Shown: positions 1-64,000 of the stretch, piece after piece
How positions within the stretch are numbered: the first letter of the stretch is position 1
Layout: each line of letters begins with the position of its first letter
DNA from: Tetradesmus obliquus
Lineage: Eukaryota > Chlorophyta > Chlorophyceae > Sphaeropleales > Scenedesmaceae
Assembly (NCBI GenBank): GCA_030272155.1
Contig: CP126203.1
Coordinates: 558,001-622,000, forward strand
DNA length: 64,000 nucleotides
Direction: 5' to 3'
Position numbers and translations under genes: made by a program
The notes under the pieces: generated by a model
Databases searched by the model: none
What the model was told of the DNA's origin: nothing
Seen by the model: the letters and a program-made list of their open reading frames with translations, nothing else

Positions 1-427
1 AGCTGAGGATCTCCGAGACAGCGACCCCACTTTCAACCGCCGGCAACATGACCAGTCAGCCGGTCCACATGACACCTGCTGTCACCTTTTGAATTTCGCA
101 TATTCCGCACCTCATTGCTCTGGGTACAGCTGTGAAAGTTCGGAGCCTTTCCTTTCCTTTGCCTTGAGTATTGTTGGAAACATCAGCAGCTGTTTGGTGA
201 AGGCACGGCTGCCATCAATCAGAGCGTTCAGCCAGTTGCACCCCAGCACAGGTGGCACCTGCCATGACCTTGCAGGACTACGAAGTAAAAGCCGTGCGGC
301 ATTGCGGAGCTCTGACAATGTCCTCAATTGCATTGAGTTTCTGCCAACTGCCACAAGCAAAGCACGAGCTGTGCGGCCAGCCTAGCAGGCTACTAGGGCT
401 GCTGGCCGGTCAAAACCCTGACACCTA

Positions 428-478
428 AATAAGCCACAGCCGCGGCGCCGCTCCGCATCCACCGCTCACTGCCAGCAG
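428..478 (-). repeat. Echo of the end of GDH exon 13 in the 3' flank
   Basis: This stretch resembles 569-620, the coding end of the last GDH exon; both contain the block GCGGCGCCGCTCCGCATCC with one or two changes. It lies just beyond the gene's stop codon, so the duplication spans the end of the last exon and 3' flank. Homology is by eye only. Confidence 0.5.
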
Positions 479-568
479 CAACGCCAGCCCACATGCAGCC
501 AGGTTGGCTCCAGCCTAGACCCTGAACCACAGCCTGAGGGCCACTGACCAGTCAAACCTAACACCTGA

Positions 569-7120
<6,552 letters not shown>

Positions 7121-8109
7121 TACTGCGTGCTGTTGAGGTGGAAAGAGGGACCACGGCCAAGACTGTCGAAACGTTTGCTAGGTGTTCTGCAGCATTGATC
7201 TGACTGCTCGTGTTCACCTTGAGTCGGGAATAATTCCGTGGGATGCACGTTTGCATGTTCTCGTGCGTTTCCTTGCACGAGGGTTTGGCCACTGACAACA
7301 GTTGTATGACGCTTACCAAAATGCCAAAGCACCCGATTGGACACCATTCAACCGCCATTAATTTAATATTTCAAGTGATTGTACACTGTTTGCAGCGCCG
7401 CAGCAGCTTCTTGTGGCAAGGACTGCGTGGCGGGGGTGGGCCAGCAGTAAAACATTGCAATTGGTGATGCAGGCCCCCACAGATGGCAATACGTCGAAAA
7501 TAAAGCAACGTGCCGCTCAACAAGGACACCTTTTTGAATTCTAATAATGGTGTAGCATGTCAAGAGGCAGCTGTGCTGGCTTTTTGCCCCAGTGACTTGG
7601 CAGGTGCTGTGCATCACAGTAGGACGGGCTGCAGTCGGTACACAGGCTGCAGTCGGTAGGCAGCTGTGCTGTAAGGTTGAGGGCAGCTGTGCTGTAAGGT
7701 TGAGGGCAGCAACCACACAGGGCACGCTGTGATTATTTTGATCGTGTTTGATATATAGCTGATAGCACCGTGCTGAACCTGGTGGCCAGAGCAGATTTGA
7801 TGGCCAGGCCCTGAGGCGCCAGTGCCCATACTGAACAAGGACGGCTCTAAAGCAGCCACAGACAATCAGATAATCCGTAAGCTTACAACTGGACGATCAC
7901 CTGCACAAATTCGGTACAACAGTTTCGACCCACCAAGTGTGACAGTTGCGGTTTGACGGGTTCAGCCAGTGATGGGCCACGATCACAATGTCCTGCGAGA
8001 GCAGACCATGTGCATCACAGTTTAAATTTTTACATAACATCCGTTTGTTGCCGTCTCACCACGATGGGCTGGCCTGTACTTCAGTAGAGGCGTGAAACTG
8101 AAACTCACA
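7121..8109. other. Divergent intergenic region between GDH and the transporter-GT10 gene
   Basis: About 1 kb separating two start codons that point away from each other, so it should hold both promoters. A TATATA string occurs near 7751 in the orientation of the plus-strand gene. A direct duplication of a ~23-base unit lies at about 7660-7708, with a shorter CTGCAGTCGGTA repeat just before it. No coding exon was recognised. Confidence 0.5.
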
Positions 8110-9230
8110 ATGATGCTGCTGCAAAACACCGCAGGAGCCAGCAGGCTCCATGCGATGCTTTTTGTGCTGCTGTTTGGATTGCTCTTGGTGGTCGACAAGG
8201 CGCTGCTCGCAGCCACCGGCCAGCCCAACATGCTGTTGTTGCTGCAGCTGCTATCCAGTGCTGCAGCAGCATATGCAGGGGCCAGCAGCTCAGGCCAGGG
8301 AGCAGTAACAGCGTTGACCGGCCAACGAGCGCAAGAGTCAGCTCCATTAGCACTGTGCCACCTAATGATGGCATACGGCGCCATGCAGGCGCTGTCACTA
8401 GTCAATGTCGATGTGCTAGCAGCAGTGATGGCTGCTGCGCCAGCAGCAGTAGTAGCAGCAGAGCAGCTAATACTACACAATAGCCACCCGCAGCAGCCTC
8501 GTGCTCTGCCACTGAGCATGGCAGTACTGCTGGCTGCTGCAGCGCTCAGCTCGCAGTTTCCTGCAAGTGCTGACGTTACTGCGTGGCTGGCGCTGTGGTT
8601 GCTCAGCGCAACAGTATACATAACGCACTCCTGCTGGAGTGCAAAAGCAGTAAGGCTGCCACCATATGCACGCATCTTCCACGAATCAGCCCTCAGCGGC
8701 GGCTTATGCCTGGTGCTGGTGCTGCTGCTGGACGCATCAGCAGTACTGCAATGGTTTGGGCAGATAGACGGCAGCACTCTACTGATGCTAGCTACGGCAT
8801 GCGCGCTGTCATTTGGAGCCAGCTTCTGTGCATGGTCTCTGCGGGAAGCAGCAGCAGCAAGCGCAGCAAGCTACGCTGCACTCTCAGCGCTGGCTGCGCT
8901 GCTGGCTGTGCTAGTCAACGCATTCATTTGGGACCAGCACGGCCCAGCAGCAGCTACACTGCTGCTGCTGATAGCACTTGCGCTTGCAGGAATGCCGAGG
9001 TCAGGTAGCCAAGCAGCCAGCAGGGCAAGTCAGAGCCGCAGCAGCAGCGAAACAGCAGAGGGTGGCAGCGATAAGGGGCACGGAGCGCCTGGCAGTGATC
9101 CCTTGAGCTCTGTTTGGGGTGTGCTGGCGAGTGCAGCAGCCGTGGGAGCGATGCTGTGGATGTTTGCAGCTGCTGCGAGCGCAGCACAGACGAGGTGAGG
9201 CTGCTGCGAGAGAGGGCGACGTGTGAAGCC

Positions 9231-9267
<37 letters not shown>

Positions 9268-9875
9268 GATGAGGCAGCGTCGGCGAGTGTTTCTGCTGCA
9301 TGGCAGAGCAGCCAGTGCTAAGTACACATGCTAGGAGTGCAGCAACAGCTTCCATAACAGCGATGTGGGGACGCACGGGAACATGCCAGCAATGTGGGCT
9401 CAGCATGCGTGAGCCTGCATGCACTGCATGCAGGCTGGCGTCCCGCAGTCGCTGCAAGCTGCGGCGGCTGGCAATGTTGCTTTATAGGATAAGTTGCTGC
9501 TGCGTCTTATCTGCACCCCTCTGCTTGTACTGCGAGTGCTTTTGAAATGCCTTTTCAAATGTTTCATGCTTTGCTGGCCTGCTCTGACTTCTGTGTTTGC
9601 TTGCTGCCGTGTGATGTGACTGCTCACTCCCTGCAGCACCAACCCCACAGTGGAGCACAGCAGGCAGCAGCTAGGCCAGGAGCTGTCACTTGTTACATCA
9701 GAGCTCAAAAGCTTGAAAACACAGGCGGTCAAGTGGGAGCAGGCAGTAGTCCACAATGCGCAACAGCAGCTGGCAGCAGCAGTGCATGCGACTGGCGGCA
9801 GCAGCAGCAGCAGAAACAGCAGCATGCCAGCGCTGGGGCGGCTCAAGTATGACCCTGGGGCAGCAGCTAGCAGCA

Positions 9876-9913
<38 letters not shown>

Positions 9914-12900
9914 CCTGCAGCTGCTGCAGCAACTGCAGCAGCACCATCACCATCTCCTGCAGCAGCAGCAATGCCAGTGGCAACCACAGCGGTGGCCTCA
10001 CCAGCACCAGCAGCGACACCTGCTACAAATAACACTGCATCAAAGCAGACGACGGCCGCTGCCACGCCAGCCGCAGCCACCACAGCAGCAGCTACACCTG
10101 CAGCAGCAGCAGCAACAGCAGCAACGAGCGCTTTTGATCCCGAGTATGTAGCCAAGCTACGCAAGGCTGTTGAGAAGCCAATCAATGTGCTGATCATGAC
10201 TGGGGTGTTCTGGACCATCACTTCGAAGTCGACGGAGAACTGCTCTGTGGATGGCGTGCCGCTGAAGTGCAACATCTGGCAGGACCAGTCAGAGGTGAGC
10301 ATGAGTGCAAAAGAGAGGGACTCTGTTACATGGTAACACGTGTTGGACTGTTTACAGATGTGGTTTTGACTAGACTCATCATGATGAGGCATGGTGCTGT
10401 GCGGTCTGTTGTTGCAGTTGTTGTTTGCGTGCGTTGCATCAAGGTGCGCGTGGGGTCAGCCGCAGTGCGTTGTGGCTGCAGGTGTTGGGACAGTCTGTTT
10501 TGCAGTGTTACAGCTAGCTTGCAGCTGGGTGATATCAGCGGCGTGGCGTGACATGCTTGCAGGAAAGGGTGTCAAGCAGTGGCTTGCAGGACTGGTTTTG
10601 TCAAGGCAGCTGCGTCGTGTTGAAGTGATCACTTGCAGGGGTCCTTGGCTTGCTGGGCATGCAGGGCCAGCGGCACAGCTGCAGTGCTGTGACCGCGGCG
10701 TCCGTGGCAGTAGCCCAAAGTGTTCTTCCATGCTACGCCTGCTGTTAGGCAGCGTCTTCTAAACGACGTTTCACCCTTTGTTGGTATTGTCCGCAGGAGC
10801 ACCTGGTCGCAGCGGCACACAGTACAACCGTGCGTCTGTTGCAGCATCCTGCCGATTTCAACGTGATTTCTGTGCTGAGCTTGCTGTTTCGCATATGAAC
10901 TTGCTGTGGTCGCGACTCTCACCTTCGCAGGAGCACCTCAATGCAGCAGACGCGCTGTACTACCATGTGCCGTCCTTCAGCGGCGTGCCAATGAAGAAGC
11001 GCCACCCCAATCAGCTGCGCCTGAGCACCCATTCCTGATACATTCCTATGCTGAACTTGCGGTTGTTTTTTCTTCTTTATTGATTGCAGGAGCACTTGAA
11101 CGCAGCGGACGCGCTGTACTACCATGTGCCGTCCTTCAGCGGCGAGCCAATGAAGAAGCGCCACCCCAACCAGCTGCGCCTGGCCATGAGCTTGGAGAGT
11201 GCCAGCTACTACCAGGCACTGGATAGCCCGGAGTTCATGTGCCATTTTGATGCGGAGATGACGTACCGGCAGTGCGCGCAGGTGCGCGTGCATCTGATTA
11301 AGGCAGCGCTTGTGTGCCATGTGTTGTTTGAGCGCTTTGTGTTGTGTGTTTGTTTGAGCGGCCCAACCAGCTGCGCCTGGCCATGAGTCTTGAGAGTGCC
11401 AGCTACTACCAGGCGCTGGACTCCCCGGAGTTCATGTGTCATTCTGATGCTGAAATGACGTACCGGCAGTGCGCGCAGGTGCGTGTGCATCTGATTAAGG
11501 CAACACCACTTGTGTGCTCTGTGTTTGTTTGAGCGCTTTGTGCTGTGTGTTTGTTTGAGCGCTGTGCGCTGTGTATTTATTTGAGCGCCCCAACCAGCTA
11601 CGCCTGGCCATGAGCTTGGAGAGTGCCAGCTACTACCAGGCGCTGGATTCCCCGGAGTTCATGTGTCATTTTGATGCGGAGATGACATACCGGCAGTGCG
11701 CACAGGTGTGTGTGCATCTGATCAAGCGTTGTGTGCTGCGTGTTTGTTTAAGCGCCACCCCAACCAGCTGCGCCTGGCCATGAGCTTGGAGAGCGCCAGC
11801 TACTACCAGGCGCTGGATAGCCCGGAGTTCATGTGTCATTTTGATGCTGAAATGACGTACAGGCAGTGCGCACAGGTGGGTACTAAGGGTTTTGGGCGCT
11901 GTGTGCTTTTCATTCACTGTGGCCAGCTACTACCAGGCGCTGGATAGCCCGGAGTTCATGTGTCATTTTGATGCGGAAATGACGTACCGGCAGTGCGCGC
12001 AGGTGCGTGTGCATATGATTGGAAGGCAACGCGTGTGTGCTCTGTTTTTGTTTGAGCGCTTGTGCTGTGTGTTTGTTTGAGCGCTGTCCGCTGTGTGTTT
12101 GTTTGAGCGCCCCCACCAGCTGCGCCTGACCATGAGCGTAGAGAGTGCCAGCTACTACCAGGCACTGGATTCCCCGGAGTTCATGTGCCATTTTGATGCT
12201 GAGATGACGTACCGGCAGTGCGCACAGGTGTGTGTGCATCCGATTAAGCGTTGTGTGCTCTGTGTTTGTTTGAGCGCTTTGTGCTGTGTATTTGTTTGAG
12301 CGCTGTGCGCTGTGTGTTTGTTTGAGCCCCCCAACCAACTGCGCCCGGGCATGAGGTTGGAGAGCGCCAGCTACTACCAAGCACTGGACTCCCCGGAGTT
12401 CATGTGTCATTTTGATGCTGAAATGACGTACCGGCAGTGCGCACAGGTGGGTTTCTGTTTGTGGATCACTGCATGGCATTGTGTGTTGTATGGGGGGCTT
12501 GCTCAGGCGTTCAAAGTGCTACTTTCGTGCTGAGTTGACGGACCGGCAGTATGCGTGGGCGGCGCTGTGAGTGCGCTAAAGCAGGCGTCCAGTTTGTTGA
12601 GGTGTGACGAGGCGGGGTTGTGCTGTCAGCATGCCATCAAGTGGCATCTCAGTTATGCCATGAAGCGCAGACCTAAAGTGCTGAAGGCACCCGGCTGCTG
12701 TAGGGTCTTCAGCTTTTGCCTAGCTAGCATCTTGCGCTCGTTTGTTCTACTTTCATGATGTGCCAGCTGCCAAGGGTTTTAGGCAGTGCAGCTGAACCGC
12801 GCTTTCTGTGCCGCCCTGCTGGCTGCAGGTGACCAACTGGTACAGCCTGGAGTCATTTGATGAGCTTTTCAAGGTGAGGCAAACATCACACGGATTGAAT

Positions 12901-15739
12901 GAAAAGTTTTATGACAATGACAAAGAAATTGAGAATAGAAAAACGTTTATGAATCGTAGCACCCAAAAAAGGAGTTATCAAGTTACAAAAGCCAGGGTAA
13001 GCTGTCAGGCCACCTTCACACCTTGTCTGGCAGTGAATTCAGGGCGCCAAGTGGTCAGTCAGATATCTGCAGGTGTCGCCTACAATGCAGACGCTGCGCA
13101 GCAGCCACAGCTTCACACGAGAGGCAGTCACCAGGTCTCTACTCATGCTCAAATCAGCTGGAGGGTGCCCGGATCCACATCTCAGATGGTGCCATCACCC
13201 ACATGTAACCATACTTCTCTTTCTGGCTCTTCGGCCTCCTCTTCAACTCTGCTGCTGCCTTGCTGCTGCGGTTGCTGCTGCTGCCGCTCCTCTTGCAGTT
13301 CCCGCTCGTGCCATTCGAGGAGAAGCAGCACGCGATCGCGTACGTCAACAGCAACTGCGGCGCTGTCAGCGGCCGCAGCAGCATCATGAAGGCGCTCATG
13401 GCGCTGAACGGCAGCAAGGTGCCGGTGCACAGCCTGGGCAACTGCGACCACAACACGCCCTGGCCCAAGGGCAACCCAAACAAGCGCCAGGTCTTCAGCA
13501 AGTGAGCGTGGTTGAAACACAGACCTACGCCAGGCATGTTTGCCATGTTGGAAAGCATGTAGTCAAGTTTGAGTTGGTGTGTTTTTGTTTTTGTGGGGAT
13601 AAAGTGTGATCAGGCATGGCCGCAGCAGCATCATGAAGGCGCTCATGGCGCTGAACGGCAGCAAGGTGCCGGTGCACAGCCTGGGCAACTGCAACCACAA
13701 CACGCCCTGGCCCAAAGGGCAACCCAAACAAGCGCCAGGTCTTCAGCAAGTGAGTGAAGTGGGGGGTCTCCCTAGGTAATTTAGGGGGAGCATTGCGTCA
13801 GGCATGTCAGGGAGACCAGGTTTTAGGTTTGTAGGAAGTGTGGGGAGCTGGTTGCAGCCAGGCAGGTGTGCTTCACAATCAAGTGATGGGCCTCAGCTGT
13901 TGTCAGCAGCAAGGTGCCGGGTGCACAGCCTGGGCAACTGCAAACCCAACAAACGCCAGGTCTTCAGCAAGTGAGTGACACGGAGAGGTGATTCACGCGC
14001 TTTTCAAAAGTGAGTTTGAAATGGGGGAAGCGGGTTGCATCTGCGCAGGCCTGCTGCATTATTGAGTGGTGGGCCTCAGCTGTTGTCAGCAGCAAGGTGC
14101 CGGTGCACAACCTGCGCAACTGCGACAACAACACGCCTGGCGAAAGGCAACCCAAACAAGCGCTAGGTCTTCAGCAAGTGAGTGAGCAGGCGTGGGTTAT
14201 TCTGGTGCCCCATACTGTCGCGGGTTTGGATGGGGGTTACGCCAGGCATTTCGGGAGCAGCAGCGTGCTGTACTAATGAAAATAGCATAGCTTTGAATTG
14301 TGTTACTGAACAGCGACAATTCCAGGGTAACTTGGCAATCTTCTCAGCGGTGTCGATTGCCGAGTGACCCTGGAAGCGTCACTTTTCAGCAACTGCACCT
14401 GACTGCACGCCCCTATTGCTATATCATACTGTGCATGCATGTACAAGTTCTGTGTGATACTAAAGAACAGCCTGGCTCATGAATTGTTACACAGAAGTGA
14501 CACTTTCAAGGACACTCGGCATTTGCTTACAGTGGTAACTTCACTGTGCGTGCAGGTACAAGTTCTGCGTGACCATGGAGAACAGCCTGGCTCACGACTG
14601 CGTCACTGAGAAGCTGTGGGGCTGTGTGGTCGCTTGTGAAACTCGTTACTATCTTGCTGTGCATGGTGCGCATGCAGGTACAAGTTCTGTGTGACCATGG
14701 AGAACAGCCTGGCGCATGACGATGTTACTGAGAAGCTGTGGGACGGCCTGGCTGTGTCAGAACTCACCGCTATCCTGCTATGCATTGTTTTGTGCAGGTA
14801 CAAGTTCTGCGTGACCATGGAGAACAGCCTGGCTTGCAACTACATCGGTGCGACACTCTGTCACCATCATGTGACCTAACCAGTCAACTGTGTTTGCTTG
14901 TGTGCAGGTACAAGTTCTGCGTGACCATGGAGAACAGCCTGGCTCATGACTACGCTATTGAGAAGTGACAGTTCCAAGGACACTCGGGATTTTCTTAAAC
15001 TGGTAACTTCACTGTGTGTGTGCAGGTACAAGTTCTGCGTGACCATGGAGAACAGCCTGGCTCATGATTATGTGACTGAGAAGCTGTGGGACGGCCTGGC
15101 TGCCGGCTGCGTGCCGATCTACCTGGGCAGCCCCAGCGCGCTGCAGATGGCCCCCGATGCGAGCAGCATGATCATGTACGACCCAAAGGTAGGTGGATGC
15201 CTACCCTTGCTATGAACATTGCTATAAACATCAAAAATGTGTTGGACATTATTTGTTGTTTTCCAATCTGCATTATGGAGTGCTGCGTGCCGATCTACCT
15301 GGGCAGCCCCAGCGCGCTGCAGATGGCCCCCGAAACAAGGAGCATCATCATGTACGACCCAAAGGTAGGTGGCCCCTCACTCTTCCTGTCTATCGTAACC
15401 ATTCCTGCGTGTCCGATCTACCTCGGCAGCCCCAGCGCTCTGCAGATGGCCCCCGATGCGAGCAGCATAATCGTGTACGACCCAAAGGTAGGTGTATTCT
15501 CTCTCTTGCTTTCTATCAAAACCATTCCTGCGTGCCAATCTACCTGGGCAGCCCCAGCGCTCTGCAGATGGTGCCGGATGCGAGCATCATCATCATGTAC
15601 GACCCAAAGGTACGTTGAACATCCTTTTGGCTGTCAATTTTTCATCGACCTCTCTTTTCACCCATTGACATGACAATGACTGACGAAGCAATGGTCACCA
15701 CTGAACTGCAAGGGTATCTGGGCAGCCCCTATGAAGGTA

Positions 15740-15774
<35 letters not shown>

Positions 15775-16221
15775 ACCTTGCCTGTGACAACTGCCGGGCT
15801 GAAGCCTGTGTGCTTTGAGAACACGTCAAACACTTAGGCCATCACGCGCTCAGTATTGACACTAACACAACATCTGCTGCTGCTGCTGCTGCTGCTCCTG
15901 CTGCTGCTGCAGGGCAAGGGCAACGCGTCGACCGTTGAGCAGCTGGACGCCCTGATGCACGAGATCGGCAGCAACAAGGAGAGATACGAAAAAATGCTGG
16001 CGTGGAAGCACAACAAGGTGCGCAGCAGCTGCGTTGCATGTTACCGAAAAAAATCACAGGAGGTGGTTGTCAACCTGGCTGCCGTGTTGTGCTGATAGTA
16101 TGTGTACGCTGCAGTGATATGCTGCTTCTCTGTGTCAAAACAAATGAGGTGCTTGCAGGCCTGTGGGACCACAGCATGATTGCACACTCCATCAGCCCCG
16201 CCCCCATCCTCTGAGCAATGC

Positions 16222-16259
<38 letters not shown>

Positions 16260-16453
16260 AGGTGGAGGAGCAGCCCAGCCCGCTCTTCAAGTACCTTTGG
16301 GATGTGCGCAAGACTAGCGGGGAGTGCTTCCTGTGCCAGTTTTTAGCAAGGCACCGCGCAAACCCTAAGCCCCGCTACACCACCTGCCTCTTCAATGAGA
16401 CGTGGATGGCTGCAGCAGGGCAGGAGCTGAAGCCGCAGCCAGGCTGCGAGTAG
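8110..16453 (+). CDS. Nucleotide-sugar-transporter-like domain fused to a GT10 alpha-1,3-fucosyltransferase
   Basis: Predicted Golgi enzyme transferring fucose from GDP-fucose, probably to the N-glycan core. Exons: 8110-9194, 9637-10294, 11090-11281, 12829-12873, 13299-13501, 15026-15188, 15913-16017, 16262-16453, giving 880 aa. Residues 1-297 align by eye along the GDP-mannose-transporter class of DMT carriers; then a polar linker, a membrane segment (~337-358), a coiled-coil and Ala/Ser/Thr stem, and the GT10 catalytic part (~528-880). GT10 marks: CHFDAEMTYRQCAQ, YVNSNCG, and YKFCVTMENSLAHDYVTEKL followed by AGCVPIYLG. The YVNSNCGA, GNC and C-terminal ECFLC blocks resemble plant core FucT (FUT11/12). 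The TGA ending the first reading frame sits on a GTGAGG donor in phase 2, and the next acceptor is also phase 2, which argues for one gene. Two adjacent genes remain possible. An ATG at 9269 could begin a short alternative first exon, but it has no membrane anchor. Confidence 0.75.
9232..9265. repeat. (CAG)n tract in intron 1 of the transporter-GT10 gene
   Basis: About eleven CAG units directly after the putative donor at 9195. Here the sense strand reads CAG, the opposite polarity to the acceptor-side tracts elsewhere. Confidence 0.8.
10797..11033 (+). repeat. Two echoes of the 5' part of GT10 exon 3
   Basis: A diverged ~35-base copy at 10797 and a close copy at 10932-11033 repeat the exon 3 start (EHLNAADALYYHVPSFSG) with their GCAG acceptors. 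The second reads 35 codons and then meets a stop, so inclusion would truncate the protein. The parent exon is 11090-11281. Confidence 0.85.
11360..12446 (+). repeat. Six echoes of the 3' part of GT10 exon 3
   Basis: Copies at about 11360-11479, 11590-11706, 11757-11875, 11923-12001, 12108-12227 and 12329-12446 repeat the exon end LESASYYQALDSPEFMCHFD followed by AEMTYRQCAQ and the donor GTG. Between them lie copies of the intron start and a GTGTTTGTTTGAGCGC minisatellite. Spacing is about 165-230 bp. Coding is largely kept in each copy (only a few amino-acid changes), and each ends at an intact donor. Confidence 0.92.
13620..14178 (+). repeat. Three echoes of the 3' part of GT10 exon 5
   Basis: Copies at about 13620-13751, 13909-13972 and 14087-14178 repeat the segment coding for GSKVPVHSLGNCDHNTPW and NKRQVFSK with the following GTGAG donor. 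They become shorter and more diverged with distance from the parent exon 13299-13501. Confidence 0.9.
14437..14966 (+). repeat. Five echoes of the 5' part of GT10 exon 6
   Basis: Copies at about 14437-14482, 14556-14612, 14679-14755, 14798-14846 and 14908-14966 repeat the exon 6 start YKFCVTMENSLAHD, most with a usable GCAG acceptor. All precede the parent exon 15026-15188. Each could compete as a 3' splice site. Confidence 0.9.
15285..15610 (+). repeat. Three echoes of the 3' part of GT10 exon 6
   Basis: Copies at about 15285-15365, 15411-15489 and 15531-15610 repeat VPIYLGSPSALQMAPD and the MYDPK end with the donor GTAGGT or GTACGT. They follow the parent exon with a spacing of about 120-126 bp. 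Confidence 0.92.
15758..15852 (-). repeat. Dispersed copy of GDH exon 7 inside a GT10-gene intron
   Basis: The minus strand here matches the last part of GDH exon 7 and its donor (4660-4745) over roughly 90 bases with scattered differences; the encoded peptide is a form of [21 protein letters not shown] with an in-frame stop. Both copies abut a CTG tract. This is the only clear case in the window of an exon fragment moved to a different gene. Confidence 0.82.
16224..16261. repeat. (CTG)n tract forming the acceptor of GT10 exon 8
   Basis: Eleven or twelve CTG units run directly into CTGCAG and then the last exon. A similar tract at 15873-15912 precedes exon 7. Confidence 0.92.
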
Positions 16454-16807
16454 AAGAATCGCATATTGCGGGTTTCAACATGTTCATTCAGCCGCTCCTG
16501 TGGGGCGCGGGGCCGATGGCAACGTTGCTATGGCTTAAATGGTAACATGATGATGGTAACATGATGATGATGATTGCGGGTTTCAACATGTGATCTCATG
16601 CACTGCACATTGCATTAGTCCAGCATGTGCATCGCCTGGTGCTGGCATGGTCCCAGGCTTGTGATTACTGCATACGATAGCAGGCTGGTCATCAAATTAC
16701 CAATTGAATTATTTGATGGCGGGCTGTGGTTGGCTGGAAAGCCACGTGCATGCCATGCAGTGTCCCTCCATACGCATTGGTACAGTCTGGCATATGCTTG
16801 ATCTACA

Positions 16808-16812
16808 TGTAA
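16808..16812 (+). terminator. Candidate poly(A) signal of the GT10 gene
   Basis: TGTAA, the usual chlorophyte polyadenylation signal, about 355 bases after the stop codon. Position only; not otherwise supported. Confidence 0.35.
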
Positions 16813-17131
16813 CTGTTTCAACAACTGCCACTTTCATCTATGCATGCCTGATTCATGAAATCATGCAAGCTGGCTAACAGCAGCACTGCAGCCCTGGACC
16901 GATGCACCAGCCTACCAAGCGCTGGCTACACTGTTATATACGTACACAACCATCACTGTGCGACACCAACAGCTGTGACCGATCCCGGCAGCTTCCATGT
17001 GTCCTGCATGCCGCTCGCCCATTTCGGACTGCATCTGGAGTGCGTGGTACTGCTGCCCGCGAAAGAAACGCGCGTGTTCTATATCACGTCCCATGATCCC
17101 CTGCAACTTCACATTCATCAATATCACGCTG

Positions 17132-17139
17132 TATATATT
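17132..17139 (+). promoter_or_regulatory. Candidate TATA box of the GT61 gene
   Basis: TATATATT about 125 bases upstream of the ATG at 17261, a spacing similar to the TATA box seen before the armadillo gene. Confidence 0.4.
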
Positions 17140-17260
17140 GCTTAAATAGCGTACAATTGTGTTTCCAGCCTATACCATACAAAGTAGTTGCAACTGAAGT
17201 CGGCCTGCTTCGCACCCAGCATCATCCAGTGGACCATGCGCGTTGCGGCCCATCATCATC

Positions 17261-17509
17261 ATGAAAGCATCAGCCAGTAATAATAAACTTGATTATGTAG
17301 CCAAGTCACCGGCTGGTCGCTCGCTTACGCTATGCCTGATAGCTGCTGCGTTGGCGCTCTTATGCTCGCTGTTTGCGCTCAGCGGCAATTCCTTTTATGA
17401 TTTTCAGAGCCGCCGGCCTGTACAACTTACCCTTGGTGGAGACAAGCAAGATATTCTTGAGATAGGCCTTGCCAGTCAGTCTCGGATCGCCAGCAGCAGT
17501 GACCGCAGC

Positions 17510-17543
<34 letters not shown>

Positions 17544-18015
17544 TGGCAGCAGCAGGTCAGACGCAACGAACCGAAGTACACAGCCATGCAGACGCAGCAC
17601 TGCACATTACTTCGATCCCTTTCAAGCTGCCAGCAGCACTAGGGCTCCCGTCAGATGCCTGGCGGCCGCACATATTCTCAGAATGTGCAGCTGGCATGCC
17701 ACAGGCGTATGCGCCTTGCCTCAACTACACCAACTTACTGCGAGGAGAGGAGCTGGTGTACCCAGGTAGGCAGCATTTTTTATATACTTAGTTTTAGGTG
17801 TTTGAGTATAATTGCAGCAGTCTATCTGCCAGCTATGCCAGGCACCCTTTCAGATGCGCATGCACTGCACACAGCAGATGTTCATGTGTATTTTCCAGTG
17901 TTTCCTGCAAAACAGATGTATTACAGATGCTTGGATGTGTCCAGATCTTTTCTAATAATTGCAATGTAGCCTTTGCAGTGCAGCTGACATGCACAGCTGA
18001 GGATTCAGCACAGCC

Positions 18016-18076
<61 letters not shown>

Positions 18077-20202
18077 GTTTACTGAAGTGTGCTGGCACAA
18101 ACGAGCTCCTACAACAAAGCCTCACAAACACCAAGCAATCCCAGCCAGCTCATAAGATCCAGCAGAGGATTGACACAGCCACAGATGAGCAAAAGACAGG
18201 ATACCAGCAGCTGTTTTGCAGCCACGTTGATGCCCCAAACATGTACATACAGCCAACAAGCACATTCCAACAGCTGGTTGCATTGATGGCTGTTTCCAAA
18301 GATAGAAACAAGCAGATGACTTAGTCAGCATCAGTGCATTCCATACAGCAGTGCAAACTGCTGGCTCAGCGGAGTGCCTTGCCAAGGCATGTGTGCAGAT
18401 TCTCAAGCCAAATATGCTGTTTGCCCTGCTGCTGCTGCTGCCGCCGCAGATTACCGCATCCGGCTGCCGCTGTCCGTCAACCAGCAGCACAGTGACATCC
18501 TCACAAAGTTCATAAAAGCAAGGTTTAGGGTTCAAGGCAAATGGGCGTACTACCTAAACCAGCATGGCCGCAACTTTGTCTTTGCAAATACCAGTTACCA
18601 GATGAATCCTCCTCCACACTGGGCCAATCAGTGCTGCATGTGTGAGGGCAAGCCGGCAGGTCACTCGCAGTTCACGGTCCCGAAGGCGGAACTTTCCGGT
18701 GACGCTGGGGAAGTTCAGGATGAGGTTATGTTTGCGGCGTCACCGGACTCCAGCTTCTTCCAGCACTGGCGGGACCGTACTGCTTTGATGCTGACGCAAG
18801 CGGATCATCTGCTGAACCCTTACACACAGTTCATTGCAAGTCCAGCAGCAGATGAGACAGTCACGGAGCACTGGCAGCTGATCAACAACATAACAGAGGA
18901 CCGGCTCATCCCTCCGCAGGTTTTGTACGCGCGCAAGTTCATATATTCGTGTGATACGCCGCTGCTGCATCCGTATCTGGTGCAGCGTATGAGTGAGAAT
19001 ATGCTGGCTGCTGCCGGCATTGATGCTGCTGGCACGCCGTGGGATCAGCGTAAGGCTGTGCTGCTGATCGGGCGTAACAAAGATGCTGGGGTGCAGAATG
19101 GCCACGAGCGGCGCTGGAACAACTATGATCAGTGCAAGGTCAAGATTGAGGCGCTGCTGCAGAGGAGAGGCCAGGGGGAGAAGCTGGTGGAGTGGGATCT
19201 GAGCAGCTTCTCATCTTTGCAGGACATCATGCGGTTTTGGAACACACAGGTGAGAGTTTTGGTATCTGCCAGATAGATTGGCGGCCAACAGTATCTTGTG
19301 GTTCATTGGGGCTTTCTTGGTGTTTTGGGGTTGCTGGTGGAATGGGACCTGAGCAGCTTTGGAAGCCTGACAGACATCATGCGCTTCTGGAACACGCAGG
19401 TGAGTCAGGTGTGCATTCTACAGTTCATGTGTGACAGTTGTGGGCAGACATCAGGCCAGGGTGGGGCTGCTGGTGGAGTGGGACCTGAGCAGCTTTTCAC
19501 CTCTGCAGGACATCATGCGCTTTTGGAACACCCAGGTGAGACACGTGGGATTTGATGTATGTTGATCATCAACATGATGCTGCCAGCTTGGCATCGTGTA
19601 GGTGATAATCTCATGAGTGTTTTGGGGTTCATGAAATTTTTTGATGCTGGTGGAGTCGGACCTGAGCAGCTTTGGAAGCCTGAAGGACATCATGAGGTGT
19701 TTAAACACGCAGGTGAGAGATTTGGTGTCCCCAGTGCTGTTGATAGACCTGAACTGCTGAGATTGCACATTCATCAGCATCGCCCGCTAGCCATCAGCGG
19801 TTACGCTAACCGGCGCTGCCGCTGATGCATCTGTGCTTGCCGGCTGAACACCTGCTGTCCCGCTGCGCCAACTGTCAACTGTTGCTGCAGGTGCGAGCAG
19901 CAGTGGGAGTGCACGGCAGTGGCCTCATGAACGTACACTGGGCATCACCCGGCACCGTACTGTACGAGATCTGGCCCGTAACACCCGACAAAAGTGCGAC
20001 CCGCGGGCTGAACGTATTCTGGGAGCAGGCGGCCCTGAAAGGCGCGTCGTACTATTGGTTCCATGCCGAGAGTCAGGGCGAGTGGAATGTGGACGTTGAT
20101 TGCGATTTGTTGGTTGAGGCGTTGAATAAGGGCCTGCGGCCGGACAACCCGCCTATGCTTGAGCCGTTCTATCAGGGAACCATGTGGTCCACCCGACGAT
20201 AG
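17261..20202 (+). CDS. GT61 glycosyltransferase, candidate beta-1,2-xylosyltransferase
   Basis: Predicted Golgi type II enzyme. Three exons, 17261-17765, 18450-19249 and 19891-20202, give 538 aa with matching phases. A membrane anchor (SLTLCLIAAALALLCSLFAL) lies near residue 25, followed by an Ala-rich stem. The C-terminal part has the GT61 signature: VRAAVGVHGSGLMNVHWASP and then GTVLYEIWP, matching the family pattern of a conserved HGaGL turn after a strand-loop. The HGSGLMNVHWA form is close to the HGAGLMHIMWA of plant N-glycan beta-1,2-xylosyltransferase as I recall it, so that role is likely but not proven. The ATG at 17261 is the first in frame. It lies in the same orientation as, and 0.8 kb downstream of, the GT10 gene, which fits a shared N-glycan pathway. 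Confidence 0.82.
18018..18076. repeat. (CAG)n microsatellite in GT61 intron 1
   Basis: About 19 uninterrupted CAG units, one of the longest in the window, in the sense strand of the GT61 gene and about 370 bases before the exon 2 acceptor. Not coding in the model. Confidence 0.92.
19325..19712 (+). repeat. Three echoes of the 3' end of GT61 exon 2
   Basis: Copies at about 19325-19399, 19464-19534 and 19645-19712 repeat the exon end LVEWDLSSF followed by DIMRFWNTQ and the donor GTGAG. The third has changes (MRCLNTQ). The parent is the end of exon 2 at 19249; the next real exon starts at 19891 and continues directly into the GT61 HGSGL block. Confidence 0.9.
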
Positions 20203-20399
20203 CTGGCCAAGCTACAACCAGTGGGTGCAACACAGTATCTAGCTCCTAGCCGGTTTGAAAGAATATTTGAAGCTTCACATGCATGTGGGCAGCTGTTGCT
20301 GCTGGAGGTGGGCTGGCAGTGTACTGCTGCAAATGTGAAAGTTTCAGTCGTGAAGCTTCTTAACATAAGTCCAGTGACTGTCCAGTGACTGTACACATG

Positions 20400-20404
20400 T
20401 GTAA
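20400..20404 (+). terminator. Candidate poly(A) signal of the GT61 gene
   Basis: TGTAA about 200 bases past the stop codon at 20202. Confidence 0.4.
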
Positions 20405-21203
20405 GCATCCCTCCGCATGTACAGCCTGCTGGCTTTTCCTCACAGCTGCATGCATGTAAGATGACAATATATACAGCTCCAGGATCCCGAAGGACCGTGG
20501 TGAATGCATAGCTGCGCACCTTCAAGCAATGTGACCTTGGCTGGACCAGAAGACCCCAGCCCAAGTCTCCTGCATGTGCGTTTCTTTATTTGTGACCAAT
20601 TTCCCACAGACTTGCGTGCCGGCAAGCACTGTTGCCAACGGGATGTGCAGTGATGCTGCTGACGAACAACTTAAATCCAGCACATGTATAGCACAATCAA
20701 AGACAGCAAGTGCCCAAGCTCGCTTCCAACGTGTCAGAGTGAAATAAACCCCACAAACAAATCAGTCAACAGCCAGAGGTCCTGCATCCGTCCTCAATTT
20801 CGAGCTGCTAACAGTCTCAGCACAGCTGCCGCAAGCGTACATGCCTGTCAGCAAGTGCGGCACTGGTGCCGCCGCTGACGCAAAGAACGCAAGCAGCCAT
20901 GCACCATGAGCAGCTGACAAAGGTTAGCAGGCGCTCAGCAGTGTGCCACTGGTGCTGCCGCTAACTCAAAAAACACAAGCACCACGCATGCCAACCTGGT
21001 TATGTCAAGGCGCATGGCTGACACTGAGGACACAGCCACACAGCCGCGTTCTGATCCAAGCACCGCGTGTCCCTCAGGTCACAAGCCGCAATAACACACC
21101 GCAGCGTCCAACCACCTTGCTGATGCCCGCAGCTGCAACATATGCATGCATGCTACTGCTGCCTTCCTGTTGAGACACTGCCATGGCCTCATGTTTGCTG
21201 CGC

Positions 21204-21208
21204 TTACA
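21204..21208 (-). terminator. Candidate poly(A) signal of the armadillo gene
   Basis: TTACA on the plus strand reads TGTAA on the gene's strand, about 45 bases after the TAG stop codon at 21253-21255. Confidence 0.45.
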
Positions 21209-21252
21209 CTGCTGGCAGCAGACAGTGCTATTTAGCTGCTGCGGCGTGCACG

Positions 21253-23040
21253 CTACGGTTCACTGCACAAATCCTGGCCACTGCTGCCCCTGCTCCGTTT
21301 TGTGTCCCTGCCCCTGCTCAGACGCACAGCATTCAAGGAGCTCGGCTGACCCTGTGCTGTGCCACGCTCCTGTCTCTGGCAAGATAGTCTTGCTGCCTGC
21401 ACGCGCGTTGTAAGCTCAGCAGCTGCGTCTGCGACTGTCACTGCTGCTCCAGCTGCTGCTAGCCCTGCTGTTGCTGGCGGCGCTGCTGCTGCTGCGGCTG
21501 CTGGGGGTGGCGGTGCTGCTGCCGGCGTTGCTGCTGCTGCTGCTGCAGCTGGATTTGTTGGTGCTGCTGCCCCTGCTGCTGCTGTTGGGACCAGCATTGC
21601 CGCTGCCGCTGCCGCTGCAGCTGTTGATGGTGGTGCTGGTACAAGTGCGGCTGCATCTGCTGCTTGGCTTTCTGGCAAGCTCAGGCTGCCTTGCGCCAGG
21701 TGGTTCAGTGCCATTGCTGCTGCTACATGCGCTCCCAAGTGGCTGCTGCCCAGCAAGGCCCTTAACCCTGCTACAGCTCCAGGCACATCGGCAATCTGCT
21801 GCTGCAGGGTCACGTCACCACGAGCTAGGCTGCACAGCGCCGCTGCTGCTGCCCCCTGCACACCCTGGCTGCTGCTGGCCAGCAGCTGCACAAGCCTCTC
21901 CACAGCACCTGGCACAGCAGCAATCTGCTGTTGCAAGAGTAAACCCCCATAAGCCAGGTTGCTCAGTGTGTATGCTGCTGCGACCTGCACACGATGGTTG
22001 CTGCTGACCAGAAGCTGCACTAGCCCTGCTACAGCACCTGGCACAGCAGCAACCTGCTTTACAAAAGGCAGGCCTCCACCAGCTAGGTTGCACAGCGCCG
22101 CTGCTGCTTCTTCCTGTACACGCTGGCAGCTGCTGCTGCTCATCAGCTGCACCAGCCTCTCTATAGACCCGGGCTTGGCAGCAATCTGTTGCGCTGCCCA
22201 GGCACCAGCAGCCAGATAGCATAGTGTCTCCGCTGCTGCTGCATGCACGTCCTGGCTGCTGCTGTGCAGCAGCAGCAGCACCCTCTGTAAAGCTTGCAGC
22301 GCAGCAGTATCTTGCTGCTGCTCCGTCAGGTCATGCGAGTTCATGCCCGACAGCGCGCCTGCTGCTGCCTCCTGCACGCCCAGGCTGCTGCTGTCCAGCA
22401 GCTGCACCAGCTGCTCTACAACTCCCGGCACAGCAGCAATTTGCTGCTCCAAGGTGCAGCAATGCGAGACGCCACCACCCAGGTGGCGCAGTGCAACTGC
22501 AGCTGCCTGCTGCACATCCTGGCTTGTGCTGCTCAACAGCTGCACTAGCCGCTCTACAGCTCCCGGCTCAGCAGCAACTCGCCGCCTCAATGCCAGGCCA
22601 CCGCAAGCCAGGTTGCACAGTGCCTCTGCTGCCTGCCACTGCACACCCTGGCTGCTGCTGCTGCCTAGCAGCTGCACTAGCTTCGCTACAGCTTCAGGCA
22701 CATCAGCAATCTGCTGCTGAAACGCTGAGCCACCATCAGCTAAATTGCTTAGTGCTCCTGCTGCTTCTTCCTGCACACCCTGGCTGCTGCTGCTCAGCAG
22801 CTGTACCAGCCTCTCTACAGCTTGTGGCTCAGCAGCAATCTGACGCTGCAATGCCAGGCCACCATCAGCCAGGTTGCGCAGTGTGTGTGCTGCTGCCATC
22901 TGCGCAAACTGGTTGCTGCTGGCCAGAACCTGCACAAGTCCTGCCAGTGCACCTGGCGTGCTTGCAATATGCCGCTTCGCCTTCTGGCCTGCTCGAAATA
23001 GGAAGGAAAATGTGATTGCTGTGGCCTCCTGCAAACGTCC

Positions 23041-23092
<52 letters not shown>

Positions 23093-23777
23093 ATCAGCTG
23101 TGCTACCCGCAGAAGGCCAGATGGCTCTGATATTAACTGCTGCGTCAGATCCCCTTTGTCATCTGCAACAAGCATGTTTGCGAGCTGCCACGCAGCTGTG
23201 GCTTGTTCATCCTCACTGCTGCTGTTCAGCAGGTGCATCACCGCAGTGATGTCCTGCGGCCCAGCTGCAGCTGCGCCTCCAGGTGGCATGGCACCAGCTG
23301 CTACCCTAGGCATGGCTGCTGCGGCTGCTGGCTGTTGCTGCCGGTGGAGTGCCTGAAGTGCTTCAAATGCCTTGCACCTGCTGTACCTTCTGCTGTCAAG
23401 CGTTGTGAGCAGCGGCTGTTTCAAAGCTCGTTGGTAGCTGCCCTGCGCCCTCTGGCATCTACATGCAAGCTCGAAGAGCGGTTGCTGCTGCAGCAGCTGC
23501 TGCTCTGCTGACCTGCACGTCCTCGACACAGGCAGTACACAACACGAGGTGTGCGGTCAGGCGTGTTTCCCTGATGATCAAAGGGCAACGCAAGTGTTGT
23601 GCAGGCGCAGGTATAGCGACGTCAATGCTTGCAGCCCCACGTCGATCTAAAAGCTAAGACGTTCCACATTGCATCTTACCGAGCACACGTGGGGCTCAAT
23701 GCAGCGTTGTAGCTGTATCTTTGCCTCACAACCTCCGTGCTGTGTCTGCGGTTCCACCTGTAGCACTGCTGCTGCAT
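21253..23777 (-). CDS. Armadillo-repeat protein, two exons
   Basis: Probably a protein-binding scaffold; partner unknown. Exon 1, 23777-23680, begins at an ATG and ends at a GTAAGA donor; exon 2, 23512-21253, follows a GTGCAG acceptor. Together they give 785 aa in one frame. About twelve armadillo units of ~42 residues fill the middle. They follow the pattern VQxxAAxALxNLAxGG-xxxxxIAxxPGAVERLVQLLxSSSQG and are remarkably alike, suggesting recent unit duplication. The N-terminus contains poly-Ala and a poly-Ser run coded by a (CTG)n tract at 23041-23092; the C-terminal ~150 residues are Ala/Pro-rich low complexity. No F-box, U-box or kinase domain is visible. A TATA box lies 124 bases upstream of the ATG. 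If exon 1 is wrong, the first ATG in exon 2 is at 23313. Confidence 0.8.
23041..23092. repeat. (CTG)n microsatellite coding for poly-Ser
   Basis: Seventeen CTG units, AGC on the coding strand, give a serine run after the LLRVAQLM segment of the armadillo protein. Confidence 0.92.
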
Positions 23778-23900
23778 GCAGGTGTTGCTAGGCGTTTAAA
23801 AGGATCTAATTGATGAATATAGACGCGCTTTTGGTGTCACAAATTCAAAGCAAGCTGTCCCTGATGCTGCGCCATAGATCGTGTCAAAAATGAATGCGCC

Positions 23901-23910
23901 GCTTATATAG
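23901..23910 (-). promoter_or_regulatory. TATA box of the armadillo gene
   Basis: CTATATAAGC on the minus strand, 124 bases before the ATG at 23777. The spacing allows a 5' leader of roughly 95 bases. Confidence 0.6.
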
Positions 23911-24181
23911 GGAGCACACGTGACGACGATCAATGGGCAAACATGTGTGAAGCACGAAATACAACGCAAGAGTGGAATAGCAGTTGGTGGGGCGAACGCG
24001 ACGGGCAACCTAGCTTCGGCGAAACTGCCGCCGGAGGAAACTGTCAGCCTCAGCTGCAGGTTTGCGATGTGGTGGCTGCAAGTCTAGCCATCAAACGCCG
24101 CTGTTGCAAGGCACAATCATACACCGCGCATCCGCGTGCTATTCCTCCGACAGTCTGGCTAGCAAACCCTGGACACAGTGA
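23911..24181. other. Upstream flank of the armadillo gene
   Basis: Between the TATA box and the MITE. Contains two ACACGTG/GCACACG motifs near 23911-23921. No gene recognised. Confidence 0.3.
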
Positions 24182-24894
24182 GATTCGACCATAGTTGCAC
24201 TAAACGTGGGGTCAGGCTGTTTATGAAACGAAACGAAACGTTTAAAACGCGCGTTTTAAACGCTTTCAGTGTGAAATCGCTGTATCTAAACGGCAGCTCT
24301 AGTGGGGCTCAGGCGTTTGAATGCAGAACCCCTTGTTACTCGGCCTAGCAGCCCGTTCAGGTACTCGGGGATATTCGTAACATTTACTTTATATCGTTGA
24401 TGTTGTTTGAACACCTTTTGTTGTCCCATCAGTCACCAGTATGGGCAAGCCCTCCAGCTGCTGTGCACTGGTGCCTCGCGGCACGTGGTCCGTGACCATC
24501 AACACACTCACACGATATCATGTGTAATCAGTAGATCACGCACTGACACGTTGATTCATCGTGACTTTGTGAAGATGTGTCACGCGACAATCGCCAAGTA
24601 TGTTCAAGTGTTATAGCCGTACTGCTGTCAACTACCTTGACAGCCCTCAAAGCCCGGCAGGCACAGTTCTGGGGTCAAGTATTGACTATAAAGACTGGAA
24701 ACAATGATATAAAAGCATTTAAAAGGCAAAGCATAGGTGTACCTGGCCTCTACATGCCTCTACAGTGCATACTGTGACATGGCGTTTCAGCAGCGTTTCA
24801 GCAGCGTTTCAGTCAAGGCACTGGCGTTTTAAACGCGTTTAGAAACGAAACGTTTCGTTTCAATTGAAACGTTTAGTGCAACTATGGATTCGAC
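24182..24894. mobile_element. hAT-like non-autonomous DNA transposon (MITE), 697 bp plus target duplications
   Basis: The element spans 24190-24886. Both ends carry the 18-bp terminal inverted repeat CATAGTTGCACTAAACGT. The flanking 8-bp target-site duplication GATTCGAC is perfect (24182-24189 and 24887-24894); an 8-bp duplication is typical of hAT elements. Inside each end are subterminal runs built from GAAACG, TTTAAAACGCG and GCGTTTCAG. No transposase reading frame is present, so it depended on another copy for movement. Perfect duplications suggest a fairly young insertion. It lies about 280 bp upstream of the armadillo gene's TATA box. Confidence 0.88.
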
Positions 24895-25800
24895 TGAGAC
24901 CTTGCAGCTGCAACAGCACCGCACGGCACAGAACAGACATCAAAACCTGATGTTACTGTTGAATTATTTGTGTCTCTTTGTTTTGTAACCAGGCTGGCAA
25001 CCCAGTGTATGCGTGTGCTCTTTTCCGCTGGTGCTTGGCTGTTTTAAAAAAAGGCTTCAACAGCATTACACCATCTCAAGTTGTGCAATGTTTCCAGTTG
25101 GACATGGCTTTGCTGTACACGCCTTGCACAGGTCTAGCTGCGCATGGCACTACTGCTTGGGACTGTGAATTGCAGTTGGGAGGCGTCAATATTGCATGAC
25201 AGAAAATTGAGTCCTCTTGCAGTTTCACCTGGCATGCTTTCGGTGGGGTCATATCGATGCGATGTGCAGTGCAACTGTCACAGATGTGTAAAAAGTTGCA
25301 GGCAGCATATAGATGGATGCCAGAAACTTGCTGAGTGAAGGCGTCTGGCAGACGCACGTCACGCATGCAAACTGATGATTCAGAAGATATACGGTCTGAT
25401 ACAGAAGAGTAGAAAGCAGTTACAGGATTGTGTCGCACCAAAGCACACAACAGTAAATACATTATAACCACCTATATGTAGCTGCTGCGGTGGCTGTGCA
25501 ACACAAGGGCTGCAGTGCAGCCACCGACTACCAAACCTCACTCTCACCCAGGCAACACGACTCGCACGGGACTAGCGACATGACATGACAGCCGTTGCTA
25601 GAAGCAAAGCAGGCATCCGCATCTACTAGATGGTATAGTACCTGCCAGTAGTGCACTAGTGCTGTCTCAGCAACGCCACAGTGTGGCCCCATCCTACCTA
25701 CTAAACGAAACGAGCAACAGTTCAAACAAATGCGCAGCATGCTGCGAGAGAAGAGAGAGCAGGCTTCCAAACCCTAGCATCAAACATGCACTGCAAACCC
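24895..25800. other. Intergenic DNA, no gene recognised
   Basis: AT-richer than its surroundings, with short unconnected reading frames and no recognisable protein, RNA gene or repeat. Confidence 0.4.
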
Positions 25801-25945
25801 TGTGTAGCCGGCTGGCGCGTGGCGGTCGGGGCGGTCGCGTGACCGGCGCCGCCGGCGCGTGCCGTCGGCGAGTGGCGTGTGCTGCGGGGCCGGCTGCGTC
25901 TCCTGCGGGCCGCCGCGTGCGTTGCGTGCACCTGCGGTGCGGAAG
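25800..25945. other. Very GC-rich island
   Basis: About 145 bases dominated by GGCGGTCGGGG, GGCGCCGCCGGCGCG and GCCGCCGCG strings, much richer in CpG than the flanks. It leads directly into the 25-bp tandem repeat. No coding signal recognised; could be a CpG-rich regulatory region or the edge of an unrecognised element. Confidence 0.4.
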
Positions 25946-26022
25946 GGCGAGCTAGGGGGCACTCCTGCAGGGCGAGCTAGGGGGCACTCCTGCAGGGCGA
26001 GCTAGGGGCCACTCCTGCAGGG
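25946..26022. repeat. Tandem repeat, three 25-bp units
   Basis: Three units that start GGCGAGCTAGGGG and end CACTCCTGCAG; the third differs by one base. Perfect head-to-tail spacing of 25 bases. Confidence 0.9.
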
Positions 26023-26980
26023 CAGGGTCAGACGGGCGGAGGCAGCGGGGCAGGGCAGAGGGCCTTAACTAGGGCTGAGTGCGCTGCCTGCTCCCCGCTC
26101 GCGGGCTCACGCCGCGTGTTGCTAAGGGAGGGGGTTACTGTGGCAGGTGTATCAGAGTCTGGCAGGCACTGCTGCGACGTAAGCCTTGCTTCTAGCAGGG
26201 CAAGGGCAGTGGCTGAATACCAGAGGTACTGCTGATACGCTGCAGTTGTGCTGCCGCTGCTTTGCAGGGCAGGGTGTGGCCGTGAGTGTGATTCTTTACG
26301 GCTGCCGCTACTCGGGCTGGCAGGGTTTGCGGTTACAGTAATGCGCGCGCATGCGCTGGCAAGGCTGTGTGCAGAGCCTGGCTGTCTCAGTCAGCTCGCT
26401 GCCTGAAGGTTTACCGGTGCTGTAATCTACAGCTGCACTGAAGGCTTTGGAGTGGCGTCGCCTCGCTCGCTGAGCGGCTCGACGGTGGCTGTCACGCTGT
26501 GACAGGGACCTGCAAAGGCAAGGGGAAAGGTGCTAACCTATGGGCTGGCAGGCTCTAGTGTGTCTGCCGCTGGTTGCACTAGAGAATGTGGCTGGTTGCT
26601 GCTGACCCACTGAGCGCTGCTCAGGCTGTCAGTTCAGCTGCTGCTGTCACGTTGTGACCAGCTAATGTAAAGACAAGACTGTAATGATGCACTAGCAGCT
26701 AACAGGTTCAACTGCTGCTGCTACTGCTGTTGCGGCGGCTGCTGCTGGCTACTGCTGTTTACCCGCTGAGCGCTGCTCAGGCTGCCAACTCGAGCCAGGC
26801 TTCAAGCAAGTCGAGACAGGGATTTTGTGTAATGAGTTACACGTTTTCCGACACTTTAAGGTCGAACTCAAGCAAAAAGGTCGAACTCAAACAATGGGTG
26901 GAGCTGCCAACAAAGGGACTTACTACTCAAAAGTACAAGCTTTGACACTGGAATGGACGTCAGTGAACAAAGTGGACACG
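26023..26980. other. Intergenic DNA with short dispersed repeats
   Basis: Contains two copies of a ~20-base GCTGAGCGCTGCTCAGGCTG-like block (about 26607 and 26768), each preceded by a related triplet-rich stretch, two TCACG(C/T)TGTGAC palindromic motifs (26490 and 26648), and a short duplication AAGGTCGAACTCAA at 26860 and 26878. No gene recognised. Confidence 0.45.
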
Positions 26981-26984
26981 ACAA

Positions 26985-27235
26985 TTATCAGTGAAGCCGG
27001 CGCTTTCATACTTCCGGCGAGCTACCGCATGTCAGACATGCGGTCGGTGACCGTATGTCAGACATGCAGGCAGTGACTGTATGTCAGACATGCGGCCAGT
27101 CTGACATGCGGGCAGTGACCGTATGTCAGAGATGCGGCCAGTCTGACATGCGGCTAGTCTGACATGCAGCCATTTCTGACATGCAGGCCATGTCTGACAT
27201 GCGTGCTTAGCACTGACCGTATGTCAAACTCCTGG
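26985..27235. repeat. Degenerate array of TGTCAGACATGCGG-type repeats
   Basis: At least nine occurrences of TCTGACATGC or its near-inverse GTCAGACATGC in about 250 bases, alternating with GTGACCGTA and GCGGCCAG spacers. Because CATGTCTGACATG-like strings are nearly palindromic, the array mixes both orientations. No coding sequence recognised. Confidence 0.8.
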
Positions 27236-28456
27236 CATACCCAGTTCGAAACCTGATCAACCCACAAAAACAACTTGCCTCCTATAATCAACTTTTTACA
27301 ATTGCAAGTCTAATGCTTCAACACGTAGTCAATCTAGAAGCTGGTGCCAACAGAGGGCATGCCAGCGCTATGTCGCTGCTGCTTCATGTTCTTTGTGTTT
27401 GCCACACAATGTGATGTGGCATCACACTCTCTCGCCAGTAGCACCCCACTTTAAGTTTGGCACATGCTGCGCTGTGCAGCTACACCCAAAGGTTGGGTGT
27501 GCACATGCATGGTGGCTGCGCACTTGTGTACAAGCGAGCACCCGGAGCGTGGCTAAGCGCACTCAGAGGCAGGCCAGCACATGCACACCCGCAGCGGACG
27601 TTCTGCAGTGCCTGGCAGGTGCTATTAGGTGGTGGGCACATAATAAACAGCTGGCACACGATGTGTGTGTAAGCACGCACAGCGTTGCTACACTGGCTGA
27701 AGAGGACCGTCAGCATGCAGCAGCAACACGCAATCGACCACACACCGCTCCAAACAGCACAGGCACGTGCCATGCGCACACACGTATTTGTCATAACAAC
27801 GTTGAGGTTTAGCAGGCAGTGTGACAAAACCCTGCAGCCAGGGAAGGCATTTGAGCTGCACATGGCAGCAGCATGCGGGGCGCGGTCAAAGTAACAGCAG
27901 CAGCAGCATGCTTCAGGCTGCAGCAGACCAGCAGACCCTTCTGCTTGGTGCTGCAGTACTGCAGATCGGTGCTGCTGCAGAACAGCCAAATGCTGCTGAG
28001 AAAAGCGCTAATGACAGCACTTGCATGCAGGCTGCTACTGAATTGCAGCACCCTAAACCTTACACAGCTGCCAACCACAACCACCATGCTCACCATAAAC
28101 GAAGTCTGGCAGCATGAATGATAGGACTCAAACGCGCCAAGAGTGCAGCTCGGCAGAAGAACGCGTCGACAGTGTCAGCCATGCTCACCCCAAAGCCAGA
28201 CACCAGCTGATTTGTTTGCTGTGGCTACACGCAGCATGCAGAAAGGCAAGCTGCAGTAAAGCCTTACACAGCCAATGCAAGTTGAGCTGCTGGTGTGTGT
28301 GCCAAACACGCTGCCACACATGCAGCTGCAGGTGCACCAACAAAGAAGCGCCGCAATGCAGCACATAACACTGCTGCTGCTGCTGCTGCTGCTAGCCTAT
28401 AATCGTAGCAGCAACTGGAAGGAACCACGGAGGCGGCACCCTCACATGCTGAGGCG
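27236..28456. other. Intergenic DNA, no gene recognised
   Basis: Scattered CAG/CTG triplets (e.g. 28372-28393) and short reading frames only. Nothing matches a protein family I know. Confidence 0.35.
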
Positions 28457-28491
28457 TTATAACTAGTTATAAGCGTTATAACTAGTTATAA
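28457..28491. repeat. Two perfect 16-bp palindromes in tandem
   Basis: TTATAACTAGTTATAA at 28457-28472 and again at 28476-28491, separated by GCG. Each is its own reverse complement. Confidence 0.9.
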
Positions 28492-29377
28492 CAGCGGTTA
28501 CGGCCTCGCACTATGGCAAGGCTTACAAAAGATCAAGCAAGGGAGTGGCGTGGCAGGCAGCCAGGTCAACCTTCAGTCAAACTAACACGGCCGTTAGCAA
28601 AGTGCACGACTCGATCTTCCGTGGAAGACTCCACAACTGTCACAATCGACCTTAGCTGAAAATGCTGAGAGCCAATGTAAACACAGCACTGCTGCCTTCA
28701 TGCTGTGCCAAAAAAGCCTTGACGTGTTTGCCCAAGTGCCAGAAAGACCTTGTCAACACAGCAGCACATGGCAGCAAATGGTCTTTACATGGCATCTAGG
28801 AGCGGTCGCCAATGGCGCAGGAAATACACGCAGCATGATGGTCGCCGCGGCCATCCGCAACAAGCGGGTGTGCACAAGCAGCAAAGCATGGGTCAGCGAC
28901 TATGAAATCATAGCCAGCTGCGACACATCATCACACATATCCAGCAGGACAGACTGATCAGCTGCCTGCAACTGCATGCATCTGCAGCACCACATGAAAG
29001 CACACACAGTCTTGCATCACGCACCATCCACATACATAAGCACAAAAGCAACACGCGCACAGCCAGGTCGAGGACATTCCTGACAGCAAGACAGATCACA
29101 TGCACATAGCACAACTGAATCAACTCCTGCAACTGCAACTGCACAACGCTGCGCCTCTAGGCAGCCCGCAGGTCAACCATGCTTCAAAGCCACGCAATAG
29201 AACTGCCAGGCCAAGCGCAAGCAGCACCACCGAGGGCTCAATCAGAACTGCGCAGCTGCTGTATGTGCCAACACAAGTGCCACAGCCACATCCGCGGCAT
29301 GCGTCACGAGAGCCATGCACATGCGCAGAGCCCAGCAGAAGGGTTTTGGGGTTCAAATGCCCCACTGAACCCTGCTC
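28492..29377. other. Intergenic DNA downstream of the RRM gene
   Basis: 3' side of the minus-strand RRM gene. No gene or clear repeat recognised before the echo copies that start at 29378. Confidence 0.35.
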
Positions 29378-29725
29378 AGGCGTCAAACGAGGGCTTCTTG
29401 CGGTCAGCAAAGCGCACGATTAGGCCCCCGCAGCCGAGCTGCTTCACCAGTGATGCGTTGTCGATGGATTCCAGCCAAAAGGCCAGCTCCCTGCAAGCCC
29501 CAGTAGGCGTGAGTGACCTGAACACTGCAGGGCATCTGGCGGCCCGCTAAGCCCTGCTCAGGCGTCAAAGAAGGGCTTCTTGCGGTCAGCAAAGCGCACG
29601 ACCAGCCCGCCGCAGCCGAGCTGCTTCATCAGAGATGCGTTGTCGATGGAGTCCAGCCATGTGATGGCCCGTTGTGCTTGCTCCACGCTGCCATACTCCA
29701 CAAAGGCCCTAGCCTGATCAGGCCC
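29378..29725 (-). repeat. Two echoes of the last exon of the RRM gene, beyond its stop codon
   Basis: Copies at about 29378-29470 and 29568-29725 repeat the last exon, ending LGCGGLVVRFADRKKP and then a serine- or phenylalanine-containing tail with the same TGA. The second keeps the RRM segment from REQAFVEYG-like sequence onward. Both lie 3' of the parent exon 29810-29998, so they are outside the main coding model but could act as alternative ends. Confidence 0.85.
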
Positions 29726-29809
29726 AACCTCAGCCCAGCCCAGGGGTCAAAACCCCGGCTCCTGGCGGCCAGCAGGGTTTTGGGGTTCAAAGGCCCCACT
29801 GAATCCTGC

Positions 29810-30664
29810 TCAGGCGTCGAATGAGGGCTTCTTGCGGTCCGCAAAGCGCACGACCAGGCCCCCGCAGCCCAGCTGCTTTACGAGTGACGCATTGTCGATG
29901 GAGTCCAGCCAGGTGATGGCTCGTTGTGCTTGCTCCACACTGCCATACTCCACAAAAGCCTGCTCGCGGCTGCGGCGGCTCTTCTTGCTGATCAGCAGCT
30001 GCAGCAGCAGCAGCGGCAGCAGGAGACATTGACACAGCAGGGACAGAAACGTCAGCACAGCAGTGTGGAGTTGGTGTGACGCATGTAGGGATCATAAATC
30101 AGCAGGATCACACCTCTCTTCCCAGATAGATGTCTCCTGCAAGAATGCTGAATTCTGCTCGGATGCTCGGCGCAAAGACCGCCACACACCCACCGCATCA
30201 CTGCACAAACAGTCGCTGCACGTGTCACCGCAAGCACTGCCAGCGCTCACCCGCACGCTCACGAGCTCCCCATACGGACTGAAGAAGTCAAGCAGGTCAT
30301 TTTCAGTGACCCACCAGCCCAAAAAGCCCACATACCCAACCGCATGGCAAATTACTGCTGCTTCTGCTGAATCACTCGAGCACGCGCACCAGCACTGTAA
30401 CATTCACACGGCTAGCTGGTTTTCCGGCTCAATTGTTGACCAATGCATTCAGAAATCACCCCCAGCCCTGCTCCACTCACCCGCACGCTCACGAGCTCCC
30501 CATAAGGGCTGAAGAAGTCGTGCAGGTCCTTCTCAGTGACCCACCAGCCCAAAAAGCCCACATACACACACGTGTTTGGGCACGCATCAGCCTTGCTACG
30601 CAGCCGTGCATTCTGTGCAGCAGCGTCCAGGTCATTCCCTAGCTCAGGATCACCCCCTGCTGCA

Positions 30665-30696
<32 letters not shown>

Positions 30697-30984
30697 GCTA
30701 AGGCCGCCGCTCAGCGCGTGCTGCAGGGTGCTTGCCATTGCGGCGCTGCTGCTCATGCTGCTGCTTCTTGGAAGGCTGCTGCCAAGCTGCGGCTGCTGCT
30801 GCTGCTGCTGGGGGCTGGGTTGTGTAGCTGCACTGCTGCTGCTGGCAGCTGATTTGGCAGCACCTGCTGCTGCTGCTGCTGCTGGGCTATCCTGGTCGCA
30901 GCTGTCATCTGTGTCAGCTAGCTCCTGCTGCTCCTTGCTGGGTGAGGCATCTGCCTCATCATCACCCCAAGTGTCTGTCCACCT

Positions 30985-31033
<49 letters not shown>

Positions 31034-31250
31034 TGGCAGGAATTGTCAGGCACGAGTGAACCTTCGCTAATCAGTGAGCTAGTGACACCACCAGTCAATG
31101 AGTCGGCACATACAAACATCAACTCAGCAGTGACACAGTCCGGCAGATTCCATTGTTCCGAACAATGCTGCGATTGAGTATAGTGCACAGCAACCAGCAG
31201 TCACTCACTTAGGAGCAGAGCTGCAGATAGCCAACTGCTCTGCAGCTTCA

Positions 31251-31295
<45 letters not shown>

Positions 31296-34200
31296 GTTGC
31301 CGCCGCCGCTGCTATCGCCGGACTACGCCCGCCTTCCCTGATGATTGCCGCACTGCTGCTGTTGCTGCGCATCAGCACCCTTGATCCTTCCCTATCCTGT
31401 TCTCTATCCCTCTCCCTCTCCCTCTCCCTCTCCCTGCTGCTACTGCTGCTGCTCATCAGCTGCTCAGGTGGAGCAGAAAGTGGAGCAGCAAAGTGCTGCT
31501 GTAGCTGACCCATATCACCCCTGCTGCTGCTGCTGCCAATGCCCCCTGCAGGCATTGACATACTTCCACCATAATGCGCCGCCGCAGCAGCAGCGACAGC
31601 AGCAGCAGCAGCAGCAGCAGGAGGCACTGGTACAGGAACCGGCTTGCCTCCCCGGACAGTACTGCCAGCTCCTTGCAACGCAGAAGCATCTGACAGTCCT
31701 TTCATTGCTGCTGCTGCCACCCAGTCAGACTGCTGCTGCAGCTGCACCTGCGCCTGCGCATGCAGCTGCAGCTGCTGCAGCTGCTGCAGCCGCATTACTG
31801 CTAGCACCTGGTCCTGATCAACTAGCCCGCCAGATCCCATCAGGCCAGGAGCTAGCCCTGCTGCTGCTGCTGCTGCTGCAGCTGCTGCTGCAGCGCCGAT
31901 GCCTGCTGCTGCTGCTCCACGCGCATTGGCAGCACTCAGCAAGTGGTCAAAGTCATGCACGCTGCCTCCGCCTAACAGCCCTGCTAGCTGCGCATTGTGT
32001 GCTGCAGCAGCAGGCGAGAACTGCTGCGGATCAAGTGTCAGCCCTGCCGACATGTTTGCAGCAGCAGCAGCAGCTGCAGCAGCTGCCATAACCGCATTCG
32101 CATTCGCCATGAGATCGGATCCTGCCGGCAAACTCCCGGCCCTGCTGGCACCCATGAAATCCGCGGCGGCTGCAGCAGCAGCAGCAGCAGCAGCAGCCGC
32201 AGCGGAGCCGTGGTGATCTGCTGCACTGCCTGCAGCACCTGCGCTGCCGGCCACATGCTGCATTTGATCTAACATTGCAGATCCCTGTCTGCTGCCAATC
32301 ATCAAAGGATGCTGCGCCTCCCAGGAGGCCGGACTCAGCCCGAATGCACCAGCACCACTGCCAGCACCGCCAACAGAAACTGACAGTTGCGCCAGCTGCT
32401 GCTGCGACGGCCAGCTGTCATGCGGCAGCCCCCCAGTTGTAGCATGCCGGTTGCCGCCGCCATGACGGCTGTGTGAACCAGCCTGCGCGATCGGCCGTGG
32501 CGCGGTAGGCCCGCTCGGAATGCGGCTGCTGCTGCTGCTGCTGGCGGCGGCTGCTGGCAGCACGCCGCCCGTGCTGCTGCTGCTGCTGCTGACGCCGAGC
32601 CAATCTGTAGCTGACATGTTAGAGATGGACAGGGATTGGCTGCGCATTGGTCGGTTGGGCGCTGGGAATACCTCCATGTCTTTGGTGAAGTCTTGGCTGC
32701 TGCTGCTGCTGACGCCGCCGCCCGCCGCTGCTACACTGCCAGGGCCTATTCTAGCGCCGGCAGTATAGCTGCTGGACATCCCTGCTGTTGCTGCTGCTGC
32801 TGCTGCTGTCTCAGCGCCTTCGCTGCTGTGGGTGCCGGCGCGCTGGTGCAAGCCAGATGCCAGGGACAGTGATTGTGACAGCTGCTGCGACAAGTCCTGC
32901 TGCGAGTGTGGTGACAGGGATGATATCTGACCCTCCTGCAAAGCAGATAACAGCCCCGCTGATGGACTGCTAGCTGCTAAATGGCTCAGCATGTGAGCGC
33001 CACGCATTGTATGCTGCTCCAAGCCGAGCGGGGTGTGGCTGCTGCAGCTGTGGGCGCGCGTCATGGCTTGAGCCGGCGTGGGGATCGGGGTGCTGCTGCT
33101 GCCGAGGCGCACAGCACCGCCGACGCTGCTGCTGGCACGCGGCAGGGAGGGAGGCAGCTGCTCATCGTCCGCTGCTGCTGCTGCTGCTGCCGCAAACACA
33201 CTGTGAGTGTTACTGCTGAGCAGGTTGCTGTTGCCGGCTGAAGATGAGAGAAGGCCCGAAGGCGGTATCAGCAGGCTAGCTGTTCTGCGGCGGCTGCTGC
33301 TGTCCAGTGGCCGGACAGGCAGGCCAGCGTCTGCTGCTGCTGCTGCTGCTTGCTGCTCCCGGCTGCTGTGTGGCTGAGTCCTGCAGTGCAATGGCGGCAG
33401 TGGCGGGATGTAGCATTAGGAAGTGTGTGTGGTGTGAGTGGGAGGCTTTATGGACAGCAGGGGCATGAGGAGGCTGGCCGGCAAGAAAAGAATGTGCATT
33501 GAGCAACAGGCAAACAGTGTGGTGATGCAGGAACAGTAGTTTTGCAGGCTGCAGAAGAGCACCCTGTTGCTGCATCAGCAGTGTCTACAGCACCGATCCA
33601 CAAATGGAGGCAGGTTTTGCATCATGACGACACATCGGCAATCCCAAACACAGCCTAAACAAACAGTCCCAAACACAAGCTAGACCGCTCACATGCCTCC
33701 AAATGTCAGCTCTTCGTCAACATGCTGTACAAGGCTTCCTGCAAAGAGTGCTGCTCAGATTGCCAACCAGGCTCACCTAGCCTTTGCAGACGGCGACAGC
33801 AGCTGTTGCTCCCGGTCAAACGACCAGGATTGACTGCGCAAGTCTGGCGCGGCAGACGCAGACCTCTCAATTGCTGCTGCTGGCGCTGCTGCTGCTGCTG
33901 CTGCTGTGCCGCTGCCGGCAGCAGCTGCTGCTGCTGACAGCACTCGCCGCAGCGTGTCGGCATGCTCGGCCAGCAGCTCCTGAAGTTCAGCTGCAGGCTG
34001 CTGCTGCAGCAGCAGGCTGCGGCCATCTAGCAGCTGCTCTGCTGACCCTGCCGCCGCTACTCGTGCTGCAACTGCAGCTGTGTCCTGCAAGTCCTGCAGC
34101 AGCTGCTGCAGTGGCTGGGTCAGCTCTGACGTCTGCCGCTGCAGCTGCTGGTTGCTGTGCTTCAGCTTTTCGTTCTCTGCCTGCAGCCGTGTCGTGCTGT

Positions 34201-34525
34201 TGACCTGGAGCTGCTCCGAGAGCTTGCTCTGCTCCTCCAGCCATACGATATGCACTTGCAGCCGCTTGATTTCGTTGGCCTGCGACTGCTGCTGCTGCTG
34301 CTGCTGCTCCTGCAGGTGACCTTCGAGCTCCGAGACACGCGACTGCAGCTGCGAGATTTCTAACAGCTTCGATCCCAACAATTGCTCGAGCTGCGACGAG
34401 CGATCGAGGCTGCTGCTGAGAGCCCCGGATGCTGAGTGCCCACCGGCAGATGAGGCAGCGGCATGGAGGCCGCTGAGCTCATGGCCAAAGCTGCCGAATT
34501 TGTTCAGCAGCTCTGATTTGAGCAT
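29810..34525 (-). CDS. Large coiled-coil/low-complexity protein with a C-terminal CELF/FCA-like RRM
   Basis: Likely RNA-binding regulator; RNA target unknown. Exons 34525-33777, 33380-31209, 30982-30481 and 29998-29810 give 1203 aa with all phases matching. Residues 1-180 contain heptad-rich coiled coil (SRVSELEGHLQEQ, RLQAENEKLKHSNQQL). The middle ~850 residues are Ser/Ala/Gln/Gly-rich, coded largely by CTG/CAG triplets. The extreme C-terminus is one RRM: RNP2-like CVYVGFLGWWVTEKDL, then FFSPYGELVSVR, RNP1-like REQAFVEYGS, and ending in GGLVVRFADRKK. The spacing and the VVRFAD ending resemble CELF/Bruno and FCA RRMs. The RRM is split by the last intron exactly before RNP1. The start is the ATG at 34525. 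No second RRM is visible, which is unusual for CELF proteins, so it is better called CELF-like than an ortholog. Confidence 0.83.
30245..30345 (-). repeat. Echo of the 3' end of RRM-gene exon 3
   Basis: Repeats YVGFLGWWVTENDLLDFFSP followed by YGELVSVR and its GTGAG donor, with a few substitutions relative to the parent at 30481-30570. Lies downstream in transcription order, inside the last intron. Confidence 0.92.
30983..31031. repeat. (CAG)n tract forming the acceptor of RRM-gene exon 3
   Basis: CAG on the plus strand, sense CTG, running into CTGCAG at the exon 3 border. Confidence 0.9.
31252..31294. repeat. (CTG)n microsatellite coding for poly-Ala
   Basis: Run of about 14 triplets in the second exon of the RRM gene; on the coding strand it gives an alanine run near the end of the exon. 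Confidence 0.85.
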
Positions 34526-35226
34526 GTCGCAGTCAAGACACCCGGTGCCGCATATAGGCTGTGCGCACTACTCAACACCGCCAGAGGCAGAGGGCCTTGG
34601 CGTTGTTCAAGGCCTGCAGATCCCAATGTGAACGTTGAAACGGCGTTTAAAAGCGTCTAAGAGGGCTGCCCGAGGCTCCGGGTGAGGTCAGGGACCAGAT
34701 GCACACCGACACAAGCTACTAGTAACGAAATTACAAGCTTTGCTATGCTTAGTGTAAGAGAGCATCGTAAGACAGGTGCGAGACCGGGCAACGAGGGCTT
34801 AGCGAGCATGTCATCGACATTTGAAGTCCCACTGCGTTGTGCAAGTTGCAACGTGCAACAGATGCTGAAGATTTTCAGTTACCAAGATCTACAAGTCGTT
34901 AATCTCATCAACAATGGTGTCAATCGTTTAGCTACGGGCTGGGCACCTGAGGTCCCATCTCACAGCCGGCAGTCAAACATTCTGCATTCAGAGCCGGAGG
35001 AACAAAGCACTACTTTAGCTTCACATAAGAGGTTACAATGTCTATTTGAGCAGCCAGCTGTGACCAAGCTGCCTTCAAAGGGCGAAAAACCAACATAGCA
35101 CCACGCTGCAGATCTGGCAGCCTGCTGAGCAGATCTGTTGTCAATAGCAGATCCGCTGGCGTGGCAGGGGTGGCATGGCATCGAAACCAGCAGCAAAGCC
35201 CGACACGGCCATTGCCGTTGATTTCT
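34526..35226. other. Intergenic region upstream of the RRM gene
   Basis: Lies between two minus-strand genes and should hold the RRM gene's promoter and the FUT8-like gene's 3' flank. A GAAACGGCGTTTAAAAGCG string at about 34635 resembles the subterminal sequence of the MITE at 24190 but has no matching partner nearby. No gene recognised. Confidence 0.4.
35033..35037 (-). terminator. Candidate poly(A) signal of the FUT8-like gene
   Basis: TTACA on the plus strand, TGTAA on the gene's strand, about 190 bases past the stop codon. Confidence 0.4.
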
Positions 35227-37752
35227 TCACCAGTTGAAGTCTACGTCTGCTGGTGACGTGTAGTGTGCGTCAAAGTACAGCGCATTCGCTTTGCAGCGCA
35301 CGGTGGATCGCAGCTCATCAATCAGCCTGCAGCACAAGCAGAGCAGTACAGCAACAGCAACTAGTCACGCCGTGATCTTACCAAAGAATATTGAACATAA
35401 AAAGTGCTGCGCATGTCACTCAGCCGGCAGCAACCACTTGAAGGCTAGCAAGGTCGCCACCTGCACGTCAGAGTTTGACACGGGGGTGAACCTGCCTGCT
35501 GGCAAGTGCCCCTTGATTGTAACACAACATACAAGCAATCACCGAAGTGCTGGTTGCCTTATGATTCAACAGTACTGGCTGCCACAGCCGCAGACTCGCC
35601 TGGCCCAATTTGAGTACACAGATGCCACATATCCGTCACACTGCATTGCCAGGTCGAGGTTCAGCAGGCACTTGATGACCTCAGCCGACAGCCCGTAGTC
35701 AATGCCGTCATAACTGTCATTTTCCAGTTCGGTATATGACGTGCGCCAGCTGGCGGCGGCGCTGCTGTTGGTTGTGTTGCTGTAATATTGAAGTGTCACA
35801 GGATCTTCTGTGCTCAGAAACAGTTGGTTGGTCAATGCCGGGTCTGTCTGGCATAACCGCTTTGTAACGGCCTCGTATTCTGCATCTGAAAACACTGGAG
35901 ACTCATCCCACTTGTCACCGTGCCTGCAGACGTTCAAGTGAATATGATCAAGGATGAGGCAGCAGGTCAACAGTGAGTGCAACTTGGAGTTGGTAAAATC
36001 ATTGGAGAACCGGTGCAGTGTTTGCAAAGATGCTGACCGCAGCAGGGCTGCCCAAATCCTCGCCAAGCGCACGTCACCCCTCGGCTGTTACACCTCTTCG
36101 CACATGTCAGGTGTACACCATACACAGGCTTGCCAGCAGTTCTGATGCTCACTCCAGGAGGGCGCGCAAGACAGTCTTAAGCCATCTATTTCCACAGCAA
36201 AGCAGCAGATGCTGCTGGCAGCCCCACCCACCTTATGTAGAGGCTGATGCAGCCAGGTGCCAGCTGGCTACCCCTGAAGCGCCTGCAGTGCACATGGTGC
36301 AGCATGTCATACTTGTGCAGCTTGCGTACTGTGACATTTGTACAGCCTGTCACAATAACAAAACTGAGTAGCCATGTATGTGCACCTTGTGAGATGCTGC
36401 AGCAACCCACATGGTGCAGCTTGGCAGCTTTCAAACGCACCAGGCGCTACACCAAGCCAGTGCGCCACACACAGCCTCAAGCAAGCCAATTATACGAACA
36501 TTGCTTTTGTGCAGTGGCACAACACGATGGCAGTGCGACACAGCTACTGGGCCATAGGCCACTGCCCAACGCACCACAAAGCCTCCGGCACACTTGCCTA
36601 CACCTACCTTGCTTGTCGCCGCTGCATCTCTGCAAGTGTGCGTGCATTCGGGCGCACAAGGTATGCCACGCCTTGACTGCGCCACCAGTAGTGTAAGCTG
36701 CGAGAGGGGATGCCCGTGTTTTGCAGCAGCTCCAAAAACTGCTTTGGCACAGTCAGCCGCATGTCAACCATCACCTGCATAGACTTGACTTGCAGGACAC
36801 GTGCATCTGCCAGTGTTGTCAAGTTAGCGCCATCTGTAGCGTTCGATGCGCTTAGTAGTTCACTTTTGCTGAGTTTGCAGCTGCTGATGGGCTCGAAATA
36901 GCAGCTGTCCAAGGTGTTCTGAGCGCCGCAGTAGTCACTGTCTGCAAGCCAGTCCTCATGTTTGACCAGGATGCGCCCAGTTTCCAGTGCGGCTCCCAGC
37001 GCAACTGTGAACGAATGAAACACCGAGCCGATGCCACCTGGGGTTGTGCAGTTGCAGCATGACAAAGCCAAAGAGCGTGGTCAACTGATCTGGGGTGCTT
37101 GCACTGTCAAACCCAACATAATGTCTTTCGCTCAAGCAGTCACGTGCTGCAGTGCACTGCATCTGGCTGCTGCTGCCATGATGCACTGGCAGCGACTGCA
37201 ATATTGCCGTCCCAGCGCAACCTGCTGCAAGCACAAATCTAACCCTGCTTGCCTGCAGGAAAGCTTGCAGGAGAACCTGCAGAAATGCTTGCTGACCGCA
37301 ACTCCTCACCAGGCGGATCGCTGAGCACGAGGAACTTGGCTTTGCTGCAGTCCTGAGGGTGCTGATGCTGCCAGATCGCTTGCTGCGCCTGCAAAAGTTG
37401 ACAGTAGCAGTACTTTTGCATCATCAAAGGTCTTCAGCCACAAATAAATCCCGACACAAGATTAAGAGCAAACCCGCTGTATGTACTAGAACTGTCAGAT
37501 GAATGCAAGGAAGCGATTCTGAACAGTGCGCCTGGGCTGCACTGACGTCCTTTTGGAATCGCTCTTGCAGGCTGCTCACCTGAGCTGTGTAGGGCAGTAC
37601 TCCGCCCACGCCATTCTCTTTTGCTGCATTCATCCAAGATCCCTGCACCAGCTGCTGGGGGCAGGGGTCTGTCACTGTGCTGCTAAAGATGTGGTGGGTC
37701 CGCCACAGCGGCGGCACGCGGCAGGCGTCACGCAGCACGTCGGCTCTGCTTG

Positions 37753-37796
<44 letters not shown>

Positions 37797-38258
37797 AGCA
37801 TGTATCTGCTACCGCCTGCACGGCACAGCAGACAGGTGACAGACAGATGCAACGCATGTCGCATGCAACAGTTGCACCCAGCCCACTACACAACTGGTGA
37901 AAATGCTTTATAAAAAAGGCCAGGCCACACAAGTGCTGGTGTTGCTGAACGCACAGCGTAGTGCAGCAATGTGAGAGGTGATATTCAAAATTCGAGGTGG
38001 TCTAACCGACACCAACAGCATGCAGGAGGCAGCCTGCAGGCACCTGCCACTGCATCTGCCACCGCCGTCCATATTCTCACCATCATCTTTGATCTGAGGC
38101 GTCCTAGCCTTGCGCAAATCAGCAACACCCGGCTGATGCTCCGACTGCCACCGGTTTTGATGCAGCAGAGAAGATAAGGTGATGCCAATCAACACGCCAG
38201 CCAACAGCAGCAGCCATGAATGCGCAGGGGGTCGCTGCAGTGCTCTATAGTGGGCCAT
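35227..38258 (-). CDS. GT23/FUT8-like type II glycosyltransferase
   Basis: Candidate fucosyltransferase of the secretory pathway. Exons 38258-38044, 37808-37580, 37388-37310, 37037-36608, 36282-36232, 35923-35600 and 35326-35227 give 475 aa with all phases matching. A membrane anchor (WLLLLAGVLIGITLSSLL) follows a short basic N-terminus. A poly-Gln run of about 14 residues comes from a CAG tract. GGIGSVFHSFTVALGAALE resembles the conserved G-x-G-S segment of FUT8/NodZ-type enzymes. SLYIRHGDKWDES matches their nucleotide-sugar site (HxRxxDK...E), and YVASVYSNWARLIDEL matches the late 'TFSSQVCR' block position. Exon 6 ends with a GC donor (GCGAGT), a GC-AG intron. The family call is from motif order only and a related GT family is possible. 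Divergent from STT7 with about 490 bp between starts. No echoes were seen in this gene. Confidence 0.68.
37757..37797. repeat. (CTG)n microsatellite coding for poly-Gln
   Basis: CAG on the gene's strand at the beginning of exon 2 of the FUT8-like gene, giving a glutamine run after the sequence SRYML. Confidence 0.88.
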
Positions 38259-38747
38259 ATTCAGCCTGAAAGGTGCGAGCGTTGTAGTTGTGTGCTGCTT
38301 GACGATTTGTGAATCACCATCTTCTGGCACAGTGTTAGTACTACAGTACCACGCTGCAGCAAGTAGGCACCAGGCACAGCAGGTGAGCGCTTAGGTGACT
38401 GGCAACCACACAGACCTATCAAACTGCAAACTAATACTACGGAGCATCATGTGCTGCGCATATACAAGGGCCACCGGCCGCATTTAATAGGGCGATGACT
38501 ACCCACCTGACAGCTTTGCCACTTGACATGTGACAATTCCAGGGAGGCCACTTCAGCCTGCTTGATGTCGTCGATGCAATCGTGTGTATTAGGGTGAGAG
38601 ATAAAGCGTTGCATAGCGGCCTGCCACCGCCTGATTGAGAGAGTTGTGCCCACCACCTGTTCGCTCCTGATTGATGCGAGCCCCAGCAGATCTCATTGAG
38701 AGTCATTTTACATTTGATCGATAAGTATAAAACACGATTGTCAACAA
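38259..38747. other. Shared head-to-head promoter region of the FUT8-like gene and STT7
   Basis: 489 bases between two divergent start codons. A TATAAAA at 38726 lies only about 20 bases before the STT7 ATG, too close to be a normal TATA box for that start. No other element recognised. Confidence 0.5.
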
Positions 38748-41157
38748 ATGCTGCGTGGTGCCAGCACAACTAGGATCGCCTGTGGTAGTAGCAGGACAGC
38801 TAGCCTGTCAAGCAGGGGGCCATGCCTTCCTGCAAGGTTATGTGGACGTTCTAGGCAACGCAGGGTGGCGGTATCTGCGCTGCTGGACCCCACCGACTTA
38901 CTGCAGCATGCCCAGGCTCTAGTGCAGCACATGCCGCTGGCCTATGAGCCAGTGGCCGCTCCCTGCAGCCTCATGAACTGCGGAGATGTCGTTCACAGAA
39001 GGTAAGCGCGCGCAGATGCAGCAGCTCGCAGCTGTTGTGCCTCGGCACACCCTGACGTGGCAGCCTGGCTCGTTTCGCAGCACGCTGGACCCGGTTTTGC
39101 GTGGGGAGACGCGTGGCATCGACTGGAGGCTGCTGCCTGTCGCAGCAATGGCGGGGCTGTACCTCTTCGCCACACCTGGTGAGGGCAGCTGGGGGAGACA
39201 CCATCAGTCACTTGCAGGACTGCTGCACATGCAAGGCAGCTGACCCATCGGCGCCCAGACGCCTCAGAAGCGCTGGCATGCATGTTGGTGTGCGTTTGCT
39301 GGCGTTATTGGCAGCAGCGCAGAGCGGCAGGCAGCACCATGGCTGCAATCACACCAGTAGTGCTGGGCGGTGCAGTGCAGTGTGCATTCTGGGCAGTGCA
39401 TGTGGCTGTTAGTTCAAACCAAGGCAGACACAGCTGGCGTGGCACCAGATGTACTGCTACTGTTGTTTGTTGACTGTCCTCGACAATCAAACTTCACGCG
39501 CTGTCATGTCATGCACTGGGCGGCACTCCTTGGCTGCAACGCGCTTTTGGTATGCAGCAGGCTGCGATGTGTGCTTGCAGCATTTGATACCGCATACCAC
39601 CCCGCTGCATTATTATGTCAAGTTTGCGAGGTTTGACCATGTTTGACTATGTTTGACTGCTGTCCTGCAGGCGTGCTGCCTGGCGCGGTGGACTACTACA
39701 TCACAGGGCCGCTGCAGCGCCGCAGATCAGCAGCCATTACCAAGGTGCGGCGTGTGCAAATCCGATCAGCAGCAGCTCTGTACTTGCAGGGTGTTCAGCG
39801 TATTCAGCAAGTGGTTGCGTGTACATTTGAGTATGAGTAGTTCTTTGTCACTGTGCTGGTCACATGTGGTTTGTGCGGCATAACGGCAGCAAAGCTTCAT
39901 GCTTGCAATGTGTACAGAATATCCAGGCAGTGGTCAATGCTGCCTGGATTGCTGCTAAATGCGGCGGCCCAACAGCAGTGTCAGGATCGGTGCATGGTGT
40001 GGGAGTGGATTGCTGCTTGCAGCGCTGTCCTGCAGCGCTGTCCTGCACGATGGCGTGACGCTGGGCAGCTGTCTGGGCTGCACGCCAGCCTTGTTACACA
40101 ACGACTTCAACAACAACAACAACGTTATTATAACTTGAATAGGTGAATGACCAGAGTACCTTCACACACTGACATACAGGACGACCTGAAGCTGGGCAAG
40201 CGCCTGGGCTCTGGCGGCTTTGGCAGCGTGTACAAGGCCACACTCACCAACGAGGACGGCAGCACAACGCCAGTCATTGTCAAAAAGGTGCGCAGCAGCA
40301 GCAGCAGCAGTGGCAGCATAGCAGGCGTGAACCAGCAGCAGCAACAGGAGGAGGAGGGGGCTGGAAGCAGCAGCAGCAGGAGTGGGGTGGCAGCCGCCGC
40401 CAGCGCAGCAGAAGCATGCAGTGTAACCCGGCAGGACGCCTGTCGGCTGCAGCTTCAACATCAGCAGCACGCTGCCGTCAGCCGCTTGCTGCGGTACACT
40501 GGGCAGTGCTGCTGCTCCTTTCACACAGCCTACGTATATCAACATGCGCTGCTGCCGCTGCCGCCGCCGCTGCTGCTGCTGCTGCTGCTGCTGCTGCAGG
40601 CCAAGGAGTTTGGCGAGGCGGAGGTGTGGATGAACGAGCGCATGAGCCGCACCGCACCCGCCAGCTGTGCGCAATTCCTGGGCGGGTTCCTGGACACACC
40701 CGAACAGCCGCAGAAAGTGGGGCCGGCAGGTGCGGTTCAAGGCTGTACTGTTAAATCCTTGCATTATGGGGGGTTTTGTAGGGCCAGCCGCGCGCAGTTC
40801 GTGGCGGGGTTCCGGGACACGCCCGAACAGCCGCAGAAAGTGGGGCCGGCAGGTGAGGGTATACGGCTATCGTTGAACCCTTGCACCATGCTTGTTGAGA
40901 TATGGCAAGCTGCTCGCAGTTCCTGAGCAGGCCTGGGCACGCCAGAAGTGTCGCACAAGGTGGGGCCGGCAGGTGTGGTTGCAGCAGATGCATTGTGCTT
41001 TGCTGTGCGCTGCAGCAAGTGGCGACCTGCGGTGATGTTGTTGATGTCACAGCGGCGCTGAATTTACGTAGTATTGATTTGCAATGTGTTATATGTGCGC
41101 TGCTTTGCAAGTTTGCTGGCATGCGGCGTTGCTGACGCTGCGCACCTCTGCACTGCC

Positions 41158-41189
<32 letters not shown>

Positions 41190-44100
41190 CACCTGCAGGC
41201 GCTGCCGTGGGCCTTGGCGGCGAGTGTGTGTGGCTGGTGTGGCTGGACGAGGGAGAGGTGCGGACCTGTTTTACAGCAGCAGCAGCAGCAGCATGCATTT
41301 GCTGCACTTGACACTTGGCGAGTGTGTGTGGCTGGTGTGCCTGGACGAGGGAGAGGTGCGGCACACCCCTGCAGCAGCAGCAGCAGTGTCTGCAGCGGCA
41401 GCAGCAGCAGCAGCACCGTCTGCAGCACTGTCTGCAGCAGTGTCTGGGACACCACTCGCAACACAACCTTGATGCACCAGCGGAGCGTTTGGCGTGAAAG
41501 CGGTGTTGCCCGAGCGCACCTCTTCTATTCACCTTTTTTTGCCTGCATCCACCTGCAAGCGTTGGCGCTTTCCTGCAAGTTTTCACGCTTTCCTGCGAAT
41601 GTTCGCGCCGCAGTTCACGCTGTACGACCTGATGACAAAGCGCGAGTTCCCGTACAACTTGGAGCCGCTGCTGCTGGGCCGTGAGCTGCGGCTGCAGAAG
41701 GACAAGCGACGGCGGCTGGTGACGCTCAAGCTGGTGACACAGCAGCTGCTGGAGAACCTGGACACCGCACACGCCACCGGCATAGGTGTGTTATGTTTGG
41801 TATTTTCGTGTTGTTTGTGACTCAATTGTTTTGTGGATGGAGAGGCTGGTGACGCGCCACTGGCCCAGGTGTGTATTTTGGGGCGACGGCAGTTTTGTGA
41901 TGCACTGCTTTGTGATGCACTGCTTGGCGAGCTGCGGCCGCAGAAGGACAAGCCGCGGTGGCTGGTGACGCTCAAGCTGGTGACACAGCAGCTGCTGGAG
42001 AACCTGGACACTGCTCATGCAACCGGCATAGGTGTGTTACATTTGTTATGGTGGTTCAGCAGCAGCAGCAGCAGCTTGTGGTTGAAGATATGTTGTTGGC
42101 GGAGAGGCTGGTGATGCAGCAGCTGATTGGCTGCTGCTGCTGCTGCCGCTGCCGCCGCAGTGCACCGCGACATCAAGCCGCAGAATGCTATTCTGTCGAT
42201 GCACTTGCATGCACTTCTGGGCTTTGATTGGACTGCCGCTGCTGCTGCTGCTGCTGCTGCTGCAGTGCATCGCGACATCAAGCCACAGAATGCCATCCTG
42301 TCAGTGGCTGACCGCCGCCTGAAGCTCATTGACTGGGGCGCAGCAGCAGACCTGCGCCTGGGCATCAACTACGTGCCAAACGAGTACCTGCTGGACCCCA
42401 GGTGATAATAACTTGTTATGTGACACACCTGTCATATGATAATCCATTGCTGAATGTCTCTGGTTGACAGTAGTATGCATGCAAATGAAATGGCTGGGGC
42501 GTCAGTGAGGACCTGCGCCTGGGATAAACTTCGTGCCTGCTGGACCCCAGGTGCAAGTCATAATCATAGAAATAGAAATCATAGATAAGAGAAGCCACAC
42601 AACCTGAGCAGGTACGCGCCGCAGCAGCAGTATGTCATGTCCCGCCAGACGGCCGTGCCTCCCACATGAAGCGATAACGCGCTGTTGACATGTTTGTCTG
42701 TTCTATTTTATGTCATTGTGTCTGTGTACAGGTATGCGCCGCCGCAGCAGTACGTGATGAGCCGCCAGACTGCCACGCCTCCCCCCAAGCCAGTGGCGGC
42801 TCTGCTGAGCCCCGTGCTGTGGCAGATGGAGCACCCCGACAAGTTTGACATGTACAGCGTGGGCATCCTGCTGCTGCAGGTGAGCATGCTGACTGTTATA
42901 AGAGTTATGTAATAACAGAATAACAGCATGTGTAACGTGTCGGTCATTCTAGTTGTGGCAGATGGATCACCCGGACAAGTTTGACATGTACAGCGTGGGC
43001 ATCCTGCTGCTGCAGGTGAGCATGCTGACTGTTACCACGGCAAAAAACAACAAAGTAACGGGATTTGTAACGTGGTGATCATTTTACTCGAGATAGATGA
43101 AGCCCCTCATCAAGTTGTGCATGTAAAGCGTGGGCATCTTGCTGCTGCTGTTTTCACGGGTTGATGAGATAGAAGGCTGCTATGGACATCGACTGACCAG
43201 CTGCCTGCCTGCCTGCCTGCCTGCCTGCAATCTGTTCAAATCTCGGCTGTGTGCAGATGGCGTTCCCCAACCTGCGCAGCGACAACAGCCTCATCGCCTT
43301 CAACAGGCGGCTGCAGGAGCTGGGCTGGGACCTGCCGGTGAGAGTCTTGGTGTTAGTAACAAGATAACATTATCTTGAGTGTGTGTAACTTGATCATGAG
43401 GACGGCCTCATCGCCTGCATCAGGCGGCTGCAGGGAGCTGGGTTGGGACCTGCCAGTGAGGCATGATCAGTTGCTTGGAACTTGCGCTTACCTGTGTATG
43501 CTGTCCCTGAGACCTGCTCAGATATCCTATGCATGCTCCCTCTGCTCTGTGCAGAACTCTGACTTACGCTGCTATGTTACAATTGCTGTTGTTTTTGTGT
43601 TATTTTGTGCAGGCGTGGAAGCGCGAGGTGGTCCGCAAGCACCCACGCGGCCTCCCCAAGGACCTTGAGGAGGGCTTTGAGGTCCTGGAGGCAGAGGGAG
43701 GTGCCGGCTGGGACCTGGCCTGCCAGGTGAGGTTTAGTGTTGAGGTGCAGGTCTAGGGTTTTGCAGGGCTCAGGGTGTTGCGGTGTAGAGTTTCGCACCC
43801 AAAAGTTGCCATTGTGGTTTGGTCAAGGATCGGAGGAGGGCTTTGAGGTTCCTGAACCCTGCTGCAGCTGGTGTTCAACCCCAGCAAGTGAGGCACTGCT
43901 CCCCAGCTGGTTTTAATACAGCTGCCAGCAACAGCAGGCAAACACCTGACACCCCTGCATGCACACACCATGCTCGCTGCAGTCCTGTACCCTCACTCCT
44001 TCGCTGTATGCACTGCTGCACCTGTTCTTTTCCTAAACCCTACTGCAGCTGGTGTCCTACAACCCCAGCGACCGCCCCACAGCAGGCGAGGCGCTGCTGC

Positions 44101-45468
44101 ACCGCTGGTTTGAGCAGATGCCGGTGGTGGCAGGAGCAGCAACGCCAAGCGGCACTGGCAGTGTGTTAGTGACAAGCTCTGTGGCGGCTGCTACTGCTGT
44201 GCGCAGCATCAGCAACAGCGTGGGGAGCACGGTCGGCACCGTGGGCAAGCGCGTCACTGAGGCACTGCCTACAGGTGGGTGTTTAACAGTTGTTATGATT
44301 ACTATAATGATTGTTGTAACAGTCATAGCAGTCCCCTGTCACACGTACTGTTTCAAAAGCGTCGGCAACAGCGTCGGCAGCACGGTCGGCACTGTGGGCG
44401 AGCGCCCAACGAGTGCAGCGAGCTGGTAGTGCCAGGCAAACCCCTCTGCCAATGAGCATTGGTTGTTACCATTGTTGTTATCACATTGGACAACAGGTCG
44501 AATACCTGTTTTTTCCCTGCAGGCTTGCTGAAAGAGGCGTCGATTCAAAGCCGTTAGGAGGGCCTGCCTGAGGCGTGGCTGGCCGAGGAGTTTTGGCTGC
44601 GACAAACCACAATTGTGTTACAAGATATGTTACTAACAGGTTTCTAATGTAAAATGGTATATTACTGTTATTTCTGCAGGCTTGCTGGAGGAGGCATTCA
44701 TCCACAACAGCCAGGAGGGGCTCACTGAGGCGTGGCTGGCTGAGGAATTTGGCTGGGACAAGCCCGCGCCCCCACCACCCGGCAGGGGCCAGCAGCGCGA
44801 GACAGTGGCGTGGTTCATGGACCGGCAGGTGCGGCGAACACAGAATAATCGGCTGCTTTTGTATACGTTGTACCATATATACTTAGTGGAGGCCTCGCAG
44901 CTTGTGTGGGTGTGCATTTGGCGTTTACACAGTGGCCTGGTCCATGGACCGGCAGGTGCGGCTCCCTGTTGCTGGGCAACAAAGAATTTGAGGTTGCTTT
45001 CCGTACCTGCAGGAGGCGTCATAGCTTGTGTGGGTGGGTGGGTGTGCATCTGTGTTTTACACATGTGTGCGCACAGCTACCGACAGTATGAACTTCTTAT
45101 TGTCTGACAATGATGTTCTTGCGCTGCACTGCTCTGGCACCGTATTGCAACCGCAGAGCGAGCTGCAGCGCAAGCTGGCAGCGCGGCAAGCCAAGCTGGT
45201 GGGCGATGTGCGCAAGACAATCCGCGGCGTGGCCCGCAAGCTTGGAAGCTCCCCAAGCCCAAGCAGCAGCAGGCCAGGCACTCCCAAGATCAAAGGCGCT
45301 GCTGCTGCTGCTGCCAACGCTGCAAACGGCAACGGCAGGGCGTCACCGGCTGACTCTGCTGCTGCTGTTGAGGGGAATGGGAATGGGCGGGTGACGCCTG
45401 CTGCTGCTGCTGCTGGCGGTGCTGTTGATAGGGTCAAGGAGCTGATGAACGTGCTGCGCTCCAAGTGA
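38748..45468 (+). CDS. STT7: Chloroplast state-transition protein kinase STT7/STN7
   Basis: Thylakoid Ser/Thr kinase that phosphorylates LHCII when the plastoquinone pool is reduced. Fourteen exons: 38748-39001, 39081-39178, 39671-39744, 40180-40287, 40600-40729, 41199-41257, 41614-41785, 42266-42401, 42732-42879, 43257-43337, 43613-43726, 44049-44274, 44680-44828, 45157-45468; 686 aa. An Arg/Ser-rich transit peptide is followed by the lumenal redox pair Cys73-Cys78 ([17 protein letters not shown]), a single membrane helix (~101-118), the P-loop [10 protein letters not shown], the beta-3 VIVKK, catalytic HRDIKPQN (Asp302), [16 protein letters not shown], and the family-specific [13 protein letters not shown] and [17 protein letters not shown]. 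The magnesium motif reads DWG instead of DFG; I recall DLG in STN7. The C-terminal tail is Ser/Pro/Ala-rich and basic. Many exons have echoes in the following or preceding introns. Confidence 0.96.
40568..40599. repeat. (CTG)n tract forming the acceptor of STT7 exon 5
   Basis: Sense-strand CTG run ending CTGCAG directly before exon 5. Equivalent tracts precede exon 6 (41157-41198) and exon 8 (42235-42265). Confidence 0.92.
40781..40972 (+). repeat. Two echoes of the 3' part of STT7 exon 5
   Basis: Copies at about 40781-40852 and 40913-40972 repeat the exon end ([15 protein letters not shown]) with the donor GTG. The second is more diverged. The parent exon is 40600-40729. Confidence 0.9.
41310..41357 (+). 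repeat. Echo of STT7 exon 6
   Basis: Repeats GECVWLVxLDEGE with its GTGCGG donor, one residue different from the parent at 41199-41257, directly after a CAG-rich stretch. Confidence 0.9.
41929..42033 (+). repeat. Echo of the 3' part of STT7 exon 7
   Basis: About 100 bases repeating the end of exon 7 ([22 protein letters not shown]) and its GTGTGT donor, with a single changed residue (RRR to PRW region). Parent exon 41614-41785. Confidence 0.92.
42162..42204 (+). repeat. Echo of the 5' part of STT7 exon 8
   Basis: Repeats the acceptor and the catalytic-loop codons [12 protein letters not shown] ahead of the parent exon at 42266. It ends without a donor, so use of this acceptor would replace the kinase active site with intron sequence. 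Confidence 0.9.
42491..43148 (+). repeat. Echoes around STT7 exons 8 and 9
   Basis: A diverged copy of the exon 8 end lies at about 42491-42553. A copy of the exon 9 start ([17 protein letters not shown]) lies at 42612-42668, before the parent exon 42732-42879. Copies of the exon 9 end ([14 protein letters not shown]) lie at 42955-43016 and, eroded, at 43095-43148, after it. Confidence 0.85.
43402..43457 (+). repeat. Echo of the 3' part of STT7 exon 10
   Basis: Repeats a form of the exon end [11 protein letters not shown] with its donor, with a one-base length change relative to the parent at 43257-43337. Confidence 0.82.
44363..44955 (+). repeat. Echoes of STT7 exons 12 and 13
   Basis: A copy of the exon 12 end ([17 protein letters not shown]) lies at about 44363-44425. 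A copy of the exon 13 start lies at 44521-44597, before the parent exon 44680-44828. A short copy of the exon 13 end (WSMDRQ and donor) lies at 44929-44955. Confidence 0.83.
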
Positions 45469-48400
45469 ATCTGATTGTGAATTTTTTCAACTTCAAATAA
45501 TAGTTTGGAAGTAAGGAGTAGTATTGGTGTGAAGTTCTGCGTGTGCGAGGGGCATGGGGCGTGAAGTTTGGTGTGGAGCAGGGAAGTTCACGGTGCGAGA
45601 AGTGTGAGGTGTGTCGCGTGGCGAGTTACGTGATGCAGGCAAGGTGTGAGAAGTGTGAGGGGAGGGCGCGGCGGGGTTACACCTGCGCGGGGTTACACCT
45701 GCGCTTACGGTGGGAGGGATGTATGCTACTCTAGCTGTCTTTTGCCTGTTGCACCATCAGCTGCTGGTGTTGCGAGGGCTATGGGAAGCTCCTGGTTTCT
45801 ACCACAGCCTGCAGCACACCTGCCATTCTCTATCGCTGCTCTAGGCGTCCTTTTAAGTGCCGTAGCTGCAGTGAATGTCGTTTGCTGTTGACTGGAGTGT
45901 TTGAAGCGTCATGATGGTGCAGCGCGCAGCAAGAGGGTGGTAGTCGCTGCGTCCAGAGGTGCGGCGTCGCCACAGCTGCTGCTGCTAAGTTGCCCGTGCG
46001 TGGGGCACGCCGCGCGCGCCCGCGTTCGCGCAGTTTTGTGCTCGGTGTTTCGTTGTGTGGCATTGTGTGTGGTGGTGGTGGTGTGGTGTCTGCGTCAGGG
46101 CATGGCTGTGGAGCGTGTGCTGCGCGGCAGCTGCAACGGATTCAGGTGTGGGTTTTGGGCATGGGTTTGGGGAATCGGCTGTGGCCGCAGTAGCCGAGGC
46201 AACAGCAGCGCACCGCGTGTTGTTATGCTGTGTCAGCTGTGCCGGCTGAAGCATGCGCTGTGCTTGCTCAAGCATCAGCTGGTGTTGCTGAAATGCCAGC
46301 TGCTTTTGCGGCCAGGTCACTGGTCACAAGGACAGTGTACGTGCGTCAGTGCTTGGGTCTAGTACTATCATGCTGCGTGCAGTTCAAACCTTCCAGCTCG
46401 TTTGCTGTAAAAAACCACAGCAGAAGAGCAACAGAGAGCGAGCGGCGAGTTGTCCGTGGTGTGCCTAGTTGCAGGAGTGTCAAGGCACATATGCGCTGTG
46501 TGGCATAGTCAGAGACACACATGCTGTCTGTGCCAATCGTTGAACTGTTTGGAACAGCTTTTGACTGAGAGGCAGTAAGAGCTGGCATGCATAGCTGTTG
46601 TGCTTGGGTCTGCGCTGCATTAGGTCATGTTGCAGTTCTTTTGCGGCCAGAAGGTAATGGCGTGACAACCTGCACAGCACAGCAGGCGTGCGCGCTGGTT
46701 TACTGGCAGTGCAGTGGGTGTTGGTATTGTTGGGTGGCGCTGCTGGTGTCTGGCCCTTGTAAGCGCTGCTGTTGCACCTATTTCAATGCTGCGTGAGTGC
46801 TGCCTGTATCTGCTGTGTTTGCTGCAGCGCTGCGCTGCTTCCGTGCAGGGAGCGACAGGCGGTGCTGCTGATAGGACATCAGCGCACCAGCCAATTGTGG
46901 CTTGCAGTGGCGTTGGAGTGTGTGCGATGTTGACTGTTGTCAGCACCCAGCAATTATAGCTGCTTGCAGCAGTGGCATGCTAGTGATGAAAGCAGAGTAG
47001 TGAGGTGTTTGGAGCAGAGTTGCAGGAGGCACTGAGGACACGGTCAGAGCAAGTAGTACACATTTCATATGAGTAGAAGGGGTGCGGGGTGGCCTGTGTT
47101 GCGGCAAGCGTTCCGATGTCCTTTGTGCGTCTTCAGGTTTCTTTCTTTGCCCTGATCAGGGTTTATCATGATACCAGGCAGCGTTCAGTCATCCTGCGGG
47201 TGTATATTGGCGCCTTGCGCTCCTTGGTTGCGGCTCATCATCATGTTACCCATCAAGCCATAGCATCAACGCCATCGGCCCCGCGCTCCTTGGTTGCGGC
47301 TGTTTGGTTGCCCTGTTGGTTTTGGAATGGTGTTCACTTTGGCTGACATCCGTATGACTGCGCATCCTGCGGAGCAAAAACAGTCCTGTGTATTTGTGGT
47401 TTGCCAGCTTGATCCATTCAGTATGGTGTGACTGTACGCAAGCACCATGTTTTGCGCGGTACTCTGTAACTTACAGTACTGAGTACATGTACGTCTTGTC
47501 TTGCCCTGTGCATACTCAGCATGCCGCAAGCTGGCATATTGTGGCTAGCCATTCAGCGATGCTGCGATCAGCTCTTGTACAGGCGACGCAGACCTACGCG
47601 GCAGCAGTGGCAGGATTCACACATTAGCCGCCCCATTGAATGCTTGAGTTCAACACATAGTGACCAACAAAACGTTGCCAATATAAGCCCTGCACAAGCA
47701 CAACGGATGCAAGGGACTTCCACTGACTTCTGTGCTGCCGATATGAAGCCCGCATGCTACCCGCTTCCGCTGCGCTGTTGGTGTGCGTCCAAGGTTTTTG
47801 ATATCAGTGCCTCTGCTCGGACTGCAAACAGGCTGCTGATGCCCAAAACACACCGCTAGCTTGCTTGCTGTCTAACCACAAGTAAATACATGCACTGCTT
47901 GGCTTGCTGAATGCGGCTGCTGCTGTGCATGGCGGCAAAAGCCGAAACCACTGTGCACAAAACAAAGAAAGAAAGAGAATACCTGGACACAGCACGACAT
48001 GCCCGCGCCTGTGCCTGCACAAACACGCCCGCGCCCAACACAGCACGCATGTGCCTGCCTGGCGACGCTGACGCAGCAATGCTATACACCAAACTTGAAC
48101 CGCACACCAAGCTGAAGCGTCTTGCCCCTCGCACGACAGAAGAGAGAGAGGGAGCATGCAACAAGGACAGCCCGTCACATGAAAGAACCACGCAAAACCT
48201 GGCCGCCTGCAGCCGGACTGTGCTACGGCGTTGCAAGCAACTGCACCTCTGCACCACCCCACTCTGCCTCAGCCGCAAAGTGAACTTCAGCAGAGAAACG
48301 ATGCTTCCAAGACAGCTGAAACCAGCTTGACCCGCACAAAAAGGAACACAGCCAATGCCACGGCGACGCCCTGAAGCAATGCTGCTGCAGCTGCCGTCAA

Positions 48401-48958
48401 AACCAGTGCCACCTGCAGAGGCGCCGATCAGAGGCAAAAAGCGCAGCCTCCAGCTGTCAGCCAGAAAATAGCCTTGTTCTTTGCTGCGAGCCAGCTGCAC
48501 AGCTAGCTCGTCCGCAGTACGCACACCACCACATCCCCACGGCGACAAAACACAACACAGCACGCGCAGCTGCAGCAGAAGCACCAGCGGACTTCCGCCG
48601 CTGCACTCCGCACACTGTGCTGCCTTGCTCTGGCCATCCCTCAGCTGTGCAACCAGAGCCCAACTGGACGGCCAACCAGCCACAAATTGGGATCGGAGGT
48701 TGCGCGACCCCAACTGCTGCACACTTGACATTGTGATCCATCCGCCAGCCTAGCCTATCCATCTTGGAAGCCTACGCCACACGAATACCAAGATGTTGCA
48801 CTGCCAAAACCGTCAGCGCCAGCCGTCCGCCACCACCACCACCACCACCACCACCACCACCACCACCGCCGCTGCCTTCATCAACAGCCAACACAGCACA
48901 ATACACTGCTGCTGCTGCTGCTGCAGACTTCAGCACAACAACTCCAGCATACAACCCC
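45469..48958. other. Convergent intergenic region between STT7 and the G3BP-like gene
   Basis: About 3.5 kb. A TGTAA at 46406 could serve STT7. A short direct repeat CGCTCCTTGGTTGCGGCT occurs at about 47216 and 47284. Several reading frames of 100-290 codons exist (the longest 47856-48731 on the minus strand), but they are Cys/Ser/Leu-rich with no recognisable domain and look like chance frames of GC-rich DNA. A (CCA)n run lies at 48830-48868. Confidence 0.45.
48830..48868. repeat. (CCA)n microsatellite
   Basis: About twelve ACC/CCA units just beyond the 3' end of the G3BP-like coding region. Confidence 0.9.
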
Positions 48959-51900
48959 TCATGCCCGGCCATCAGACTCGCCCCTGCCCCCTGACCTACC
49001 ACCACCCCTGGGGCCACCCCTGCCTCCCCTGCCACCCTCTCCAAGCCTAGATGGTCCCCCTCCCATGCCTCCAGATGGGCCGCTGCTGCTGCCACCGCCG
49101 CCGCTGCCGCTCCTGCTGCCGTCCATGCCTCTACCCTCACCGCGGCCCTCGCCACGCGGCTTGCCCCTGCCGCCTTCTGCGTAGCCACCTGTTTTCGCAG
49201 ACAGCAGCACAACAAGAAGCAAAGCTTGAGACAAACAGTTTTGAGTTGACACATGTATCGGCCGAGTGGCCCTCGCCACACGGCTTGCCCCTGGCACCCT
49301 TCGCAGGTAACCGCCTGCACAAAAGATTACGCAAATGGATCACATCAGCATCAGCATCAGCATCCGAAGTGCCAGCCCCTGCCTCCCTCAGCGTAGCCGC
49401 CTGCACAACAAATGGGCCAAATGAATGACATCAGCAATAGAATTAGCATCCGAAGTGCCAGCCCCTGCCTCCCTCAGTGTAGCCGCCTGCATAACAGACG
49501 AGGCAAAAGGAAACATCATCAGCAATAGAATCAGCGTCCGCAGTGGCAGCCCCTGCCTTCCTCAGCGTAGCCGCCTGCTGCCGCATACACAGCACAGCAG
49601 CACAATCGCACGTGTCAGCAAAGCTTCAGACATACAGTTAGGGTTTGATCAAGTAGCAGCCTTGCAGCATGCCACGGCGGCAGCACCAACCACAGAGCAG
49701 CAAGCCAAGCTGACGCCACGGGCCCTTGCAACAACCCATCCAGCCGCCGCCAAAGGTCCGCCGCTTCTCACTGCCTCGCCTACTCCATATGCACAAAACT
49801 AGGAACTCCCTGCCGCCCCTGCCGCTGCCAGGCGTGATCATAAACGCGACACCACTCAAACAATAAGACATATCTCACCTGGCCTGCCGCCGAATGCGCC
49901 GGTGGATCCCGAGCGCCGGAACTCCCCACCCCCTGCCGCACGCCGCCCCTGCCGCCGCCAAACGAGGTCAGTATATGCAAACACTAAAGAAAAAAAAAGT
50001 ACAGCCCACCGGGCCTGCCGCCGAACGTGCCCGTGGACCCCGAGCGCCGGAACCCTCGGCCGCCCCTGCCGCAACTAAACATTGTCACAAATGCAACACA
50101 ACCAAAACAGACAAACTATAGCCCACCTGGCCTGCCGCCGAATGCGCCGGTGGACCCCGAGCGCCGGAACTCCCCGCCGCCCCTGCCGCCGCCACACGTG
50201 ATTCAGCACCAGAAACAAAACAGTTTCAAAAGCACGCACCTGGCCTGCCGCCGAATGCGCCCGTGGACCCTGAGCGCCGGTACTCTCAACCCCTCCGTCA
50301 CCAAATGTAAATCAGCACCAAAAACCAAACAGGTACTACACCCCTGGCCTGCCGCCAGATGCGCCGGTGGACCCCGAGCGCTGGAACCCCCCGCCCCCCT
50401 GCCACACGCCGCCCCTGCCGCCGCCAAACAAGGTCACTACATGCGGACACAACAACGAAATACCAGAAAGTTTTACCCACCTGGCCTGCCGCCGAACGCG
50501 CCGGTGGACCCTGAGCGCCGGAACACCCCGCCGCCCCTGCCGCCCCCACACGTGATTCAGCACCAGAAACAAAACAGTTTCAAAAGCACGCACCTGGCCT
50601 GCCGCCGAATGCGCCGGTGGACCCAGAGCGCCGGAACTCTCCGCCGCCCCTGCCGCCGCCGCGGCCGTCTCCGCGGCCGCCCATGCCAGCCGCCAGGCGC
50701 TGCACCTTGGGGATCTTTGGCAGCACAGATGCGGGCGTACCACCTAAAATCAAGCTGCGCTTCTGGTAGTCCGCTAAAGCCTGCGTGGAAGCAGCAATGC
50801 AGCACGGCAGCAAGGTTGAATTTGGGGCAGCATGGAAGCACCTTGGGGATCTTGGGCAGCACAGATGCGGGCGTACCGCCCAAGATCAGGCTGCGCTTCT
50901 GGTAGTCCGCCAGGAGCTGCACGACAACAAGGAAGAAGTGCAGCAGCGAGGTTTAGAGCAGGTTTAGAGCAGGTATTACAATTGCTGAGGCAGCACACCC
51001 CACAGGATCATACTGCACTTCCAGTAGTCAGCGAGCGCCTGCAGTCAAGCACAAAAGAGTAACACGGCCGCCCATGCCAGCCGCCAGGCGCTGCACCTTG
51101 CGGATACACTGCCGCCCATGCCAGCAGGTGCTGCTGCTGGCACCTTGGGCAGCATCGCGGCAGGCACGCCATCAAGAACGAGGCTGTGCAAGGCGCCATG
51201 CACGCCGTGAGCAGCAGCCTCCAACTCTAAGTTCAAGCGAGCCGTGTTGCATGTTATGTGTACTTGTTACTTGCCAAATATAACATGTCATATGCCCGGC
51301 CTCACCTTCTGAGCAGCAACCTCTGACTCAAAGTCAACGTATGCCGTGTTGGTGTCATGCGTGCGGCTGGGGATCACCAGGATGTGTGCAATGGGCCCAT
51401 ACACCCCAAACACTGACTGCAGCTCGTCACGTGTTGTGCTGTTGGGAATGCCACGCAGGTAAATGCCCGCAGCTTCACTGCCTGCTGACTCCCCAGAATC
51501 CTGCTGCTGCTGCTGGGGCTGCTGCTGCTGCTCGCGCGCGCCAGCGGCAGCGGCAGCAGCAGCAGCGGCGGCGACTGCAGCTGTGACTGATGCATTCTCG
51601 CTAGCAGCAGCTGCGGCTGCAGAAGAAGGCTCCGGCCAGCCAGCAGCAGCAGGCTCATCAGCAGCAGGTGCTGCTGCTGCTGCTGCTGCTGCTGTTTCTG
51701 CTGCAGCCGGGGCTGCTGCTGCTGCTGCTGCTGGCGCAGGACTGCTGCTGGTGGTGCTGCTAGCTGCAGCCGGCGCAGCGGCAGCAGCGCCTGCTGCTGC
51801 TGGTGCTGTGCGTGCTGTGCTGCTGCTTGCTGCTCCTAGGCGGCCTAACTTGACACGCTCGGCATATGACAGCGGCTGAGGCGGTGATGTGTTTGCTGGC

Positions 51901-52037
51901 TCTGCTGCTGCTGCTGGTTGCGGCTGCTGTTGCTGCGGCTGCTGTTGCTGCTTTGGTTGCTGCTGCACAGGCTGCTGCTGCTGCGGTGGCTGCTGGGGTT
52001 CTGCTGCTGGGGGAGTTCCCGGCCCTTGATCGCCTGG

Positions 52038-52075
<38 letters not shown>

Positions 52076-53201
52076 CTGCTGCTGCTGGCTGCTCAGCAGG
52101 GGGTGCTAATGCTGCTGGAGCTGCTGCTGGCTGTGCTACTGCTGGTGCTGCTGCTGCAACCTCTACTGCTGGCTGGTATGCAGCAGGCTGCACAGTCGGC
52201 TGCTGCTGCACAGGTGCTGCTACTGCTGCTGCAGGATACAGCGCGCCTGCTGCAGCTGCTGCTGCTGCTGACTGTGGTTGCACCAGCGGCTGCTGCTGCT
52301 GCTGCTGCACAGGCGCTGCTGGCACAGCTGCTGCCCGAGCTGCTGCGTCTTCTGCTGCTAGGAAGCCGTTTTCACCTGCTGCTTTGGCTGGTGCTGCTGC
52401 TGCTGCTGCTGCTGCTGCTCCTGCTTCTATGGTTTGGTGCAGGCACAGAATGTCGTTGAGCACGAAGAATCCCTTATCCTGAGGGGCTAGGAAGAAGATC
52501 TGCGTGTAGCGGCGCTCAGCAGCCTGCAGGAGATGTCAACAACAGCAGCATCACACATTAGCGCCATCGGTTACACCAGCTGCTATTCAGCAACAGCATC
52601 CCCCCAGTGCCACGGGCAGCTAGCCAGCAGAGATAAATTATGAATCGAACATGCCAGCTGTGATGTTTGTGCAAGCAAAGCCAGCAAGACATGCATGGCA
52701 AGCCGCAACAACAGCGCACCCATCCCGCCTGCTGCTGCTGTTGGGCTAGAAACTGCTAGAGCTGCTGTGCAGCGTGGCTCACCTCGTTGGGCAGCACCAA
52801 GCGGCCGTCAACCTGCAGCAGCACGCCAGACTGCAGCGAATACTGCGCCTCTGAGTGCTCTATAGTGATCTTGGCGCCCTGCACTGTGCTGTTCACCTTC
52901 TCCTGAATGTCCTGCAGGACGCATCGCAGCGGGCTTAGGGCGTCAGCTTGCTAGTCGGGTAAAGCAGTTCAGATGTTCGAAGGCGATCACACACCTGTGT
53001 GGTGGACACCGTCGTTCTAGTCTCTACCCCGCCGTGGTTGCGGAGGACAAGCGTGAACTGGCTCTCCTCCTTGTAGAAGCGGTTCAGATACTTAGGATGC
53101 TTGGCAAGGACTTCATAGTAGCGTTTCACGAACTCATTTGCGACCCATGCTGCGTCTGGTTTCGGCCCAGGCCCAGTGCTGCTGCCGCCGACGTTTGCCA
53201 T
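48959..53201 (-). CDS. G3BP-like protein: NTF2 domain, RRM and RGG tail
   Basis: Likely stress-granule/mRNA-binding protein of the G3BP family in the cytoplasm. Exons 53201-52995, 52911-52783, 52523-51306, 50780-50594 and 49188-48959 give 656 aa with all phases matching. The NTF2-like domain fills about residues 1-125 (WVANEFVKRYYEVLAKHPKY, VNSTVQGAKITI, FFLAPQDKGFFVLND). A ~300-residue Ala/Gln/Pro linker coded by GCT/CAG triplets follows. The RRM begins near residue 463 (GIYLRGIPNSTTRDELQSVF, TAYVDFESEVAAQKAL) and crosses the exon 3/4 border. The C-terminus is an RGG/GGR tail (GGRGDGRGGGRGG, GGYAEGGRGKPRGEGRG). Domain order and length agree with plant and animal G3BPs. Dense echoes flank exons 4 and 5, so exon choice there is the least certain part of the model. 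Confidence 0.9.
49262..49580 (-). repeat. Four echoes of the 5' part of the G3BP last exon
   Basis: Copies at about 49262-49312, 49362-49405, 49447-49495 and 49535-49580 repeat the acceptor and start of exon 5 (GGYAEGGRGxP-like or diverged GGYAEGGxG). They lie upstream of the parent exon in transcription order, with spacing of about 85-100 bp. Later copies are more eroded. Confidence 0.8.
49878..50548 (-). repeat. Six echoes of the 3' part of G3BP exon 4
   Basis: Copies at about 49878-49975, 50006-50072, 50126-50190, 50240-50285, 50343-50430 and 50480-50548 repeat the RGG-coding end EFRRSGSTGAFGGRPG with the CCAG|GTG donor. Spacing is about 105-135 bp. The parent exon is 50594-50780. Several keep an open frame through GRGG codons. 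Confidence 0.9.
50828..51236 (-). repeat. Echoes of the 5' part of G3BP exon 4
   Basis: A close copy at about 50838-50921 repeats LADYQKRSLILGGTPASVLP followed by KIPK. More diverged copies lie upstream to about 51236 (e.g. LVLDGVPAAMLPKVP and GMGG), all before the parent exon in transcription order. Confidence 0.82.
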
Positions 53202-54324
53202 GGGTAGAGGGTCTCAGCAAGCAAAAAGCGATTGATGTAACTCAGATCAAAAGACGTGCAGAGCCTGAGACAGCCAGTCTGCCTAGATCAGAGACACAGA
53301 TGCTGCAACAGGACTCGTGCGCGCTGTGAAGGCGTGGAAGACCAATGCGGCTGTTGTGTCTTTAACACACGGTGCGGAAGCGTGATCAAACCTGAAGTTC
53401 ACGCGACCAAGCCAGCAGCAAGCGTGTTTAACAGTGGGGTACAGCACGAGCAGCTGCGTCTATGCGTGCCCTGAATATTTGCTGTGAAAAGAAGTTATAA
53501 TCAATAACAAACGGGATAAACGGTGTGCACAGGTCCAAAATCATGGCGAGTACTGTAGTGCCTACTTTCCAGGGCGCTGACAGCCTGTAGTGCACGACCT
53601 TTTCACCACCCCAAAGGATGGAGGTGCTGAGCAGTGACACCATGCTGTATGATCAATCCTTCAGGACGATCCCCACGATTTCATGACTGATTTGCTGCAA
53701 GCTGAGCAACCGCAGGTACAGCACCAGCAGATGACGCAGTCAACAGCCTTCAAGGCTTTGTCAGGCTGTTGCACCAGACTATGGCTGGCAGTGAAAACTG
53801 CCAGAACGCCCAGCACAAACATAAAACCTCAACAACGGCAATTACACTGCGCACAGTGCATGGTGCAGCAGCGCACACGCATGCCTGTGCCAACCATGTC
53901 TTGCCCAGCCTGGGCCGCCCAGGCTGAGCGGCTGCCCAGCAGATCACAAATCCAAATAAAGTTTACTGCGCACAGTGCATGGTGCAGCAGATGCAAAATG
54001 CGTTCAATGTGCTGATTCTCGGGCCATGCTGTGCAACGCCAATTAGGTAACGCATCAGGTATGCCAGCATGGCGTTGCTGAGGACTGGTACAGCCACTCC
54101 CCGTCATGCCCGCCCTCAGCGCTCTGTACAGCTCTTGCTCCTCACTAAATGGCCGGTACCTCTTCGTCAGCATGCACCGCACTTCTCCCGGAGCTTCATG
54201 CAACTGTGTAATACCAGAAAACGACGAATGCTTTTTCCAATGCACAAGATGCGCCGGCGCACTCAATGGCCTGTCTTGCACTTGGCACCAAGGCCCTCCA
54301 CGCTGTTTCTCCTTTCCACAACTG
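53202..54324. other. Intergenic region between the CLPF-like and G3BP-like genes
   Basis: Holds the G3BP promoter and the CLPF-like 3' flank. A direct repeat of about 25 bases (ACTGCGCACAGTGCATGGTG plus a few) occurs at 53845 and 53967. A 71-codon hydrophobic reading frame at 53428-53643 on the minus strand has no recognisable relative and is not called. Confidence 0.45.
53842..53846 (-). terminator. Candidate poly(A) signal of the CLPF-like gene
   Basis: TTACA on the plus strand, TGTAA on the gene's strand, about 480 bases past the stop. Weak. Confidence 0.25.
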
Positions 54325-57300
54325 TCACTCCTCGTTGTCCCCGCCCTCCTGCTCCTCGCTGCCGGGCCGGTACACATCCCGCCTCCGTGCGCTGTACTTG
54401 TCCCGAAGCTGCCTGCAGGGCAGCATCATCACCATCACGCTGACATGACAATCTCTGGAAGCAACGGCACCGTAGGCCATGCAACCCAGTGAAATGGCTC
54501 GATCAAAGACCAACGATTCACTGTGTTGCAGGCATTGCAGATATTGAAGGCAAAAACAAATCAGGCAGCAATCGTCTTGACTGGTGCTTTGAAAATCAAG
54601 AGGTACGTTGATGATCATGAGGCAGCAACCGCCATAGCAGCTCACCTGCAGGGCAGCAGGTCGCCTCGTGCATCCTGGCCCAGGAACAGAACGTAGCTGT
54701 AAGGGTGCTGCAGCGGGTCGGGGCCGTACACCTGCGGGGAAAGAACAACAGTGAAGATAGAGTTATGCAGTTTGCATGGAAGCGTAAGGCCAAAACAGGC
54801 ATCGAAATGGGCGTCAAACTTGCTCATCCTGAGTCTACTACATTTGTAATAAGCAGAAGTTCTACAGTTGTAACATACATCATGACAGCTTATTAAAACT
54901 ACTACTCACCCTTCACACAGCACTCTCATCATCATCAACACCAGCAGGATGTTGGATTGACAGACTAGAATGCTCTTGTTTTCTGTTGTATTTCCTGTTG
55001 TTTGTAGCTTCTTGTTGCTCAGCAGCCGCTGACGGCAACATTTGTTATGTTTAATGAGCAGACCTAACCCCTCCCTCCCCTTAGCTGCATTGTTGCTCAC
55101 CAGCTGCTGTCTGCACAGGAGTGTGTGGGTCGGCATGTCGCGTTCACCTTTCCTGCAAGATGAAGCTAGCAAGCATAAAGAGGCCGCAGTACAGTTTGAA
55201 CAATGCAAAGTGCCACACAAGCACCTACCTGGCCCCAGCTGGCCCCTTCATCCTCCAGCTCTGGTGCAGCCAGCAGCTCCTGCGCCACGTAGGCCACCGG
55301 CGGCTGCGCTGAGTCGTAGCTCCAGTCTGACACCTCCACCAGCAGGTGGTAGAAGGGCTGGCTGCATTGTTCATAAGTGTGCAGGCGCATAAATTGTGAA
55401 GCAGATGCAAGCATGAACTGAGGGAGCACAGTAGGAGGCAGGAGCATGTGCAGGTGTCGTAGCTCCAGTCTGACACCTCCACCAGCAAGTGGTGGAAGGG
55501 CTGGCTACAGTTTCATAGTTGGGGTGCCAAGTGCAACAGTGTTAGACCGCAAGAACCACAACACAGAGCAGATGCTTTAGCAAGGAGATTGTGCCAGTGT
55601 ATTGCAGACCCTGGCAAGCGCCTGCTGGACAGCTGAATTGAGTGTGCAACTGTAGCATCAATTCTGCTGAGCTGAACACTGACAACCAAGCAGAATGCAG
55701 CCAAACACCGCCTTTGAATGCCCACCTGAGGCCTTTCTTGAGCTCCCCTGCGTGTGCTGCCGCCTGCCATGCCTCGTCCTCGCAGCAGCCCACATCCCAG
55801 CCCACCACCACCCCCCGGTAGCCGTGCTGCCTGCAAGCCAGCAGCAGCAGCAGCAGCAAGGCTTGTTGCATGTGAGGATGACAAGATACAGATCAGACGA
55901 TGCATAACACATACTAGCAGTCAATGTCACCACCACTGAGCCAATCAGCGCACGTGTGCATCGCGCGCTGCCTCAGGCACAGCACCACCACCTGTGCAGC
56001 TGGCACTACTACACTCCCCCATAACAAAACATCGTATTCAAAACATCGCCAGCCATCGTACCTGTGCACCACGCGCTGTCCCAGGCGCAGCGCCACCACC
56101 TGAGGTGCAAGCACTACTGCACTCACGCATGAGTTATGCGGCATAACACATGTTGCTCTCGCAAACTTGCCCACATAACCGCTACTCAGCTCACCTGTGC
56201 ACCACGCGCTGCCCAAGGCGCAGCGCCACCACCTGCAGAGCAGGCAGCTGCTCCGCAGCCAAAGCTGCTGCCTGCTTGGCCTGGCGGTCCAGCGCAGCAA
56301 GCATGTCGCGCACCTTGGCTGCATCAGCGTACCTGCAGGGACAAGACCGAGGCCAGACAGCGTTAAAAGGCTGCAGGGATGGACCCGGCTATGCAGGATT
56401 ACTGTGCGGCACGCTTGGGCGTGTTGTGATGATCGTTGGCACTGAGGCGCAAGATGTGCTTGCTGTAGCAACATTGCAACCTGCCTTGCCAATCCATGCA
56501 TCTGCCGACGCTGCGCTTATTAATTGCCATGTGGCAGGTTGTGCATGGCAGTTGAGTGGCTCACATGCACACTTAACCAGAACATCGTTGATGAATTGAA
56601 TTGGCATGCACCCACCACTCCTCCTACACCGCGCGCTGCATCTCGCTGCGCAGCCTTAAGCCCTCGCTCATGGTGCCGCGCAGGTCACGCACGTCCAGGC
56701 TGGCCTGTGCTGCGCCTAGTTGCACTTCACATGCAGCTAAACCATCAAACCACATACCGCACGCTGCATCTCGCTGGCGCAAGTTGAACAAGCACAGAAA
56801 ACAACAGGCTTCTCGCTCAGCTCGGCCACCAGGCCTGGAACTTGCCGCTCCTCTTGCACCGCGCGCTCCATCTCGCTGCGCAGCCGCAGCCCCTCGCTCA
56901 TGGTGTCCCTGAGGTCCAGGCTGGCCTGTGCTGCGCCTGCTTGCACTCCACACGCAGCCAAGCCACCAAACCACACACCGCGCGCTGCACCTCGCTGGCG
57001 CAATTTCGACAAGCACACCAAACGATAGGCTTGTCGCTCAAGTACGCCGGCAGAAAAGGAACTTACCGCTCCTCCTGCACCGCACGCTGCAACTTGCTAC
57101 GAAGCCGCAGCCCCTCGCTCAAGGTGTCCCTCAAGTCCAGGCTGGCCTGTGCTGCGCCTGCTTGCACTCCACATGCAGCTAAACCTCTAAACAACACACC
57201 GCGCGCTGCATCTTGCTGCCGCAAGTTGGACAAGCACAGCGAACGACAGGGCTTCTTGCTTATGTACGCCAACACAAAAGGAACTTACCGCTCCTCCTGC

Positions 57301-58895
57301 ACTGCACGCTGCATCTCGCTGTGCAGCCTCAAGCCCTCGCTCATGGTGTCCCTCAAGTCCAGGCTGGCCTGTGCTGCGCCTAGTTGCACTTCACATGCAG
57401 CTAGACCCCCAAACCACATACCACGCGCTGCATCTCGCTGGCGCAAGTTGAACAAGCACAGAAAACAACAGGCTTCTCCCGCAGCTAAGCGACCAGAAAA
57501 CGGACTTACCGCTCCTCCTGCACAGCGCGCTGCATCTCGCTGCGGAGCCGCAGGCCCTCGCTCATGGTGTCCCTCAAATCCAGGCTGGCCTGCGCTGCGC
57601 CTGCCCCAAGAGCATCTTCTTCGCTCATGCTGGACTGCACGGACACGGCCTTGCGCTCCTGCATGTCGCGCAGCGCAAGGTCGACCTGCGCTTGCAGGAA
57701 AGGGCGGGAAAGCGGCAGCGGTGATCAGCGCTGAATACAAAGGATGCTGCGTGCGTCCTGCAGCCGCACCACACCTGCCGCAGATCAGCATGTAAACAAA
57801 AGGAAGATGCACCTGATGGTATAATACAGTTGAACCTGCTGCTCCCTCAGCTCCGGCACTGCTGCCTGGTCCACACCACACCTGATGCTCTGCCAGTCAA
57901 ACAAACTCGCCGCACAAGTTTGACCGCTGCTCACCGTTTCCCGCTTTGCCCTGATCTGCTGCGCTGCCTCGTATGCTTCATAGTTGAGCGCCCGCTGCAG
58001 TTGAGCGTCCAGCTCCAGTTGGAAGATGAAGTACACGATTTCCTCGTTGACAAGCGCGGAGCGCTCACACTCGCGCTCGCCTGCACGATCAAACGTACAC
58101 AGCCATGGATGTGATTGTTGTGTTGTCACGATCTCCAGATGTCCAAACTTCAAGTTGGATGGAGGGCAGCTGCATGGCACATTGATGGTTGCAAGGCAGG
58201 CAGCCGCACCGCTTGCGGTTGCACTGCTGTGCATGATGTGGGTTGGTGTTGATGCAGATGAATTGACAGGCAGCAGACAGGCAGGGCACTGCAGGCGCGT
58301 GTGCATGTGAAAAAAGCATGCAACTGGAACACAGTTCAACTGCGCATGCCACGACCACCAGCATTCTGGCTGCGATACTTCCGGCCACGCCGTGCCATAC
58401 AATGCATGGCTTATGCCCATGCTACTGCTGCTGTTCTGCTGCTGCTGCTGCTGCCCCCTGTTTTGAATAATACAGAAGAAGCCCCACCTGCGGATGTCCC
58501 CTGCCTACGCAGAGCCTTCCAGTTAGGACTTTTCCATGGCCATGCTTCGGTGCTGCTGCTGCTGCCGCCACTGCTGCTGCTACTGCTGTTTACTGCAACA
58601 CGTCGATGGCGTTGGTTACGCCACCGGTTCTTTGCTGCTACTGTCAGCGGCTGACTGCCTGCTGCTGTTGTAGCGTTTCTGGGCAGGGCTGCTGCTGCTG
58701 CTGTTGTTGAACGCAGGCATCCTGCAGATGCTATGCTGCAGTGTCTATGTAAAGGTAGCTGCTGTGGGTTCTGCTGACGACCGTGAATGCCCACGTGCCC
58801 TGCAGGATGGTGCAGAGCAGCAGCACAGCAGCAGGCACACTGTAGCGGATGCGAAATGATGTATGAGGGCAGGATCGCCGTCCGTGTAAGCTCAT
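54325..58895 (-). CDS. CLPF: CLPF-like UVR/YccV-domain protein, probably plastid Clp adaptor
   Basis: In Arabidopsis CLPF pairs with CLPS1 to deliver substrates to the stromal Clp protease. Exons: 58895-58841 (tentative), 58721-58488, 58080-57935, 57685-57510, 56332-56195, 55830-55726, 55361-55229, 54731-54646, 54412-54325; 386 aa if exon 1 is right. From exon 3 on the frame is exact. The N-terminus is Ser/Arg/Ala-rich with few acidic residues, like a transit peptide. ALNYEAYEAAQQIRAKRETV is a UVR motif, followed by a second helical pair (YADAAKVRDMLAALDRQ). The YccV-like domain follows: LRLGQRVVHRQHGYRGVVVG, QPFYHLLVEVSDWSY, YVAQELL, and VYGPDPLQHPYSYVLFLG. Other UVR-YccV proteins exist, so ortholog status is likely, not certain. 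The first exon uses a weak GTGTGC donor. Confidence 0.78.
55457..55508 (-). repeat. Echo of the 5' part of CLPF-like exon 7
   Basis: Repeats the segment coding for QPFHHLLVEVSDWSY ahead of the parent exon 55229-55361 in transcription order. Confidence 0.85.
55955..56110 (-). repeat. Two echoes of the 3' end of CLPF-like exon 5
   Basis: Copies at about 55955-55990 and 56060-56105 repeat VVALRLGQRVVHR-like codons and the donor. The parent exon is 56195-56332. Confidence 0.85.
56610..57400 (-). repeat. Four-unit tandem array of the 3' part of CLPF-like exon 4
   Basis: Copies begin at about 56620, 56846, 57064 and 57290 and repeat AQASLDLRDTMSEGLRLRSE and MQRAVQEER with the GTAAG donor, then ~120 bp of intron. 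Spacing is a regular ~220 bp and the parent exon (57510-57685) continues the series. Copies are about 85-95% alike by eye. Confidence 0.92.
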
Positions 58896-60150
58896 GGTAT
58901 AACAATGTCGATTAAGCATTGGTTTTTCACCTGTATGACCTCGCAGCATCATCACTATCGCGGTGCGCCTTGCTGTTCACAGATCACCTGCTGCTTACGC
59001 CACGCAAAAGTCTTTGCGTGTCGATCGTCCAGTTCACAGAAATTTGCGAAGGTTCGCTCAATCTGTGTATGGCGTGCATTGGCGTACGCTTCACACTGGA
59101 CAGTGGTAAGCCCTGAACGCAGCTACCAACCAGCTGCAAACTGGCACCAACTGGGCTGACGTGGTTGTTCGTCAAAGGTTTCCTTGACGCTGTGTTTTGC
59201 ATTTTCAATATATGACAATTTAATGTCACTGGCACACTACCAAGTTTTTGAATCACGGGCTTTGCACAGACTGATGTTCTTGCAGCACTGGCAGCCCATG
59301 TGATCGTGCCAGTGTGTTGGCCACGCGGAAAATGTGGCTGGTGTCCTGTGCTCAATTTTGCATGTGCACAGGCGCTTGATGATGTAGGCTGCTGCTTTCA
59401 GCGGCATACGTGCAATGTGTGAAGGCAGTGACAAAATGCACCGTGGCAGAGCCTGAAGTGCAGGCTGTACTGCTGGCAGTGGCGTGCCACGAAGCCGGCA
59501 CCTGTGGATAACAACTCATTGTCGAGCCCAAACTGCTTACTACAGGCTGACGCAAAATACTTCTTAATCCCTCGTGCAAAGCACAAGCGTGCACAACAGA
59601 CCACTGCAGCGCTGTGCTGCTAACCGGCTAGCTGTCATTCTGTGAACATTCTGACAATTGCACAGTACTGCGTGTGCTCTTGAGCAATACGTTGTAGCCG
59701 GTCCCTTTAGTTCGACAAACCAGGTAGGCTACATCTGTAACCACAGTGCAGGACAAGAAGAAGGAAGGCACTCCAGAAAGCAGTTGTTGACACCTTGACT
59801 GCAATGCACGTGCAGTCTCTTGCCTTGCTATAGCCAGTACATGTACTGCTGCGCAGGTTCAACGTTTGCACGGCTCGCACGCACGTGTTAGGTTCAGAAT
59901 AAACCAATATGATTATTGTCGTAAATTATGACACCATTCTACCGACCTGTAAATGTAAATACGTACGTCTGTCACGATGATGGGGGTGAAGTCATGCTTC
60001 GGCCACTGCCTTGACGTGACGTCTCGCCAGCATAAAACGGCCTGACCTGAACGCTCATTGGCACTCGCAGTTGCATCTATCGTTTGTCAGCCTCGATCAG
60101 TACACAATCCGTCTACAAACAGCCGTTCAACAGCAAAACCGACTTGCAAG
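58896..60150. other. Divergent intergenic region between the CLPF-like gene and ELIP
   Basis: About 1.25 kb between two start codons pointing away from each other. The ELIP side carries ACGT-core elements and a TATA-like box. Nothing coding was recognised between 58960 and 59960. Confidence 0.5.
60012..60037 (+). promoter_or_regulatory. ELIP promoter: ACGT-core elements and TATA-like box
   Basis: TGACGTGACGTC at 60012-60023 holds two overlapping ACGT cores (bZIP/HY5-type sites). CATAAAACG follows about ten bases later, about 115 bases before the ATG. Another ACGTACGT lies at 59964-59971. Plant ELIP promoters are known to use ACGT elements under light and UV-B control; use here is inferred. 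Confidence 0.5.
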
Positions 60151-63100
60151 ATGTTGACCCAGCGCACAGCAGTTGTTTCCGGCCGTGCAGCGGCCCGCTT
60201 CGCTCCAGCGCTGCCCAGTCGTCCTGCACTGCGCTCTGTCGTGCGCCGCTTCAAGTGCGTGCGGCTAATCAGCTTGTCTTGGCTGCTGCTATTCTGCTGT
60301 ACAGCAGTGCACCTCATTTCTGGTGGCAGCTGCCACGTGAAAATGCAGCCAAACCAAGTGCATTGAGCTGTTTACAGAGCAGTAACTACTATTCAAATAT
60401 CCTTCCTTCTGACTTTTGCTGTTTGACTGTGTCCTGCAGGGAAGAAGACAACCTGCATGCGGCTATTGAGGAGGCTGCCTCCCACAAGCAGGGCAAGGTC
60501 ACTGACACCAAGCTCAGCCCAGAGCAGCTCGAGGAGGTGAGGTTTCAACATTACTCATTAGTAACCGATAATAGCTGCAGCTAGTGGCTTATAGTAGTGC
60601 ATTCTAGGGTCCCAACATGCAAGGTCAGGTCACTGACACCAAGCTCAGCCCAGAGCAGCTCGAGGAGGTGAGACAAGGCAACTGACACCTACAGCTAGCT
60701 TATGGCTGCAGCCACAGCCAGTAGCCATAGGCAGTGCTGTATCTGGCACCTGTAGCTGGTGCCCAATGCTTCTGACAGCCGAGATCAAGCTGAAACATCC
60801 CAAGGTGCAAGCTGGTGGGGATGCGGGTATCATCTCTTGCTGTGCTCCCGCCAGCTTTATTGTTGCAATATTGGCACATCCTCTCAGGGTTCTGGCCTGT
60901 GCCTGCTTTAGGTGGTGCCAGGACGCACATGCAACTGCCTTCTCTGTCTTTCAGTCATTGACAACGGTCTGAGTTTGGTGAAGCAGCTTCTGTTGTTAGT
61001 GCTGTGGGCATCCAGCCTGTCGCTCAAGCCTGTGCATTGTTGAATGCGCGGCCTGATCGACAAGCTGAATGCCGGAACTGGGCTTCATCTGTGGCTGCTG
61101 CCCACTGCATGGTGCTGGTTCCAGCTGCAGTGCAACCATAGAGAAGTGTAGCAGCAGCCATACTGTCTTTGCATGTAATGCCAAGGACAGGATACTGTTG
61201 GGCTGGGCATCACAAACAAATCAACAATCATGATGCTGCCCTAGTTTCCATTCAGCAGTACCTCTTGCAATCTCAGCGACGTGGCAAGGAGCGACGTGGC
61301 AAGGATAATGCTGGGTTTTTGGCGATGGTGCTGACTGCTGTTGCCTGCTGCTGCCCTGCGCGCTGTGCACCACCCTCTTTACCCTGTCCCCTGCAGGTGT
61401 ACCGTGCTCCTGCAGGCAAGATCAGTCCCAAGATGGCGGAAATGAGGGCAGACCTGGGCAGCGGTGAGTGTGGATGTCACAGCACAGCATTACGGTTGTG
61501 CCCGTTCCAGACTATGGGTGTGCGTGGTGTGTGCTGCACATTCAGGGCTGACCGTGTGGCTGTTCCACTGCACAGCTTATCTCACATTGGCTCTCCTGTC
61601 GCTGCACCCTCCTTGCAGCTGCCTCCGACCCTGCAGTGGCAGAGTATGCCGGCCCCCTGCAGACGCTGCAGGCCTTTGATGGCCCCATCCCTGAGACCTT
61701 CAACGGGCGGCTGTGCATGCTGGCGGTGCCTATTGCCCTGCTGGAGGAGTGGGCACACGCCAACACCATGGCGCAGCAGGTACGCCGTTATGGGATCTTT
61801 TCTGTTCTGTTTCTGTTTAGATCAGGACTGTGATGTTGGCCGGTCGCACTGCTGGAGGAGTGGTTACATGCCAACATCATGGCACAGCAGGTACGTCATA
61901 ATCCACATGATGCTAACCAAATGTTTACAGGTGTATGTAGGCTGTGCATGCTGGCCATGCCCATTGCACTGCTGGAGGAGTGGGCACACGCAAACACCAT
62001 GGCACAGCAGGTACATTGTGTGTGAACATATATCAGACTGTAGTATCGGCTGCTTGCACTGGTGGAGGAGTGGGCGAACGCCAACACCATGGCGCAGCAG
62101 GTACGTTGTGTGTAATTGTGTTTAGGGTTGACTATGAGCGCGATGTGGAGTGGAGAGGAATGAGATGTCAATATATCTTCGCATTGTACAACGTCAGGTG
62201 CACGGCAGTGCTGCGGTAGTATTATGCAACAGCAATATCATTGTTGACATTTGTGTGTCTGCAAGTCAAAGTTATGGCATTTGCTTTCAGCCGTGCACAA
62301 AAGCTTTTCAGGTTGCTACCACCCATTTCAGCAAAAACACTTGGCAGCCAGGTGCCACTGCACTTCAGAGATGGTGACGCACAGGGCCTCAGGATAGTAG
62401 TGGCATGTGGCAACCAGCCACTTGCAGCAGTGCCCACAATTGCAGCCAGTAGTTGCTGTTACAAAGAGATTGATAGATGAGTAGCACGAGTGTGATGCTT
62501 CCAGCTGCTGTGAGGTATGCTCCTCCCCCTATCAACAGACATCAATTAAGATTTTCCAGCAAATAGGCTGGCGGCAGATGAGGCTGCAGCTGCTGAAGGG
62601 CATACGCCTGTGTAACACTGGTGCAACCTATGCTCACCAGGCGGTTGAAGTTCATTTGCTGCTAACAGCGCCCAGTAAGTTGCAGCATAGCAGCTTGCTG
62701 CTAGTGCCAGAAGCGAATATGGGTGCTTATCATTGTGCTGTGTTCTGTTGCATTGCAGGTGCAGGCGCACCCGGAGCGGGTGATCGGCATCTCGCTGCTG
62801 ATCCTCATTGCCACATGCGTGCCAATGTTCAAGTGAGTTAGTATGGGGGATGGTGGATTGTAGTGTGCTGTGTGCAGCATCTTCCTACTCATCCTCATTG
62901 CTACATGCATGCCGGTCTGTGCGATTGTGGGGTGCAATTTGCCCGTCTGTGTGATTGTGCAAGTGCGATTGTGGGGTGCAAAGCTGGAAGCAATATGCAC
63001 CTGGCATGCCTGATGCATCAAAGGAGTGCAGTACCATGATGGATCAGCTGCTGCACGATGATGTCAATGCAGTACTTGCACAGCAAGTGCGACAGCCGTT

Positions 63101-63550
63101 GTGAGCAACGCGTGAAGCTGCTGCTGCTGCTGCTGCTGCTGTTGCTGCTGCTCAGGGGCTACACACGCAAGGAGCCGTTTGCCAACAGCATTTGGTCGCC
63201 CATGGCTGAGAACTGGAACGGCAGGTGGGGCACTTGTAATTATCAGTGTCAGATGATTTGCTCAAGACATCTGTGGGCTGTAGGCTTGCTTTGCTGAGCC
63301 ATGCTGGCATAATGGCCATGGTCATCTTAACGTACCGGCTGGTGCTCATTACATATCTGTACATGTGACTTCTGACAAAGTTGCTGCTGCTCTGCATTGC
63401 TGTTGTTTCAATTTGTACAGGCTGGCCATGCTGGGCTTTGCCGGCATGGTGGCAACTGAGATGATCACTGGAGTCAACGTGCTGCAGGCGTGGGGGCTGC
63501 AGCCCCTGGCCACCCTGGCATCCACTGTCAACCCCGTCACAGGCCTGTGA
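60151..63550 (+). CDS. ELIP: Early light-induced protein (ELIP), three-helix LHC-like
   Basis: Thylakoid photoprotective protein that binds pigment under high light. Seven exons, 60151-60254, 60440-60536, 61397-61463, 61619-61779, 62759-62832, 63156-63224 and 63421-63550, give 233 aa. An Arg/Ala/Ser-rich transit peptide of ~35 residues is followed by a polar stretch. Helix 1 holds the chlorophyll-binding type motif FNGRLCMLAVPIALLEEWA; helix 2 is VIGISLLILIATCVPMF; helix 3 is ENWNGRLAMLGFAGMVATEM. The pair of motifs around a plain middle helix is the ELIP pattern and is shorter than an LHC antenna protein. In helix 1 the usual Glu before xNGRxAM is replaced (PETFNGRLCM keeps a Glu two residues earlier). 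Echoes of exons 2, 4 and 5 lie in the following introns. Confidence 0.92.
60621..60667 (+). repeat. Echo of the 3' end of ELIP exon 2
   Basis: Repeats VTDTKLSPEQLEE and the GTGAG donor almost perfectly, about 130 bases after the parent exon end at 60536. Confidence 0.93.
61846..62103 (+). repeat. Three echoes of the 3' end of ELIP exon 4
   Basis: Copies at about 61846-61890, 61938-62010 and 62056-62103 repeat LLEEWAHANTMAQQ with its GTAC donor; the second also includes RLCMLAMPIA-like codons. The parent exon is 61619-61779. Confidence 0.92.
62867..62915 (+). repeat. Echo of the 3' part of ELIP exon 5
   Basis: Repeats codons for LLILIATCMP shortly after the parent exon 62759-62832; the donor is not preserved. 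Confidence 0.75.
63118..63155. repeat. (CTG)n tract forming the acceptor of ELIP exon 6
   Basis: Sense-strand CTG run with one TTG interruption, ending CTCAG at the exon 6 border. Confidence 0.9.
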
Positions 63551-64000
63551 TTTGCGTGTTTGAATCCTTGCAAAACAGTGTGAAAGAAGTTGGAAGGATT
63601 GATCCAGCATCGCCATCTTGGGGTGGCCATGCAGGTATAGCCCACGGAGGCTTTGCTCTGTTGGACATTCCATGATGGTCATGCACGGACCGTGTGCACA
63701 CATGTGTGCATACTGTTCCTCGGGCCAGACAAGGTGATCTGAAGAGTAGTCCGGATGAAAACAGCGTATTGTGAAGTGCAGTTGGGTCTTGCGCGGGATT
63801 TACGAGTTGTGAAGTTGCTGTGGAGCAGTTCTTTGTTTTTGTTGGTGGTGACGCATGTCACATATGGTGCTGATGGTACAGCAATGCTAAGATGGATTGG
63901 TGAATTGTGCGATCAATTTTGGCGCAGTGATGTGAAGGAGGAGTGACAGCGAGTGTGGCAGGGCACGGGCGGCACAGCACGAAGTATATGCAAGGCATGA
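63551..64000. other. ELIP 3' flank
   Basis: No further gene recognised before the window ends, and no TGTAA signal seen in these 450 bases. Confidence 0.4.

Follow-up and report, generated by a model that had tools for sequence, protein, structure and literature searches.

How did partial copies of exon ends come to lie in the introns of a green alga, beside the very exons that they resemble, and what has become of them since? The question is raised by a stretch of 64,000 nucleotides of nuclear DNA from Tetradesmus (Scenedesmus) obliquus, referred to below as the window, whose initial annotation described such copies in nearly every gene and attributed them to tandem duplications across splice junctions, arising continuously and leaving the mRNA unchanged. 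Here, a partial copy of an exon end that lies in the intron adjoining that exon is called an echo; our literature searches found no report of this echo pattern.

Gene models and scope of the survey

Exons were checked exactly for two of the ten genes claimed in the window, a glutamate dehydrogenase gene (GDH) and an alpha-1,3-fucosyltransferase-like gene (FUT, GT10), using T. obliquus proteins. The GDH model aligns with all 414 amino acids of protein P0001 with one difference, and the FUT model with all 332 of P0121 with six, by a count made by eye. Self-trained gene finders, which collapse into CAG-repeat micro-exons or too many tiny exons, were set aside. Eight CCT/TCP-1 loci elsewhere in the genome, drawn from eight of the 11 contigs with TCP-1 matches (C4, C8 and C11 being left out), brought the survey to ten genes whose exons or frames were checked; 82 of the 96 TCP-1 matches in the genome fall within the studied loci. 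Locus L023 was chosen because echoes were already visible in the TCP-1 match table, the other seven irrespective of echoes, and in L029 one chain exon was swapped by hand for a stronger match at 269-415. Exon ends in the CCT loci are the ends of Pfam matches, and the tolerance for assigning an echo was 24 bp from the exon or Pfam-match end. CAG-rich matches were removed before the window repeat counts, the echo counts and the intron-flank test. Alignments that were gapped or shorter than 35-45 bp were dropped from the splice-site, intron-flank, transversion and site-incompatibility analyses, and those shorter than 45 bp from the analysis of third-position divergence by amino-acid load and from the model fits.

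GDH has 14 echoes at five of its 13 exons, and FUT 20 at three of its seven:

572..6985, minus strand: GDH gene, 13 coding exons (spliced alignment to P0001)
6985-6941, 6749-6669, 6390-6362, 5916-5821, 5556-5496, 5190-5119, 4805-4671, minus strand: GDH exons 1-7
4501-4376, 4098-3972, 2997-2843, 1784-1682, 1278-1194, 698-572, minus strand: GDH exons 8-13
435..913, minus strand: echoes of exon 698-572, upstream 842-913 and 757-828, downstream 435-477; 81-86% identical
1531..1593, minus strand: downstream echo, 3' end of exon 1784-1682; 77.8% identical
1892..1946, minus strand: upstream echo, 5' end of exon 1784-1682; 94.5% identical, intron flank homologous
2161..2802, minus strand: four downstream echoes (2729-2802, 2548-2618, 2354-2419, 2161-2226), 3' end and donor of exon 2997-2843; 84.8-92.4% identical, reaching the donor
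3058..3127, minus strand: upstream echo, 5' end of exon 2997-2843; 79.5% identical, eight gap columns
3347..3828, minus strand: three downstream echoes (3742-3828, 3478-3573, 3347-3413), 3' end of exon 4098-3972; 87.8-91.0% identical
4974..5030, minus strand: upstream echo, 5' end of exon 4805-4671; 73.7% identical
10196..16450, plus strand: FUT gene, seven coding exons (spliced alignment to P0121)
10196-10294, 11090-11281, 12829-12873, 13299-13501, 15026-15188, 15913-16017, 16262-16450, plus strand: FUT exons
10931..11023, plus strand: upstream echo, 5' end and acceptor of exon 11090-11281; 93.5% identical, acceptor AG intact
11362..12446, plus strand: six downstream echoes, 3' end of exon 11090-11281 (11362-11478, 11588-11705, 11750-11875, 11922-12002, 12110-12227, 12329-12446); 89-96% identical; weak seventh at 12516-12550
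13618..14177, plus strand: downstream echoes of exon 13299-13501 (13618-13749, 13906-13951, 13940-13970, 14089-14177)
14441..14965, plus strand: five upstream echoes, 5' end of exon 15026-15188 (14441-14497, 14556-14620, 14678-14754, 14798-14834, 14908-14965); 81-100% identical
15282..15609, plus strand: three downstream echoes, 3' end of exon 15026-15188 (15282-15364, 15405-15487, 15528-15609); 91-94% identical

Abundance and layout of the echoes

Altogether we counted 148 echoes at 44 of the 85 exons of the ten checked genes, nine of which have at least one. The initial annotation had named the absence of echoes from most other genes of the genome as grounds against its view; seven of the eight CCT loci carry them. 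Its strict rule of sides also holds up well, since 140 of the 148 are direct, nearby copies of an exon end with its splice site, as expected of tandem duplication across a splice junction, 60 being 5' ends placed upstream and 80 being 3' ends placed downstream, with none reversed; the geometry proposed, with one breakpoint in the exon and the other in the intron, fits the checked genes. Of the eight echoes outside the rule, five belong to one locus in which the Pfam match runs past the end of the exon; the other three are shortened fragments.

Echoes are 23-164 bp long, and their arrays comprise as many as seven copies (the exon included), all different from one another and with their own spacers. 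In GDH and FUT, 29 echoes extend to the precise end of the exon, and 27 of these retain the splice dinucleotide. None of the 148 is a copy of a whole exon, and no echo has both of the exon's splice sites. Splicing should still use the full exon and leave the mRNA unchanged; in the canonical proteins of GDH and FUT, every exon is represented a single time. The idea of a fixed point within the exon where echoes of the two sides meet was dropped (permutation p = 0.70).

Homologous intron flank accompanies 37 of 153 pairs, with a flank mismatch of 0.11-0.16, like that of codon position 3 and unlike that of positions 1 and 2; at the upstream GDH echo 1892..1946 the duplicated intron portion is visible as well. 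The other 116 pairs have no homologous flank at z > 6, among them FUT echo 13618-13749, which is 98.5% identical to exon 13299-13501 and yet has dissimilar flanks, something that plain tandem duplication of that age does not predict.

Self-alignment of the window, the check that the annotation had proposed, gave after repeat filtering 87 local direct pairs less than 3 kb apart, one distant pair and one inverted pair. When the count was repeated over a fixed search space with another filter, there were 95 direct pairs; these formed 33 clusters that together cover 13,461 bp, or 21.0% of the window. Inverted pairs numbered four and distant pairs one, and a single dinucleotide-shuffled version of the window gave no repeat pair of any kind. 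The FUT8-like gene had been described as free of echoes, and no repeat pair lies between 30.6 and 40.6 kb, an interval that includes its region; in the armadillo gene the repeats lie inside the coding ORF, as claimed. Further clusters, all without a checked exon model, were found by self-alignment:

19168..19729, no strand assigned: local direct-repeat cluster
29336..30568, no strand assigned: local direct-repeat cluster
40660..44962, no strand assigned: local direct-repeat clusters
49144..50910, no strand assigned: local direct-repeat clusters, one pair aligned
55313..57604, no strand assigned: local direct-repeat clusters, one pair aligned
60481..62113, no strand assigned: local direct-repeat clusters, one pair aligned

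Local repeats of the same sort occur in 15 of 20 other 10-kb stretches, taken at fixed sites (1 Mb on each contig, and 3 Mb on C1-C3) rather than drawn at random. A genome search with one 330-bp echo array (window 15283-15612, common words skipped) matched its own locus alone. When match tables were read by eye, with nothing counted, echoes at the protein level seemed to be present in tRNA-synthetase and RNA polymerase matches too.

Differences between exons and echoes

Exons and echoes differ at 5.1, 4.6 and 17.8% of sites at codon positions 1, 2 and 3, respectively (162, 147 and 565 differences over about 3,170 sites each). The ratio of position 2 to position 3 has a bootstrap range of 0.21-0.33 over the 44 exons, as against about 0.59 expected, by our own derivation, for an echo that decays next to an exon of one lineage only. 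This silent bias is not explained by CpG decay, because it persists in transversions alone, where the nonsynonymous to synonymous rate ratio at position 3 is 0.17 (0.10-0.28) for 105 exon-echo pairs and 0.24 (0.15-0.48) for 83 echo-echo pairs. Gene conversion between copies of one lineage was rejected as its source by derivation, for the ratio should then stay at or above about 0.5.

The bias is uneven. In the FUT array 11362..12446 the differences are mostly silent and include AGC/TCC serine switches, and the upstream GDH echo 3058..3127 differs at 0, 0 and 8 sites of codon positions 1, 2 and 3. The downstream GDH echo 1531..1593, with 4, 3 and 7, looks neutral; the counts are 17, 20 and 36 at locus L030, 8, 9 and 19 at L026, and 20, 27 and 36 between the copies of one FUT array, and the bias is weaker in the 80-85% identity class (31, 22 and 45). 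The whole set lacks the even spread over codon positions of neutral duplicates, which some single arrays would show.

The copies show mosaic sites: 31 of 43 pairs of informative sites in 11 arrays are mutually incompatible (20 of 28 in the FUT array 11362..12446). A simulated coalescent tree without exchange gives an incompatible share of 0.04 +- 0.05, and a star-tree control also gives a high one, 0.57 +- 0.34, on about four pairs. Three or more states occur at 11 of 119 variable sites, for which two haplotypes alone would not suffice.

Origin of the echoes

The explanation that we favor, to which we would give about an even chance, is that the echoes are partial duplications spanning splice junctions and masked by splicing, that exon and echo come from different, long-diverged haplotypes and have exchanged sequence, and that neutral decay followed. 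We infer that the silent differences stem from such haplotypes. Given a highly heterozygous diploid or a recombining population, a duplication with one breakpoint in the exon and the other in the intron might arise when an exon break is repaired off the diverged homologue, by strand invasion in the exon and end joining in the intron. Alternatively, crossover or gene conversion might later bring an ordinary tandem duplicate together with the exon of the other haplotype. Both routes would place two functional, silently diverged versions of the gene side by side, after which the echo would decay neutrally. Such later decay would explain why amino-acid changes range from none to many while silent divergence stays nearly constant; in 114 echoes third-position divergence is 0.15-0.21 in all classes of amino-acid load, from none to at least five changes at positions 1 and 2. 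The "graded divergence" of the initial annotation is found in overall identity (72.6-100%), but third-position divergence is hardly tied to amino-acid load. Amino-acid changes in echoes show no clear preference for sites of lower conservation (28 in GDH, p = 0.15; 24 in FUT, p = 0.07), as expected for decay after release from constraint. Published accounts of heterozygous diploid T. obliquus agree with the haplotype explanation: strain UTEX 3031 is described as a phased diploid with extensive heterozygosity, perhaps a hybrid (PMC12636532), and the DOE0152z assembly measures 208 Mb vs about 109 Mb for UTEX 393 (PMC5552973, PMC5255914).

One may also consider, as a rather unlikely alternative, that echoes are directly useful: at least some would be included in alternative transcripts or otherwise translated, and purifying selection on amino acids and the splice site would have followed one older burst of junction-spanning duplications. 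A model of variable direct constraint fits as well as the best one (AIC for 114 echoes: fixed split plus release 956.3, variable direct constraint 956.8, constant constraint 973.3, pure decay 1099.3; when each exon side contributes a single echo, n = 57, variable direct constraint 484.1 vs fixed split plus release 486.2), and direct usefulness would also account for the silent bias between two echoes and for the splice dinucleotides kept in GDH and FUT. The changed residue is present in homologues for 17 of 28 GDH changes vs 41% at random, a mild sign of constraint on the echoes (FUT, 6 of 24 vs 23%), and an in-frame cassette with the best nearby partner splice site can be formed for 16 of 32 testable echoes vs about 11 expected, a weak excess. 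However, an echo lacks one splice site, so that most cannot serve as a cassette exon barring a chance site, changes affect conserved residues almost as frequently as others, the 148 echoes include five stops and some gaps of a single base, and the canonical proteins show no exon twice.

A bolder proposal, which we regard as doubtful, is that T. obliquus introns are a reservoir of working, silently recoded half-exons next to roughly half of its exons, with sequence passing back and forth between exon and echoes. Selection would maintain their function by acting on the copy that is in use as the exon or is included by splicing.

It is likewise doubtful that the echoes are ordinary tandem duplications across splice junctions, formed continuously and neutral from birth, as first proposed. 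The layout fits such a process, as do the arrays with even differences across codon positions, nearly adjacent copies with homologous intron flanks (e.g. 1730-1871 vs 1892-2030) and a repeat of an echo-echo unit (2268-2459 and 2462-2653, 95% identical). Nevertheless, pure decay fits far worse, because the differences are strongly silent between echo and echo too, and young pairs are scarce, only three of 86 exon-echo pairs being below 6% at position 3.

Assembly error is unlikely, and misplaced pieces of an alternative haplotype inserted beside exons are very improbable: exon and echo do resemble two haplotypes, but the pieces are only 23-164 bp long, stand beside half of the checked exons and form arrays of mutually different copies with their own spacers, the assembly total of 104.7 Mb is ordinary for the species and does not exceed the UTEX 393 short-read assembly of about 108 Mb, and a telomere-to-telomere, gapless phased assembly of T. 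obliquus is described in the literature.

Implications

If exon and echo do stem from diverged haplotypes, introns would preserve dense and legible traces of recombination, one-sided or unequal, between diverged chromosomes, and break repair in a highly heterozygous diploid would become directly testable. Extrapolating from ten genes, the genome may contain thousands of natural decoy splice sites close to genuine ones. These would offer material for testing how splice sites are chosen, and would be apt to mislead gene prediction in a species of biofuel interest.

Comparison with known systems

Introner elements account for much recent intron sequence in green algae, and echoes likewise make up much intron sequence of recent origin in such an alga; unlike introners, they are local and derived from the host exon, dispersed copies being absent from the one genome query and only one distant pair occurring in 64 kb. 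One-sided strand invasion finished by end joining (error-prone SDSA) produces partial duplications, known as single repair products and not as an intron feature found throughout a genome. By our derivation it predicts a chimeric exon beside a remnant exon end that retains its own flank, exactly the echo layout. In internal or mutually exclusive exon duplication, as with OGDH exon 4a/4b, exon sequence is duplicated with its splice sites inside one gene and the amino acids are largely kept. Echoes resemble this in both respects, with one splice site, but mutually exclusive and cassette exons are duplicated whole, with acceptor and donor, which is true of none of the 148. Another parallel is intron gain by tandem duplication, in which splice signals are carried along, according to a review (PMC3443670); in potato RdRp (Ma et al. 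2016, PMC4974935), the duplicated segment likewise spans an intron-exon boundary and inherits the splice signals. Each of those cases is one event that gives rise to a new intron; in GDH and FUT, the two genes aligned to proteins, echoes lie outside the exons, with no sign of a new intron inside former exon sequence. Echoes stand instead at half of the checked exons, within existing introns, with the exon structure unchanged and the copies silently diverged.

Layout of exon echoes

Exons were taken from exact protein alignments for the window's glutamate dehydrogenase (GDH, minus strand) and its alpha-1,3-fucosyltransferase-like gene (FUT, plus strand), and from the Pfam PF00118 match frame for eight CCT/TCP-1 loci elsewhere in the genome, where PF00118 matches occur on 11 contigs. 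The 13 GDH exons cover the full 414-aa protein with one amino-acid difference in the protein alignment, and a query built from them matches T. obliquus A0A383WAP6 at 100%. T. obliquus P0121 aligned to FUT over its full 332 aa with six differences counted by eye, which suggests another strain or haplotype as the source of P0121.

Searching 2.5 kb either side of each of the 85 exons in these ten genes gave 148 echoes at 44 exons. The layout proposed in the initial annotation, with 5' copies upstream and 3' copies downstream, was upheld: 60 upstream echoes hold the exon's 5' end and 80 downstream echoes its 3' end, while none of the 148 shows the reverse layout or copies a whole exon. The remaining eight miss simple cut-offs, three being shortened fragments and five, all in one locus, stopping 53-61 bp short of where an over-long Pfam match ends. 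Nine of the ten genes carry echoes; the exception is a 10-exon CCT/TCP-1 gene (C2:2084401-2089800) with no detectable echo, the other seven CCT loci all having them.

Local repeats in the window and elsewhere

A first self-alignment of the window gave 87 direct pairs less than 3 kb apart versus one distant and one inverted; a recount gave 95 local direct, four inverted and one distant pair, the direct ones forming 33 clusters that cover 21.0% of the window (C13:558001-622000), and one shuffle of the window gave no repeat pairs. Across the 104.66-Mb genome, local direct pairs were present in 15 of 20 other 10-kb stretches, taken at predetermined positions on each of the 17 contigs and scored for repeats. 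The five lacking them contain, as judged by eye, long open frames (L003, L004 and L009), shorter ones (L005) or a transposase-like ORF present twice (L019, which also has inverted and distant pairs). Further repeats in the window are:

15751-15851 and 4645-4745: the only distant pair, 101 bp, 89%; 3' end of GDH exon 4805-4671 with its donor and a CTG repeat, copied 11 kb off into a FUT intron, antisense to FUT
16489-16555 and 47236-47302: inverted pair, 67 bp, 81%; the sole one after filtering in the first self-alignment
21253-23556: single-exon armadillo-like ORF, 767 aa, its coding sequence an array of ~129-bp units

The GDH copy within FUT hints at templated insertion from elsewhere. CAG/CTG runs, abundant in many window introns and often immediately 5' of acceptors, may have seeded slippage or misalignment.

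Silent bias of exon-echo differences

Exons and echoes differ at 162, 147 and 565 sites in codon positions 1, 2 and 3, a pos2/pos3 ratio of 0.21-0.33 (bootstrap over exons). For a neutral echo beside a single exon lineage, with the echo hit at all positions and the exon at ~70% of third positions, we derived an expectation of ~0.59, so the neutral fossils implied at the outset do not account for these counts. Third-position C-to-T changes are always silent. Since, in addition, gene bodies are methylated in T. obliquus, according to PMC12636532, the comparison was repeated on transversions only, giving third-position nonsynonymous/synonymous rate ratios of 0.17 (0.10-0.28) between exon and echo and 0.24 (0.15-0.48) between two echoes; non-CpG sites only gave 0.34 and 0.36, respectively. 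Compared with each other, TCP-1 5' echoes show 0, 2 and 23 differences at positions 1, 2 and 3, and the FUT array contains AGC/TCC serine switches. The bias is not plain in one FUT array (20, 27 and 36 between copies) or in locus L030 (17, 20 and 36). A model-free measure, the proportion of differences lying in the commonest of three phases, was raised in the 20 other stretches (z 3.8), in the whole window (z 9.1) and in what remains of the window once GDH, FUT and the armadillo ORF are excluded (z 5.4).

Probable sequence exchange among copies

Of the 43 informative site pairs in 11 arrays of four or more copies, 31 carry all four combinations (FUT array: 20 of 28). Under a coalescent tree simulated without exchange that share is 0.04 ± 0.05; under a star tree it is high, though very uncertain at ~4 pairs, and informative sites are too few (0.07 vs 0.24 observed). 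One FUT echo matches its exon at 98.5% across 131 bp with dissimilar flanks, and in some copies silent divergence exceeds that of the flanks, as in a TCP-1 echo changed at 9/30 third positions versus 5/54 flank bases; both fit exchange limited to the exon-derived part.

Released exons or constrained echoes

Among 114 echoes with 0, 1, 2, 3-4 and at least 5 changes at positions 1 and 2, third-position divergence was 0.197, 0.148, 0.167, 0.203 and 0.207: silent age is near constant and amino-acid damage variable. A fixed silent split (0.17) with variable release time (AIC 956.3) outperforms constant constraint (973.3) and stands far ahead of decay alone (1099.3), the course from duplication onward that the initial annotation had implied. 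Variable direct constraint on the echoes fits as well (956.8), and counts alone cannot separate the two. Intact splice dinucleotides in 27 of 29 echoes, a slight over-representation of in-frame cassettes and the occurrence in homologues of 17 of 28 changed GDH echo residues, versus 41% expected, speak for such constraint; five stops among the echoes, and amino-acid changes not clearly concentrated at unconserved sites (GDH p 0.15, FUT p 0.07), favour release.

Proposed haplotype origin and comparison with known systems

Two copies that gathered silent changes while both remained functional would presumably have resided in different genomes or on different chromosomes. In line with this, PMC12636532, citing Biondi et al. 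2024, reports a phased diploid genome for T. obliquus UTEX 3031, extensively heterozygous and possibly of hybrid origin, and the genome studied here may be one haplotype of that assembly. The DOE0152z assembly measures 208 Mb versus ~109 Mb for UTEX 393 (PMC5552973, PMC5255914), and Scenedesmus sp. NREL 46B-D3 is described as likely diploid with its alleles separated.

Our literature search, covering few subscription papers, turned up no description of half-exon copies on both sides of exons across a genome, nor of the silent bias seen here. Among the accepted ways in which introns arise is tandem duplication (PMC3443670). Duplications spanning an intron-exon boundary are documented as single events, potato RdRp being one example (PMC4974935), whereas echoes lie at 44 of the 85 exons searched here.
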